Shown here: one piece after another, positions 1 to 64,000 of the stretch
Layout: each line of letters opens with the position of its first letter
How positions within the stretch are numbered: position 1 is the stretch's first letter
Assembly: GCA_006503475.1 (NCBI GenBank)
Contig: RSEH01000091.1
Span: 94,986-158,985 of the forward strand
Origin: Stentor roeselii
Taxonomy: Eukaryota > Ciliophora > Heterotrichea > Heterotrichida > Stentoridae
Direction of reading: 5' to 3'
Length of the DNA stretch: 64,000 nucleotides
Notes under the pieces: generated by a model
What the model was told of the DNA's origin: nothing
Seen by the model: only the letters and a program-made list of their open reading frames with translations
Database searches by the model: none
Program-made: the position numbers and the translations under genes

Positions 1-3000
1 GCAAAATCTTCTTCGTCTTCTGGTACCTTAGCAGTAAAGGAGTCCTCAAGTGGCGCAGTGGTCCATCTTTACCTGGACAACATGATTCCTAAAGTTTCTT
101 ACAAACTTCGAGATATTTACTCAACTAATGAAAAAACTCTCTCCGCTCAAGCTTCTGCCTTGACAGCTGGGGTCTGGTACGAGTTGGTCTTTGTTTTGAA
201 AAGATCAGGCAGGTCAACCACTGGCATTTTCTTCGTGAATGGGAAACGAGGGCAGAAGTCCTACACGACGAAGTCATTTTTATATGAAACTAAAGACTTA
301 GAGTTCAAGTTGGGGTACTCTGAAAGTCAATCTTCTTCTTATACCGGGTTTATTTATGAGTTCATTATTTTTAACTATGAACTCTCTCCGAATGACCCCA
401 GCTCGAATCCTTGTTGGTGCAGTCTATGCACTGCAGAAGGGGACTGCCTGGTAGACTGTGAAACCAACCAGTACATCAAAGACCACGATACCTGCTCTAA
501 TTGTCCTAGTGAGTGTCCTTCAGGATGCAGGAGTGAATCCAATTGCGGACAGAATGAAGACGGGTACTGCGAAGAATACTTCGGGTTCGAAATGAAACAA
601 TGCACAAAATGCAAAAAACTCGCGAAATTCACGTCTTCAGGGTGTAAATGCGTTGAAAACTCAAGTTTAATCAACGGACTCTGCACATGCAACCAGGATT
701 ATGAAGAAGTTGACAACGTCTGCGAGGCTTGTTTTTACCATCTTCAGTCCTCTGAAGTTGAAGGGTACTTCTCAGAGGACTACCTTTCACTCATCTTCAA
801 CTTAACCCAGGCGGTGCGGTCTTCTTCTTCAAGTGACTGTTCAAAGTTATTCACTCCAGAAACCTTCAGTCTTTTCGGAGATTCTCCAAAATGCAGCTGG
901 TTAAAAAGTTTCACAATGCTCAAGGTGTTACTAGGCTTCGACGCTCAAGTTGTAAACGAAACTGAGATCTGGTTCGCTAAGAATTCTTTACTGACAAGTA
1001 TCAAAACATGTGGAAGCTTCCGAGGGCCGATAAGTGAAAAGGTTTATTTCAAATATGACATTCCTCAGATAATTCCTACAGCTTTCATCGACGCTCCTCC
1101 GAAGTACTCAGTTAATTGTGGAGATATGGTGGTCAGCGGGACCAAATCGAGTGGAGGGCATGGAAGACGATTGAAGTTTGAATGGCAGTTCGTTTCTAAG
1201 CCAGAAGATGACGTGTTCAATATCTCTGATATGACTCAGAGCAGTTACTTGTTCCGCAATCACACAGTTAGTCCTGGAAAGTTAACGGCTTCGCTTGAAG
1301 TGAAGAACTGGCTGGGATTTTCAGATGATGCTCAGCAGGTTGTTGTTCTTACAACCGACATCGTGATTGAGTTGATTGTTGATAGCGATATTTCATTTGA
1401 AATGACCACACAAATGTCAAAGTCCATCTTCGTCAAAGCATTCAGTCCTTGTGGAATTTCTAATGACCTGACCTTCTCTTGGAGTCTTTTGGATAAGGAA
1501 GGAAAAGATGCAAGGGTTGATCAGCAACTTTTGTGGGGGTCGCAAAAGTCTCAGAGTAAACTTTATATACCTAAAGGAGCTCTTGGACCTGGAAGGTACT
1601 TTTTTAAAGTTGCGGCTCATGATAATGAACTGGGAAGTGACGGAGAAACTGTTTTAGTTTTGAATGTGGTTTATAGTGACTTGCAAATTCTCTTCAACCC
1701 TGAGTATAAAACAGTTAATAGACTCAAGGATTTGACCCTTGACGGAAGTGTCGCTTTCGATCCTGATCAAACCACAGATCCTGAAAATTTCTTGTGGAAT
1801 TGCTCTGATAACTGTGATGCTCTTATTGAAAAAAGCGATAAACAAGTCACTTTTATTAAAAAAGAAAACCTAGAAAATCTAAAAGAATATCAATTTACTC
1901 TCACTTATACAAAAGGATCTCGAAGTGCTTCTGCAATTCTAACAGTTCAGGTAAACGATTCCAGTAAAATCTCAGTGAAATTCACCCGGGTACCTGAGTA
2001 CATAAACAACCAAGAAAACTTCATAATAATCTCATCGCTCGACCCTCCCTGCAACTGTTCTTATTTCTGGGAGGTGTTATCCGGTGGTAAATACGAGTTA
2101 AACACCGAAGCCACAGGTAAAGACGTTGGTTTCGCCCCTTACTCAATGTCAGTGGGTTCCAAATACAAAGTCCAGTTGACAGTCTGGGACTCCGACGGGA
2201 GCGAGTCACGTTTTCAGCAGAACTTCAAAGTAAACGTGCCACCGAAAGGAGGTTCATTAAAAATCAGTAAATCCTCAGGAGTCGAATTGGACACCCTGTT
2301 CAAACTTCAAGCGACAGGCTGGTCTGATTTCGAGAACTCTTCATGGCCGCTGACATATCAATTCGGGTACTACAAAGAAAACACAGCATACTACGTGAAC
2401 GTCAGAAATGAGTCTAACTTCTTTTTCACCCAACTCCCAACAGGGACTCCTCTTGAAGTCTTTGTCAGGGTTTACGACATTCATGGATCATTCAGTGAAA
2501 AAACCATCGACGTCCAGGTAGCCTCTTCGAATATCTTCGCGGAGGACCTGATGCAAGAATTTGAAAACTTTTTAAATTCCAATAAGCTCGACGCTGAAAC
2601 ACTTGTCGGGTACTTGACGAACCTTGCCTGGGCTTTTCGAACACATGAGTTTAACGAGAGTTATCAAGACCAGGCCTTCAACCTGAGCCTTCTGTCCATT
2701 GAAGAGTTGAAAGGAACGATGCAAGACATTGACTTCAGCAAGATAGACGTTTTGTTTTCCTTGACGGCAGTTGTGACTCTTTACGACCTTGACTTCGAGA
2801 AGCGACTATCGCTGTACCAGCTGCTGAGTAGTTACACCCAGTTGATTTCAGATGAAGTCGTGATCATGTCGACAGCGCGAGCAGACCGTTTTGTTGATAT
2901 TTTGTTGAAACTTGTTGAGTTCACTCCAACGACAGTGGTCGACTCTGCGGAGGACTTGTACCAAGCGAACGAAATTTTGAAAGCCTTGGCAATGGCGAGT

Positions 3001-6000
3001 TCTGTTTCAATGGCGCAGACCCAGTGGATGGTTTTCGGCAAGAGTCCAATTGAGTGTTATGTGAAACTTTATAAAGGAGATGATATTCCCAGCTTTCGAA
3101 CACCTGACAAGCTGAACTCAACACTAATCGCACTACCTGTGGACCCGAGTCTAATGTTTTTGTCAAGTTCAACAATTATGACAGTTTTGAATGTTTATAA
3201 CTGGGACCCTGAACTTTATCTTAACAATAGTGAAGAACATTCCGCAGCAGTTGAGTTTACTTTGATTGAAATCGTCAACTTCACACAAACTATTTTAGAC
3301 ATTCAGCTGGAAGATGGCTTTATCAACGTTAGCGTCCCTATTTGGAATGTTGATAAGTTCCCTCCTAAATGTGTTTATTGGAGAACTGACGACTGGTCAC
3401 GAAAAGGATGCAAACTTGCTGAATTTGAAGGAAATCGCAGTATTTGCTCTTGTTCTCATACTTCTTTGTATACCAGTGGGTCGCACTTTGGAACGGATTC
3501 TGATGGAGACGATGACGGAGGACCTATCCTTATCTACCTTGTCTGTCTCGTCGCTTTGCTTTGGATCTTCTTGGCCTGCTGTCTCGTCGTCAAGGACAGG
3601 AAAGAGTCGGAGAGTAAAGTCTTTGTCGCGAAAATCATCGCAGCTCTTCCTCCTGCAGGTAAAAAAACTCCAGGGTATATCGAAAACCAAGTCGCTGATC
3701 AACTAGGACGTGGTGAAAAAGATGAAAAAAAAGGCACTCTTCATGTACCTCCTGCAAAATTCGCTGTTGTTGGGGGAGAGGTGAAAGAATATGAAAGTCA
3801 AAAGGCCCTTGGGTACTCTGAAATCGAGGAACCTAAAAGTGAAGATGTTGTAAAAGGACGTAAATTGACTCTTCCTCTTGGGTATCAGATCTTGCCTGGA
3901 GCTGAGTTCTCTAAAAACCCTGCTGAAAGACCTGAAAGACCTGAAAAAGTTGAAAAAGTTGAAAAATATGAGAAAGTTGAAAAAAATGAAAACAATGAAC
4001 GTGTCAAAATGCAAATCATGCCGATGAATGTCTCTTCTAAGTCTGATCTTCCTGAATCTGAAAAAGCTGCTGGCTTCGCTTTTAAGGCTCAAGCATTTCA
4101 GGTCTCTGAATTCCCTAACACTGAACAAAATGTGAGATTTACTGGAAAAGATGTGGAAAAAGCGCCCACTGGACCTGGTTTCGCAGGTTATCCAAAATCG
4201 GATCCTACTAGTGGAACTTCTTCGAATATTGGAAGACGCGATTCGAAGGATGGAAGGGGACCGCAAGTTGCTGTTGTTCCTTTAAATCAAGATGAAAAGA
4301 GCGGGTTTAGTTATTCTCAATCTGGAGACGGTTTTGTAATGCAAAAATTTGCTCAATTTGAAGAGTTTCGTTCTGAACAAGGAGGATCTGCTAAAGGAAA
4401 CCTGCCGAGAGGGTCTCAACATGAAATCCCTTCAGTTCAAATGGCAAGACTAGGAGGAGTAACAAACCTCGAATCAGGAAAAGATTCCAGATCCGAAACC
4501 CGTAACATAAGCTACGCGGTTCCATCAAGAGATCTACGTCTAACAGAATACGAGCCAAGGCCAGGTACCGACGGTAAATATTTACTCCAAAACCTTTCAG
4601 GAGTATCACCAAGAAACGAAGGAGTCCGAAAAGAAATAGTACCAGAGCTAAGCCAAGACGAAAGCCCGAGACTTCCTGATCAAGTAAGACACGTTGAATA
4701 CATCTCAGGTCCCAAGCTTCCCGGTTTGACCGAACTAAACATGGAAAATTCCGAAGGCTTCCAAAGACCAGGGCCTTCAGGAAATAACCCAGGACTGCGC
4801 CTGGGAGGCTTCACTGAAATGAACATGGAATCTCCTGAAGGCTTCCAAAGGGCTCCTGGAAACTCTGCATACAACCCTGCACCTCGCCTCGGAGGACTCA
4901 CTGAAATGAACCTGGAAAGTTTTGAAGCGTCTCAAAGGGCGCATCCTGCGCCAGGACAAGGCAACTTTTCTTACAACCCTGCTCCTCGCCTTGCTGGACT
5001 CACTGAGATGAAGTTTGAAAACTCTGAAGGCTTTCAAAGACCTCCTGGACCAGGACAAGGGAACTTTGCTTATAACCCCGCTCCTCGCCTTGCAGGATTG
5101 ACCGAAATGAATTTGGACGATAGTTCACAGCATCCGGGTAAACTTTCAGAGCACGGTCAGAGGATTCCAGCGCAAAGTGACGTGAACTACGAAGCTGGTA
5201 AAGGAACTCAGGCTTTTTACTCTTCGAATTATCGTCTCGCAGCTCCAACTGACTTAAAAATCATTGAAAGTCAAAATTTCGCAACTACTGGAAAGTCAGG
5301 CCAGGGAGATCCAGGGAAAGAATCTTTAGAAAGTCCGAACTTTGGCTCAGAAAAGAAACCTTTTTTGTTCAATGCTGAAAAAGAGTCTAATGTTTATGAA
5401 AGTTCAGCGAAAGGCTCGAAAATTTCAGGGTATAAATTGGAAAAAAGAACAAATGATAGAAATCCAACACAAGCTTATGAAGAAAATGTTGGTAAAGGGA
5501 AAATTGCTGAACTTGAAGAAGCTAAACAGGAGAATCCTGAAGGTAGGAACTTGAAAAGACCTGCGGAATCTGACAAGTTTCCAGAGAATACAGAACTTTT
5601 CACTCAGCCTGATAGTCCTAACAATAGAAATCTTAGGAGAAAGAAAGGAGTTGAGCAAGAAGTTCCTATGTTTGAGGAAAATGAGGAAATTCGATATCCT
5701 GGATTTATTGCTGATTATTTCTTCTCTGCTGTTTTTTATTATCATGAAAACTATTCAAGGTTTTCTAGATGTGCTCAGGGTGTCTGCTCGTTTTTGCTTC
5801 AAACTATTCTGATTGGAGTCATTTTGTCCGGAATGGGGAACTCTTATGCTGAGGATAAGGGAAGAAGTTTTGGGACACTTTTGGGAAATTTAATGTTTCA
5901 AGATGTTGCTGTTGCATTTTCTATGGTTATTGTTAGCAATTTGTTACTTGGAGCTTTGCTTTGTTTGTTCTTTAGGAGACCTCCTGTGGTGTCTGGGTCT

Positions 6001-6237
6001 GAGGAGGTTAGGGGTTCAAGGAAGAAGGAATTTTTTGGACTTTTTATCATGCTTTTGATTATTTTTGGAACTGTAATTGCAGTGGCGTTACTAGAAATGT
6101 CAATGGATCATATGTTTTCAGTTCTTTGGGTGATCTGCTTATTTATCGGTTTCCTATTTGATTTCTTCTGCATCCAGTTGATCAAAGTATTAGTTTTCAA
6201 TTATTTTTCACCAGGCCTTATCTTACCAGTTAGTTAA
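1..6237 (+). CDS. Polycystin-1-like giant membrane protein (REJ, GPS, 5 TM), 5' end outside window
   Basis: The frame is open from base 1 with no start in view, so the gene is cut by the window edge; the GTG at 58 is internal. Order seen: a LamG-like fragment (to about 400), a Cys-rich growth-factor-receptor-like region (400-740), a long REJ/PKD-like ectodomain (about 1090-2500), and a GPS-type motif at 3370-3480 (CxxW, GC, then CSCSH). A first membrane segment follows at 3526-3590, then about 700 residues of low-complexity cytoplasmic sequence (3600-5690). Four more membrane segments lie between 5770 and 6200. The stretch YSRFSRCAQ just before the second segment resembles the RFTRxQR motif before TM2 of polycystin-1. 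REJ-GPS-TM order is typical of polycystin-1; the PLAT domain and the C-terminal six-TM channel part are not seen. Likely a plasma or ciliary membrane receptor. The stop is TAA; a decayed copy of the 3' end lies just downstream. Confidence 0.8.
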   Translation, partial: AKSSSSSGTLAVKESSSGAVVHLYLDNMIPKVSYKLRDIYSTNEKTLSAQASALTAGVWYELVFVLKRSGRSTTGIFFVNGKRGQKSYTTKSFLYETKDLEFKLGYSESQSSSYTGFIYEFIIFNYELSPNDPSSNPCWCSLCTAEGDCLVDCETNQYIKDHDTCSNCPSECPSGCRSESNCGQNEDGYCEEYFGFEMKQCTKCKKLAKFTSSGCKCVENSSLINGLCTCNQDYEEVDNVCEACFYHLQSSEVEGYFSEDYLSLIFNLTQAVRSSSSSDCSKLFTPETFSLFGDSPKCSWLKSFTMLKVLLGFDAQVVNETEIWFAKNSLLTSIKTCGSFRGPISEKVYFKYDIPQIIPTAFIDAPPKYSVNCGDMVVSGTKSSGGHGRRLKFEWQFVSKPEDDVFNISDMTQSSYLFRNHTVSPGKLTASLEVKNWLGFSDDAQQVVVLTTDIVIELIVDSDISFEMTTQMSKSIFVKAFSPCGISNDLTFSWSLLDKEGKDARVDQQLLWGSQKSQSKLYIPKGALGPGRYFFKVAAHDNELGSDGETVLVLNVVYSDLQILFNPEYKTVNRLKDLTLDGSVAFDPDQTTDPENFLWNCSDNCDALIEKSDKQVTFIKKENLENLKEYQFTLTYTKGSRSASAILTVQVNDSSKISVKFTRVPEYINNQENFIIISSLDPPCNCSYFWEVLSGGKYELNTEATGKDVGFAPYSMSVGSKYKVQLTVWDSDGSESRFQQNFKVNVPPKGGSLKISKSSGVELDTLFKLQATGWSDFENSSWPLTYQFGYYKENTAYYVNVRNESNFFFTQLPTGTPLEVFVRVYDIHGSFSEKTIDVQVASSNIFAEDLMQEFENFLNSNKLDAETLVGYLTNLAWAFRTHEFNESYQDQAFNLSLLSIEELKGTMQDIDFSKIDVLFSLTAVVTLYDLDFEKRLSLYQLLSSYTQLISDEVVIMSTARADRFVDILLKLVEFTPTTVVDSAEDLYQANEILKALAMASSVSMAQTQWMVFGKSPIECYVKLYKGDDIPSFRTPDKLNSTLIALPVDPSLMFLSSSTIMTVLNVYNWDPELYLNNSEEHSAAVEFTLIEIVNFTQTILDIQLEDGFINVSVPIWNVDKFPPKCVYWRTDDWSRKGCKLAEFEGNRSICSCSHTSLYTSGSHFGTDSDGDDDGGPILIYLVCLVALLWIFLACCLVVKDRKESESKVFVAKIIAALPPAGKKTPGYIENQVADQLGRGEKDEKKGTLHVPPAKFAVVGGEVKEYESQKALGYSEIEEPKSEDVVKGRKLTLPLGYQILPGAEFSKNPAERPERPEKVEKVEKYEKVEKNENNERVKMQIMPMNVSSKSDLPESEKAAGFAFKAQAFQVSEFPNTEQNVRFTGKDVEKAPTGPGFAGYPKSDPTSGTSSNIGRRDSKDGRGPQVAVVPLNQDEKSGFSYSQSGDGFVMQKFAQFEEFRSEQGGSAKGNLPRGSQHEIPSVQMARLGGVTNLESGKDSRSETRNISYAVPSRDLRLTEYEPRPGTDGKYLLQNLSGVSPRNEGVRKEIVPELSQDESPRLPDQVRHVEYISGPKLPGLTELNMENSEGFQRPGPSGNNPGLRLGGFTEMNMESPEGFQRAPGNSAYNPAPRLGGLTEMNLESFEASQRAHPAPGQGNFSYNPAPRLAGLTEMKFENSEGFQRPPGPGQGNFAYNPAPRLAGLTEMNLDDSSQHPGKLSEHGQRIPAQSDVNYEAGKGTQAFYSSNYRLAAPTDLKIIESQNFATTGKSGQGDPGKESLESPNFGSEKKPFLFNAEKESNVYESSAKGSKISGYKLEKRTNDRNPTQAYEENVGKGKIAELEEAKQENPEGRNLKRPAESDKFPENTELFTQPDSPNNRNLRRKKGVEQEVPMFEENEEIRYPGFIADYFFSAVFYYHENYSRFSRCAQGVCSFLLQTILIGVILSGMGNSYAEDKGRSFGTLLGNLMFQDVAVAFSMVIVSNLLLGALLCLFFRRPPVVSGSEEVRGSRKKEFFGLFIMLLIIFGTVIAVALLEMSMDHMFSVLWVICLFIGFLFDFFCIQLIKVLVFNYFSPGLILPVS
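4711..5200 (+). repeat. Tandem protein repeat (PRLxGLTEMN) in the cytoplasmic loop
   Basis: Five imperfect copies of a 28-34 residue unit begin near 4711, 4795, 4882, 4984 and 5083. Each opens with (P)RL(G/A)GLTEMN or a variant, continues with ExFQR, and in the later copies ends in GQGNFxYNPA. A more distant copy (RLAAPTDLK) begins near 5234. The changing unit length and high similarity of the last copies suggest recent expansion inside the disordered loop between the first and second membrane segments. Confidence 0.8.
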
Positions 6238-6690
6238 TTTAGTAGAAATTAAAATAATGAAATCGTTTCTTAAAACCTAGCCTTTATAGTTTCCTTCACA
6301 CTTTCATCATTTCCATTCCATTTAATTGAAATTCTTTCCTTCCACTCAAGTATTTAATTCAGCTTAATATTTATTTAAGGGTCTAAATACCTTTGAGAGA
6401 ATCATAAGCATACCTTCCAAATTTTCACTATTATTCTTTGTCTAAAAGGGGAAAAACAGAATTTGGACAAAGTTTTAAAAACTCTATTGAAACTGAACTT
6501 TCAGAATTCAAAAAGAAAAAAGATAAAAAGAAAGCATTAAAGAAATAATCAAAGAGTAGTGAATACAATAAGTTAACATCAAATACAGAAATTTTCACTA
6601 CCAGAGAGTATCTATCCAAAAAATCAAATTCAAAAAGGAGTTAGTAAAAAAGGTGGATTAATAAAAGAGTTGAAATTTTACATATCCTAA
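6238..6690. other. AT-rich intergenic stretch
   Basis: This stretch holds the 3' flank of the polycystin-like gene. I see no coding potential on either strand and no RNA-gene signature; a 62-codon minus-strand frame (6431-6619) is AT-rich and unlike any neighbour. Confidence 0.6.
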
Positions 6691-7185
6691 ATTAATGACA
6701 GATTATTGTTCCTCAACTGTTTTTAATTATCATAAAATTATTCAAGGTTCTAAGGTATCTGTTAAATTTTAATTGAAGCTTATCTTATTTGATTGAGTGT
6801 GTTTTCAACCAGGAGCCCTAACTTGAAAGAATAAGGAAGTAGATATAGAACACTTTGGGAAATTGATGATTCGAGATCAGTTATTTCTTTTATATTACTT
6901 TTTTCAAACTTTGCACTTTGGAGGACTATTGTTTGCTATTTAGAAGATTATTTATTATGCCAGGATCTGAAGAGATTGAAATATAAAGAAGAATTAACTT
7001 TATATCCCAAATAAACACTTCACCTCTTCTACATTTCTAGAAATTTCAAATGGCTTCCTTTAATAATCCCTCAATTTGATTCCCTATCCACCAATTTCAA
7101 TTCATTTTCTATCCAAACAATAATAGTTTAATCAAAATACCTTTAAACTAATCCTTCCAATTATTTAATTTATTAGAAATTAAGT
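6691..7185 (+). pseudogene. Decayed duplicate of the 3' end of the polycystin-like gene
   Basis: By eye this stretch aligns with the last about 550 bases of the gene ending at 6237. Shared anchors include ttaattatcat/aaaactattcaaggtt (near 6722-6750 versus 5740-5760), cactttgggaaattgatg (near 6850 versus 5877), tttgcactttggaggactattgtttgctatttag (near 6910 versus 5950), and ccaggatctgaagagatt (near 6960 versus 5995). Near 7035 ctagaaatttcaaatgg matches 6090 and near 7165 aatttattagaaattaag matches the native stop region at 6235. Stops and indels occur throughout, and part of the middle is missing, so it cannot encode the protein. It probably arose by local tandem duplication. Its distal end touches the stop codon of the convergent gene at 7180. 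Confidence 0.75.
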
Positions 7186-8136
7186 ATCATCAGACCCATT
7201 TTCCTTCAAACTCTGACTTTTTTCCCTAAACCCCAACATAGGAGTGAACCGATGTTTCGGAGTTTCAGCAGCTTTCCTGGAAAGACTAGTCGAGCTCTGA
7301 GGTCTAGAGGCCGTAGGAGTAGAGCTAATCCGTCCAGAGTCAATAGTTTCCTTAACATTTTCATAAGCCTGTTCAATTCTCTGCTTCTGATTCACAATAT
7401 TTTGCGTTAAATTCTGACTTTGAATAAAAATCCTTTTCAAAGCTTCATCATTGACTTCTTTTCCTGCGAACTTCACCGAGAAATTCCTGACAGTTCCAGT
7501 CATCCCTGCCTTCTCCTGCTGAATTTTATTTAAAGTGTCTAAAGAAAACTGCAAAAGGCCAACAGTGAATCCAGCCAAGTCTTCACAAGAGGCCTTTGCC
7601 ATGAAATGGTCTTCATTGGTGAAGACATTTTGAAAGATATTGAAAATTTCTTGATTTTCCTTAACAGCCGACATGAAAAACTTTGAATATCGAGCTAAAG
7701 TCACCTGCTCCTCAGAGATCGGTCGAGTGTCTCTGTAAGCTGAAAGACTTTCATGCAATTTCCTGTTTTCAGTTTCAAGTTCTTTTCTAAATAAGTCTTA
7801 CTTTTCCATCTCAAGGATCCGAACTTCACGTTTTAAGCGAAGAATCTCTGAAGATTTTTCTGGAACTTCATTTGAAGGAAGTCTTTCAGGTTTACTTTGA
7901 ATTCCTTTCAACTTGTCTGATGTTTTTTGAAGCAGGTCTTTGAGTTTGGTGACTGACGTTAAGGTCTTAGACGACGAGCAGACTGAGAGCTTTGGTGTTG
8001 AGCATTCAGGTTGAACTTCACTTGAAAAGGAAGCTTCTACCAGTTTATCAGTTCTGGAAGAAGGCCGCTCGGAACTAGGCCGCTCATTGATGTGAAGATT
8101 GATGGGAAGTCTGAGATTTAAACGATGAGAGGCCAT
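7180..8136 (-). CDS. Coiled-coil protein of unknown function, two exons
   Basis: CDS is complement(7180..7786, 7802..8136), 313 residues, with a 15-nt intron GTAAGACTTATTTAG at 7787-7801. Splicing restores one frame (EMEK-KELETENRKL) across a TAA that otherwise ends the first exon. The first about 60 residues are Ser/Arg-rich, residues about 60-125 are a Lys/Glu/Leu coiled coil, a helical middle follows, and the tail from about residue 265 is Ser/Thr-rich. I do not recognise the family. It lies 41 bp downstream of the Kelch-EGF gene stop on the same strand. Confidence 0.8.
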
Positions 8137-8177
8137 GTTAGTAGTATTATCAGTTTACCATCTTTTAATCGCATAAG

Positions 8178-10577
8178 TTAAAGGACTGCAAACAGGAAAA
8201 GACTGAAAACTACTGAAAATCTTTGAAGAGTTTCACTCAACCCGACGACTGAGCAGTCAACTCCGTAAAACCCTTCTTCACAGGTGCAGAGTCCAGTGGT
8301 GATATTACAAGTTCCATAAGGTTCATTGCAGTTATTCAAGCACAAAACGACTTCGCAGGTATCCCCTCCGTACTTCCCATGACAATCACATTGACTGATC
8401 GGGTACATCTCGACACATTCCCCATGAAAACTGCAGTTATTCCTACAGGTCTGTTTCGAGCAGTCGTCGCCACTGTACCCTTCAGTGCAGTTGCAGATTC
8501 CATTGAAACACTCTCCATACCCAGAGCAATGCACACATTCAGAAGTAGAGAAAAATTCACTGTCGTAAATGCAGAAAGTCCCAGGACAAGTAAGAGAATC
8601 ACAGAGTTTGCCGTAGTACCCGTCGTCGCAGTAGCAGGTCCCGAACTCGCAGTACCCGTGATTCGAGCAGTTGTTTTCGCATTGATTTAAGCGGAAGAAC
8701 CAGACACCCTGCAGATAATCGATTTTTCCTTTAAAGGTGGGAATAGGAGTACTTCTAAGAAAACAGTTGCTTTTACTTTGCTCGTAAAGTTCTTGTTGCC
8801 GCTGCCAATACTCAGGTAGTCCGATGTTGTAAATGGAAAAGCCGTAGACGTTGAGGACATCTTGGCATTCTGAGACGTAAGTCATGTAGTCTTCTGTTGT
8901 CAGGTCAGTTTCTGCGATGTTTGTCACGTTTGTGGTGGAACCTGAGTAAATCAGCATCCCTTCTTCAGTTCTTATTAACAAACCTTTGAACCTTCCTTCA
9001 GGGTAGACCCCGGTGGTTTTTAAGATCCGGGTCCAGTTAAACCAGTGATTCGTCTCAATATTATAAGCCCAGAAGTCATCATAGACCTTTTCCCCATGTC
9101 TTCCGCCGTAAACGGCAAGACGAGTGCTGTCAAGCTGCTATCTGACCCTTACAATGATATTCGCTTCATACCTGGCAGATGGTCCTGGAGTATCACTGAA
9201 GATCTGTGTCCATTTATTCGAAGACAGTGAAAAAACCCAGAAGTCTTCTAAAGCGACACTCGTATTTCCTAAGTCAAACAACCTGACTCGTGTTCCCAGT
9301 CCTCCAAACAAGAACAAGTAACTCGGAGTTCCATTAAAGTAAAGTAAGCAAGATGACATCCTTTCAGAAGGTTTAGAGCCTTGCTTGGAATAAGTTATCG
9401 AGTCGTTGAGTCTTTTATCACTGATGTTCAAGACCAGGTCATAAACAGTTCCGTTCCAGGTCGTGACTGTTCGGGTCACTTTCGAGATTCCGTAAGTTAC
9501 GAGCTCTTCCCACGTGTTTTGTTCTACTCGGTACCTCCACAGGTCCTTGTAAAGAAGGTTTCGCCCGAGACCGCCGAATAAGTAAATGAATTGAAAGTCT
9601 GAAGAAGCTACTTGACCTTGACTCATTCGTCTTCCTGGAGAGTAATTTTGTGATAATCTTTCCCAGTATCCTCCTCGGTTCCAGAAACCTTTGCTTATTG
9701 GGTAATAACGCTGGCTTGCCCATGGAATCTCGAATCTCCACATGTCGTCGCATGCGTCTCGACATTCTAAGGCGAAACCACCGTAGATGTAGAGGTATTT
9801 TTTCAAAGTTATTACCCCAACGAATGGGTCGAAAATTGACATCTCGATTAGGTTACCTCGGTGGCTGTGACGAGGGAATGGGAATGAATAGTTTGCGATG
9901 TTTGGTGGATAAGTAGGTTCAACATAAGTCCAAATATTATCCAAAAGATCATACCTCCAAATTTCATTTAAAATTTCAATTCCACAAGATTCCGTAACTT
10001 CAAGTCTATACCCAGCCCTAGCAATTTTTAAATGTGCTTCCGAGCAGTCATCAAAAAGCAATGTTCCATTAACAGTAACATTCCTAAGTGCAGTCCCTCC
10101 AAACACAATCAAAACTTCATGTTCAACAGGTACCGGTTCTCCTAAAATATCCCTAAACCTTCTACAATTTTCACTCATACAACAAGTAGGTGGACAATAG
10201 CTTTCATTAAGCATTCCAATTCTATCAGTGCTTCCACTAGCCAAGGGTAAAAACCTTCCACCCTGTGTTGTATCTTCTGGGTCTTTAGGTATTCGAAACT
10301 GGACAAAGCAAGAGTCTTGAGTCGTGTTGCAAAAAGGTCCGCATTGGTTTCCAGGGCACAAGTTATCAACATCAGCTTTGGTCCAAGTCTTGTAAATGAT
10401 CCCAGTGGCCGCTCGTCTTGGAGTTGGAAAAGTTGTCGGGTTCTGACAAGGGGATCGGTAGAACTGACAGTAAATTATTGTCTAACTGGTCTTTACTCTG
10501 TCTTCTCCTTCAATTGGCCGGTACTCCCACTGAGAATAAACTGGATTTAAACAGATAAGTAAGAAAAAACTAGTCAT
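8178..10577 (-). CDS. Secreted or GPI-anchored Kelch-repeat protein with tenascin-type EGF repeats
   Basis: CDS is complement(8178..9137, 9153..10481, 10497..10577), 789 residues. The introns are GTAAAGACCAGTTAG at 10482-10496 and GTAAGGGTCAGATAG at 9138-9152; both remove TAG stops and keep frame. The protein opens with a signal peptide (MTSFFLLICLNPVYSQ). A Cys-rich segment follows, then a Kelch/galactose-oxidase-type propeller with several FGG or YGG blades, one of which spans the second intron. Next come three to four Cys-dense EGF-like repeats (8230-8690). The C-terminus (FSVVFSLFLFAVL) is hydrophobic and ends at the stop, as in GPI-anchored proteins. Probable role: surface adhesion or recognition. 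Its ATG lies inside the last codons of the upstream CCA-enzyme gene. Confidence 0.85.
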
Positions 10578-11951
10578 TTTGTAAATTTAATAAGAAAGTT
10601 TCAAGATCTTTTTTTGTACCTTTTCGGTTTAATGCTTGCCATTTCTGGCATATTAAAAGGTAAAGAGTTACTTTTTGAGGAGGAATTTTCAGTAGAGATA
10701 TCAACTCATCGCCCTAATTAAGTTTACTCGAAAAAGAATGGATTCTTGCCAGAATAACTCTAAGTTATGCAGATGGATGTTTGAAAGTAATGATTTTGAA
10801 CTGTCTTGAGGAAGAAGGTCGAGAATTTCTTGCCAGTCGCCACTTAGTTCTTTTATTATTCGTCCTGCTTCGGCTGGGCAGAACTTTTCTGAAAGTTTTT
10901 CAAGTTCAGGAAGACAATCAAGATACTTTTTAATGATTTTTTCTTGTTTCTTTGAGAGTTTTAATGAGTCTTTACAGACATATGAACTGATATCAACTTC
11001 TTTTTTATTGAACCAAATGGTTTTTGGGGCGAAATAATGAAGTACTGCAGTTACATACTTTTCGAAGCGATACTTCTCACCAAGACTCTGAACTTTTTCA
11101 CAGCTTCCCTTGACCTTAAAGTCCTTAATCATAAAAACAACTGAAAACAATTCAAAATCCTCCAAAAGTCTAATTGCCTCAAAAAACATTTGATTTTCAA
11201 TCATTTTTTCAAATTCAATTCTGATCCTTTCCCGACTAACTTTCTTTAAAATCCATTCATGTATCCTTTTATCCCTCAAGACTTTATCCAAGTCCTTTTC
11301 TAATCCAAGTCTAAATCTAGAAGTAAAACGAATGATGCGCAATACTCTAAGCGGATCATCTTTCATTGTGACTTCCGGTTCAAGAGGTGTCCTCGCAATT
11401 CTCGACTCCAGGTCTTGAAGTCCGAAGCCAGTCCAGTCCTCAATGGTATTTTGAGAAACGTTAAAGAAAAGCGAGTTTATCGTCAAGTCTCGACGATGCG
11501 CGTCTTCTGAAGGGCTTCCGAAGCACTGACTAAAAATTACCATTTGAGGAATGCGCGAGTTTGAATAAGACTCGGTTCTTAGATTTGCCAGGTCCAAGGA
11601 ATACCCGAGTATTCGAATGCAGGCTGTTTCAAGATGCTTGCTCGCTTCTGGATTTTCTTTCATTTTACCGATGCTGCTGGAATTTGATATGTTTTGCTTC
11701 AACTTCTCTGCTGCTTCTAAGCCTGTCATGTTGTTTAAAGTTATGTCGATGTCGTCGGATGTTAGACCTAATAACTTGTCTCGGACCCAACCACCTGCTA
11801 CGCGAACTTCTGATTCGCTGAGATGTTTCAGAAGGGTGGAGAAAAGAGACTTTTCTTGATCTGTGATTGAAATTTTTGAGTCTGCTTTTATGATTATAGG
11901 ACTTTTTACATAGAAACGAGAGAGGATTTTTTGAGTTTTAAATGCTAACAT
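10570..11951 (-). CDS. CCA1: CCA-adding tRNA nucleotidyltransferase (yeast/plant Cca1 type)
   Basis: Adds CCA to tRNA 3' ends. Visible motifs: RVAGGWVRDKLLG (residues 50-62), the metal-binding DxD pair D67/D69, NPEASKHLETA (100-110), RRDLTIN (153-159) and DDPLRVLRIIRF (198-209). The first about 20 residues could be a mitochondrial targeting sequence. The uninterrupted frame ends with TGA at 10701 (416 residues) in an unconvincing tail. If a 14-nt segment GTAAACTTAATTAG (10714-10727) is removed, exon 10728..11951 joins 10570..10713. This gives 455 residues and a typical C-terminal domain (WQ...GTKKDLETFL). I prefer this longer model; the alternative is a one-base sequence error in an ordinary 15-nt intron. 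The longer CDS overlaps the Kelch gene start by 8 nt. Confidence 0.85.
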
Positions 11952-12098
11952 GGTGTTTTTAAGAGGTTTTTTAATGATTATGGGATTTTAGGGGTTTGAG
12001 GAACATTCGAAATAATCAGTGGTTTATTTTTGGAAATATTTAAAACTTTAATGAAATCAATAGAATAATTCATATCATTATTTAATCATTATATATAC

Positions 12099-13643
12099 TT
12101 AGTCCTTCCCTTTTCTATCAAACTCATCATCATCAAACTTGAACATTGTTTTTATATCTTTAGTGCCAGAATGACTTAAATGTCCAGTAGTCGCATAAGA
12201 ATTTCCAGCCTGACTTCTAGCAGCATAAGGATAAGGAGTACTCAGTTTCGAGTTCTGCGAATTTCCTCTAATATCCTTTTTAACAGTAACCGAATTCAAA
12301 TTAACTTTTCTTCTCCTTACAGGATTTTCACCATTTTCCGTATTCTGATGCGGGGTTTCTCTAGGAGCATCAACAAAAACATCATTATTCTGTCTTCCAG
12401 TGATTCCTTTGATAGAGTAAGAATTAAGTCCTAACCTTTGATTTCCATTTTCACTTTTCAGAGCAGCGACTGAGTTCTGAGGGACATGTTCAGTAACAAC
12501 CTGTGGAGAAGTCTCATCTAAAGCAGTAGTCCTGGTATGATTTTCAGATCTGAGTAAAATAGCAAATCCGAACCTCCCCACAATGACAGCTTCAGTGAGC
12601 CAGATGAGAAATACACAAAAGACAGAAAGGTAATATTTGCTGTTCGGGCCTAGGTCCAAAGACCGGATTCCAATGAAGATGACGAGGATAAGACTTAAAA
12701 ATTCACAGGCAAAGACTGAAAAAGAATCAGTGCGGCTCTTGTAAGGCTTGACTTTAAGTATATAAAACACTAAATATTCTTTACTCGTCATCACCTGGAA
12801 ACTCGCTATCATGAAAAGTTGCACAGAAGGTGAACTACCCAACACAATCAAGCAAAAAGCAAGAGAAAGTCTGTAAAGCAAGAAGATTGTATAGTACTGG
12901 TACGTAACTGTCCTAAACGTCGGCTGGAACTCTGAGACAATCGTGTCAATCGACTCGAAAATCACGTCAAAGTTCTCTTCTAAGTTACTTGCAAGTTTTT
13001 TCTTGATGAGTAAAGGAATCTGAATGATCCAGAACCCGCCGAGGATCAAGAAAAAGATTGACAAGCCGAGGTTAACAGTAGAGCAGGTGTTTCCAGAGTC
13101 AAAAAAAGCGATGTTTATCATGCTGAACATCATAAAATCCATAAAAAGAAGAAGATGCAGTCGAATAATGATCGAGAATTTAATTTTTTTCACAAGACTA
13201 GAAAATCTGTTACCTTGAGACACTTTGTTACTGATCAAAGCAACCACACAAAAGATCATCACTGTCAAGTATATCAAAAGGATCTCTTTTGCGTTGTTTA
13301 TGAAACCGTTTGACTCGATCTGCATTGTTTTGTAAGACTTGGAGTCGATTGACTCGTCAAGACAGACCGAAGGTAGTCGAAAAGGTCGAAAGATCAGAGA
13401 AAACTCTTCAAAAAACGCTTCGAATTCTGACTCGTCGTCAACGTTTATCAGCCCAAGCCACCGAATGAGCTGGAGATAAGTTATGTTTTGCCAAATAGCA
13501 AATGAGCAGTTTCCTCTGTTTTTAGTGATTATACAAAGCAGCAGAGTGATTAAAAGAATAGATAAAAAGGTGAAAATAGAAGCCTTTCCTATTATTTCTA
13601 GTCTTTGATTGTCGATCCTCTCGTCTCGGAGCTCACGTTCCAT
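12099..13643 (-). CDS. Multispan membrane protein, TRP-like C-terminal module type
   Basis: 514 residues, single exon. There is a short N-terminal cytoplasmic segment, TM1 at about 22-42, an extracellular loop, then six to seven further hydrophobic helices up to about residue 370. The tail of about 140 residues is polar (Asn/Thr/Ser-rich). The pattern YYTIFLLYRLSLAF ... YLVFYILKVKPYKSRTD ... CEFLSLILVI matches, in order and spacing, the last membrane part of the giant proteins at 39201 and 46965 (LYYLLFTLRR ... HLDKFN ... ASELGLSIF). So this gene looks like that membrane module without the Cys-rich ectodomain. It is likely a channel-like or receptor protein; the function is not established. 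The ATG context is ATATAAATGG. Confidence 0.7.
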   Translation of the reverse strand: MERELRDERIDNQRLEIIGKASIFTFLSILLITLLLCIITKNRGNCSFAIWQNITYLQLIRWLGLINVDDESEFEAFFEEFSLIFRPFRLPSVCLDESIDSKSYKTMQIESNGFINNAKEILLIYLTVMIFCVVALISNKVSQGNRFSSLVKKIKFSIIIRLHLLLFMDFMMFSMINIAFFDSGNTCSTVNLGLSIFFLILGGFWIIQIPLLIKKKLASNLEENFDVIFESIDTIVSEFQPTFRTVTYQYYTIFLLYRLSLAFCLIVLGSSPSVQLFMIASFQVMTSKEYLVFYILKVKPYKSRTDSFSVFACEFLSLILVIFIGIRSLDLGPNSKYYLSVFCVFLIWLTEAVIVGRFGFAILLRSENHTRTTALDETSPQVVTEHVPQNSVAALKSENGNQRLGLNSYSIKGITGRQNNDVFVDAPRETPHQNTENGENPVRRRKVNLNSVTVKKDIRGNSQNSKLSTPYPYAARSQAGNSYATTGHLSHSGTKDIKTMFKFDDDEFDRKGKD

Positions 13644-13832
13644 TTATATTCTCTGGGTGGAGAATAATAAGAATGGACTTGAATAATTAACGGAGGTTAT
13701 CCGAGACTTAGTTAGAATGATGCTTGAATCATTTTGAATGAAGGGTGATTCAAGAAAGATTTTAAATTATTTGTGTGAATCAGGATTTTCACAAGTATAT
13801 TTAATTAACTATTTCACAATATGGCATGTTTA

Positions 13833-15431
13833 TTAACTCTTTATAAATGGAAGTTCAAATTCCTCTAGAACTGCCTCACGTCTCGCCAGGTCGATATCAT
13901 CAAAGTACTCAAAAAAGTCCAGGTCTTCATTTTTAAGCTTGTTCCAGCGACTTGAAGTAAGTTTTCTTTTATTCTTTCGAATTGGCTTTGATTTAAAACC
14001 AGCTTCAGTCTTCGGGTTGGGGTCCTTGATGCAGTCTTTGAATTCATGGCCGTATTCCTGGCAGTTGATACATTTTAGTTTGACTTGACTTTTAGGATTT
14101 TCAGTTACTTTGCCGTCTTCGACCTCGTCTGAGATGTGTTTTGAGAGCTGACAACCAGGAGATTCCTTATCAGTGGCTCCACAGCACCAGAAGTACTGAC
14201 TTTCTCCCCATTCACTGAGGTGGTTTCGGCAAGACCAGTGAAAATTGTCTCTTTCTATGAAAACCTTCTTGCAAAATTTGCAGACTTTTTCTTCTAAGTC
14301 GTTCATTTTGTTTTTTGCTTTGATTTCCTTTACAATATTTCGCATTTTTTCGTATTCTTCTTCTAATGTCGAGTTTTTTTTGTCGACGTCGATGAACTTT
14401 TCTAAAAATAGGTCACGTTCTTCGATTTTCTTTTTAATTTCATTGAAAAGCCACTCCTGGTCATATTTATAAGCACTTGACCTGTCTTTTAGTTCTTTTA
14501 ACAAACTTTTTCTTTCGTCTAGTTTGAAAAAAGCTTGATCTGTGGTTTCGTTTATAACTAAAATGTTGATTTGAGTGGTGAATTCATGAGAAAATTCAAG
14601 TTGAATGATCGACTCACAAGCATCTTTGCAGATCTTTCGTTGGTCGATGTAGAAGTTCAAGAGAAGTTCTCTAGAAAGTGAGTCAGAAGCGAAGTAGACC
14701 CCTTTGAGTTGTTCTCCCATTATATCGCTCTGCATTTTAAACAAAGAGTTCCAGTGCTCCAAGACCATTGCCTTGTCCTGTAGCAAAACATTTCGAGTGC
14801 TTTCATTAGCCAGAAGGTTCTTCAACTCTCTGTTCTTCAAGTTGATATCAGAGTATTCATTCTCCTGACACACACTTCCCGTGCGAAAACTCAAGTAAGA
14901 ACTTAAAAAATAAGGCAATTCTGCCTTTTCAGCATTCATCAATCCCTGCAAATTCAACATTTTTTCCTTTAAACTTGAAATTTCAAGTTTTTTCCTCTCT
15001 TTATCTTCCTGGATAAGCTTAAGTTTAAGATTCAAATCCTTTAAAGTAGACTGATACCTTAAAAGTTCATCAACAAGTGTCTCACTAAGACTTTTTCCAA
15101 ACTCCGCAGTCCTCGATGTCTTTAAATTCCTCTGTCGATGCCTTTGTGCCTCAAATACAGGAATGAAGTACTTTTGCAAAACATTCTGAACCATCTTAGG
15201 CGTTACTTCCAAAGAAGGCTTTTTTCTTCTTCGTAGTTTATTCAACTGTGGTCTTTCAACAGTCCTCGCTGAATGAGAACTCGCAAGAAGCCAGGCCTGC
15301 GAAGAGGAATGTTTCAGTTTTTGAAGAGTTGGAAGCGTTGTCTGAATCGTCGGCAAAGTGGGCAGGTCTGTGCAGGACCGAGTGTCGACTGAATACAAAA
15401 GATGCAGTTTTGATTGATTTGATTTCCTCAT
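13833..15431 (-). CDS. Coiled-coil protein with C-terminal Cys/His zinc fingers
   Basis: 532 residues, single exon. The N-terminus (1-90) is basic and Ser/Thr-rich. A long coiled coil covers roughly 120-400. Then comes a Cys/His cluster (CKFC...H..C..H......WCCG....GC...KH), followed by a CCHC zinc knuckle CINCQEYGHEFKDC (C-x2-C-x4-H-x4-C). The tail is basic and then acidic. The knuckle suggests nucleic-acid or protein binding, but I do not recognise a named family. It is divergently arranged with the propeller gene at 15473, with 41 bp between start codons. Confidence 0.75.
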   Translation of the reverse strand: MRKSNQSKLHLLYSVDTRSCTDLPTLPTIQTTLPTLQKLKHSSSQAWLLASSHSARTVERPQLNKLRRRKKPSLEVTPKMVQNVLQKYFIPVFEAQRHRQRNLKTSRTAEFGKSLSETLVDELLRYQSTLKDLNLKLKLIQEDKERKKLEISSLKEKMLNLQGLMNAEKAELPYFLSSYLSFRTGSVCQENEYSDINLKNRELKNLLANESTRNVLLQDKAMVLEHWNSLFKMQSDIMGEQLKGVYFASDSLSRELLLNFYIDQRKICKDACESIIQLEFSHEFTTQINILVINETTDQAFFKLDERKSLLKELKDRSSAYKYDQEWLFNEIKKKIEERDLFLEKFIDVDKKNSTLEEEYEKMRNIVKEIKAKNKMNDLEEKVCKFCKKVFIERDNFHWSCRNHLSEWGESQYFWCCGATDKESPGCQLSKHISDEVEDGKVTENPKSQVKLKCINCQEYGHEFKDCIKDPNPKTEAGFKSKPIRKNKRKLTSSRWNKLKNEDLDFFEYFDDIDLARREAVLEEFELPFIKS

Positions 15432-15472
15432 GAATTATTAGAAAATGTTTAATATCTGCAGGTTTATTATAA

Positions 15473-16333
15473 ATGGAAGAACTTCAAGTTGGACCTTTTG
15501 AACCTGTCATTGAAGGCAATCAAACTGGCATCTGGAATGTCATTGAGGAAAAGGATGGAAGGGTTTATGCAGCTTTTCAAACTGGGCATATTTATAAGAT
15601 AACTGACAGGCAACCTGATGAACTTTATAATACGAGCGGGCAGCCTACTTCTATTGTTTTTGAAAGTAACAATACAGCGTATATTGCTGATATGGCTCAT
15701 CAGTGCATTCTTTGCTTGTCTGACTCGGAAAATCGTGAAGTCACTGAAATTGTGAGGGACTATGAAGGCAAACCTTTACTAGGCCCCAACTGCTTAGCCT
15801 ACAACCCCGAAAACAAATACTTATACTTCACCGACAGCGGTCCTCTTGGCGAGACTTCCATCTCAAACCCAACCGGAAGCATATTCGCAGCAGATCTAGA
15901 CCTGCTCGTTCTAAAGCCAATAGCCTTGAAATGTCTGGCATACCCATCAGGAATCGCGATAAGCAACGACGGAAAATTCATCTACGTGTCTGAGACCTGC
16001 ATGAACCGAGTCCTAAGAATAGTTCAAAGTCCATACGGAGTTCACCACATGAGTGTCTTTTACCAGTTTTCATCAAGATTCGGCCCAACAGGTATCGCAG
16101 TATCTGAAAACGGGAAGATTTACGTTGCGAACTACGACTTCAGCGACTATTCTAAAAATGGTATGATTTCCATTTTAAGTTCCGAAGGAGTATTGATCGG
16201 AAATTTCACAGTTCCTTCAGCGCCCGAGATCACTTCGATAAACTTCTCGAAATCAAAGCCGAATCAACTTCTGATCACTGAGTCGACGAATAACACCTGC
16301 TACCGAGTCACGATTCCCAATGAGTCGAATTAG
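15473..16333 (+). CDS. SMP-30/gluconolactonase-like six-bladed beta-propeller
   Basis: 286 residues, single exon, start context TTATAAATGG. Blades carry repeated hallmarks of the SGL/strictosidine-synthase-like propellers: GPNCLAYNPENKYLYFTDS, YPSGIAISNDGKFIYVSET and FGPTGIAVSENGKIYVANY. No signal peptide is visible, so a soluble cytosolic protein is likely. Substrate cannot be told; lactonase, esterase and non-enzymatic members share this fold. Synonymous codon choice changes abruptly near 15781. The stop is only 6 bp before the next ATG. Confidence 0.75.
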   Translation: MEELQVGPFEPVIEGNQTGIWNVIEEKDGRVYAAFQTGHIYKITDRQPDELYNTSGQPTSIVFESNNTAYIADMAHQCILCLSDSENREVTEIVRDYEGKPLLGPNCLAYNPENKYLYFTDSGPLGETSISNPTGSIFAADLDLLVLKPIALKCLAYPSGIAISNDGKFIYVSETCMNRVLRIVQSPYGVHHMSVFYQFSSRFGPTGIAVSENGKIYVANYDFSDYSKNGMISILSSEGVLIGNFTVPSAPEITSINFSKSKPNQLLITESTNNTCYRVTIPNESN

Positions 16334-16339
16334 TAATAA

Positions 16340-16861
16340 ATGGATTTTAAGGGATTGACTGAGGGAATCACGAAAGGACTCACTCGAAGTCGCCCCATGA
16401 GTGATGATTTGAAGAAATTCGTCAGGGGCGATAGTAAAAGGACCTCAGCTGACAGTCGCTTTGCACAGGGGAAGAAGTTGTTTATTGATACTGCTTCCGT
16501 TGCAACTCCTTCTGCTCAGAGAAAGTCTAGTTTTATTTTTTCTAGTAAAAATCATTCGGTTCATCAGCTGGTTCAATCGAAAACTGTCAGGGCTAGTCCT
16601 CATCAGGTTATTAGAGAAAAACTTAGGTTTTTTGAAAAAGTTGGAAGCCCTTTGAAAAAGACTAGTCCCAGAGATGCAGTTCAGGAATTTTTTGATGTCT
16701 CTGGAGAAAGGATTCATGATTTGATCTGCTTTTCTAACTTGAATAAAGCGACGAAAATTGTGCAGAATCATGGGCTGCAGAGAGTTAGTTTAAGCTATGT
16801 CAGGCAATTGAAACAGTTTTGCAATCAGGTTTTGAAGAGTTTTGAAGAAATTAAAGAATAA
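16340..16861 (+). CDS. Small basic protein of unknown function
   Basis: 173 residues. The N-terminal half is basic and Ser-rich and probably disordered. Residues about 100-170 are predicted helical (EKLRFFEKV..., VQEFFDVSGERIHDLICFSNLNKATKIV). No family was recognised. The start codon is separated from the preceding TAG stop by TAATAA only, so any promoter must lie inside the upstream gene or the two are co-transcribed. Confidence 0.7.
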   Translation: MDFKGLTEGITKGLTRSRPMSDDLKKFVRGDSKRTSADSRFAQGKKLFIDTASVATPSAQRKSSFIFSSKNHSVHQLVQSKTVRASPHQVIREKLRFFEKVGSPLKKTSPRDAVQEFFDVSGERIHDLICFSNLNKATKIVQNHGLQRVSLSYVRQLKQFCNQVLKSFEEIKE

Positions 16862-17037
16862 TTTTTATTGTGTTAGATAAATCTTGGTGAATTATGAGAG
16901 TATTGAAGATATTAGAGAAAATATAACATCTTAGTTCGGTAACACCCAATTTTATCTATTTTTTATCTTAACCTTAAAATAGTTAATCTTCCTCTCAATA
17001 AATCCTAAAGACTAAATCTCTTTCCCTGTTAATCTAC

Positions 17038-17709
17038 CTAAAAAACTTCACAACTGCTAAGACATCCTTTTTTACTCTGAACCGAGGCCATCTTCCTGTG
17101 ACTTTCCTTCAAACTTTCAATTTCCATTCTAAGATTCTGATTTTCCTGTTCTTTTTCCTTCATTTCCTTGATAAACTTTTCAAGTGAGTCTTTATTTCGA
17201 TTGTTTTGTTTTTCACTATTTAATCCAACAGAAGAAATCCTCAGATCTTTTTCTTGGATTTCCTCATCAAGTTTTTTCGCCTGGTCCTTCATGTCTTTTT
17301 CCCTTTGGTGATGCTGAGCTCGAAGTTGTGCAAGTTCTCGAGCATAATAATCATGAGTCTCCTGCTCAATTTTCTTGATTTCTTCTTCAATCATCAACTT
17401 CACCCGAGGAATGTCTTCATCTTCAATTTGGATTTTCAGGTAATGTGCATAACATTTAAGACATATTCGAAGAGCTTCTTGCTTTTCTGGATGTTGAGCT
17501 GTTAGAGGTGAACATGCTGAGCAGACTGAGTTGAAGCAGAATCGGCTGAGTTTAGGTTACCAGACGTGCTTTTGAGATTGACTCGCTCCTTTTGAACCGA
17601 GGGGACAACCACAGAGCTGGCACTCGGATTGGGTTTTAGAGATGTTACGGTCTTCGATTGGTTGAAGTTCTTTCACGTTTAGGATGATTAAAGCTGTGCC
17701 TTCTACCAT
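17038..17709 (-). CDS. FYVE-type zinc finger plus coiled coil
   Basis: CDS is complement(17038..17545, 17561..17709), 218 residues, with intron GTAACCTAAACTCAG at 17546-17560. The second exon alone would miss the start. Eight cysteines form four CxxC pairs (30/33, 50/53, 58/61, 78/81) with spacing C-x2-C-x16-C-x2-C-x4-C-x2-C-x16-C-x2-C, as in FYVE fingers. The stretch KHVCRFC replaces the usual R(R/K)HHCRxC, so binding to phosphatidylinositol 3-phosphate is uncertain. A coiled coil covers about 95-205 (EEEIKKIEQE..., KKLDEEIQEKDLR). The start ATG sits in AATAAATGG. Likely an endosomal adaptor, by domain analogy only. Confidence 0.75.
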
Positions 17710-17990
17710 TTATTGAGGATTTGGTTAATCATCTTAATATAAGAGAGTTAAAAAAATAACTTGGAATGGCTTTTTTTGTTGGATTTGTTATTTTTTGGAT
17801 TTATTGTATGAGTTATGTTTGAATCTAAAGCTTTTAATTTATTAGGATTAATCTAGCCTTTTATTCATTTAGGAAAAGAAATCTCTAAGAGATTATTAGA
17901 ATTTATTATTTTTAGTTGAATCGATGATAATATTTAAACCTTTCATTTTTTTTGGGATAAAATAATTTGTCTCCATTTTTTATAATAAAA

Positions 17991-18392
17991 ATGCCAGTTC
18001 TATATGAATGCATCTTAAAAGGACCTGTGACTCATAGCACCTATGTTAAGTTCATCAAGCACTGCTGTGTTGAGGTGCCTTCTGAGAAAGAGTATATCGG
18101 AGCTTGTGTCAGAGTTTTCAAGGATGAAGTTCCTGAAGAAGAGCAAAACTTTAAATTGACTGTGAAGAGTGAAGATGGATCTAAATTAGTTAGACTCAAG
18201 ATTACTGGTGGGTTAGGCGCTGTGACAAGGACAAAGTATTATATTGACAATCAAAAAATTCAAAGATATGATTGGAGGGAGGGCTTTTGGAGAGTTATCA
18301 AATATATTGGGACATTCTTCAACTATGTTGGGAGAGGTTTCAGGGTTCTTGATAGTTCGAATATGGCTTTGGAGTGGTTAGATGATAATTAG
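17991..18392 (+). CDS. Conserved-looking small protein, unknown function
   Basis: 133 residues from the ATG at 17991 (context ATAAAAATG); an upstream in-frame TTG at 17967 is AT-rich leader. The protein is compact and mixed alpha/beta without low complexity, ending in an aromatic-rich stretch (WREGFWRVIKYIGTFFNYVGR). No signal peptide, motif or family was recognised. It is flanked by about 280 bp and 1 kb of AT-rich intergenic DNA. Confidence 0.65.
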   Translation: MPVLYECILKGPVTHSTYVKFIKHCCVEVPSEKEYIGACVRVFKDEVPEEEQNFKLTVKSEDGSKLVRLKITGGLGAVTRTKYYIDNQKIQRYDWREGFWRVIKYIGTFFNYVGRGFRVLDSSNMALEWLDDN

Positions 18393-19405
18393 TATGTTTA
18401 GAAATTGTTGATGGTTGAATTTGATCTGTGAAGTAAAGGTAAAGCAATCTCTTTTGAAATTAATGGAATTTAGAGAGAAAAGCTATATAGATGAAGAATT
18501 AATTTATTCGTATTTATTAAAATGAGCATGATAATCTTAATAAACCAATAATAAGATGAAAAATTAAGGAGAAGAAGACAAAACAGAGAGATACTTTATA
18601 AATAAATGAATATAATAGTTAATGCATAATCTTTTTTAGAATTCTATTTTATGCATCTTGCTATAATTACTATTACAGATGGATGTCTTTATTAATCATA
18701 ATTCTCATTTGAGTGGCCTACATCCATTGTTGATAAATACTCCAAATTCTTATTATGATTGCATTGTCTATTTGTATAAAATTATTCTGAATGGGTAGTT
18801 ATTATTGTGAGGTAGCTTTAAGTGGATGCTGTAATGTTTCATCTGGGATTTAAATACTGTGTGATAAATTTGAAATGATACCATTTATGTTTCGTATGGG
18901 AACTTGACTCATCAAGATATTACTTTGATTCTTCTTTAATCTTCAGAATTAACTAGAAAATCCATATTTCTCTTTTTAATCTATATATAATTAATCTTTA
19001 ATGATTCTCTGTATAATATAATATTTTAATCATAAAAATAGATTTAGATGATCAACCCCTCACAAGAAATCGAAATTAATTAAAATCAATCAAAGAAACC
19101 GCATATCATGAAATAACTACACAACCAATCGAAATCTATTTATTGATTATCTTAACAGTTATTTATAACATTATTTATCACTCAAATATTGATCACTAAT
19201 CAAATCTCTGCAATTATCAAAAAGACTCACCTAATACAAATCTAAGATTTCATATGCCAATATTTTCTAAACCAACTATCTCAGTTTTAACTTTTCTCTA
19301 AAACAATTGATAATCTCAATAATCTCCTATAATAAAATAATTAAATCAAAAGTAAAGCTGATCCTATCAAGTATAATTCTAACATGATTAACTTCAATCG
19401 AATAA
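18393..19405. other. 1-kb AT-rich intergenic region
   Basis: Very AT-rich with dense stops in all frames. I found no coding stretch, tRNA cloverleaf, repeat array or decayed copy of a neighbouring gene. It probably contains the promoter of the gene starting at 19406. Confidence 0.6.
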
Positions 19406-20149
19406 ATGTCAAAAGAAGGTCATTTTTTAATAGTTACCCCAAGTACTCTTCAAGAACTGACTGATTCACAACGATTTAAAACTACCAAGAGACGCACGTT
19501 AATCTGCATGAAAGATGTGATCCCCTCGCCAAAACGATCTACAAAGCTAAACCTTCATTTGAAGTCAACAAGAATGGCGAAATCATCAGGTCGATCCAGG
19601 ACAAGTGATTCAGACACAAAAAATCTTCCATCTTTTCTTTTTGACTTTTTAGATGAAGAGCGTCCAAAACATTCAAAGCCAAATCGCGACTCAATCAAAC
19701 AATACGAGCCTAAACTACTCAACCTCCGTAAAAATACAAAAATCAACCCGAATTACGAAACAACTCCTGAAGAAAAATTCCCTGAACTGAGTGTTCAGAG
19801 GTTCTGGGACAGGTCTCAATGCAAGACAAGTAAAGAAAAGCGACGAGGAGAAAGCAACTCATTTTACAAGCCTTACGTTATCGAAATAACTCCAAGAGCA
19901 AGTGTGACTTTATACGGATTTGAACCAATAAATCAACCCTTTGCAAACACCTCGACTCCCATCAGAAGAAGCAAGCCTTCTAAGTCGATGAACATGAGAA
20001 ACATCGCAGCGGACAAGGCTTTTAAACTGGATCCAACAGCACAGCCGATAACAATCAACGCGCCTTCGAGAAGCTTCGCTGAAAAGCTGCAACGGGTTCA
20101 AGATATTGCGAAAGAAGCGGAAGACGCTTTCGCTTCGAATAAATTCTGA
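19406..20149 (+). CDS. Basic, low-complexity protein of unknown function
   Basis: 247 residues, single exon, start in AATAAATG, stop TGA. The sequence is Lys/Arg/Ser/Thr/Pro-rich with short conserved-looking pieces (LPSFLFDFLDEERP, PSRSFAEKLQRVQDIAKEAEDAFASNKF at the end, the latter helical). No catalytic motif or membrane segment is seen. The composition fits a cytoskeleton- or cilium-associated protein, but that is a guess. The next gene starts 30 bp downstream on the same strand. Confidence 0.7.
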   Translation: MSKEGHFLIVTPSTLQELTDSQRFKTTKRRTLICMKDVIPSPKRSTKLNLHLKSTRMAKSSGRSRTSDSDTKNLPSFLFDFLDEERPKHSKPNRDSIKQYEPKLLNLRKNTKINPNYETTPEEKFPELSVQRFWDRSQCKTSKEKRRGESNSFYKPYVIEITPRASVTLYGFEPINQPFANTSTPIRRSKPSKSMNMRNIAADKAFKLDPTAQPITINAPSRSFAEKLQRVQDIAKEAEDAFASNKF

Positions 20150-20179
20150 ACAGTTAGTATTTAATATTCTTTCTTTATA

Positions 20180-21706
20180 ATGAATTTGAAAAATGAGATG
20201 AATAAACCGAAGGGGTACTTCTCGACTTATAGCTTTGGATGTGAACATAAACAAAGATTGGAAAATTTTATTAAGAGAAATAAACCTTTGTCACCCAGAA
20301 AGGAAAAATCTTCTAGTCCTGTTGTTGAAATTCAAAAAAAAGAGAAAAAGTTGACTTTTGGAGCTAAGGAACTGGTTTTTGTGGAAAAGGAAAAACCGTT
20401 GAAGGTTAAAGAACAGAGATTTGTTGAAAAGGAAAAAGTTTTGAATAAGTTTGATGGAGTATCTCGACCAAAAATTAGGTTTCCTTCATTTGAAGACACG
20501 AGAATCAGCCCTAGTCCCATATCGAAGAAGGAAATATTACTCACTGCTAAGGTAATCAATATGCAGATGGAAGCTCTGATCACTGCTGAGGCGGAAATAG
20601 ATCAGTTACGTCAAAAGATCTCTTCAACCCATTCATCATCCACAAGCAAGCTTCATTCCTTAGAAAAATCTCTAAAAGACCTAAAGCAATCATACCCCAT
20701 CCAAAAGTCATCTCTAGTGAAAAGTCTCTGCAAAGAAATAATTCTAGGCCTGATCCCTCAAGCAATTTGCCAATCAACCTTAAAATCCTCCTCCACCCTC
20801 GACGCCCGACAAAACGCTCTTCAAGTCTCCATCCAAAAAATGAAGAAACTCGAGAACAAATTAAAGTCAACAAAAGAATCTCTCGAAAAGCAAGCCTTAA
20901 ACCTATTGTCTCACAAAAACATTCTCTACGAAAAATCAGTAAAAATCCAAGAAAAAGCTGAAAGCATCGAAACCCTTTCAGCCTCTTTGGGGAAGTCCGA
21001 AAGAGCCGTGATCCAAATGGCCGAGTCCTTTAAAAAGCGAGAGGATCTTCTTGCGCTCAGGCTTGGGCAGATCTCCTGCCTTGAAAAGCAAATTCAAGAC
21101 CAAGAACTCTCTTTGTTAGCCATTTCTAAGAAAAGAAGTGAAAGTGCTGATCGACCTTCGAAGTTAGTAGAAAATCCTTTTTTACTTCGGGAAAACGCGC
21201 TCAAGGCCAAGGAAAATGAATTGAATGTGAGGAGAAAAGAAATTGAGGAAAAAAAAAATGCTGTTCTTGAGGTTAAGTCGAAAATCAAGTGGAGACTTAA
21301 TAATATCGTGAGTTTGGAAAGAAGATCGGAAAAAATTAAACAGAATTCGGAGAATAAAGCTGAGGAATTTGAAAATTTTGTAAAACAAGAGGAAAAAATG
21401 CTCCAGCTTTGGAGAGAAAAAGTGAAAAATAAAGAACTTGTAGTCAATCAGCTTAGGAATAAATGCAAAGACCTGGAAAACCGTCTCAAGAACTTTAATG
21501 AAAATAGGGACTACGAAAAAGATAGCATTGAAGAATTCCAGGTGATTGAAAAAGAAGTGGAAGTTTCGAATAAAGTAGAAAAATTTACAGATTTCGCGAA
21601 AAGGTTCCAACTGCGTCAAGCTGAAAGAAGAAAGGAGTACCAGGAGATAAGCAAAGAAAAAAAAGAACTATCAGAAAAAATCAGTTCGATCTTGAAATTC
21701 CAGTAA
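20180..21706 (+). CDS. Long coiled-coil protein
   Basis: 508 residues, single exon, start in TTTATAATG. Residues about 1-110 are basic (Lys/Glu/Pro). From about 115 to the end it is nearly continuous heptad-type coiled coil rich in Lys, Glu, Leu and Gln, interrupted around 165-195. No head domain was recognised. Centrosomal, basal-body or cortical structural proteins look like this; the function is not determined. It converges on the gene at 21785 with a 78-bp gap containing a small duplication. Confidence 0.75.
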   Translation: MNLKNEMNKPKGYFSTYSFGCEHKQRLENFIKRNKPLSPRKEKSSSPVVEIQKKEKKLTFGAKELVFVEKEKPLKVKEQRFVEKEKVLNKFDGVSRPKIRFPSFEDTRISPSPISKKEILLTAKVINMQMEALITAEAEIDQLRQKISSTHSSSTSKLHSLEKSLKDLKQSYPIQKSSLVKSLCKEIILGLIPQAICQSTLKSSSTLDARQNALQVSIQKMKKLENKLKSTKESLEKQALNLLSHKNILYEKSVKIQEKAESIETLSASLGKSERAVIQMAESFKKREDLLALRLGQISCLEKQIQDQELSLLAISKKRSESADRPSKLVENPFLLRENALKAKENELNVRRKEIEEKKNAVLEVKSKIKWRLNNIVSLERRSEKIKQNSENKAEEFENFVKQEEKMLQLWREKVKNKELVVNQLRNKCKDLENRLKNFNENRDYEKDSIEEFQVIEKEVEVSNKVEKFTDFAKRFQLRQAERRKEYQEISKEKKELSEKISSILKFQ

Positions 21707-21707
21707 T

Positions 21708-21815
21708 CATGTAAACTAAGAAAAATCATAAATCCAGCATTTAAAGTAATAATAAATGAGATAAATCCAGCATTTTAATGTAAACTAAGAAATGTCATTA
21801 AATCCAGCATTATCA
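21708..21815. repeat. Direct repeat duplicating the 3' end of the minus-strand gene
   Basis: The motif ATGTAAACTAAGAAA...TCAT-AAATCCAGCATT occurs at about 21709-21741 and again at 21778-21812, with a third shorter copy (ATAAATCCAGCATTTTAA) near 21760-21778. The second copy contains the real stop and last codons (GFNDIS, stop) of the minus-strand gene. The others are downstream copies of that gene end, so this is a local tandem microduplication. Confidence 0.7.
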
Positions 21816-23476
21816 ATAACTCTAAAAATAATCAAATCTTTACAATCATCGTCGTAGTATTTTTCAAGGACTTGGTTGAAACACATGAGAAACTCTTGGA
21901 AGTTTCGACTGTTTACTCCAATTTCTCTTATCATTTGATGTGTCATGCTTCTGGAATCGAGAATACCGCCTTTTAAACAGGTGTCTATAAATTCTTTGAA
22001 ACTACTGGTCTTGGTTAATGGCTTTATTCCTGCGGAGAATTGATCGTGGCTGAGAACTGATCCGATTATTTCGCTTATTATTGTTTCGATTAGGCCTTGC
22101 CTTGCTTTGTACTCGCGGCATAGCTCTTCGTTTATTTTTGCTTGCTTTTTCAGTTCTTTTGCCCTGAAGACAGTTTTATCATACAACTCAGCTAAAGGCG
22201 AGACAATATTATCCCTAACAACACTCGGCTGATAACTATGAGCCAAGCTAAGACTAGCCGAAAACGATTTATAAATAGAGAACTCATTTTCTCTATCAAA
22301 GCTGACATATTCCGCAGGTTTAACCTTGATACCATCAATTCGAGTGCGAATATTATCAAGTTTTTTAGTGATGACTTCTTCCTCACTATGATGGTTTTCC
22401 ACCTTCTTCACCTCAAACGGGTTGCTGGTGCTTGTTCGAATGAACCTTCTAAGCGCGACAGACTGAAGCAGCAGTTCCAAATCAACCCCTTTAATTTTGC
22501 ATCCAATCAAAAGCCACTTTCCCTTCGAATTTTCAATGAAATCAAAGTAAGCTTCATTCACAGGGGCTCCATTCATGATATCTCTCCATCTTTCAATCAT
22601 CGACAAGAAGTCTTTGATAATTCCTTCTAAAGCAGCGTATTTTACATGAGGCGTCACAGTGACTGAGTTTTGAGAGTCACTCTGCTTTGTGATATACGTC
22701 GATGCAGCGAAAGCCACCTTCGTCAGACTTGCTTGTCGGGTGAAGTTATTCAAATGAGCCTTCAAATGACCAATCAATAGTTTTTTCTTATCAGAAGCCA
22801 AAGTTTTCATCTTAGACTTATGCAGATGAAAAGGAGAAAAAGATGTTTTAAGCAGTCTTCCAGCGTAGTTATACTCAGAAACATTAAACATATAAGAAGA
22901 GTTCTTCGGTCTCGCCATCAGCTGGTCAGTGAACCACTGAGACTTGGGCAGGGGGTTCTTGTTAGACACTAAAAAATAAGTGAACCCTTTTTCTCGATTC
23001 CATCGAATTCTAAGTTTTCTCGAGAATTTTGTGCCTGAGTTGATAAACTTCTGTAACAATGAAAACTCTTGACTTGTGTTATGCTCTCGTGCTTCGGCTT
23101 CGTCGGCGTAAAGCTGAACTGAACTGGTTGTGAAGTGAATGTACTTCGGTTGGCGATACTTTCGCATTTCTAACTCTTTTGTTAGTTCAAAGAACTTTTC
23201 GTAGGAATGACTGTCGGACTCCATGTGTAACTCGCCTTCTCTGAAATAAAATAATGCATGTCTTTGAGCACTGCTGATTGAAAAATAAGAAGTCGGGATT
23301 AAAGTGTTTAAAGATGTTCCTGAGTAGAGAAGGAATAGGAAAAGATGTAGCTTGCTTGAGAAGTCCTTGTTGAATATCGTTGAAAGGTAAACTGATGGTC
23401 GTTGCTTTGGGGTTTCTGTTGAGTTTAAACGAGTTGATTTCCGCATTGGGAGTAAAAGTTTAGATTTTCTTTCCAT
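21785..23476 (-). CDS. 563-residue protein of unknown function
   Basis: Single exon with start context TAATAAATGG. The first 40 residues are basic. The body is a mixed alpha/beta sequence without low complexity and with several aromatic-rich conserved-looking stretches (KYIHFTTSSVQLYAD, KGFTYFLVSNKNPLPKSQWF, GKWLLIGCKIKGVDLELLLQS). The C-terminal third is helical. No signal peptide or membrane helix is evident. I do not recognise the family. Its stop codon lies inside a small direct repeat. Confidence 0.75.
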   Translation of the reverse strand: MERKSKLLLPMRKSTRLNSTETPKQRPSVYLSTIFNKDFSSKLHLFLFLLYSGTSLNTLIPTSYFSISSAQRHALFYFREGELHMESDSHSYEKFFELTKELEMRKYRQPKYIHFTTSSVQLYADEAEAREHNTSQEFSLLQKFINSGTKFSRKLRIRWNREKGFTYFLVSNKNPLPKSQWFTDQLMARPKNSSYMFNVSEYNYAGRLLKTSFSPFHLHKSKMKTLASDKKKLLIGHLKAHLNNFTRQASLTKVAFAASTYITKQSDSQNSVTVTPHVKYAALEGIIKDFLSMIERWRDIMNGAPVNEAYFDFIENSKGKWLLIGCKIKGVDLELLLQSVALRRFIRTSTSNPFEVKKVENHHSEEEVITKKLDNIRTRIDGIKVKPAEYVSFDRENEFSIYKSFSASLSLAHSYQPSVVRDNIVSPLAELYDKTVFRAKELKKQAKINEELCREYKARQGLIETIISEIIGSVLSHDQFSAGIKPLTKTSSFKEFIDTCLKGGILDSRSMTHQMIREIGVNSRNFQEFLMCFNQVLEKYYDDDCKDLIIFRVIDNAGFNDIS

Positions 23477-23610
23477 TTATTATGAGAAGGTTGAAAGTTA
23501 ATGAAGTTGATGAAGGTTAACAAAGAATTGAAATTTTACAGATTTATGGCAAATACTTAAAGATCTTGAAATCTTCAGGTAAAGTAATCGGTGAATATAT
23601 ATTAATTATG

Positions 23611-24579
23611 TTACAAGGACGTTTGATTGATACTGGTATAGTCCTCGTACTTAATATTCCTGAGATCTCGAATCATCATTTTATAGCAATTTCTATACTT
23701 GACATCCATTGTAGGGTCAAGTTTCCTTAACTTCTCTTCAATACTCAAAGCGATATTCCTGGCTATTTTATGATCAAATCCATTTCCCTGCAAAATAAAA
23801 GAAATTTTCTTACAAACAACAACCCTAAGTCGAAAATCAACAACTCCAGAACTCTTTCTATTATGATTCCAGGCCCCTTTCAAGTTAATGACATGATTTC
23901 CAAGTTCCTTCACCTTTTCAAAAGGTGACCTGGAGCAACAAACAGAAATCGCAGTCAAAAGTTTCTCGATATGAACTTTTTTCAGATGTTTTTTATTTAC
24001 CTGGATTTTAGCCAAAGAGATGAGAATTTCACAAAGATTTGAAATATTCGATTCAATTGAATTGTCATTTGAGATGTCTGAAAGCATTTTTTCATATCGT
24101 TTATAAGTGTCTAAACCCACCTGCTCCAATTCAATCTTATCGTGAAAGCTGATCAGTTGCTTTAGTTCAGTTATTTTTGGTTCTATTTCTTTGTTTATCT
24201 TTGTGTACGGCGTGGATTTGTTTTGGCAGAGTCGCGTGTTGATTTCTTTCATTTGCGAATAGTCGAGTTTTCCTTCTGATAGCTCTCGTGCTGCCTCGAT
24301 ACAGTTTTTTAAGTGCTTTGATGATGATACTCTTGGTTGGGCTTTGGAGTACTTGTCGAAGCTTCGTTGAAAGTCTTGGATATGCTTTGAACTCAGATAG
24401 GCACTAGATAAATTGTACTGCGAGTTCTCGCCGATGAACTGGATGTAGGTTAGACTTTCTCCCTTTTCGGATTTTGTTTTCGTGTTGTTTAAGTCGATCT
24501 AAATGGAATTTACGACTCCTGGCCACCAAGGATATCCCTTAACTTTTCCCCAAACAACTTGAAAATTTATGGTCACCAT
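23611..24579 (-). CDS. PWWP domain + TFIIS N-terminal (LW) + TFIIS central domain protein
   Basis: CDS is complement(23611..24498, 24514..24579), 317 residues, with intron GTAAATTCCATTTAG at 24499-24513 removing a TAG. The first exon encodes VWGKVKGYPWWPGV, a clear PWWP core (residues 9-22), and the next about 60 residues complete the domain. Residues about 134-235 fit a TFIIS N-terminal/LW helical bundle (LISLAKIQVNKKHLKK...LLTAI...NLKGAWNHN). Residues about 242-317 fit the TFIIS central domain (C..I......IARNIALSIEEKL, then KYRNCYKMMIRDLRNI). The C-terminal zinc ribbon of TFIIS is absent. PWWP domains read methylated histone tails and LW/central domains bind elongation machinery, so a chromatin-linked RNA polymerase II elongation role is likely (inference). 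Confidence 0.8.
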
Positions 24580-24621
24580 TTATTTGAGTCCTTCGAATTG
24601 GAAATCTTGGAAAAGGCCATC

Positions 24622-24834
24622 CTATATCAACCGAGTTAAAATCACGTTAATTTCATGATCATTTTTCAAATTCCAAAGAGTCATAAGCTCAAAATTGAAT
24701 TTTGCAAAACAATAAAGATTTATAAGCACATCAAGAAGAATCAATCTCTTTGCTAAACCTTTTCCTCTCAGTAAGTCAAGATCCTCTGTATTAAAAGTTC
24801 TAAAAAGGTCAAAAAGGTCTCTGGCAGTAAAAGT
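24622..24834 (-). pseudogene. Coding-like fragment upstream of the PWWP gene
   Basis: A minus-strand frame is open from 24834 to a TAG at 24622 (70 codons) and has coding-like, helix-rich content (LRGKGLAKRLILLDVLINLY, FELMTLWNLKNDHEIN). It has no ATG near its beginning, and no 15-nt intron removes the flanking stops. Beyond the TAG the same frame continues 13 codons to a TAA directly abutting the PWWP ATG. It looks like the remnant 3' end of a former tandem neighbour. A missed exon with an unusual intron is the alternative. Confidence 0.35.
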
Positions 24835-24917
24835 CTATCGTAATCTTTGCTAATTATCTAAGTAAATGAATATTTCAACTGAAACTTGTCTGGATTGGAG
24901 AAAATACAATTATTATT

Positions 24918-25586
24918 ATGGACCTTGATGAAAACTCCAGTCAATTCAACATGATTGACCTGATAAGGGAAATCAGAAGCACGCCTGCCGACCTGAGTCC
25001 TTCTTCAGCGAAGCAATGCTTTCCTTACCTTCAAACTTTTTACACTCCAAAAGAGAAGGAAAAGGCAGTTTTTTCCTATTCGAATAGACTAGGCATCAAC
25101 TTCACACATAATGATACTTTGAAGTTCAGTAAACCTTTCTTTTCTGTGGGTCGAATGTTTAAAAGTATTGAATCTCCTACACGCATCGCGACTCCCGCTT
25201 ATAAAAGATCGTCTTCCAAGCCTTTTTCAGCAAAAAAAACCTTTTTAACAAGTTTTCAGAGAATTGGTCTTCCCCAGAATAAAGAAACTTCATTTAAGAA
25301 CTTTTTCATCCAAAAGATTCAGCCTCGTCTGAGAAAACCTTCGAATAAAAGCACTAGAATTAAAAGAATCGTTTTGGAAAACAATGAAAGACTTTCTCCT
25401 GATATCTTAAAAATCAATAAAATCTTTCATGTGACTCAGAACTCGAAAAATGATGAAAGGTGTCTGTCGAGGATTGAAATGAATAAAAACAAGCAGAAAA
25501 AAATTGTTATTGAACTTGATGGAGTGTTGAGACTTGATGAGAGTGAGACGAGCTTTAATAAATCTGGAAGTTTGCCGAGGTATTAA
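24918..25586 (+). CDS. Basic protein of unknown function
   Basis: 222 residues, single exon, start after TTATTATT. The sequence is rich in Lys, Arg, Ser, Phe and Asn without a recognisable domain. It begins with an acidic helix (MIDLIREIRSTPADLS) and continues as a basic, probably disordered chain. It is divergent from the PWWP gene with 338 bp between start codons. No function can be assigned. Confidence 0.65.
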   Translation: MDLDENSSQFNMIDLIREIRSTPADLSPSSAKQCFPYLQTFYTPKEKEKAVFSYSNRLGINFTHNDTLKFSKPFFSVGRMFKSIESPTRIATPAYKRSSSKPFSAKKTFLTSFQRIGLPQNKETSFKNFFIQKIQPRLRKPSNKSTRIKRIVLENNERLSPDILKINKIFHVTQNSKNDERCLSRIEMNKNKQKKIVIELDGVLRLDESETSFNKSGSLPRY

Positions 25587-26635
25587 TATGAATTTGAGTA
25601 GATTTTGATATGGATGTTGACTTGGATGAATTTTAGGGAAAGAGGTTTTATTTGATCAGTTATTATTTAATGAGAGTCGATTTTTTAAGATTTGGGTGCT
25701 GTTGATGTTATATTTTTGAGGAAAGTTTATGAAGAAGGGGCTTAGATTGGACTTGTAGTATGTGGGAATCTTTGTAGGTATATGTGTTGTGAAACTTGCA
25801 GGATGGTAATTACGAGTCAGGTACAGTATAGTTAAAATCTTCATTTGGCAGGTATAAGCTTTATTGTCTCTTCATTTATGTTCTCCTGAGCTCTAGTCAA
25901 CATAATCATAGGTCATTAGTGGACCGATACCTTCAAAAGTACATAATACTGTTATTCATTCTTTATCCTCTTTAGTTTACATGCTTATCTCATATCCGGG
26001 CCATATCACATTGAAATCCTAAGAAATATCCTTAATTCTAATATATTTACAAGGGAACTCTAAATAAACTGATATATCCAGAATTCATTTGATTAACTTG
26101 CTACAGGTTCTCAGGTTAAAACTTGATTTTCTTCAAATGTGTTTAAAATGTCTGTATCTCTAAATATAAGAAATTCTTTTACATCAGATCGATTCTCACC
26201 AGGCTTGGATCGGAAGGATTCAAGGTCTATTGAAATAGGAGGAATGATTGAAGCGGTTATATATGGAGTTCTTTTTGATGTTTTTGATTCATTTGGGTTG
26301 ATTTTGAAGATATACTTGTTGATTGCTGCACCTTTTTAATGTTTTTTTTTACTGATAAATTCGTTTTTTGATCTTCTTTAATTTATCGGGTTTTCCATTA
26401 AGTATCCAATTCGAATCTAAAATAACTGTGCACCTAGGTAGTTCTCTAAGCGTCCTTCATTGAAAACTATGAAGTTGTAGATCTATCAAGTAATTCTAGA
26501 TATAATCAGAATTTTTTCACTTAAAAAATATTCACCATCTGATCTTTGTTCATATTCAGCTGATCTTAGTTTTAATTTAATTCTCTTCTGTATCACAGTG
26601 TCGATTAACCTGCTCCTTTACACTAGCTCCATTCA
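25587..26635. other. 1-kb intergenic region with one doubtful small ORF
   Basis: Mostly AT-rich with no recognisable gene. An ORF from ATG 26148 to 26339 (63 residues, hydrophobic C-terminal 25 residues) has borderline coding composition and no known relative in this window; it could be a relic or a tiny membrane protein. A minus-strand 62-codon frame at 25656-25844 is AT-driven. No RNA gene was recognised. Confidence 0.5.
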
Positions 26636-27256
26636 TTAATTAACGGCGAAGAAAAAAGTAACACCCAGTACGCCAATCAGAATAAGTCCGCTTAGTCCGC
26701 AGATGATTGTCCACTTGATGTTCTGGCATCTCGCTAGACTAAACAACTCGTCTCCACCTTTCTTGAAGATAAGGGCTCGGGTTTCCATTTCTTCAGTCTT
26801 TTGTGCGATTACCTCCATTTTTGCAGTGTTTTTTAGCACTCTTTGGATGTTTGTCATCACGATGTCATTTATTTCGTTTACTTCAGAGTTTATTCTAGTT
26901 ATTCGGTCTTCGTTTTGGTTTGCTATGAAACGTTTTGTGATTTCTTCCAGGTCTTCGGAGGATGGGTATCTTAGATCTTTCATTACTTCGATCATTTCGA
27001 AGGCAAGCTTTTTTGAATATCCGCTCTCAACAACAACAACAAAACTTTTTCCATCCACATTAAGTAAATGCACATGATAAGTATTCTCATAATTAAACGA
27101 GCTACGAGCATTTGGTCTAACACCTTCACAAACAAGTTTCTCAACAACATCCGGAATAGTTCCAGGTTTTGAAAACTGTGCCTTGAGACTTTCCGCAAAA
27201 AAAACGCCAGCATAAAAAATCTGTTTAGGCCTACGAGAAGGTACTCGGTTATACAT
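26636..27256 (-). CDS. Longin-type R-SNARE (VAMP7-like) with Asn at the zero layer
   Basis: 206 residues: longin domain about 1-115, SNARE motif about 117-177, membrane anchor about 181-203 and a three-residue luminal end. The motif aligns with synaptobrevins (V-x-EI..I...NI..VL), with the canonical zero-layer Arg of VLERDQKL replaced by Asn143 (VLKNTAKM; codon AAC, 26828-26830). Acts in vesicle fusion with endosomal, lysosomal or plasma membrane, by family. The gene starts 14 bp after the kinesin stop on the same strand. Confidence 0.85.
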   Translation of the reverse strand: MYNRVPSRRPKQIFYAGVFFAESLKAQFSKPGTIPDVVEKLVCEGVRPNARSSFNYENTYHVHLLNVDGKSFVVVVESGYSKKLAFEMIEVMKDLRYPSSEDLEEITKRFIANQNEDRITRINSEVNEINDIVMTNIQRVLKNTAKMEVIAQKTEEMETRALIFKKGGDELFSLARCQNIKWTIICGLSGLILIGVLGVTFFFAVN

Positions 27257-27270
27257 CTTATTAATTAAAC

Positions 27271-29391
27271 TTAAAGCTTATAAACCGGTTTACGCACCTT
27301 TGGACTGGCATTCGAACTACGGTCAACCCGAGGAGGTCTTCTTATTTGTGCTCTTTTCTCACTTTGCACATAAGAACTCGCGTTAGACTCTTCAGAGTCA
27401 CTTGAACCCGTCGAATAAGACCTAATCCGATGCGCATATCTTCGATTTCGACCTTCTTTGTACTTGTCTTTTTTTTCTTTAGAAATTTTCGGCAAGTTAG
27501 TCGATTCTCGTCCTTTTGAATGAACTGAAGAAGTCGGTGAGACGTTTTTAGGCCGAGGAATGCGAGAATGAGAAATTGGAGGAAGACTTCTGGCATAGTC
27601 GCCTTTTTTTCCAATAATCATCGATTGCGCTGAGATTTCGTCGAAGGAGCGAAGGTTGCTGATGACTCGTTCAGGTGAGTTTCTGATTAAGTCTTGGTTG
27701 GAGTCGATGATTGTGTCGCGTAGTCGAAGCTGCTCTTCGAGCAGCTTGATATATTGGTCCTTTTGCTCCATGGCAGCTTTGTTTTGGCTTTCTTTGCATT
27801 CTATTTCCAAGGAACTTATATTAAGCGCGTGTTTTTTCATTTCAATTGAAAGTTGGGAGAGGTAAGGTTCTTGTACTCCAAGTTTAACCCAAGAATTTTC
27901 AATTCCTTGTCTTTTCTTTTCAAGTTCAATTGCTTTTTCTCTTTCTTGTCTCAGTTGAAGGTCGTAGTTTTCAATGGTTTTCTTTAAAGTTTCTATTTCT
28001 CCCTTGGCATAATTAAAAGCGTCGGAATTTTCAGGGATTTTTGCAAGTTCCAGTTGTCTGGAATAAACAACGAACTCTAATTGACTCAGGTTTTGTTCGA
28101 TTAAATGAAGAGATTTTCGGGTTTTAGCCTCTTCTTGGAAGTGGGTTCCGAGGACGATTAGGTATTTTTCGATGGAGACAGAAGGAATGTTTCTTTTTGA
28201 GTGAAGTTGTGTTCGAAGCTCGTTGATTTCTTGTCGAAGTTGAGAAATTATGGTGGTGTATTTGGAGATGTGGTATTGAACATTCACGACGTTCTTTTGA
28301 ACGTTTGTTTTTATGTTCTTTGCACGGTTTGCGTAGCTTAGGGTGTTGTGGGTGTCTTCGAATGATGCGTAAGAAGGAGATACGCAGGCGATCATCACCG
28401 TGCGACAGTTACCGCCTAGGGAGTCTTTGAGAAGTCTGGTTAATTTACTGTCTCGGTAGGGGATGAATAGTTTACTTCCTTTTTCTGCGTTTTCGTATAG
28501 GGCGTTTATACAGTTTCCTAGAGCTAGTAATGATCTGTTTATATTCGCACCTTCTAGAAGCCGGATTCCTCGGTTTTTTGTTGTGGATGCACGCTCGGAA
28601 CCTGCCAAGTCAATCAAGCTGAGTTTGCCGCTAATGATTTCCGCATCCGCACCAGAAGCCTTATCCCTATACTCAACAATAATCTGAAGTACAGCATGTG
28701 ATCTCGAAGAAGTTTCATTTGCCATAGTAGCTTCACAAGTTCTTCTCTTATTTCCATTTCTGATAAGGTTAATCACATCACTCGGGGAAGTCACCATGAC
28801 TTCACTAAGTCCCGCAATGGTGACTCCCTTCATCGAGTCCTCCCTGACATCTAACGACTCAGAGCTAGTAGTAAGTAAGTCTCTAACTTCTTCATTATAA
28901 ATCTCCAAATAACTAAGTCTGACTTTATACTGCCTCTCAAGCGACAATCTAGAAAGACATTCAAAAACTTCCTGAAAAGTAAGAATCATAAGTCCAGGAC
29001 TTTCACTATCTCCAATCATAGTATGAGTCTTTCCAGCTCCAGTCGCTCCATAAGCGAAAACAGTAGCATTATATCCATTCGAAACTCCATCAATCAAAAA
29101 TCGAGTGGTTTTTTCGAATATCCCTTCCTGACTCGCAGTTTTATCAAAAGCCACATCGAACGCGAATTGTTTTTCACGAGACCTGTTCGACCTGAACGAG
29201 TCTTCGGGAAGGTTAACGTCAGCCATCGGATCCATGAGCACGACCAAGTTGGAGTCGAGGACATGCACAAGGCACCTCATGTCAACCTCGGCTTCTTTTT
29301 TATTCAGAGGGCGAACACGGACACAGACGACTATGTTGCCTGAAAGGTTTTCGTTACTTTCATCATCTTTTTTCTCGAAAGGTTTTCGCAT
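27271..29391 (-). CDS. Kinesin-8 motor (Kip3/KIF18-like)
   Basis: 706 residues from the ATG at 29391. The frame continues 47 codons further, but that part overlaps the divergent LITAF-like gene, so the internal ATG is chosen. The motor domain covers about residues 18-385 with P-loop GATGAGKT, switch I NETSSRSH, switch II DLAGSE and the neck-side hallmark NRAKNIKTNVQKNVVNV followed by HI.KY, which is diagnostic of kinesin-8. A coiled coil follows (about 390-570), then a basic Ser/Arg-rich tail. Kinesin-8 walks to microtubule plus ends and controls spindle and ciliary microtubule length. Strong synonymous-codon skew switches occur near 28620. Confidence 0.92.
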   Translation of the reverse strand: MRKPFEKKDDESNENLSGNIVVCVRVRPLNKKEAEVDMRCLVHVLDSNLVVLMDPMADVNLPEDSFRSNRSREKQFAFDVAFDKTASQEGIFEKTTRFLIDGVSNGYNATVFAYGATGAGKTHTMIGDSESPGLMILTFQEVFECLSRLSLERQYKVRLSYLEIYNEEVRDLLTTSSESLDVREDSMKGVTIAGLSEVMVTSPSDVINLIRNGNKRRTCEATMANETSSRSHAVLQIIVEYRDKASGADAEIISGKLSLIDLAGSERASTTKNRGIRLLEGANINRSLLALGNCINALYENAEKGSKLFIPYRDSKLTRLLKDSLGGNCRTVMIACVSPSYASFEDTHNTLSYANRAKNIKTNVQKNVVNVQYHISKYTTIISQLRQEINELRTQLHSKRNIPSVSIEKYLIVLGTHFQEEAKTRKSLHLIEQNLSQLEFVVYSRQLELAKIPENSDAFNYAKGEIETLKKTIENYDLQLRQEREKAIELEKKRQGIENSWVKLGVQEPYLSQLSIEMKKHALNISSLEIECKESQNKAAMEQKDQYIKLLEEQLRLRDTIIDSNQDLIRNSPERVISNLRSFDEISAQSMIIGKKGDYARSLPPISHSRIPRPKNVSPTSSVHSKGRESTNLPKISKEKKDKYKEGRNRRYAHRIRSYSTGSSDSEESNASSYVQSEKRAQIRRPPRVDRSSNASPKVRKPVYKL

Positions 29392-29413
29392 ATTATAAAA
29401 GACTTCACTTGTA
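29392..29413. promoter_or_regulatory. 22-bp divergent start-to-start interval
   Basis: Only ATTATAAAAGACTTCACTTG plus two bases separates the start codons of kinesin-8 (minus) and the LITAF-like gene (plus). It contains a TATAAAA string. Both 5' UTRs and any bidirectional core promoter must fit here or extend into the opposite coding sequence. Confidence 0.55.
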
Positions 29414-29977
29414 ATGGAAACAACGAAAAAAACTGAAGTGAACTTCATACAACTGCCGAATACGGAAGAGTCGATTATTAGAGGGTCTTTAGAACAAAGT
29501 GAAAGCCCGGTTTCTAAGAGAAGGATTTTCACGGATTTTCCGACTGAGGAAACTTTGAACCTTAGGTCGTTGAATTCACCTCATACGGCTTCGTCGATAC
29601 GGGAAACGTTTTTTGATAAGATTAAAGACGTGGTGATGGGAAGTAAGGTTGGTGAAACTTTGAGACTTACACAAACCGTTAGTGATAGCAAAGATGATCC
29701 TCCTGTGGTCAGTGAAAACCGAGTTATTGAGGCTTTTGAGCCTCATGAAATGATGATCGGGCAGGAGGTACCTACTCTAATCTGGTGCGCTTTTTGCAAA
29801 GGTGAAAGAAAGACTGAACTTGACTATGTCAACAGTTCAAAAACCTTCTGGGCTTCTGTTGGGATCTTCTTGGCAGGAGGGGTCGCTGGGTGTTGTCTAG
29901 CACCCTATTGTATTAATAAATGCAAGGCCACTCGACTTACATGCTCAAGATGTGGACATATTGTTATGAGTGACTAG
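29414..29977 (+). CDS. LITAF/SIMPLE-like domain membrane protein
   Basis: 187 residues. The first about 115 residues are Ser/Thr/Glu-rich and probably disordered. The LITAF domain occupies 120-185: CxxC at 125/128, a hydrophobic half-helix FWASVGIFLAGGVAGCCLAPYC, and the second knuckle CSRCGH at 177-181. The four knuckle cysteines bind one zinc and the hydrophobic part inserts into the cytosolic leaflet of endosomal or lysosomal membranes (family knowledge). It diverges from kinesin-8 by 22 bp and is followed by the phosphodiesterase after 27 bp. Confidence 0.85.
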   Translation: METTKKTEVNFIQLPNTEESIIRGSLEQSESPVSKRRIFTDFPTEETLNLRSLNSPHTASSIRETFFDKIKDVVMGSKVGETLRLTQTVSDSKDDPPVVSENRVIEAFEPHEMMIGQEVPTLIWCAFCKGERKTELDYVNSSKTFWASVGIFLAGGVAGCCLAPYCINKCKATRLTCSRCGHIVMSD

Positions 29978-30004
29978 TGAATTATTAAGTAGTTAACTGG
30001 ATAA

Positions 30005-31384
30005 ATGGAAAATCAACAGATTGAATGGGAAAAACTACTTTTTCATGCTGTTGAACTTCAAAATAAAGGATTTTTAACTATTGAGGAACTCAGAAATTTC
30101 AAGAAAATACTGAAAAAAATCAGTGATAAAGAAGATTTCTGTGATTTTTCATCAGTTTTACAAGATAGGTCCCACCTAGATGAAGGAGGTTTTAAGGAAA
30201 ACTGTGAAAATATAAAAGAAATGATTTCAGAAAGTCTTGAAGGTCTTGTAAAAGCAAGTAAAAGTCTTCCTGGTTCTAAAAGAATGAGATTTAAACAAAG
30301 TTTAGAAAATTTGTGTGAATCATTTGGGTTAGACTTAAAATCTTTCGTGAAAATTTCAGAGTTTTTCGTGGAAGACATGCCTGTTTCTTCCCTTCCCACG
30401 CAAGAGACCCAAAATCCAGAGATCTTAACCGAATTCTTTTTTCTAGAAACTTCTCCAGACATAAACGACTTCAACCTAGACATATTTTCCTTAACCAAAA
30501 CTTTATCATCACGGCAAGTCCTTCAATTCCTTTCACTAAAATCCTTCACCTACTGGAACCTTTTTTCCCTGATCCCGAAGCAGGTCTTCACATCATTCAT
30601 AGAAAAAATAAGCAAAGGTTACAAAGAGATTCCTTATCATAACTCCCTTCACGCAGCAGACGTGCTTCAAGCAAGTCACTTTTTCCTATCATCAACTTCT
30701 TTATTCTCAAAATCAGGAATGACGAACTTGCACAGTTTTTCTCTTTTATTAAGTGCAATAATTCACGATTTCAAACATCCAGGAGTGAACAACAATTTTT
30801 TAATCAGAAGTCAAGACAAGTTAGCTCTTCGGTATAATGACGAGTCAGTTTTAGAGAACTTTCACCTGAGTGAAGTCTTTAAACTACTGAAAATTGAAAA
30901 ATTCAATGTTCTTGGAGGATTTAAAAATGAAGAAAAAGAGTTTTTGAGAAAAACGATTATTTTTTTAGTGATTTCTACTGATATGGCGAAACATCAGCAA
31001 CTTTTAAATGATGTTCAGAAAAAACTGGTTAGGAAAAATGATTTGAATGGAGAAAAAATGATGATTTTAGCAAGTTTTTTACATTTGGCTGATCTGAGTA
31101 ATACTCTCAGGCCTTTTCATGTCTGTGAAGAGTGGGGTCGGAGGGTGAACCAGGAGTTCTTTCTTCAGGGTGACAAGGAAAGAGATCTCGGTCTGCCAGT
31201 TTCCCCATTTTGTGACAGGTTTTCAGTGAATATCGCAAAAAGCCAGGAATTTTTTATCAATTTAGTGATGATCCCGTTTATAGTCCCCATCTGCCGAGAG
31301 GTAGAAGAACTGAAGTTTTTATATGGAAATGCCAGGAAAAACTTAGAAAACTGGCGTAGTCAACAGTTCCCTCCCATTAAATAA
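30005..31384 (+). CDS. Class I cyclic nucleotide phosphodiesterase
   Basis: 459 residues, start in GGATAAATGG. The catalytic domain spans about 170-445 and keeps the key residues: H212 (acid) and H216 in HNSLHAADV, H254/D255 in HDFKHPGVNN, and D363 in HLADLSN. These are the metal and catalytic ligands of class I PDEs, so it should hydrolyse cAMP and/or cGMP. TDMAKH (325-330) is also typical. No GAF, PAS or membrane domain is visible; the N-terminal 140 residues are helical. Substrate specificity cannot be told from the motif alone. Confidence 0.9.
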   Translation: MENQQIEWEKLLFHAVELQNKGFLTIEELRNFKKILKKISDKEDFCDFSSVLQDRSHLDEGGFKENCENIKEMISESLEGLVKASKSLPGSKRMRFKQSLENLCESFGLDLKSFVKISEFFVEDMPVSSLPTQETQNPEILTEFFFLETSPDINDFNLDIFSLTKTLSSRQVLQFLSLKSFTYWNLFSLIPKQVFTSFIEKISKGYKEIPYHNSLHAADVLQASHFFLSSTSLFSKSGMTNLHSFSLLLSAIIHDFKHPGVNNNFLIRSQDKLALRYNDESVLENFHLSEVFKLLKIEKFNVLGGFKNEEKEFLRKTIIFLVISTDMAKHQQLLNDVQKKLVRKNDLNGEKMMILASFLHLADLSNTLRPFHVCEEWGRRVNQEFFLQGDKERDLGLPVSPFCDRFSVNIAKSQEFFINLVMIPFIVPICREVEELKFLYGNARKNLENWRSQQFPPIK

Positions 31385-31429
31385 ACCTCAACTAAAGATA
31401 ACCTTATAAATCTCTAACCACTGAATTAA

Positions 31430-32170
31430 TTATTCATAAAACAACTTACCCCTCAGCTCCATCAAGTCCTTCGGGTTACTTTCAAGTACTTTTTCCACAA
31501 ATTCCCCAGCTTGTCTAATAGCAGGTTGAAACTGCATCAAATTTAAATTTCCTTTTTTATTCATTTCCATCCAAATCTTATGCATTTTTACGACAGCAGC
31601 AGAGAAAAGTTCATGAATCGTTTCTAAGCTCTGCAAGTTAAGAACACAGAAAGTTTTAAGCAACCCGATATGCAAAATTTTCGATCCAGGGACTCCAACA
31701 ACGGTTTTTTTATGCAGCTGAAAAAAGCTCATAAGAAGATGCTAGGTGTTAATTACAGTGATGTTCAGTGCTGAGATCGCAAATGAGTAAGTTGAACTGT
31801 TTTCTATTATTTCTCTAAACTCTTTCGGGTATGTCGTGCTTAAGTAAAGCAACTGCTCAAGGCCGAACACTCCGGCACCGCGAAAGTCACTTCCAGGGTC
31901 TTTGTTTTGAAAACCGATTTTTTTCCAGTTTTCGCTTTGGTTGTTGATTGGAAGATCCTCGTTTGGAAAGACGGTTTCGTAGAATTGAGACAAAAGGGAT
32001 TGATGGGATTGGTTGGCTTTGTTGAATTCTATTCTTGATTGGCTTCGGAGAGTGTTTAAAGCTAAAAGCTCTTTTGGGGAAAGCTTGCAGGAGGTTGAAC
32101 AGCGCTGGGAACAGTTTTTGTATACAAGTTTGACTGACTCGGCATCTTGGAGCTTTTGGGCTTCTGACAT
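31430..32170 (-). CDS. ELMO-domain (ELMOD-like) protein
   Basis: CDS is complement(31430..31741, 31757..32170), 241 residues, with intron GTAATTAACACCTAG at 31742-31756. Splicing joins SALNIT to HLLMSFFQLHKK. The ELMO signature WKKIGFQNKDPGSDFRGAGVFGLEQL begins near residue 82 and the rest is helical. ELMOD proteins are GTPase-activating proteins for ARL2 and ARF family GTPases; the conserved Arg of the signature (DFRG) is present. It converges with the PDE gene with a 45-bp gap. Confidence 0.85.
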
Positions 32171-32613
32171 GAAAGGATATTAACTAGAATCAGTGATTTT
32201 CAGGTTTTTTGAATGGGTTGATTGGGTGTTAGGGTGTTAATTTTGAATTTTTTATTGTTTGATTTATAAAAGTAGTGAAAGTCTTTTAGTAGTTATTTAA
32301 GAAAAGTTGATTATATTACTCAAAAGTTTCTTTTCAAGTTTCAAATATTTCACTTAACACAAAAGTGAAAATTTTCGCTTTCTCAGTGTTTTTTCAAAAG
32401 TTTTTTAAAATTTCTCCTAATTTTCCCAGTAATTCAAAAAATTTCATAAAAACTGGTAGAAGTACCAAGTTCTTAGTTTTCTTCTTAACTTCAAATTATC
32501 ATTCAATAACTCATCATCTACCAGAAAATTTAAGTAAAAAATCCTATATTGACCCAAAAAACCATCTTCATATTTTAACCCTATCCAATTTTTTGTTTCA
32601 TTATAGCCAAGAA
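32171..32613. other. AT-rich intergenic region
   Basis: This is the shared upstream region of the ELMO gene (minus) and the Myb gene (plus). The Myb frame stays open upstream to 32365, but that part is AT/Phe-rich and judged non-coding. No other feature was seen. Confidence 0.55.
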
Positions 32614-33189
32614 ATGAATTCGAAAGACATCGAAGAAACAATAGAACCATATCAGGTGACTCCAGGGGTTTGGATGGTACCTTGTCGAGTGGATCAAACC
32701 CGCAAGGTTTACACTCCGTCAACTCGACCGTTTAAAAACGTAAAAAAAACCACGAAAAGCTACTCAAGGCAGAGCTGGAATGAAGACGAGGACCGGGAAC
32801 TCACGGAAATCATCGATGAACTTGGACCTCAACACTGGTCACGAGTTGCTGCTCAGCTAAACTTGAGACTTCATAATGGCTTGCCTATACGACTCGGAAA
32901 ACAATGTAGGGAGCGATGGCTTGGGACTCTCGACCCGGAGATACAGAAGAGTGAATGGACTAATGAAGAAGATAGCATTCTGATCAGCCAGCAAATGTTA
33001 CATGGAAACAAGTGGAGCACTATAAGTGAACATCTTCCTGGAAGAACCGAGAACCAGACCAAGAATAGGTGGAGAAAATTGGAAAAACTAGCGAAAACCG
33101 AAAGGAAAAGAATGAGAAGACAGAAAAACTACAAAAGCATCAACTTTTTACAACCTTGGGTTTTTTTCGGGTGGCCAAACCAATTTTAA
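32614..33189 (+). CDS. R2R3-type Myb DNA-binding protein
   Basis: 191 residues from the ATG at 32614. An N-terminal segment of about 48 residues precedes two Myb repeats. The first is about 50-110 (SWNEDEDRELTEIIDELG...W..VA...........KQCRERW). The second is about 115-160 (EWTNEEDSILISQQMLHGNKWSTISEHLPGRTENQTKNRW). The conserved Trp residues and the KQCRERW/NQTKNRW recognition helices are intact. A basic segment (KTERKRMRRQKN) follows and may be a nuclear signal. Likely a sequence-specific nuclear transcription factor. The first repeat has a few extra residues before its third helix. Confidence 0.9.
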   Translation: MNSKDIEETIEPYQVTPGVWMVPCRVDQTRKVYTPSTRPFKNVKKTTKSYSRQSWNEDEDRELTEIIDELGPQHWSRVAAQLNLRLHNGLPIRLGKQCRERWLGTLDPEIQKSEWTNEEDSILISQQMLHGNKWSTISEHLPGRTENQTKNRWRKLEKLAKTERKRMRRQKNYKSINFLQPWVFFGWPNQF

Positions 33190-33485
33190 CATTTATTATT
33201 TGATAAATGGTTGATTAGGTAATCGAGAACTAATTCTTCGCAAAGAGGAAAAGTTTTTTTGAAAGAATATCAAAGGTTTATCAAATAACCATCTAAAAAA
33301 TCACCATTCTTACTATTCTATAATTATTTCAATAGTTTAAATCTTTCTTCAATTCCAAATTTTTCAACCGATTCTCAAAAACCAAATCAAATAATTCTCT
33401 CTTCTAAAACAATTAAAAACTCGAATCCAATTAAAACTCTAAATTTTTCTCTTCAAATTCACTTTCATCCCTCTAAATAATTTAA

Positions 33486-34466
33486 ATGTCGAAATAGTAA
33501 GATTCATTCAGTTTTATTTTAATATCCAAGACCTGGAAGCGAGATTCTCACGGTCTCTTCGACTACGAGAGCAAAGACATCCAGCTAAAAAAGTTGATTT
33601 CTTCATCAAGTTCTTCGATTTCGCGGAAAAACGAGGAAATCGTGATAGAATCTTCGAAGCCTTCATCAAGTTCATCACTGGCGCAGGTGACAGTTTCTGA
33701 AAAGTCTTTAAAAATCGAGTCGACAAGTGAGCCTCTTTGGAAAGTTGTCCGTTTTCAAAAGGATCAGGTTCATCTTCTGAAAACTGGAGATGTTCTCAAG
33801 TTTGGCCGGGTAAAGTTTTTGGTTAAGGACTTGCAGACCTGCTCTGATGTTTCTTGTTTGTTTGATAAACATGTTGAAGTTGATTTTCAAGGAAATTCTT
33901 GCAAAATTTGTCTTTCTGATGCGGTTGAAGAGGATAATCCTTTGGTTTCACCTTGTAATTGTGCTGGGACTATGAAGTTTATTCATGTGCAGTGCTTGAA
34001 AATGTGTGTTACTAGTCAACTTGTGGTGAAGACTAGTGAAAAATGTGTTTCTTATACTTGGAAAAATATTAATTGTAGTCTTTGTGCGCAGCCTTTTCCT
34101 AACTCGGTTGTTGCTAATGGGAAAACTTATCCGATTCTTTTGGTGCATAGGCCTGAACCTCCGTTTTTTATACTTGAGAATCTTACTTCACATGGTCACC
34201 ACGGAGGAATGCACAGCGTAAGTTTCAGCAACACCGAAACCGTTCTTCTCGGAAGAGGTCACGACAGCGACATCCGTATAAACGACATATCAGTATCCAG
34301 GATCCACGCATGCATAAGATACACAAAAGGTGAATTTTACCTCGAAGACTACAACAGCAAGTTCGGAACTCTGGTGCAAGTGAACCAGGCAGAGATAAAA
34401 GGAAGCGAGGTCCTTTTCGTCCAGAGTGGAAGAAGTTTGCTAGAGTTTAAATTGAAACATAAATAA
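33486..34466 (+). CDS. FHA/RING-CH/FHA protein, probable E3 ubiquitin ligase
   Basis: CDS is join(33486..33496, 33512..34466), 321 residues. Intron GTAAGATTCATTCAG at 33497-33511 lies after only 11 coding bases and removes an immediate TAG. A degenerate FHA-like stretch (LLKTGDVLKFGRVKFLV, about 92-108) precedes a RING-CH finger at 134-195 with C4HC3 ligands (CKIC, CNC, HVQC, CSLC). A well-formed FHA domain follows at about 236-310 (LLGRGHDSDIRINDISVSRIHA). RING-CH proteins are E3 ligases and FHA binds phosphothreonine, so phosphorylation-directed ubiquitination is likely (inference). The 296 bp upstream are AT-rich and featureless. The TAA stop overlaps the ATG of the next gene (TAATG). Confidence 0.85.
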
Positions 34467-36073
34467 TGGAAGAAGGAATCGGGATTAAAGCGAATTTAAT
34501 CATCGCTCTTCAGACGTCGAATATTCAGTCCTTTGAAAAGGTGGTAAGGACCTCAGATGTGCCTTTGTATAACTTGAAAGACTCGCATGGATGCAACATT
34601 TTTCATGATCTCGCCGTCAGTGTCGTGAAAGAAGACGTGTTGATTGATATGTTGAATGTTTTAATTCAAGAGTTTAATGACAGGTATTTCGATGATGCGG
34701 ATGATGTTCTTAGGAATATGCTGAACTCGCCCAAACATCAGGATGGACAGTTTCCTTTGATGGATGCTGTGTTTTACAATAAGAAAGTAAGATATTTATA
34801 GAGAATTATTAAGAAGTTTGTGGAACTTGGAGCTGATCCTTATTGTAAGAATAAAAAACTTGAAGGAGTTGTACATATTGCTGCTGAAGCCGGGTTTGAT
34901 TATCTTTTGACTTATTTTGCTAAGGACTTGGGAATTCGGATCGATGATAAAGACTCTAAAAACCGTAGCCCGCTTCACCTAGCATGCATGAAAGGTAACT
35001 ATTTATCCGCTTCCTTCTTAGTAGCCTGGGGAGCAGATGTGAAATGTGTCGATACCTCAGGTAACTCTCCATTACATCTAGCAGTACTAAGCCACAACTA
35101 CAAATTAGTTCGACTATTACTCATAAAAGGCAGTAACAAGAATCTAAAAAACCAACTCGGAAAGCGACCGATCGACATAGCTGAAAGTTCAATCGACAAA
35201 AACCTGAAAAAACTTTTGGTACTCATCATTCAGAGAAGCCCAAGCTGCCTTTCAAGACTGAATCCATTTCGACAAGAACTCGATGACTGCAAGAACAGTC
35301 CATTAAAGTTCATCCTTTTCTCTTGTTTATACGCTTTAAGAGCGGTTTTTCAAGTTATTGTGATAATATCTCAAAATGAAGTTTTATTCTATATCTTGTC
35401 CTTGATACTTATTTTTGTGTCGATTATCTCTTTTTTAGTTGCCAGCTGCAAAGGTCCTGGATATCTTATCTTAAAAAACGCGACTTTAAGCAGGTTGATT
35501 GAAAAATATCGAAGTGAGTTCATTTGTCCTTTTTGTGAATGCAAGAAAAATCATGGAACTCGTCATTGTTTTAAATGCAAAAAATGTGTTGAGGTGATGA
35601 ATAGTTAGAATATGGATCATCATTGTCCTTGGTTAAACAATTGTATTGGGAAAAGGAATTATAAAGTTTTTATTGTCTTTTTGGTTATTGGGTCGGTTGA
35701 TTACTTGTTTCATTCTGTTATCTGTGCTTTGGATCTTCTGGATTTGGTTCATATTGAAATTCATATGTTTGATCATCAGCAGATGATTCTTTTAGTATCG
35801 TTTTTTATCAGTTTTCTGTTGTTTTTAACTGTCTTTCCCGTACTTTGTATTCATCTTTTCAGTATCGTTAAAAACAAGAAAAATATCAAAATTGTTCCTT
35901 CGAGGTTGGATTCTTCTGATACTTCTTCTATGTTAATTACTCCGAGTATCAGTGCTGCTGATACTTCTTCCTCGCCTTTTATGGAAAGTGTAAGGGCCGA
36001 GGGGTATAAAGGATGCTTTCAAAGGAAAGTGAAACAAAGAGAATTCAGCCTTGTTAGCAGGGATTTCTTGTAA
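34466..36073 (+). CDS. Ankyrin-repeat DHHC protein S-palmitoyltransferase
   Basis: CDS is join(34466..34786, 34802..35593, 35609..36073), 525 residues. The introns are GTAAGATATTTATAG (34787-34801) and GTGATGAATAGTTAG (35594-35608). The second splits the catalytic domain exactly before the DHHC motif, and only splicing gives [21 protein letters not shown], which proves the intron. At least four ankyrin repeats lie at about 110-260 ([24 protein letters not shown]). Two membrane helices follow, then the Cys-rich domain with DHHC at 374-377, then two more helices and a Ser-rich cytoplasmic tail. The architecture is that of the HIP14/Akr1 group, which palmitoylates proteins on Golgi and endosomal membranes. 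Confidence 0.93.
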
Positions 36074-36154
36074 CAAGTATTTAAAATTTAATTATCCGAC
36101 ATTTTATTGTTGAATATAAATAATGACCTGATATATCTACAAGAAGCTCAAGAG

Positions 36155-36256
36155 ATGGCTTCTAAGCCTGTGCAAACGAAGGACGAGTCAAGAGACATCT
36201 GGATGACCTCCAAGACCACCCGCATCAAAATCCGACTAATCCCAAGATTCAAGTGA
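36155..36256 (+). CDS. Candidate 33-residue small ORF
   Basis: In the 224-bp gap between two genes, 36123-36256 is clearly less AT-rich than its surroundings. A frame is open from before 36110 to a TGA at 36254. The first in-frame ATG is 36155, giving MASKPVQTKDESRDIW and ending RIKIRLIPRFK. An upstream out-of-frame ATG (36123) has its own stop two codons on. It may be a tiny basic protein or the remnant 3' end of a lost gene. No family is recognised. Confidence 0.35.
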   Translation: MASKPVQTKDESRDIWMTSKTTRIKIRLIPRFK

Positions 36257-36297
36257 AGGAATACTTAAAAATTTAAAGTCTTCCCGAGAATCCAACA

Positions 36298-37689
36298 TTA
36301 AAACTTAACTTTAACACTTTCCTTATTTTCTTCATCCGATTCAAGTTCACTTAAAATAAACTCTACAATCATCGCCATTTCCTTGATTTCTTCCAATTCA
36401 AAGCCAGTTAAAATCCTATCAAGTAAGCCCCTATCAAGAAACCACCCTTCTTCCAATACTTCTTTAATGACTTCAACCAAGTTAATCTCCGAGTCATTAG
36501 GTCCTCCAACTTTCCTCTTCAAGAATTCCATGATATTATCATAAAGCTTGACTTGTTGAAAGCTTTTTTTTATTCTTGTTATTCGATTTTCATCGATTTT
36601 TCTTTTAAACTGTTCCATTTTCCTTAAAGAATATCCTCGATCTCTAAATTTTTCCTGATCATTTATGATAAGTTTCGCTTTTTCCATCAAAGAAACAGGT
36701 CTCTTTGCTTTCAAACTGTCCATGATTTTTATAAGGTTTTTGTTTTGATACTCTCTCGCCTCTCGAAAGTCTCGAAAACATTTTTCGACGATGTTTGAAG
36801 GGTCGTAGTTGTTTTTTGTTGTGTCGGGAAATGAAAACTTTTGGAAATGGTCAGAACCTGGAGTTTTTGATGTGAGGGACTCGAGGTGAGCTACTCTTGA
36901 CTGACGAGTTGATGACTTTAAATCGAGCTTTACGAGAGAGATTTTGTTCATTCGGTTGTAGGTTTTTATTATTGAGTTTTTTTGAAGAGGGTTTGCGTTT
37001 AGCTTTAGTAGGACTTTTTTGTCGTGGTTCCAAGCGACTCCTGGATTCGTGTTTACGAAGATCTCGAGACCTGAGAGTTCTTTTTTGAACTCTTCTAGGT
37101 GCTTTTGACAACGATTAATTTTATCAAATACTTGATCCTTAACATCCTTCGATCTTTCACCCTTGACATATTCCTTAAACGAAGGTAATTCTAAAGCAGG
37201 TTTAACCTTTCCAGTCAAAATCGAAACATGAGGTAAATTATGCACTTTTTCATATCCTTGGGTATGCACAGAGTCTTCAAAGTTAATCGATGTGTTCATT
37301 TTAATCCTTTCCAATACTCCTGGCCCTACTTCAGTAAACTTGCTAACTTTTCCAGCACGAGATTCCGAAACAAAATTCATCCTTTCACGAATAGAAGAAT
37401 TGAGTTTATTTTTCCCAGAGTCCTTCGGCAAAAACTCAGTTTTATTATGTCTTAATTGAGGAATTTCTGAGTTTTGCGTTGAATTCAAGTAGTTTTGAGC
37501 CCTTTTCCTTCTTTTATCCTTAGAATCTTGAAACTCTTTGTAAACTTTGTGAATCTTTTTCAAGAACTTTTTGTCGTTATGACTCGGAGGAGATTTCGTG
37601 AACCTTGTTTTATTTGAAGCGAGGTCAATTGCGAGAAGCATTGTTTTTGAATAAGCTTCTTGCAACTCTTCATCGAATTGTTCATTCAT
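36298..37689 (-). CDS. Helical/coiled-coil protein of unknown function
   Basis: 463 residues, single exon. The sequence is Lys/Glu/Asn-rich and largely helical, with basic patches (QDSKDKRRKRAQNYLNS, KAKLIINDQEKFRDRGYS) and an acidic C-terminus (ELESDEENKESVKVKF). No known domain is seen. It is the downstream member of a tandem pair: its ATG lies 9 bp after the stop of the Ulp1-like gene. Confidence 0.7.
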   Translation of the reverse strand: MNEQFDEELQEAYSKTMLLAIDLASNKTRFTKSPPSHNDKKFLKKIHKVYKEFQDSKDKRRKRAQNYLNSTQNSEIPQLRHNKTEFLPKDSGKNKLNSSIRERMNFVSESRAGKVSKFTEVGPGVLERIKMNTSINFEDSVHTQGYEKVHNLPHVSILTGKVKPALELPSFKEYVKGERSKDVKDQVFDKINRCQKHLEEFKKELSGLEIFVNTNPGVAWNHDKKVLLKLNANPLQKNSIIKTYNRMNKISLVKLDLKSSTRQSRVAHLESLTSKTPGSDHFQKFSFPDTTKNNYDPSNIVEKCFRDFREAREYQNKNLIKIMDSLKAKRPVSLMEKAKLIINDQEKFRDRGYSLRKMEQFKRKIDENRITRIKKSFQQVKLYDNIMEFLKRKVGGPNDSEINLVEVIKEVLEEGWFLDRGLLDRILTGFELEEIKEMAMIVEFILSELESDEENKESVKVKF

Positions 37690-37698
37690 CTATTATTA

Positions 37699-38754
37699 TT
37701 AAAAGGTTCTAGGGATTAGAGAATGAAGATCTTCGCTTTCTTTGAGGATTAAGTCTGTGAGAGATGATCCGAAGTATTCTGGAGAGATGTTTTCAAGGTA
37801 GTCGTTCATGTTGGAGTTCTGGCTGTTTACGTCGGTGCAGATTTTCTTGCTGATTAACAAGATAAATAGTTCTGATTGGTCTTCTTTGAAGTCAAAGTTG
37901 TTGTTTTGTTTTTCGTAAGTTAAAGTATTTAGTTGTTTCATTATTTGGTCGGATTTTTGGAAATGCGAGAATTCTTGATGGAGGAATCTGTAGCAGTTTA
38001 TTAGGATGTCTTTTAAGTATTGCTGGCCTGATAGTCCTACGTCATGGAAATGGACCTTTTTTTCGTCCATCCAGACTACTAGTAAGGTCCAGTAACCGAT
38101 GAAAATTGGGAAAAGGATGACTTGATAAGCTAAACAAAAGTCATTAAAATGCAAATTTTCATAGCTATGCTGATTAAAAATCTTCCAAGAAAAAGACGTG
38201 CTAGCAATCAAAACCTTCATAATTTCTGAATCCTTTCTAATCAAATCCTTATTCATCTTCTGAAAAATACTCAAACTAAAGTCAATCAAATTCCTGCTAA
38301 CTTTTAAACCTTTCAATCCTTGAATTTCCTCGACAGTGAGATACATATTCCAATATTTAAGAACTCTTTCTTGCCTGTCACGTTTGCTGATAATTTCGAA
38401 AAATGTTTCGGTATCTGAAATAGAACTTCTGTCTCCAAATTCACTTCCAGAAAATTCAAGTTGTTTTTTAACATCACGCTTTGCTCTATCTTGATCATCT
38501 TTGAGGATAGCAAAAGAATCAGAGCCATTAACGAACGTTGGTGAATTTTCTTCTGGTGACCTTGGCTTGTATGAATTGTTTCTTTCATAATTTTTGGAGA
38601 GTTCAAATCCACCTTGAATAAAGGAAGGCATCATACTCATGACTAAACTTTTTTTGCCTTTCAGCTTATCCGCGGGCTTTACTCTTGAAGGAACATAAGA
38701 AGAACTGCTGCTTGAGTAGGCTCTATCTGAACTCACAGATCGTGAATCAGCCAT
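37699..38754 (-). CDS. Ulp1/SENP-like protein lacking catalytic residues (pseudo-protease)
   Basis: 351 residues, start in GATAAATGG. The first about 125 residues are Ser/Lys-rich. Residues about 130-310 follow the Ulp1 C48 pattern: a helix start (LKYWNMYLTVEEIQGL), the strand ILFPIFIGYWTLLVVWMDEKKVHFHD, and the late NNNFDFKEDQSELFILLISKKI segment. At the three catalytic places I read Tyr221 instead of His (YW for HW), Asp238 possibly retained, and Gln-Ser (293-294) instead of the Cys-Gly of DCG. If the fold assignment holds, it is an inactive SUMO- or ubiquitin-binding relative. The fold call rests on pattern only. Confidence 0.5.
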   Translation of the reverse strand: MADSRSVSSDRAYSSSSSSYVPSRVKPADKLKGKKSLVMSMMPSFIQGGFELSKNYERNNSYKPRSPEENSPTFVNGSDSFAILKDDQDRAKRDVKKQLEFSGSEFGDRSSISDTETFFEIISKRDRQERVLKYWNMYLTVEEIQGLKGLKVSRNLIDFSLSIFQKMNKDLIRKDSEIMKVLIASTSFSWKIFNQHSYENLHFNDFCLAYQVILFPIFIGYWTLLVVWMDEKKVHFHDVGLSGQQYLKDILINCYRFLHQEFSHFQKSDQIMKQLNTLTYEKQNNNFDFKEDQSELFILLISKKICTDVNSQNSNMNDYLENISPEYFGSSLTDLILKESEDLHSLIPRTF

Positions 38755-39200
38755 TTATCAAAAAATTAGAATTTAGAGAGTTTCTTAAGGAATCAAGGGA
38801 AATTTTAGAATTTTTGAAAAATTTTTAAGGGAAATGATTGTGAGGATTAAAGGATGATTTGGTTATTTTTAGATGGATTTTAAAAAAAATTGGTCATTTA
38901 CTGGCTATTTACCATTTATTATTTTTTTTCTTTATACCTGTTCAGATGGCTCATATTAGTGCCAATCCTGATTGATTTATCTGCTTTTTTAGCTTATTTT
39001 TCATAATTATAAGGCAACTTTAAAGGAAAGACTGAATGAATCTGAAAAAAATACTCCCAAATAAGAGAAATCTTGAAGTTTGAATAGGCGAATAAAATAA
39101 AAACCTCATTTCTATCTGATATTCAAACTCTTCAATATAAATCTCATCCAAATTATTTCCCATGGGTAACCATTCATAATCTTAGCAAAGTCTGATATAA
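38755..39200. other. AT-rich intergenic region upstream of the first giant gene
   Basis: Divergent upstream region of the Ulp1-like gene and the giant surface-protein gene. The string GGTAACCATT near 39166 recurs before the second giant gene near 46771. No gene was seen. Confidence 0.5.
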
Positions 39201-42200
39201 ATGCTTTTATTATCTATGATTCTACAAACAGCAGCTTATCTCTACTGCACGCCTCCGGGATGCACAAACTGTACTCAAGGAGTCTTGTACCAAAGATTTC
39301 GATGTGTTCCGTTCTGTCCTTCCCCCAACGACAAACTATCAAACCCCTGCAATTTACAATCAAATAATGAAGTCTTTGATGTAAACTTTAAGGATTTCAA
39401 AAACTTTTCAGCATCAATAATCAGCAGTTTTTTAACTCCAAATGAGCTTCCATTCGACCACTATTCTAAACAAGGTCCCATGCCTAGAATAGATCAAGGA
39501 TTTTATTTTACTAGAAACAGTAGTCTTAAATACAATTATACTGTTTTACTTGGTCCTGATTTTATGTTTCATGTATCTGGGATATTCAAGAGGCCTGGGG
39601 AATTGTTTGAAATAAGGAGTTCAAATAGTAGTTACCTTAAAGCTTTTCTTAATGATTCTCATATCAAAATCAAGGTTTTATTGGTTTACTCCAATGAATC
39701 GCTGACTCCTCCAAATAACTTACTCGAAAAGACATTAGAAATAGAATATAATCAAACTTCTTGGGAATCTATATATTTCAGAATAATTCACTATCCATCA
39801 GGCAGTTTAGAATTCTCCATTACGAATCGAAATAGAAATACCCGTTTTGCATTTAATTCAATAGAATTTATGCCTCCTAATACAGAAGTAGAGATTTTAT
39901 TGGGAAGTCAGACAAACTATGGATTTGAAGGATTTTTGTTGAGAGCGAAATTTACAATAGGAACCTTAGAATTTCTTTACAATATAAATTTTAGAGAAAT
40001 TTGTTTATGTGATTATAATCAATACTGTGACCAGACTGGAGTATGCCAAAATTGTTCAACCAGTTGTAATAGTACTTGGCCTTGGTGCTTACACAGCAAC
40101 TGCAGTTATTGCTACAGTTCATCCTGTTCAAAATGCAGTACATATTTATTCTCAGGATGTGAAGAATGCTTCGATATATCAAAAGCATCTCCCGATTGCG
40201 ACTGTGGCCTGAACTGTAACACCTGCATTACAACATTTAACTGCTCCAGCTGCCTCGCTAATTTCGAATTAGTAGATGGTAAATGCGTATTACCAGTTTA
40301 TAACCTGAACAAAGTGGCATTCAATTATACATTCCAAACATTTGAACAGTACAAAGGTGATCTACTTCAAAGTGGGAAAAGTCCATCAACTTACTTTCCA
40401 TTGAATCATGAAATGGATGATCCTTGGATACTTGAATTAAGAGGAGCATATTTAAACAAAACTCGATTCTTTGTGAGTAAGGCCGATGTTAACTTTACGC
40501 TTAATTATCAGTTTTGCATAAGTGCCTGGATTCTTGATAGTGTTGTTATTGATTTTAATAGTTTTCGACTTGAGAATATCAATGAATTTGAGTTTGAGCT
40601 TCGGTCAAAAGAAATTGTACTCAGAGAAACAGTTTTGTTTTATGCGAATATAAAGATTTACTGGAATTTTATGAATATTTGCTGTAAATTCAAAGATAAT
40701 TCTACTACCTTAGCATATTCTCTGAATAAAGGTATAACTAGAGTTTATTCTTATGAAGGATACGTTTTTATGTCGACTGGAACGTCTTTTAAAATATCTT
40801 CTGGTTCTAATGGACTGATTTATTACTTGATGATTAGTCAATATTTATTGGAGATACCTCAGAACTATATGGATTATTATTCAGGAGTTGATTGCAATTA
40901 TTATCAATATTGGAATAAAGATCTTAAAACATGCATGGAATGCAATCCAGGTTACATAAACATATGCAACACCTGGGCTTCCACCTCAGTATGTAAATAC
41001 CCTGACTGCTTATCCTGCAATTCTTCCACCGAATCCTGCACAAGAAACACAATAATCCCAATATGTCTAAACGACACGGTCTATAAAGATGACCGTTGCT
41101 GTTTCAATTTATGCCAAAGCTGCTTCGAAAGGTCCGACTTTTCTTGCCTAAGCTGCATCAATTCTTACAAACTTCTCGGTGAAACCTGTGTTCTCATCTG
41201 TCCTACAGGCTTTACCAGTGATTCAAAATCATGCATTCCTCCAAAATCTGCTATAATCAATGTAATATTCGATAAAATCCTCTTTGAATTCAAAGACTCT
41301 TCAGCCTTCAACAACTTAGTCAAGGCAGGAAGTGAAAATGTTGAATACCCGAATATTTCCTTGAGTCATCCTCGACCTGCTTATCTTCGAGGATTTTACT
41401 TTTTACCTGAAAGTTATGTGAAAATAGAGAATATTGCTTTAAGCTACAATTTTACAGTTGTTTTTATTGTAAAGCCGATTTCTGATGGAGCTCTTTTTAC
41501 TAAAGGAAAATTTAAAGTTACTTTAAGTAGTGGCTGGTTGAATGTTTATGATGGAAAATGCAATTGTATATCAAGTCTTAGCAGTTATGTTCGAGATCAA
41601 TGGACTGTTGTTGAGGTGATGTTTTCAGGGATTATTAATAATATTCAGAGAATTCAAACAAAGGTATCTGGAGGATCACTCTCCAGTACTTATTATGACG
41701 GTATCTCAATGCAAGACCTTTCTGAGCCTGTTGTTCTTGGCTTTGAAACTCAATCATTTACTGGATTTTTATGGCGATTTACCCTTTATAACACTGCTGA
41801 AAAAATCACATTTTCAATTAAAACATGTTCAAGTACCACGAATATTGACTGTTTATCTCCATGTAACTTACTCGATTACTTCGAGAATTCCTGTAAGCCA
41901 TGTAATAATTGTCCATTAGGCTGCGTCCGTTCAGGATCATGTGAACTCTGCAGAAACCCTCTTTGTCTAACATGCACTGACTTTATATCTTCCTGTCTTT
42001 CATGCAAGGCGAATTCAATAATGAAAAAAGGGACATGTTCTTGTATTCAAGGGTATTATTTCAACAATATCACCAACACATGTGACGTTTGCATTAATAA
42101 CTGCATGGCCTGCACAAGTCTTGAAGACTGTCAATGTTTCAACAACACCCATCGCCAAGACTTGAGATGTGTCTGTAATATTCATTATTGGACAGACTTT

Positions 42201-44870
42201 AACGAAACCTGCTCTCTTTGCCATCCTTGGTGCGAAGGTTGCACCATTGACAAATTTTTCAGATGCACGAGTTGCTCGAATTTTTTACTTGTTTCTGTTT
42301 GTGTCAATCGATGTCCTTTAGGATACACAACTATTGAAAATACTTGTCATGATGAAGATGGAGGAATCAGTTTAAAGTTCACTTTTGAAAGACTTGATGG
42401 AAATTTCAGTTCAAATGAAGTGTTCATGATTTGTGGAAAATCGGAAAAGTTTTACCCTGAACTCGATTCAGGTGATCCTTGGCCGGCTTATAAAAGAGGG
42501 ATTTTTTTTCAGCAGGGGAAATTTTGCAGGTTTCCTTTTAAGAGTTTTGAGTACTTGTTGGGAGTTCGGTTTGGGATTAGTTTTTGGGTACAGATGAATC
42601 GATTTGAAGGGGAGGTTTTCACTGGGTATAACTCGAATAAGCTGATTTTAGAGGTTTTTTTAGGGGAACAAGATGTGAAAATGAAGATATTTCTTGAATC
42701 TTTATATGAAAAAGGTTTTGTGTATCAGGCTGAATTGAATACCTGGATGTTTTTATTAGTGAATGTTGAATATGATGTAAGGACAATGATTTCTCTTGGA
42801 ATCAACAGAGAGATTTCTTCTTACTTTTCATTAAGTGAGTTTCCTTTCAACAGCACTGAAAAAACTCAGTTTTTTTTAGGAAGTGACTTGAATCATGATA
42901 GTTCTTTTCATGGGTATATTTTTGAACTTTCAATTTACAAAGCACCTCAAATTCTTTCAAGACTTGCTGATCATTCAGACTGTTTTTCAAATGTTGATAG
43001 TCAAAATTGCTTCTCTTCCTGTGATCTTTTAAGTTTTCCAGAAAATTCATCTTGTTATAGCTGTCAAGATAAATGCGTAAAAGGTTGTGTTTCGAATACA
43101 ACATGCAATCTCTGTCAAGACATCAATTGCTATCAATGTCAGGATTACGAAAAAGGATCATGCATTAATTGTCATGAAAATTTTATGGCTTTCAAGGGAA
43201 TTTGTGTTGATAAATGTAAAGAAAAACAGTACTTTGATGAAAAACTATTAAAGTGCAATTATTGCCCTGATTTGTGTGAAACTTGTCAGTCTCTGGATGT
43301 TTGTTTTAATTGTTCTCAAAATGCAAGATTAAATCATTTTGAACTTTGTGAATGTCTTCAAGGATTTCAGGGAAAAGAGAATTGTTTAAGAATTTTTTTC
43401 AATGCTAGTCTGAAGTTAACAACTGAGGATATTCCTGTCATTGTTTTTAGTGAAAAGTTGAATGAAATGCTTACTAATGATGATTTGAATGTAAGTATTC
43501 AGAATGTGTCAGTAGGATTTAGGGTTTATTCAGATGATATGGTTGAATTTAGGATTGTTATTGATATAAAGAATGATATTTTGGTGAGAGATCAGCTTCT
43601 AATAACTTTTAACTCCGAAATAACCTCAAAAAATAACTCTCTACTAAAAACCAAATCCTTAACCGCTCAATTATTTCCTTATTCAATTTCTCCCTCTATA
43701 CCCAACGTTCAATTAATAAAAAAATCCGCATCCACTGCAACAGTCATATTAAATTCGATCAGTCTAGGCCTAAGTATAATAAATTTCGACATTCGAAGTT
43801 TTTTAGATCTAAGAAACGCAGCAGAGATGTTTTCAGTGATAGTCTTATTCGATCAGCCTCTAGATGATTCACTTCTGGCTTATTTATCACAGATCCATGA
43901 ATCATCGACCCTTCCATCCTACCTCGAAGCGGTGATCCCCGACCCTAAATCAGTAAAACTTCCAGAAAAACTTCGAAACTACGGCTACAAATCAAATCTT
44001 TTACTGTTAAACTGTGGAATGCACTTCATGACATTTTCATTACTTTTAGCTGTTTATATTCCTGCTAAAATTGTTCATCTTATTAAAGAAAATGGATTTA
44101 CTCGGAAAATTATGAATTACTTGGAATTTGATGCTTTTTTTAAACTTTGGACTCAAGGGTTTCTAGAAGTGAGTATTTGTTCGTTGCTTGGAATAATGAA
44201 TACTCAGTTTTCAAGCTCGATGGAGATTTTTGATTTGACAGTTTGTTTTGTAATGCTTGTATTTGATATTCAGGTGATTAATATGTTTGGAATAGGGTTT
44301 TTGGGTTATTTGATTCGGAAATACTCAAGAATTAGAGACGAGGATAAGACTAAGAAATTTTTGCAGTATTTTGGGAATTTTTTCAATGAATTTAAACCGA
44401 ATGGTCTTTGTTTGTATTATTTGTTGTTTACTTTGAGAAGATTAGGAATTTTGGTGTTGTTTCTTTTTGTGAAGGAAGGAATTATTATGATTTGTTTGAT
44501 GGTTGGACTTTCAACATGGGTATTTTTTAAGTAGACTTTCGTTTATGTGGTGTTTTCGAATAGTCATTTGGATAAGTTTAACATGATTTTTTTACTTGCA
44601 AGTGAATTAGGGCTTAGCATCTTTCACTGGATGATCATTACGAAGTTTTGTATTGGAGTGAATTTTTCTAGTTACTGGATCATTGGAGTAGTGTCTTTGA
44701 CCTTGGCCATCAATCCTTTATTGGGTATTGCAAAAGCTATTTCAAGAGTGGCTCGATGGATTCGGGAAAGAAAGTATAAAGTGAATACAACTGATATGAA
44801 ATGTGAGGAAGATAATAGAAATATTTGGGTTAAAAGAAGTACATCAACTATATTCACTAAGCCTAATTAG
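39201..44870 (+). CDS. Giant LamG-like/Cys-rich surface protein with C-terminal multispan module, copy A
   Basis: CDS is join(39201..44258, 44274..44519, 44535..44870), 1,879 residues. The introns are GTATTTGATATTCAG (44259-44273) and GTATTTTTTAAGTAG (44520-44534). The first contains no stop and would be read through, but its position matches an intron of the paralog at 46965. A signal peptide (MLLLSMILQTAAYL) is followed by three units, each a LamG/ConA-like domain (RGFYF or RGIFF strands) plus a growth-factor-receptor-like Cys-rich block with many CxxC pairs. A spacer follows, then seven or eight membrane helices. Likely a plasma-membrane receptor or channel; ciliates have many such proteins with unproven functions. 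It is about 55% identical by eye to copy B. Confidence 0.85.
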
Positions 44871-45325
44871 ATTAATTAGATTAAATAGCTAGATTATAAA
44901 TGAGATATTAGGTAAGGTTCATTTTATGTGAAATAGATTTAGTAGTACAATTCGATTAATTTTTTACTGAAAGTGTTTCTTAGATTATATCAAACATGAA
45001 ATTAAGTTAAATTTAATGATTTTTAGTGATTTATTATTTGAATCTTCATAATTGTGTGTCTAAATCACATACATAAATATTTTTTCATTTCTAAATAGTT
45101 TAGATAGGTTGCATCAGTGATTCAAAACACAACAGGCCTGTATGAGGTACATAGAGGGCCAGCTATCCAAGCAGTAGTAATTCAATCATTTATTCGAATC
45201 TAATTACTCTAAGATCATATTTTATCATATTAAGAAAATTTATAAAAATATGTTGAACCACGACAAGAAATCCCTTTTATAAGTTTTCGTCATTTAAACA
45301 AGCTTCTAACCAAGTAAGCAAAGAA
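44871..45325. other. Intergenic region between copy A and the relic
   Basis: AT-rich except for a short less AT-rich patch near 45120-45180 (aggcctgtatgaggtac...). No gene, tRNA or decayed copy was recognised. The last bases share TCATTTAAAC and AAGTAA strings with the region upstream of copy B. Confidence 0.45.
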
Positions 45326-45960
45326 ATGCTCCCTTATAAAATATTTATTCCATTAATCATTTTATCAATCCGCATGTTATTCTACTGGTTCTGCATTCCA
45401 CCAGACTGCACTTTTTGTTCACAAGGTGTTTTATTTATGAGATTTCGTTGTATTCTGAACTCCCTTTATCACAACAAGTCGATCGACCCTTGCTTGATAA
45501 ACACTTCTTTACTTGTTTCTGCATTCAATTAAAAAATATTGTCTATCATTGATCAATAATTTTAAGGTCCTGAAACTTCTCTTGAAAAGATCTGTAAAAA
45601 AATGGGCTCTATTTAAACTCTGAACCAAGGTTTTACTTTATAAAGAGTAGCAGTTTAAATGAACTAAAGACTGTTCAATACCTGCTCATTTCTATTTTTC
45701 ATGTTCATTGAATATTCAAATGGCGGAAAAATATTTAAATGAGCAGTAATTGGATGAGTTACTTTTAATTAAGTACTGATTCTAATAATATGAATTTCGG
45801 AGTGTAAGACTACTTTAACTATACATATCTTCTGAATTTCTAATATTTTCAAAGTCACTTTCAAAAAATTAAATAAATGGATAATTTTTAACTTTTTATT
45901 TCAGAAGCACTAATTTAAGTGTTACTCAAGTTTGCCTAGAAGGAAATCTAATCATTTACC
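45326..45960 (+). pseudogene. Decayed third copy of the giant surface-protein gene, 5' end only
   Basis: The first 68 codons keep the family start: a signal peptide, then FCIPPDCTFCSQGVLFMRFRC, matching copies A and B. A TAA at 45530 ends the frame. Downstream DNA still aligns through stops and indels: gatctgtaaaaaaatgg (near 45590), gaaccaaggttttactttataaagagtagcagtttaaatg (45620-45660, matching the QGFYFT.NSSLK codons), and taattaagtactgattctaataatatgaat (near 45765). The alignment fades beyond about 45960, and nothing of the Cys-rich units or membrane module remains. Confidence 0.8.
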
Positions 45961-46964
45961 ATCGATCTTCATATTTTTATAAATAATTATCACTTAGATA
46001 TTCTATAAATTCTTCCAAAGTTTGCGGTCCGTGACATTTTTATCTATGAATTGTCTAAAATAGTCTTAAATTTGAGTATCATATCGTCTTCTTCCACATT
46101 TTTTTAATTTTCGCTTAAAAACTGACCAACTGACTGTATATTTTCAGTATGTGTTAATTTATAACCCACAATTGAAACTATTGATTCAATACTCCATTCA
46201 TATGATAGAAAATTCAGTATTCGTATCGGTAATTTCCCATTTCAAACAAAGTTCCTGCTTTAAATAAAATATACTCTCCGGAATTGGTATTTTTGCATTA
46301 CTATTCTTGCTTCTACAAGTTATTTTTCATTTTCCTTCCATACTTTAAGTAAACTGGATCAATCTTTATAATTTCAAAATTCTGACACCATTCTAAGGTT
46401 TTTTTCTCAGTGATTATAAACATGAAATATCAGTTTAAAAATTTGAATTATCAGCTGGTCCTTAATAATGATTTATTTGAGTTCAATCCAAAAAAGAAAA
46501 ATTCATCATAGTCATTATTCTGTGTAGGCTGGAAAGATTAGTGTAGCTTATTTTAACATTTCACAAAATTGTTTAAATTTATTATTAACTTGAAATTAAT
46601 ATTAAATACTCAAATTTCTTTGTAAATTGATTAGATTTCAAACTGCAGAGAATCAAAATGAATATTTCTTTAATCAAATCGATTATTAAAGATCATTTAG
46701 CAAACTAACTTTTACCTGAATAAATATTTTGGCAAAAAATCTAAATCAGTATATCTTTCAATACTTCGAGGTAACCATTGTAAACTATTTATAATAGTCC
46801 TTCAAATTACTATTATTTCAACTACTTTCTCAAATAATCTTAAATAATTAGACCTTAAACCATTTTTCCATTCGGGAGAATTTATTAAAATGACGTCAGA
46901 AGCCTAAAATATAATACTTTTTTAGATACCTAATCATTTAAACTACTCTTCTCAGCTGCAAGTA
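45961..46964. other. 1-kb AT-rich region upstream of copy B
   Basis: No ORF with coding composition was seen. It probably contains further eroded relic sequence plus the promoter of copy B. GGTAACCATT near 46771 is shared with the region upstream of copy A. Confidence 0.5.
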
Positions 46965-49900
46965 ATGAAAGTCTTAGTTATAAATATGTTTATTACAGTA
47001 GTGGTGATGTCAATTCAAGTGTCAGCCTACCTCTACTGCAATTCTCCAGTTTGTTCATCTTGTTCACAAGGTGTTTTATTCAAGGAACGTCAATGTCTTC
47101 CTAACTGTCCTTACCCACAAAATAAGTCACAAACTCCTTGCAATGCAAAATATGATTTCCTTTTCTTCGATCTTGAATTCGAAAATTTTAAATTGTTTTC
47201 TGCATCATCAATAAATGATTTCTCAACTCCAGGAAATCTACCCTTCAAAGATCAGTCAAAAACCGGTCCTTTACCAACATTTAGCCAAGGATTTTACTTT
47301 ACAAATAACAGTAGTTTAAAATGGACTACAGATCGTTCAATTTCGTCCAATTTCTATTTTGATGTTTGTGGAATATTCAAAAAACCAGGAAAAATCTTTC
47401 AAATGATTAGTAATGGGATGACTTATTTTCAATTAAGTACTGATGCTTATAATATAATACTTGAAATACTCTTAAAAAATTCTACAGAAAGTTTCTTAGA
47501 GAAAGTAACAATGAATATTAATTCAATCAGTTGGGATTATTTTAGCTTTAATATATATCACAGCCTTTCTGGAACAGTCTGTATTACCATTTATAAAAGA
47601 GACTCTTCAAAATTTATTACTTATAATAAAAAGGAGTTCATGCCTCCGAAATTTGACATCGAATTTGTTTTTGGTAGTGATTTGGGAAATGGATTTGAAG
47701 GGTTCCTTTTAAAATCTAGATTTTACTTCGATCCTGATTCATTAAATAATTTTAATTATTTTAGAGATTATTGCTTGTGTGATTATAATGAGTATTGCGA
47801 TAAGAATAATATTTGTCAGAAATGCCAATCTGGATGTAATGATTGGCCATGGTGTTTGCATAGTACTTGCAGTTATTGCTACTCTTCTGGATGCTCTGAA
47901 TGTTCTAATTATTTATATTCAGGGTGCAATAATTGCCTTTCTGAAAATAAAACGGAACCTGATTGTGAATGTGGACCTTTTTGTAAATCATGCAATAAAA
48001 CTTTTGAATGTTTATCTTGTGATGATCAATATGTTCTAATAGAAAATAAATGCATAAGTCAACCCTATAATATAAATGAAAGATTAATAGACTATACCTT
48101 TAAAACATTTGAACAGTTCAAAGGAAATTTAATGCAGAGTGGAGATAATCCTGATACTTTCTTTCCTCTCAGCCATGAACTAGATGATCCATGGATACTT
48201 GCACAAAGAGGCGGCTACTTGAACAAGACTCGCTTTTTTAAATCTAAATCAAGCATTAATTTCATATTAAACTACCAGTTTTGTCTTAGTGCATGGGTTA
48301 TGGATGATGTTTACATTGACTTCGGTAACTTAAAAATTGATTCTAAGTCTAGAATTCGGATTAAACTAGTTTCAAGAGAATTGACAGCAGAATCATCATT
48401 AAGATTTTGGGGTTTAAGTACAAATTATTGGAATTTTATTCATGTTTGTTGCAAATTTGAAAATTCAGCGACAATAATTAGTATTAGAAATAATAATACT
48501 GATTATAGTCCTTTTACTTCTGAAGGGTTTATTTTTATTTCGGATGGAGGAAACTTTAAGATAGGATCAGAAGGTAATGGGCTTATTTACTATCTGGCTA
48601 TTGATCAAAAGTATACTGAACCTCCATCAAATTATTTAGAAAAATCTTCAGATGTTGGATGTTTTTTTTACCAATATTTCAATACCTATCTTAAAACCTG
48701 TATGAATTGCGATATAAATTTTGTAATTCCTTGCAACTCTTTTGGCACCTCATCAATGTGCAAATACTCCGAATGCAGTACTTGCAATTCTTTTGAAGAA
48801 ATATGCTCAAAAAATATATCTGCAAATTGCTCAGTTAATTTGGTTTATATTAATGACAAATGCTGCTATAATAGATGTAATGACTGCTTCGAATCAAGTG
48901 AATTTTCATGCCTTTCATGTTTCAGTCCTTTCTTATTATTAGGCCATACTTGTGTCGAAGTATGTCCAACAGGATTTACAAAAGACTCCCAAAAATGTAT
49001 TGAATCAGTTTCACTTGTAGTTGACATAAAATTCGATAACTTTTTATATGAGTTTAACGATTTATCAATTTATGGTAATTTGATCAAGGCAGGGAACGAA
49101 ACTGTAGTTTATCCAAATGTTTTTCCGAGTCACCCTTTACCAGTTTTTCGGAGGGGATTTTACTTTTCATCAAATAGTTCTGTTAAAATTGGAAATATTT
49201 CGCTTAGCTACAATTATTCAATCATTTTTATTGTGAAGCCGATTGGTGCAGGTCAGATATTCGCTCAAGAAAACTTTAAAGTTGAGATAAGGAATTCATA
49301 TATCTATATTAATGATCTTCGAAATGGTAAATATAATTATTTTCAGTCAGTTAAAAATAATACTTGGAATCGAATCGAAATCAGTTTTTATGGAATTATA
49401 AACAACATTCAAATAGTTAAAAACAAAAATTTCATATTTCCAAATACGGATTTAAGTGGAAATTCTGCATCTTTTAATAATATTTCTTTCAAAAATGAGC
49501 CAATAGACCTACAACTAGGTTCAGAAAAAAATTCATTCAAAGGTTTTTTATGGGTCTTCCAGCTGTTCAACTCACTATCATTTCCATCCTATCAAATATC
49601 TATTTGTTCAAACTCTATAACCTCAGACTGTTTGATCGACTGTTCACTCACTCAATATTACAACAAATCATGTGAATCATGCACAAACTGCCCATTAGGC
49701 TGTGTACGTCGAGGATCCTGCGAACTTTGTCTAGATCCTCTTTGTTCTAAATGTGAAAACTTTACTTCTCAATGTCTTGAATGCAAGGCAAATTCATTAC
49801 TTAAAGACGGAAATTGCACATGTTTAAAAAATTCTTACTTCAACGATTCAACTAATTCATGTGATCCTTGCATTAATAACTGTATTTCTTGCACTAGTCT

Positions 49901-52679
49901 TCAAGATTGTCAATGTTTTAACAATTCTCATGCAATTGACTTGAACTGTGTCTGCGACTCTCATTATTGGAAAGATTTGAATGAAAGTTGCTCGATTTGT
50001 CATTCTTGGTGTGAAAATTGTTACAATGATAAATTTTATACGTGCTTGAGTTGCTCTAATTATTTACTTGGATCTGTTTGTGTTAATGAATGTCCCTTTG
50101 GATATCAAATTAAAGGAAATACTTGTAATGATGGAGGTGGAGGAGTTAGTTTGAAGTTCAGATTTGATAGACTTGATGGAAAGTTTAGATCGAATGATGT
50201 GATGATGAGTTGTGGAATTTCTGATAAGTTCTACCCTGACTTTGATCATGCTGACCCTTGGCCTGCTTATCAAAGAGGACTTTTTTTTCAACGGGGAAAA
50301 TATTGCTCGTTTTCTGGAAATGGGGTTGGATATTTTTTAGGAATTCGATTTGGAATAAGCTTGTGGTTTAATTTAGTTGAAAAGGAAGGATTTGCTTTAT
50401 CTGCTTATGATTCTTCTGGATTGATTTTGTCGATTTATTTAGGAAATAATGAAATTGTTTCAAGTATTTTTCTAGAATCTCTTTACAGTTCTTCATTTCC
50501 TTACTCACTTGAATTTAAAACTTGGTTTCTTTTAATACTAAATGTTGAGTACGACTTTAGCAGTATGATATCAATCGGAATTAATGAAGATCGAGCAGCT
50601 TATATATACTTAAGCGAATATCCTTTCAATATAACAGAAAAAGCCCTTTTTTGTATGGGAAGTGATCATACCTTCCAATCTTCATTCAAAGGTTTTATTT
50701 TCGACCTGTCATTCTATAAATCTCCTCAAATTCTAAATACTTTTATCGACAACTCAAACTGTTTATCTGATAATCTTCAATCTTCATGCATTCCTTCTTG
50801 CGATTTAAACAGTTTTCCTGAAGACAACGGTTGCCAGAACTGTTTGAATAAATGTTTAAAAGGATGCAGGTCAAATAGTTCTTGTAATTTATGTGAAGAC
50901 TTGAATTGTTTTAAATGCTTTGACTATGAGAAAGGGTCTTGCACTGTCTGCTTAGAAGAATTTAAGCTTTTTAAAGGTATTTGTGTTTCAATTTGTGATC
51001 AAACTCAGTTTTTTGATGAAAATGACTTGACATGTAAAAATTGTCCTAATTTATGTAATTCTTGCAATTCCACAACATTTTGCTTAAATTGTACTGAAAA
51101 CGCTGAAGTTAATAGTAGTCAATTGTGTCAATGCCGGAAAGGTTTTAATGGAACAAGTTTTTGCTCTAGAATTTACTTCTATGCATATATGAAATTAAGC
51201 AGTGATAATATAGCCACCATTATTTTCACTGAGCCACTACTAAAAATACTTACTAATGAAAATATCTCTGCAAGTATTGAAAACTTTCCTGTTAATTTTT
51301 CAATCAAAACAGAAGATATGATAGAGTTTCAGTTAAAATTTTACTTTAAAAAAGATGTCAAGTTAAGAGATCAACTAATTCTAATCTTTCAAAATGAAAT
51401 AACATCAAAAAATAACTCTTTACTTTATACCAAAATTTTAACAATTCTGATGTTTCCTTATACTATTCCAATTTCTGATAATAGCACAATTCTATTTATT
51501 AAAGAATCAGTATCAACTGCTAGTATTGTAGTCCTTTCTGCTAGTCTAGGATTCAGTGCAATTAATTTTGATATCAGAAGTTTTTTAAACCTTCAAAATA
51601 CTGCTGAAATGTTTTCAGTCATGATCATTTTTGACTTTGGATTTGATGATAAAATGAAGGCTTATTTATCACAAATCCATAAATCCTCGTCTATTCCATC
51701 ATATATAGAAAAATTTATCCCTGCTTCAAAAGGTATCATCCTTCCCAAGAAATTTTATGACTATGGTTATAAGACTAATCTTATTTTATTAAATTGTGGA
51801 ATGTTTTTCACAATGTTTTTTGCATTTTTAGCGATTTATACCTTTGCAAAAATTATCCATAAAATAAAAGTCAATCCTGTGACTATAAAGTTGTTGAATT
51901 ATTTGGAATTTGATGCATTTTTTAAACTTTGGACTCAAAGTTTTCTTGAGATTAGTGTTTGTTCTTTACTTGGAGTAATGAATTCAGAATTTTCAAACTC
52001 TTTGCAAGTTTTCGATTTTAGCCTTTGCTTGTTTATGCTTGTAAAATTTAAATAGGCGCTTAATTTACTTGGAATAGTTTTTTTGGGTTTTTTGATAAGA
52101 AAGTATTCATATATAAGAGATAAAGAGACAAAAGAGAAGTTTTTGTATTATTTTGGGAATTTTTTCAAAGAGTTTAATCAAGATTCTCTCTGTTTGTATT
52201 ATTTTTTTTTTACTGTTAGACGATATGCGGTGTTGTTGATTTTTGTTTCTATAAGAATTGAGATTATTCAAGTAATCTTAATGTTCAGTCTTTCGTTTTG
52301 GGTAAGTTTTATGTAGAACTTTATATATATCATCGTATCTAACTGCCATTTGGATAAGTTCAACAAAACATTTCTAATTGCAAGCGAGTTCGGATTTCTT
52401 TCTTTTTATTTACTGATAATCGCTAAATTTTATCTGGGGGATGGTATTTGGAGTTCATTGAGTATTGGAGTTATTTCTCTTACTCTCGCTACTAACCCAT
52501 TCATCGGAATTATCAAGTTTATTGTAGCTATTCGTAATTGGTTTAAAGCAAGAAAATGTAGAGTTGATGTAATATCACAAACAAATATTGATTCTGAATC
52601 AAATATGTGGAAAAAGAGAATCATTCAAACAAAAAGTCAATTACGAGGAAAAAATTTTGCAATTAGTTTAGATAAATGA
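46965..52679 (+). CDS. Giant LamG-like/Cys-rich surface protein with C-terminal multispan module, copy B
   Basis: CDS is join(46965..52040, 52056..52301, 52317..52679), 1,894 residues. The introns are GTAAAATTTAAATAG (52041-52055) and GTAAGTTTTATGTAG (52302-52316), at exactly the same protein positions as in copy A; the middle exon is 246 nt in both. The order is as in copy A: signal peptide (ending QVSAYLYC), three LamG-like plus Cys-rich units, a spacer, then seven or eight membrane helices and a short basic cytoplasmic tail. Similarity to copy A runs the full length with few gaps. Copy B is more AT-rich in synonymous positions. Tandem duplication is the evident origin; ligand or ion selectivity cannot be read from sequence. 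Confidence 0.87.
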
Positions 52680-53865
52680 TAAATACTTTAATATGTGAAA
52701 GATTTCAACATTTATAATAAGTTATCTTATTCAAATCTTCCTTCATGAATCAGACCTTAAGTTATAAACTCTTAACCTAATTTTACTGAACTTTAATGAT
52801 TATATCCATCATAATAACCTTAACTTGATAATCTTCTCACCCACTTTAAGATAATTCGTTGACCTGAATTATTATAGACTATTTGTACATAGACAATATG
52901 TTTGTAGTGATTGCAGCTTCCAGGTTAATAAATTAAAATTTTTTTGAGAATCCGTAAGTTAATTCTGAAGAGATTTATTATTTAGCTACTATTCCACACA
53001 TAGACGTAAATTCATGAATAATTGACATTTTATAGTAATTATAAGAGTTTTACAATATAGATCTACAGATCTTAATTAGAATTTTTAGAGCATTCCAACC
53101 TTTAGGATTTTTTTTCTGTTTATAATATAAGATTACTTTTTCTAATTATAACATCTGTGATTAGATTAAAAGCAAATACATTTTTTAATAGTAGAGAGAA
53201 ATGTTAGGTTGATTGAAAGATTGATTTAACGGCATTCTCTATCACAATAAGATAATTTTCTTGCACGCTAAATTCATTAGTCAAGCTAAAAATCTATTGC
53301 TTCTAGCCATATATTCATTTATCGGCTTGAATCGACTTAATTTCATGTCCTATCCATCCAAGAAGTTTATTGTTTGAAAAGAGAGATATATCTTGTAAGT
53401 TAAATAATTGAGTCAGGTACTCAGCAAGTTCATTTCTAGATAATTTAATACAAGCTTAAAAATTCCTTAATTTCAAGAGAATAATTTAGAATAGTGAGTG
53501 ATAAGTGAAAGAGGTTAGGCTAAAAAATTTCTAAATTAAATGATTATCTAATCATTCTTACCTGAATTAGTATTCTCATGTATTATACAAAATATGAGAT
53601 ATTTTATAATTCATTACCTCTATATCACCTCTTTTTATACTTCCAGCGAGCATATATAATTCTAAATTATTCCTTATTAGTTAAATAAATTAATTTAATT
53701 CAATCCTTCCTTTTTTTATGCCAAAATCTCTTAGAATATCTTTACCATTCAATACCATCATAACGCCAAATACCTTAATCATATATTATTTCAATCAAAT
53801 CTCTCCATTCCCTATTCAAACATTCCCTTTACTCCTCCCCCCTTAATTAAAACTCTTTTATTACA
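52680..53865. other. 1.2-kb AT-rich intergenic region
   Basis: It separates two convergently transcribed genes. It is dense in stops on both strands. I found no RNA gene, repeat array or gene relic. Confidence 0.6.
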
Positions 53866-56800
53866 TTAACTCCTAGGATTAGCTATTTTAAAAAGTTTTT
53901 CATATAAACTCGAAGGACTAATCATCTCAAAATTCCCAATTTTTTCCGGCATTTCTCCATACCTCCTCGGAGTTTTTCCATCCAGTACTTTATGCAAGTC
54001 CTGATTAAGTTGAGAGACAGTATTATTAACATGTCCTTTCTGCACCTCAGCAACTCTTCTCTCAAGAACCTTGACAAGTTCCTGCTTATTAAAATAAAGA
54101 GGATTAACAAGTTCTAAAGTATCATCAATAAGCTGTTGTTTAATCAAATCATCCAAATAATTTTCCCTTGCAAGACTAGGACTACTGTTAATTTCAACAA
54201 GCCAAGTCTGCAAATTCTGATCGATCATAACATCATATCCAACCAAGTCAAAGCAGCAAGAATAACTTGGAATTTCACTTTGCACAGCAATTAAACTCTT
54301 TAAAACAACTTCCACAATCTGTTTCCAGATCTTATCCCAATTAATTCCGATTTTCTGTAACCTTTCCTTTAAAGTCTTCAAACAAATTTTAGTACCTCCT
54401 AAAATTGAATCAAGATTTTCCTCTTTATTATGATTGTACTTCTGTATTGAAGAGTTGGTTAAATGAATGAATTTGTTATGAAGTTTATCAGGATTCATTG
54501 AAAAAGGAACAGTGCTGATCCTTGCGAAGCCTTCTTTATAAATAAAAGCTTCAAGTGGTGTGAACTTAGTGATAAGAATGTAAAGTCTCAGGTCAAATTT
54601 GAAGCCTTCCAGAAGTAGAGGGTTGCTGATATACCTCTGAATAACCATAACTTCTCCATAACTTACCTGATTCACATCATTAATGACAGAAATTCCTCGT
54701 CCTCTACTTTTCCCAACAGGTTTCATAATCCAAACATTAGCAAGAGGTTCAGTTTCTTCAAGTTTTCCATAATGATCCACGAAAGTCACATATTCCTTCG
54801 GCAGTACATAAGTAACTGGAATAATATTCCACAAATGATTCGCTTTCGCAGAGATTTTCGCGATTTTTTCAATATTTCTCTTCAACATGTCTTTCCTTGA
54901 AAAATTCTTAGTTTCTGGAAAGTGGTTCACTTGTTGCCAGACTAACAACTTGCTAAAGTCAAGACTTGGCTTTGACCAGGTCCACATCAAATTCCAAGAC
55001 ATTCGCAAGTTCATTCCATGAGGCAACTCGCTCCAGGCTTTTTTCTTGTTAAGGCCTCTGCTCACAATGTCGTAAACCTCAGGACGGGCCTTGACCACTC
55101 GATAATACATTTCTTTTTCACTTGGAAAGACTGGAAAATTCTCTTCTCCACGAACTAAGTCTCTTGGGTTTATTTCTAAAGGTGCCAAAGTTAACTTGAA
55201 CTTTTTGTGCACTTCAAACTCGGGAGAGTCGATCAAGGCTACGAATTCTTTGAAAGTTGTGAGACAGTCTCGAAGGGTCTGAAGGGCTGAGAAGTCTTTG
55301 TTCACTGAAGACCCTGCGAAGATCTCGAAGAAGGAGGAGTAATAAGGTGAGTAGTCGGTGAATTGCTCCGAGGGTTTTTTTACCTTTGATGGAAGTTTTG
55401 ACTTTGAAGGATCTGGCTTTGATTGTTGGGTTGGAGGGTCTTTTAAGTCTTTTAGGTCTTTTAAGTCTTTTAGGTCTTTTAGGTCAGGGTCCTTCGGGTC
55501 TAAAACTTCTGAAGGCTCTGGGTTTGAGGAAAGAACTTCTTTCGGCTGAAGTTTCGATGCCAGGATTTTTTGCTTCAGGGCTTTCAAATCGGCTAAACCT
55601 GCCTCGTCTGGCTTGTAGCTCTCGAAGTTAGGAGCTGTTTTACGGATGTAAGGAGAGTCTTTTGTTTGGGAAACATTCTCGATAGCTTCTAGGGACTCGC
55701 TTGAACTTGATTTGGAGATGTGGTCATCGGGTTCTTCTCGTTTAGAGGACTTGCTAGGGTCGAGACTTGGATTTGAGAGGGTTTCTGATAATTGGTTTGA
55801 AGGAACTTCGGGGAATTCTGAGGGTTTTAACAGTTTTTTCGAGTCGGATTCAGGTTTAGATGAAGTTTCGGGTTTTGAATCTGCTAGGAAACACTCTGGA
55901 AAGTGGGTTGAGGGGTTTAGTGAAGGGATTTCTGGTTCTAAATATTTTTGGATCAAGGTTGAGTCGGTTTTTTTAGATTTTATTGGATTTTGAATTGAAT
56001 TTAGGACAAGGGTGTTAGATTGATCAAGGAATTCGGTTTCTTTGTTTGAGGTAAAGTATTTGGATGTGAAATTCGGGGTTTCTGGCTCTGAATTCTTTGA
56101 TTTTTCAGAGGCTTGAAAACTGTCAGTGGTTTTTTCAGTTATTTCAATTCGGTACTTATCTTCGAGTGACTTAGGAGAAGCAAGGTTATAAGATTTTTCA
56201 TTTCTATCAAGGGAATCTTTTTCATCTTTTGTGAAATTTTCGTACTTTTCCTGAATTTGGTTATAAATAGTTTGATTTTCAGATGATTCAGTTTCTCTGA
56301 CCTCAATCTTCCCAGCTAGGTCATTAATCTCAATAGGTCGACTCTCAGTTATTATTATACCTGTTGCACTTTTTTCCTCTTCAATTTTTGAACCTTTTTC
56401 CTTTTCCCCTCCATTTTTTTCTATAACCTTGACCTCTTCTTTCAAATTTTTCTTTCCAGGTGCATTTTTTTCCGTAGTCAAAGACTGCACTTTCCCTTTT
56501 TCTTTCCCATCTTTAATTTCATTCCTCCTGGTACTTTTCTCCTCAATAACTTTTCCAGAAACGTTTTTTTTTCCATATTTTTCATCAACTTTCGTCGGAT
56601 TTCTCAAAACTTGTCTCTGTTCATTTTTTTTATCAGGTATTTTTTTCGTCTCCTGTATTTTCAAAGGTTTTGTTTTAACTTCTTTAATTTTTTCATAGTT
56701 TTTGAAATCCTTATTTTTTTCATTACTTGTTTTTTCATCTACTTTCGGAAGGACTTTGACAGGAACACTGCTTCCTCCAATGACAAGTCCTACACTTTGC

Positions 56801-57207
56801 TGGGTGTTTTTTAAGGTATTTCTCACGAAATCTTTGTAGTTTTTTTTTGTTTTTCTTAAGTTCCAGACTTTTTCTGATACGGATTCTTCTTTTGACTCAC
56901 TTGGGGCTTGAGAAAGTTCTTCTGAGTCTCTGATTTCAGTTGAAAGCTGAGAGATTTCATCGGAAAAGACTTCTTTGTACAGTTCGGAATCAAGTTCTTT
57001 TGCGCAGAATGAAGTTATTTGGTTTACTGCGATTCGCTCTTCTAACTCGATTTGGATTAGTTCTAATATTTTTTGGCCTTTTCTTTGGAATTTCTCGGAA
57101 AGGGGTTGATTTGATTTGAAACAAGATGTTATTTTAGACTGGTAGAATAATAGGTCTGCCTCGTTGAAGTCGTAAATGTCTTCGTATGCTGGAAGGTCGA
57201 TTTCCAT
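53866..57207 (-). CDS. TTLL-family tubulin ligase with long N-terminal extension
   Basis: 1,113 residues, single exon. Residues about 1-640 are low-complexity (Lys/Glu/Ser/Pro) with no fold recognised. The TTL/ATP-grasp domain spans about 690-1090. It shows WSKPSLDFSKLLVWQQVNHFP, the ATP-grasp lysine motif WIMKPVGKSRGRGI, VIQRYISNPLLLEGFKFDLRLYILIT, HLTNSSIQKYN, and the metal-binding end VEINSSPSL. These are hallmarks of TTLL polyglutamylases and glycylases acting on ciliary and cortical tubulin; which modification is made cannot be told. It carries a KDL minisatellite at 55438-55486. The start context is AAGAATGG. Confidence 0.9.
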   Translation of the reverse strand: MEIDLPAYEDIYDFNEADLLFYQSKITSCFKSNQPLSEKFQRKGQKILELIQIELEERIAVNQITSFCAKELDSELYKEVFSDEISQLSTEIRDSEELSQAPSESKEESVSEKVWNLRKTKKNYKDFVRNTLKNTQQSVGLVIGGSSVPVKVLPKVDEKTSNEKNKDFKNYEKIKEVKTKPLKIQETKKIPDKKNEQRQVLRNPTKVDEKYGKKNVSGKVIEEKSTRRNEIKDGKEKGKVQSLTTEKNAPGKKNLKEEVKVIEKNGGEKEKGSKIEEEKSATGIIITESRPIEINDLAGKIEVRETESSENQTIYNQIQEKYENFTKDEKDSLDRNEKSYNLASPKSLEDKYRIEITEKTTDSFQASEKSKNSEPETPNFTSKYFTSNKETEFLDQSNTLVLNSIQNPIKSKKTDSTLIQKYLEPEIPSLNPSTHFPECFLADSKPETSSKPESDSKKLLKPSEFPEVPSNQLSETLSNPSLDPSKSSKREEPDDHISKSSSSESLEAIENVSQTKDSPYIRKTAPNFESYKPDEAGLADLKALKQKILASKLQPKEVLSSNPEPSEVLDPKDPDLKDLKDLKDLKDLKDPPTQQSKPDPSKSKLPSKVKKPSEQFTDYSPYYSSFFEIFAGSSVNKDFSALQTLRDCLTTFKEFVALIDSPEFEVHKKFKLTLAPLEINPRDLVRGEENFPVFPSEKEMYYRVVKARPEVYDIVSRGLNKKKAWSELPHGMNLRMSWNLMWTWSKPSLDFSKLLVWQQVNHFPETKNFSRKDMLKRNIEKIAKISAKANHLWNIIPVTYVLPKEYVTFVDHYGKLEETEPLANVWIMKPVGKSRGRGISVINDVNQVSYGEVMVIQRYISNPLLLEGFKFDLRLYILITKFTPLEAFIYKEGFARISTVPFSMNPDKLHNKFIHLTNSSIQKYNHNKEENLDSILGGTKICLKTLKERLQKIGINWDKIWKQIVEVVLKSLIAVQSEIPSYSCCFDLVGYDVMIDQNLQTWLVEINSSPSLARENYLDDLIKQQLIDDTLELVNPLYFNKQELVKVLERRVAEVQKGHVNNTVSQLNQDLHKVLDGKTPRRYGEMPEKIGNFEMISPSSLYEKLFKIANPRS
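55438..55486 (-). repeat. 9-bp minisatellite encoding (LKD)n
   Basis: About five alternating 9-bp units (TTTTAAGTC/TTTTAGGTC on the plus strand) encode a Lys-Asp-Leu repeat inside the disordered N-terminal half of the TTLL protein. It is likely to vary in length between strains. Confidence 0.8.
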
Positions 57208-57295
57208 TCTTGGATTAAGAATATTATTTGGGAAGATTTGAATATAAGAAAGACTCGCTTATCGAGGATTTAATATCAACCTTTCTACAAACTAG

Positions 57296-57829
57296 TTAAT
57301 GAGATACCGGTAAAATAACCCCACTCGCTAAAATCTTTCCCCTTCCAACAAGTTCCTTATTCCCATCTTTGACTTGCATAAAATCATGAGTATTTTCAAA
57401 CAAAGCTATTTTTTTATAAACAACACTCTTATCCCCTTCAAAGCGAATTGACTGATCAACAAGTTCAAAGCGTCCGATTCCATACTCATCAGCCAAGACA
57501 CTTCCAATATTTCCAACTTTTCTATTTTTATCCCAAGGCCAGCTGTCATTTTTGCCATCAGGGTCGAAGATAACATAATTTTTTCCATTCTCGTCAATAT
57601 TCTCGACGATTTGCACGTCATGTCGATGAGACTTGACAAGATTAAAAACTTTTCCAAGGATATAAGTGAAGCCAACATATCTTTCTGTGTAAAACTCGAA
57701 ATCTCCACTGATTCCATTGCCTTCGATGTGACATGATGCGATTTTAGCTGCACTTACTGACTCGTCTGAGGAGCTTACAAATGAAAAAGAACTCAGAGCT
57801 GCAAAGGAAGCGAGTTTGATGAGGGACAT
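57296..57829 (-). CDS. Secreted Cu/Zn superoxide-dismutase-like protein with degenerate metal sites
   Basis: 177 residues with a signal peptide (MSLIKLASFAALSSFSFVSSS). The body follows the SodC beta-barrel: KIASCHIEGNGISGDFEF, HRHDVQIVE at the HGFHIHE position, a WPWDKNRKVGNIGSVLADEYG segment at the RHxGDLGNI position, and a final GRGKILASGVILP. Most copper and zinc histidines are absent (HGFHIH reads HDVQIV, RHVGD reads KVGN). So dismutase activity is unlikely; it may be a structural or non-copper relative. It diverges from the next gene. Confidence 0.65.
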   Translation of the reverse strand: MSLIKLASFAALSSFSFVSSSDESVSAAKIASCHIEGNGISGDFEFYTERYVGFTYILGKVFNLVKSHRHDVQIVENIDENGKNYVIFDPDGKNDSWPWDKNRKVGNIGSVLADEYGIGRFELVDQSIRFEGDKSVVYKKIALFENTHDFMQVKDGNKELVGRGKILASGVILPVSH

Positions 57830-57969
57830 TAGAGTTATTATTAATTATAAGGTTTATTATAATGAATACTAGAAAATCAAGATTTTTACTATATTTTAAA
57901 AAAACACTAAAAAAGTATTTCAGTTTATCAATCTTTTTCAATAATTTTCTCTTTTATTTAATTATTTAC

Positions 57970-58326
57970 ATGATTTGGCTTTTCTTTTTACTCAGCTCTT
58001 CAGCTCAATCCTTTACAAGAGAAGAAGCATGTTTAACCCTTGCAGAGAAATTAGTCGAGTTAAAAACCTCTGAAATCCAAACTCACCTCTCCAACACCCC
58101 AGACCTCGAGAAAGAATCATTCATTTCAAAGTTCATTCAAGAAAAGTTTACCTACTGTTTAGAAAGAATCACGAATCCAGAAGCATTTTTCTTCAAAAAC
58201 GGAAAAATTCCAAGACTCGAGTACATCGGCCACTTGATAAAAGAAGGGATGCCTTCTTCAGTCTCACAAGACCTTCCTCAACAAGTAACCCTTTCTGAGA
58301 AGATAAGAAAAAAATCCGAGTTATGA
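57970..58326 (+). CDS. Small secretory protein ending in KSEL
   Basis: 118 residues from ATG 57970, which starts a classical signal peptide (MIWLFFLLSSSAQS). The frame also opens at ATG 57862 (154 residues), but the extra 36 codons are AT-rich and leader-like, so the downstream start is preferred. The mature part is helical with two cysteines (EACLTLAEKL, FTYCLERI). The last four residues, KSEL, resemble a KDEL-type ER-retrieval signal. The family is not recognised. It converges with the histone-fold gene, with 7 bp between stop codons. Confidence 0.6.
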   Translation: MIWLFFLLSSSAQSFTREEACLTLAEKLVELKTSEIQTHLSNTPDLEKESFISKFIQEKFTYCLERITNPEAFFFKNGKIPRLEYIGHLIKEGMPSSVSQDLPQQVTLSEKIRKKSEL

Positions 58327-58333
58327 CTGATAA

Positions 58334-58780
58334 TTATTTTATTTCAGCTGAATTGCTCGATTTCTTTGATTTTTTAGTTGGACTTGCAACGATTTCATTA
58401 AAAATCCCAGAATCTCTCAAAAAAGCGAGGTTTTCATGAAGGTTGATCGCATCAACAACATCACTAAAAACCATAGTTTTTCTATTCTTCGATTTCGAGA
58501 AACTATAGATTTTTTCACTGAGTTCTTGAATAAAAAGCTCCTATTTTTTTATTACTGTCGCGTCCATCATCGTTTGGACCCCGTCACTTCGGACGCTGTC
58601 TTCACAAACAGAGTTCATCAGCTTTCTAACCCTTTGAAAAGGAAAAGGAAAAGAGCTTTTAACTTCTTTAACCTTCACCTTTTGCGAATCAGTCACCAGA
58701 TCCTGCGACACTCCATCAACAGTCACCTTTTTCCCCGAATTCTCTAAAAATATCTCCTCTTCACCTAGATTTCCCTCCAT
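58334..58780 (-). CDS. Histone-fold protein, CHRAC1/POLE4 (NF-YC-like) type
   Basis: CDS is complement(58334..58540, 58556..58780), 143 residues, with intron GTAATAAAAAAATAG at 58541-58555. Splicing joins MMDAT to ELFIQELSEKIYSF, restoring the family pattern ATELFxQxL. Residues about 53-125 form the fold: FPFQRVRKLMNS (L1 and first helix), VQTMMDATELFIQELSEKI (long middle helix), then RKTMVFSDVVDAINLHENLAFLRD (last helices). This matches POLE4/CHRAC-15-type subunits, which pair with a POLE3/CHRAC-17-like partner in chromatin remodelling or DNA polymerase epsilon. The N-terminus is acidic. An ORF on the opposite strand (58436-58747) is a shadow. Confidence 0.8.
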
Positions 58781-58950
58781 TTCTCTTTTTAACTCTAAAG
58801 TCAAAGTAAAAAATCCAGAAAATCATTGAAAAAAATCTAAATTTTTAAATAATCTCTGAAAATTTTCTAAATTTTTATTAAAACTTACAATTTAAACACT
58901 TTTTTAATCAAATCTTTTCTTCTGTTGTTTTTCGCCATATTCGGGAAATA

Positions 58951-59799
58951 ATGATCACAAGATCGTCAGTCCTTCGCTTTTTTTCATCAGCCTCGGCTTC
59001 TGTGTCGACGAAAAGCGACATAGAGAATCTAGAACAATACTGGGAAAGAGGCCTGCCGTGGTATAACATCATGAACACCCAGCTTTCGTTGAAAGCTTAT
59101 AAAACATTGGCTCCTTTTCTTCGACTGGATAAGGCCAAGAAGGTTCTTGAAATTGGAGGCGGCACTGGAGCTGGGGCTTCTGTACTTATTCCGCACTTGG
59201 CACCTAGTTCTACTTATGTTCTTACTGATCATATTGAGTGCTTTCTTAAAGTTGCTAGAAGTAGGAACTTGCCGAATACTGAAATTATCAACTGCTTGCC
59301 GAGTGCTTTACCGTTTTCAGGTGAGTCTTTTGATCGGTTTATAGCCTTGGCCACAATCGAAGAACTAGACACAACCAAGAAAATCCTGCAAGAAGCCTAC
59401 AGAGTCCTTCAACCAAAAGGTCTTCTTTCCGCATCAATAACGGGAAAGCGAGAATCAGATTCATACCGCTTCATCCTCGAAAAGGTAAAAACAAAGTTCA
59501 AAATTTCTTCAGGTCTAAAGTTCAGACGAGAGCTGAAAGACGTGCGACTTTTGACCAGCATGTTCGAAGCTGCAGGTTTCAGTCGACTTTACAAGTTTTA
59601 CGAGAATGTCTACTACGCCAGTGATGATATCGAAGAATTAAAGAACTTTTACTTGCAAGAGCCCAGCATCGCTGAGCAGGACTCTGACAAGAAGCAAGAG
59701 ATTAGTGCTTATTTGGATAAGGTTCTTAATGAACTGATAAGAAAAGAAGGAGTTCCAGTTGGTACTGATTATTTGTTCATTCTTGCTTATAAGGAGTAA
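58951..59799 (+). CDS. Class I SAM-dependent methyltransferase, possibly mitochondrial
   Basis: 282 residues. Motif I VLEIGGGTGAG is near residue 65, the acidic loop (TDH) follows, and FDRFIALATIEELDTTKKILQEAYRVLQPKGLL is the typical Methyltransf_11 strand 4-5 region. The N-terminus (MITRSSVLRFFSSASASVS) lacks acidic residues and looks like a mitochondrial presequence. No substrate can be inferred. Synonymous codon choice switches sharply near 59341 from G/T-ending to A/C-ending codons. Confidence 0.82.
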   Translation: MITRSSVLRFFSSASASVSTKSDIENLEQYWERGLPWYNIMNTQLSLKAYKTLAPFLRLDKAKKVLEIGGGTGAGASVLIPHLAPSSTYVLTDHIECFLKVARSRNLPNTEIINCLPSALPFSGESFDRFIALATIEELDTTKKILQEAYRVLQPKGLLSASITGKRESDSYRFILEKVKTKFKISSGLKFRRELKDVRLLTSMFEAAGFSRLYKFYENVYYASDDIEELKNFYLQEPSIAEQDSDKKQEISAYLDKVLNELIRKEGVPVGTDYLFILAYKE

Positions 59800-60269
59800 T
59801 AGATTAGGATAGATTTTGAATGGTTTATTTGTAGATTAATAAGGAAAAATGAAATGATTTTTCTTGGGTGATTTTTTATAGTTTCGGAAAATTAGAAGAT
59901 AAATTGTCAATTTTATGAAAAGATTTTAGATCTAGGATGAAACCAGATTCAAGTCAATATCGAAGCAATTTAAAATTTTTCATGATTTTAAAACTTTCAA
60001 TCATTTTCCTCCTAAACTAATAACTATCTCAAAATCCACTCCTTTCACTTCCTCTAAATTAATAAACAATATGGAACTAATCCTTCAATCCCTTAATTGC
60101 AACTATTTAAAAATTCAGCCTTCCCTGCTATATCACTGACTCAATAAACAAAAAGCAAAAATCTTTTCAATCCAAACTCTTGATAAAAAAATATTGTAAT
60201 AATCTTAAAACCTTTACTTCATATTTTTGTATACAAACCATTAAACTTCGTTTCAAGCTATAAATTATC
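59800..60269. other. AT-rich intergenic region
   Basis: Upstream region of the polo-like kinase gene. No ORF, RNA gene or repeat is supported. Confidence 0.55.
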
Positions 60270-61982
60270 ATGAACTATGTAATGATATCAAGGCACGACG
60301 ATGCGCAGCTTATTGAAGAAAAATTCACAAAGCCTGGAGGAGAAACTTCAGTCCGCAAGTACACTAAAGGGAGACTATTGGGAAAAGGAGGATTTGCTAA
60401 GGTTTTTGAAGCTGTGAATACAGAATCGAAGCAGCTATTCGCAATAAAAGTCATGGAGAAATCTGCGATTTCTAAGGCCAGGGCTCGTCAAAAGTTCATG
60501 TCCGAGATAAAAATCCACAAGTCCCTTCACCACACAAACATCGTGAAATTTGAAGGATTTTTCGAAGACACTGAAAATGTTTATATATTACTAGAACTCT
60601 GCACAAACCAGACCCTAAACGACTTAATGCGAAGAAGAAAACGTTTAACAGAGCTAGAAGTTCAATGTTACCTAACTCAAATAATAAACTCACTGAAGTA
60701 CCTTCACGCCCATCGAGTGATCCACCGAGACATAAAGCTAGGAAACATCTTCCTAAGTGACAAGATGGAAATAAAAATGGGCGACTTCGGCCTAGCAGCG
60801 AAGATAGAATTCGAAGGTGAAAAGAAAAGAACAATATGCGGAACTCCCAACTACATCGCCCCAGAGATCCTCGAAGGCAAATCAGGTCATTCATACGAGG
60901 TAGACATCTGGAGTTTCGGAGTCCTGATGTACACAATGCTAATAGGAAAGCCTCCTTTCGAGACAAACGACGTGAAAACAACATATCGAAGAATAAAGAT
61001 GAACGCTTACACCTTCCCCGACCATGTGACTCTTTCTTCCGAAGCCAGAAACTTGATAGAAAAAGTTCTAGTCAGTGACCCTTCTTCACGCTTAACTCTT
61101 TCTCAAATAGAAGAACATGAGTTTTTCACTAAAAACACTTTCCCCAAGTTTCTTCCTTCAAGCACCTTGGCAGTCCCCCCGAGCACGACCTACACAAGAC
61201 AATTTGAAAAACCTGCACTTCGCCCATTGTCCAGAGGACGAGAAGTCATTCCCAAGCCCAAGATGCCCAGGTCTCTTTCACATGTCAAAGAAGAGCCAAA
61301 GTCTCCTACAAAGAAAGAAGACGCCAGGGCCGCCTCCGGCGACCGAAACGGCGACTCGCATATTTCAAACTTGAATAAAAATCCGACAGTCAGTCAATAT
61401 GTGACCACCTTCGGTGGTCCCAGGATCTGGTTGAAGAAATGGATTGATTGCAGCAGTAAATATGGACTCGCCTTCATGTTTTCTAATGGATTTTATGGAG
61501 TTTATTATAATGACTCGTCGAAAATCATGGCGGGGAATGATGGGAAGGTTTTTCAGTATATGGCGAAGAACTTTAATGAAGATAATTTCCATGAATATGA
61601 TTTCTTGGATTATCCTCAGGATTTAAGTAAAAAGGTTAAACTTTTACTGCATTTTAAGAAATGCTTGAAGACTGAAGATGGCTTTGGTGAATCGATGAAT
61701 CCTTTTCCTTATGTGAAGAAATGGATGGTTACTAGTCATGCTGTTATTTTTAGACTTAGTACTAAGATTGTGCAGGTTTATTTTCAGGATAAGTCTGAAC
61801 TGATGCTTTGCAGTGATACTAAGTATGTGGTTTATGTCAATAAACATGGAGAAATCATCAGTTCGGGCTTAATTAATGCATTGGACTGTGGGAATAAAGA
61901 GTTATCTAAAAGACTTAGGTATACCAAAGAAATTATCACTACCATGTTGCCGAGTAACACGAAAGTAGTCTCGCCGAGGTAG
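60270..61982 (+). CDS. PLK: Polo-like kinase
   Basis: 570 residues. The kinase domain spans about 31-285: glycine loop GKGGFAKVFE, ATP lysine K60, catalytic HRD with D154, DFG with D172, and activation-loop T188 in KKRTICGTPNYIAPE (equivalent to T210 of human PLK1). A Pro/Arg/Lys-rich linker follows (about 300-365). A polo-box region spans about 370-555 (WIDCSSKYGLAFMFSNGFYGVYYND...; second box KKWMVTSHAVIFRLSTKIVQVYFQDKSELML). PLKs drive mitosis and basal-body/centriole work; polo boxes bind phosphorylated targets. All catalytic residues are present. Confidence 0.95.
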   Translation: MNYVMISRHDDAQLIEEKFTKPGGETSVRKYTKGRLLGKGGFAKVFEAVNTESKQLFAIKVMEKSAISKARARQKFMSEIKIHKSLHHTNIVKFEGFFEDTENVYILLELCTNQTLNDLMRRRKRLTELEVQCYLTQIINSLKYLHAHRVIHRDIKLGNIFLSDKMEIKMGDFGLAAKIEFEGEKKRTICGTPNYIAPEILEGKSGHSYEVDIWSFGVLMYTMLIGKPPFETNDVKTTYRRIKMNAYTFPDHVTLSSEARNLIEKVLVSDPSSRLTLSQIEEHEFFTKNTFPKFLPSSTLAVPPSTTYTRQFEKPALRPLSRGREVIPKPKMPRSLSHVKEEPKSPTKKEDARAASGDRNGDSHISNLNKNPTVSQYVTTFGGPRIWLKKWIDCSSKYGLAFMFSNGFYGVYYNDSSKIMAGNDGKVFQYMAKNFNEDNFHEYDFLDYPQDLSKKVKLLLHFKKCLKTEDGFGESMNPFPYVKKWMVTSHAVIFRLSTKIVQVYFQDKSELMLCSDTKYVVYVNKHGEIISSGLINALDCGNKELSKRLRYTKEIITTMLPSNTKVVSPR

Positions 61983-62069
61983 TGACAAGATAAAAACTGA
62001 TTAGAATTAAAACTTATTCTTTTCTCATTTAACTCTTTAAACCCTTTTTGATTTTTAAGAATATAAATC

Positions 62070-62333
62070 ATGAATATCTCTGAAGAGGTTCAAGAGTTCA
62101 TCAAGCATACTAAAGGATTGACTGTTGAAAATAATATCGTCAAAGTTAACACCCTGGAAAACTTTTACTTTGAAGTTGAGGTCTCTGTGCAAGGGTATCA
62201 CATTGTTCAAAGCTCTATTGAAACTAGCCAGGTTCACTTTGACGACTTGGGACAACTACTCACGACTTATTCACCTGAATATCGGAACAGCTTTACAGCC
62301 GAGTTATTCTTAAAACTAAGTAAATTCAGTTAA
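62070..62333 (+). CDS. GSKIP-domain small protein
   Basis: 87 residues. The sequence fits the GSKIP (GSK3-interacting) domain: VENNIVKVNTLENFYFEVEVSVQGYHIV at the start and FDDLGQLLTTYSPEYRNSFTAELFLKL at the end, the latter matching yETxxxLLDxiSPxYrxsFgxxLxxrL. In animals GSKIP binds GSK3 and PKA; ciliate function is unknown. Its stop is 5 bp from the stop of the convergent coiled-coil gene. Confidence 0.7.
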   Translation: MNISEEVQEFIKHTKGLTVENNIVKVNTLENFYFEVEVSVQGYHIVQSSIETSQVHFDDLGQLLTTYSPEYRNSFTAELFLKLSKFS

Positions 62334-62338
62334 TTATC

Positions 62339-63805
62339 TTAGAATTTGAACTTTTCTTCTTTGATTTTTATCAAATTTTCTCTTTCTTCTTGTTTTTCAG
62401 CGATTTTTTTTAGCTTGAGTAAAGCTGATTGGATGTTTTCTTGCTCGATTTCCTGGGATTTCTTTTGGATCTCGAGTTCTTCACTTAAAGTACTGAGTAA
62501 TGCAGCGGCTTTTTCGAGTTCTTCAGTTTTTTCATTTAGTTTTTTTTCTTTTTTGGTTAATTTGCAGTCCTTTTCATTTAAAAAGGTATTTTTTTCAGTT
62601 AATTTACTTTCCATTTCATTCAATTTGTGTTCTTTTTCATTCAATCTGATGTCTTTTTCATTCAATTTGTATTCTTGTTGTTTCAAATCAGCTGATTTTT
62701 TATCAAGTAACTGAGAAATCTGATTGAGTTCTTGTTCTTTAACTGACAACTTTTGCAATTCTTTCGCTATTTCTAAGGATTGACTAGTCATCTGACCTTG
62801 TTGCACTGTCAGTTGTTTAACTTTTACTTGAAACTCTTCATCTTTTCTATCATTTTTTTCAACAGCTAAATTTTCATGAATTTTCAGTTCTTTCTCAAGG
62901 TTCAAGCATTTTTCCCTGAAAAACTCTAACTCACTCTGCAAATTTTCAATAACTTCCAAGTAGTTCTCTGAAATCGTTTCTTTGTTTTGAAGAACTTCAA
63001 TTTTTTCAAGATAAGTTCTTTCGAGTTTCTTGATTTCCTCCAACTTAGCTTCAAAAGCTTCTTCTTTACGAGACATTAAACTTTCCTGTTCTCCTAAAGC
63101 AATTTTAAGTCTGTTGATTTTAACGAACTCAAAGTCACTTTCCTCGCCGAAGCTTTGATGATTACTTTTTTTCTTTCTTCTGTTATCTGAAGAGTCGATT
63201 TTTTGTTTATTTAAGTCTTTTATCAGTTCATTTCTGATGTTGTTCCTTATCGTTTCCTTGTTCGCCTCATAAGCGATGATCATTTCCTTGACTTCGATGA
63301 ATTTCATGTCAAGTTCATTGATTTTTCTATTCAAATACTCACGTTCTTCCCTCATTTCTTCTTTCATCTGGGTAATCCTCAATTTTTTACTTTGAAACTT
63401 CGAAGAAATCAGGTCTTTTTCCCTTAAAAACTCTTCTTTTTCGATTTTTAGAAGAAGTTCTTGTTCAGATAATCGTTTTTCTTTAGATTTCAGAATGTTT
63501 TCAAGCTTTTTCAACTCGAATGAGTGGTCGACTGACTCGGCGAAGGAAGAAACTGTTTTTGGGCTTTCAAAGAGGCTGAAGTTCTTTGAGTTGGAATTGA
63601 AAGAGTTTTTTGATTTGTTTGTTAGAGACCCGGACCTGAGAAACTGCTCAGGCGTGTCTGGAAGAGTTTTTATTGGTTTGCGCGCATGGACTGAAAATGA
63701 AGAGTTTTTGATTGGGGATATGTTTTCAGGGGCTAAGTTTATGGATCTCGCTTGTAAACGAATTTTTTCGTTGAGACTGAAATTGTCATAAAGAGAAAAA
63801 TTCAT
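62339..63805 (-). CDS. Long coiled-coil protein with short heptad-like tandem repeats
   Basis: 488 residues. The first about 90 residues are Ser/Asn/Lys-rich. From about 95 to the C-terminus it is almost continuous coiled coil. Residues about 380-430 are a run of seven-residue units of the type L(N/T)EK(E/D)xK (KLNEKDI, RLNEKEH, KLNEMES, KLTEKNT...), a perfect-register heptad repeat also visible as a 21-bp DNA repeat (about 62540-62690). Probably a structural filament or basal-body-associated protein; no specific homolog recognised. Confidence 0.75.
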   Translation of the reverse strand: MNFSLYDNFSLNEKIRLQARSINLAPENISPIKNSSFSVHARKPIKTLPDTPEQFLRSGSLTNKSKNSFNSNSKNFSLFESPKTVSSFAESVDHSFELKKLENILKSKEKRLSEQELLLKIEKEEFLREKDLISSKFQSKKLRITQMKEEMREEREYLNRKINELDMKFIEVKEMIIAYEANKETIRNNIRNELIKDLNKQKIDSSDNRRKKKSNHQSFGEESDFEFVKINRLKIALGEQESLMSRKEEAFEAKLEEIKKLERTYLEKIEVLQNKETISENYLEVIENLQSELEFFREKCLNLEKELKIHENLAVEKNDRKDEEFQVKVKQLTVQQGQMTSQSLEIAKELQKLSVKEQELNQISQLLDKKSADLKQQEYKLNEKDIRLNEKEHKLNEMESKLTEKNTFLNEKDCKLTKKEKKLNEKTEELEKAAALLSTLSEELEIQKKSQEIEQENIQSALLKLKKIAEKQEERENLIKIKEEKFKF

Positions 63806-64000
63806 TAATTATAGAGGATGGAATTGGATTATTGGGATTTGGGTTAATGTTGTTTTGATTTTTTGAAAATTATTATCGTGATTTTAGCTGCATTAAACAC
63901 GTTACTATTCCTGATAATATCGTTATATTATTTCATATTTATAATAAAAATCATTTCTTGAGATATTTCCACAATTCAATCAATATCTCATCTATCCTAA
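63806..64000. other. AT-rich flank at window end
   Basis: No coding or RNA feature is visible in the last 195 bases; it is presumably the upstream region of the coiled-coil gene on the minus strand. Confidence 0.5.

Follow-up and report, generated by a model that had tools for sequence, protein, structure and literature searches.

Sharp intragenic switches of strand composition in Stentor roeselii and their possible origin at recurrent germline breaks

Composition switches in the genes of the window

The window, i.e., the whole stretch of 64,000 nucleotides analyzed here, belongs to contig RSEH01000091.1 of the ciliate Stentor roeselii. TGA serves as a stop in this DNA and candidate 15-nt introns are present, and Rfam and tRNA scans across the window yielded no matches. 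An initial annotation had listed 13 places at which synonymous codon choice appeared to flip within single exons, between G+T-rich and A+C-rich blocks several hundred bases long. Recomputed G+T fractions bore out its hand counts both in a propeller gene (0.529 at 15541-15780 and 0.396 at 15781-16020) and in a methyltransferase gene (0.579 at 59101-59340 and 0.412 at 59341-59580). Switches were then scored on synonymous third bases only, standardized by codon class so that amino-acid content was removed. A three-state HMM was dropped because its G+T/A+C axis became mixed with GC content. A drop from G/T-ending to A/C-ending codons was found at all 13 places and exceeded z = 4 at 11 of them. The sharp within-exon switches and the block lengths of several hundred bases stood. 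The other two, listed at 11100 and 20610, are weaker G+T to A+C steps below threshold, located at 11020..11120 on the minus strand (z 3.39, peak 11070 ± 50 bases) and at 20607..20707 on the plus strand (z 3.73, peak 20657 ± 50 bases).

In the window alone, 12 G+T to A+C and two A+C to G+T steps passed z > 4; coordinates given for the above-threshold switches are 90% intervals of the switch point. The strongest of the set lies on the plus strand in a RINGv/FHA gene, between both domains (34181..34200, z 7.31). Five others fall within an SMP-30/NHL propeller gene (15746..15779, plus strand, z 6.09; spanned by the SGL match, residues 45-270), a longin/synaptobrevin-like gene (27002..27032, minus, z 5.67; inside the longin match), a kinesin motor domain (28598..28643, minus, z 4.44; spanned by the Kinesin match, residues 72-407), an ankyrin-repeat gene (34932..34978, plus, z 4.84; inside the ankyrin match), and a methyltransferase domain (59335..59354, plus, z 4.75; spanned by the Methyltransf_11 match, residues 66-159). 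The switch of a Kelch-repeat gene is located just beyond the best stretch of its Pfam Kelch match (9901..9916, minus, z 4.55). Three minus-strand switches belong to ORFs without a Pfam match, namely 21785-23476 (22140..22180, z 5.23), 36298-37689 (37097..37116, z 5.26), and 37699-38754 (38118..38143, z 6.58). Finally, the large plus-strand ORF 39201-44534 contains two switches (40917..40952, z 5.51, and 43594..43615, z 5.69), the first of which, at 40926 (z 5.5), had been missed by the initial annotation.

Fusing two differently biased genes could produce an abrupt change of this kind, and the switch lies outside or between the best Pfam matches in two of the seven matched window proteins (Kelch and RINGv/FHA). 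In the other five (kinesin motor, methyltransferase, SMP-30 propeller, longin, and ankyrin), however, it sits inside one conserved, single-frame match, and independent loci show recurrent switches with one preferred polarity. A chimaeric assembly, a gene fusion, or an inversion at the switch is therefore hardly credible. Old strand inversions, which had been put forward for checking, likewise fit poorly, because the ORFs are continuous and, in those five of the seven proteins tested, a conserved domain extends over both sides of the switch.

Across the full scan set of 150 ORFs (75,260 codons; threshold z = 4), we detected 42 sharp G+T to A+C switches and 14 in the opposite direction, against means of 0.8 and 0.65, and a maximum of three each, in 20 shuffles of the codons. 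With 40-codon arms and z > 4.5, 112 ORFs contained 14 G+T to A+C steps and one A+C to G+T step; the corresponding means were 0.1 and 0.15 when synonymous sites were shuffled within genes. Non-eukaryotic controls of 50 kb each, scanned at z > 4, had no steps in phage T4 and, in E. coli, none from G+T to A+C and one in the opposite direction. The steps are far stronger than in shuffled codons and persist on class-standardized synonymous third bases, i.e., neither of the two trivial explanations considered at the outset (boundaries no sharper than shuffled codons, or amino-acid content) holds. The blocks had also been said to ignore gene direction, in agreement with 19 of the 42 switches lying in plus-strand and 23 in minus-strand genes. 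These results confirm that the intragenic strand-composition switches are real and more structured than was initially seen.

Since 26 of the 42 G+T to A+C switches derive from the window and the first loci examined, and the other 16 from relatives of window genes, the set is a non-random sample of the genome. Step skewness in 32 loci stayed positive whichever of eight window sizes was used, and each bootstrap interval lay above zero, whereas eight samples of 10 kb each from other contigs showed weak polarity (z > 4 at 0.0043 of positions and z < -4 at 0.0034). Switch frequency also varied with GC3: we observed none in 4,595 codons below 0.2, one in 8,632 at 0.20-0.27, 25 in 26,789 at 0.33-0.39, where they were commonest, and one in 4,179 above 0.45. 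The scarcity in AT-rich genes, which also give less power for switch detection, is as GC-biased conversion would predict, and the few switches above GC3 0.45 make the link to GC non-monotonic.

Shape and nucleotide signature of the footprint

Strand asymmetry about the centre of a switch is mirror-image, with G+T on the left and A+C on the right of the top strand, as in the footprint of a resected break. The centre itself is sharp, at most about 12-20 bp wide (26 switches), and a width of 30 bp costs 13.6 logL units. Beside the switch the asymmetry forms a plateau near 0.45-0.5, and it falls to zero about 500-570 bp out on each side, a decay over a resection-like length followed by a small overshoot past zero. 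Because the sign of the profile is reversed in this overshoot, between 650 and 850 bp, both linear (L 611 ± 52 bp, chi-square 90.5) and exponential (190 ± 54 bp, chi-square 159.9) fits over 20 bins were poor; the overshoot is left unexplained here. The blocks first described act as the two sides of a single antisymmetric footprint. Eight of the 14 A+C to G+T switches sit at most 1 kb from a G+T to A+C switch of the same ORF, and these may be places where two footprints would meet.

Plus-strand autocorrelation, which involves no selection of switches, was positive below 300 bp, reached a minimum of about -0.035 at 600 bp, and was near zero from 900 bp. The minimum at 600 bp appeared in the pooled loci and again when the eight 10-kb samples from other contigs were taken by themselves, and this shape is as expected from scattered antisymmetric footprints. 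No clear periodic spacing of switches was detected by autocorrelation up to 3 kb. Excursions of up to about ±0.02 were seen at 3.3–3.9 kb, for which we offer no explanation.

We know of no fixed replication origins about 1 kb apart. By the usual sign convention, an upward skew jump is a change from A+C to G+T. If each switch were a fixed change of fork direction, mutational differences between leading and lagging strands would generate a sawtooth, and the sharp jumps and gradual ramps seen here do share the shape of human N-domains (PMC3320577). On the other hand, the N-domain extremities described in that source have upward jumps while the sharp jumps here are mostly downward, i.e., of opposite polarity under that convention. 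Scale differs about a thousand-fold, since the timing domains related to N-domains have a mean size of about a megabase (PMC3320577), compared with a reach of about 500 bp and no clear periodicity in Stentor. Replication-fork polarity is accordingly an improbable cause.

The effect extends beyond the sites on which switches were scored. At Leu YTR codons, which were unused in switch selection, the first base was T or C in 208:40 cases on the G+T side and 102:139 on the A+C side, and Val:Ile changed from 276:268 to 151:284. Third bases do flip as first described, but "synonymous codon choice" is too narrow a term, given these shifts at Leu first positions and in Val/Ile. The initial annotation had not remarked on this effect beyond synonymous third positions, nor on the two-sided decay or the common polarity of all the switches it listed. 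With AT-rich genes (GC3 < 0.25) as the baseline, the share of G at A/G sites rose from 0.18 to 0.46 on the G+T side and that of C at T/C sites from 0.22 to 0.62 on the A+C side, while changes in the two other site classes were smaller (from 0.22 to 0.15 and from 0.18 to 0.20). Noncoding sequence usable for following the pattern outside genes amounted to only 417 and 114 bases (four places and one place, respectively).

The context dependence of T/C sites matched that of reverse-complemented A/G sites (r = 0.89 over 16 contexts; bootstrap 0.68-0.92), as opposed to r = 0.24 for the same-strand mapping and -0.45 for each of two other wrong mappings. This match was retained without switch selection (r = 0.90; 35,524 sites), and the signature recurred between three disjoint switch sets (r 0.67-0.88). 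Such reverse-complement symmetry points to a process acting on double-stranded DNA rather than to codon or mRNA selection, and a double-strand-symmetric signature is what a resected-break footprint should carry. Read as mutation, the signature favours A to G when a pyrimidine precedes, lacks it when C follows, and reverses it in ARC. The effect is reversed in both GYT and ARC contexts, which counts against a simple A to G account, as such an account does not predict reversal.

ORFs with GC3 >= 0.36 (65 starts and 65 ends) begin with a lean towards A/C (-0.22) and show one towards G/T (+0.15) over their final 60 bases. Ends lean towards G/T in the lower GC3 classes as well, with +0.17 to +0.23 over the last 240 bases of AT-rich genes. 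These genes have G/T-leaning ends despite containing almost no switches, an observation that we count against the break model. Selection on mRNA or translation could favour A+C-rich gene starts with weak structure and G+U-rich ends, and a repetition of this ramp inside genes would resemble a switch. The leanings of starts and ends are in line with it, but the contexts do not follow the same-strand mapping, amino acids shift also, and the switch residues differ among kinesin paralogs, all of which makes selection of this kind very unlikely.

Paralogs, motifs, and excised segments

Twelve kinesin loci, comprising the window gene and 11 of 59 other scored matches, were compared by eye in binned profiles; their switch residues differ, and some loci lack a clear switch. 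Likewise, the 43594..43615 switch of ORF 39201-44534 is absent from its tandem paralog 46965-52055 (Fisher p 0.012, with bins picked round the switch), so that one of the two switches of this ORF is missing from the other copy. A protein-level cause is rejected on these two observations. Other switches are shared: a step near 40926 occurs in both tandem paralogs, smaller in the second copy, and the switches of the window kinesin and of one other kinesin locus (L021) both lie near the DLAGSER motif. Switch sites are therefore not all young.

No G+T to A+C step was associated with 18 candidate 15-nt introns, which were found by reading frame and not from transcripts. Among k-mers at switches, top scores exceeded the simulated 95% point for k = 6 (7.55 versus 6.84) but not for k = 4, 5, or 7. 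GTCA was present in 21 of 42 switches versus 12.2 ± 2.3 in simulations, but this was not replicated in 24 weaker switches (7 versus 8.0 expected), in which AAGTCA, AAGTCAT, GGCTAA, and ACTTGAT were all absent. Words enriched at switches relative to their flanks, such as GGCTAA, were mostly reproduced by recoded sequences carrying the same step, whereas GTCA was not. No replicated motif accounts for the precision of the switches, a point against the break model.

Junctions of excised segments had also been suggested for comparison. The heterotrich Blepharisma has about forty thousand described IESs, about 70% of them intragenic and most bounded by TA (PMC9942856). These are dense, point-like, and mostly intragenic germline features, much as the Stentor switches are dense and point-like. 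With this precedent, the halves of a footprint could flank a germline-limited segment (IES) excised from somatic DNA, in which case the process would be centred in or on the IES and excision would sharpen the switch; this would account for a sharp, motif-free centre and for persistence together with gain and loss between paralogs. TA, however, was unenriched at the 42 switches (posterior mass 3.23, compared with 3.63 ± 0.39 under the null and 5.21 ± 0.35 for a set lying wholly at TA), also with tolerances of 2 and 4 bases. This rejects the case in which all of the switches are TA-bounded and is compatible with non-TA segments or a TA-bounded minority. No piggyBac-type transposase match was found in a search run without a positive control. 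We consider the excision of IESs an unlikely origin of the switches.

A germline-break model and known strand-asymmetric footprints

Switches with a sharp centre, a preferred polarity, a limited reach, a strand-symmetric context signature, an action at the nucleotide level, and differences between paralogs may each represent the midpoint of a mirror-image footprint, left by mutation or biased repair, at a recurrent germline break with 5′ resection. To this reading we assign a probability of about one half. Resection of 5′ ends at the break would leave the top strand single-stranded on the left and the bottom strand on the right. A to G changes, possibly also C to T, would then accrue over evolutionary time on the strand keeping its 3′ end at the break, rendering the top strand G+T-rich on the left and A+C-rich on the right, and the fade-out over about 500 bp would be the likely reach of resection. 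The bias could stem from damage to the single strand, from error-prone filling of the gap, or from mismatch repair with a strand preference. We infer that the centre is a break and that it acts in the germline, probably in meiosis. The genome yielded matches above cut-off to the TP6A_N, DMC1, and HOP2-type TBPIP models, and the TP6A_N (SPO11/topoisomerase VI A) match is one that we take to be SPO11.

Should the switches mark germline breaks, somatic sequence would reveal where these occur at a finer scale than the human hotspot footprint, in a group in which mating is difficult to study, as a Blepharisma paper states for Stentor coeruleus. Such an outcome would also show that resection-linked, strand-asymmetric change can be the main influence on local codon usage on evolutionary timescales, which would matter for reading codon bias as translational selection. 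If IESs were responsible instead, switches would predict the locations of hidden germline DNA. More broadly, and with considerable doubt, synonymous sites of the somatic genome might preserve a fossil record, resolved almost to the base, of discrete events in the germline (recurrent programmed breaks or excised germline-limited segments), in which strong footprints lie a few kilobases apart in GC-richer genes. The recorded sites would be gained and lost yet could persist between diverged paralogs without a replicated motif, and the signature may be particular to the lineage. Among titles and abstract openings (preprints and most subscription papers lay outside the coverage), we found the pattern reported in no ciliate.

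At human meiotic break hotspots, a legend in Hinch et al. 2023 places forward-strand ssDNA left of the break (PMC7615360), and another passage describes flank changes of A and C on the resection-exposed strand, including A>G, with C>T strongly elevated at CpG. Taking both passages together, which is our own reading, the left/right polarity in Stentor appears to fit the human resected-break footprint. Strand-asymmetric flanks are common to both. The human signal, however, is described for new and rare variants over about 2 kb, lacks asymmetry within ±100 bp of the centre, and has its A>G maximum 700-800 bp away from it (PMC7615360), whereas in Stentor the signal is fixed in genome composition, reaches about 500 bp, and is strongest at a centre that, at 12-20 bp or less, leaves no room for an asymmetry-free zone of about ±100 bp. 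Single-switch mutation clusters in yeast, mostly running 5′C to 3′G, share the polarity of C-changes followed by G-changes; the source attributes them to two-way resection from one break and reports that they are nearly lost without long resection (1 of 24 clusters) (PMC6786661). Those clusters arise from acute, induced breaks, while the Stentor pattern is accumulated and shows a net G/C gain when compared with AT-rich genes. Blepharisma IESs differ in being mostly TA-bounded, in contrast to switches without TA preference (PMC9942856).

Intragenic switches along a keto/amino axis

The window forms the right end of contig C517 (158,985 bases), which belongs to a 44.4 Mb assembly. Candidate GT…AG introns of 15 bases numbered 20, compared with 1–11 for each other length from 12 to 25, and TGA closed 18 of 127 ORF ends, i.e., is used as a stop. 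These sequence features are consistent with a heterotrich, for example Stentor, in which the standard code is used. The last bases of the contig (63761-64000) matched the start of another contig (C58:1-267) at 87%, perhaps reflecting overlapping divergent haplotypes or a subterminal repeat. The stretch 60306-61180, inside ORF 60270-61982, had 20 DNA-level relatives (66-75% identity) among the matches listed and, judging from this similarity, appears to belong to a sizeable gene family.

Codons whose third base can be changed by a synonymous transition were classed as G/T or A/C, standardized per codon class and tracked along stop-to-stop ORFs of at least 150 codons, disregarding introns. After removal of the gene mean, T-versus-C and G-versus-A choices covaried within genes up to about 80 codons apart, with a cross-correlation between them of about +0.04 at 4–30 codons (about 0.08 and 0.04 within the respective classes). 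This joint movement supports the G+T versus A+C axis proposed in the initial annotation, whose base counts for individual blocks were reproduced exactly. Variation in local GC content would instead make the cross term negative, and a negative term did appear at longer range once gene means were retained. Escherichia coli and T4 controls showed no T/C–G/A correlation and almost no switches.

With 40-codon arms and z > 4.5, 14 switches from G+T to A+C and one in reverse were detected in 112 ORFs, compared with 0.1 and 0.15 after shuffling synonymous sites within genes. In an enlarged set of 150 ORFs (50-codon arms, z > 4) the counts were 42 and 14 (0.8 and 0.65 after shuffling). Counts became nearly level (43 and 53) with 80-codon arms and z > 3.5, because the return from a switch is gradual. 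The 42 switches are not a random sample of the genome, as 19 lie on contig C517 and 16 come from loci retrieved for their relatedness to genes in the window. The polarity statistic came out positive for the window, C517:40–90 kb and the kinesin loci; in eight 10-kb samples taken from other contigs it was weak, with 0.0043 versus 0.0034 of positions past z = 4. Reverse complementing a G+T|A+C junction gives a G+T|A+C junction again, which is why its sense depends neither on the strand read nor on gene direction; 19 switches fell in plus-strand and 23 in minus-strand genes, in line with the earlier claim that the blocks ignore gene direction.

Shape, distribution and turnover of the footprint

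In the 26 switches analysed for width, the transition spanned no more than 12–20 bp, a sharpness that a germline-limited segment concealed at the switch centre would account for. If Stentor resembled Blepharisma, such a segment should leave TA at the switch, but TA was not enriched at the 42 switches, making this explanation unlikely. Asymmetry fell to zero about 500–570 bp to either side, followed by a slight overshoot of opposite sign. A change of replication polarity at each switch is very improbable, since it would have the wrong scale and, it seems, the wrong sign.

Plus-strand autocorrelation, which involves no switch selection, was positive below 300 bp in all loci pooled, reached a minimum of −0.035 at 600 bp and was about zero from 900 bp; a GC-richer subset had given the first sign of this curve. 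Antisymmetric footprints that are scattered along the sequence and extend about 500 bp to either side would produce it. The eight other-contig samples alone gave a matching curve (−0.036 at 600 bp), which strengthened the generality of the pattern, and the dip was far weaker in AT-rich stretches (−0.007). The AT-rich left 40 kb of contig C517 (C517:1-40000, loci L002-L005; GC 0.27-0.32) held one switch and the GC-richer remainder 18, with a regional boundary between these parts. In GC-richer genes ORF starts leaned towards A/C, and in every GC3 class the ends leaned towards G/T, so intergenic gaps may often be footprint centres too; the lean at ORF ends probably has an additional cause, as it is present in AT-rich genes, which are almost switch-free.

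Two large tandem paralogous ORFs (39201-44534 and 46965-52055; about 50% protein identity) share the switch at 40926. The switch at 43611 was present in the first and absent from the second (Fisher p 0.012, for bins picked post hoc). Among twelve kinesin loci the switch residue varied and some had no clear switch, as judged by eye from binned profiles. The window kinesin (27271-29532) and its relative L021 have switches close to one common motif, near which their third-base classes agreed at 81 of 122 positions, somewhat above the 69 expected from independent draws. Shared and unshared switches among copies imply that sites can outlast divergence and that the protein does not dictate them. As a genome query, the window kinesin gave 60 scored kinesin-like matches (itself included) from 171 candidates; the family is very large, although one gene may in some cases have contributed several exons as separate matches.

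A signature at the level of DNA

The initial annotation described a flip in synonymous codon choice; third bases do switch, but leucine first bases and amino acids shift as well. Leucine first bases, which played no part in choosing switches, had T:C ratios of 208:40 on the G+T side and 102:139 on the A+C side, and the two sides, in the same order, also differed in valine (276 versus 151) and proline (109 versus 162). Neighbouring bases set the size of the effect around T/C and A/G sites: the 16 T/C-site contexts correlated with the reverse-complemented A/G-site contexts (r = 0.89, bootstrap 0.68–0.92), whereas three wrong mappings gave r of 0.24, −0.45 and −0.45. This signature was repeated among three disjoint switch sets (r 0.67–0.88) and without switch selection (r 0.90, 35,524 sites). 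The pattern is real, strongly non-random and DNA-level, and the underlying process works on DNA rather than codons.

YpG/CpR contexts showed the largest effect and GpY/RpC contexts a weak one; in GYT/ARC its sign was reversed. GYT and ARC are mutual reverse complements, and the reversal there possibly marks a second, opposite-strand process. Relative to this genome's AT-rich genes, the G+T side had more G at A/G sites (0.46 versus 0.18) and the A+C side more C at T/C sites (0.62 versus 0.22), with smaller shifts in the remaining two classes (0.22 to 0.15 and 0.18 to 0.20). Most simply, these gains reflect A→G change on whichever strand has its 3′ end directed at the switch; if GC-richer genes are taken as the baseline, C→T on that strand adds in.

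Proposed recurrent breaks and known systems

Profile models for topoisomerase VI A, DMC1 and HOP2 found matches in the genome, the first of which we take to be SPO11. According to Hinch et al. (PMC7615360), human meiotic hotspots show strand asymmetry with forward-strand A>N and C>N, A>G being among the asymmetric types, and a yeast study (PMC6786661) describes single-switch clusters of matching polarity that depend on resection. On these three grounds we favour recurrent germline breaks, probably meiotic, as the cause, an explanation to which we give a probability of about one half and in which the step from footprint to break is an inference. Resection 5′→3′ at a break would expose single-stranded DNA of the top strand to its left and of the bottom strand to its right. 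Either gap filling that is mutagenic or mismatch repair that favours one strand would then produce the bias.

The main difficulty for such breaks is a sharp switch without a replicated motif: no motif found at the switches was replicated in the weaker-switch set, and one lead was dropped. The human hotspots (PMC7615360), by contrast, have a blank centre with A>G peaking off-centre. A narrow accessible linker would account for sharpness in the absence of a replicated motif. A search of titles and abstract openings in the open-access literature found no account of such a pattern in ciliates. Human variants and yeast clusters already provide examples of this kind of footprint; what appears to be new is that in a ciliate it has become fixed in base composition, as a pattern that is sharp, dense and internal to genes.
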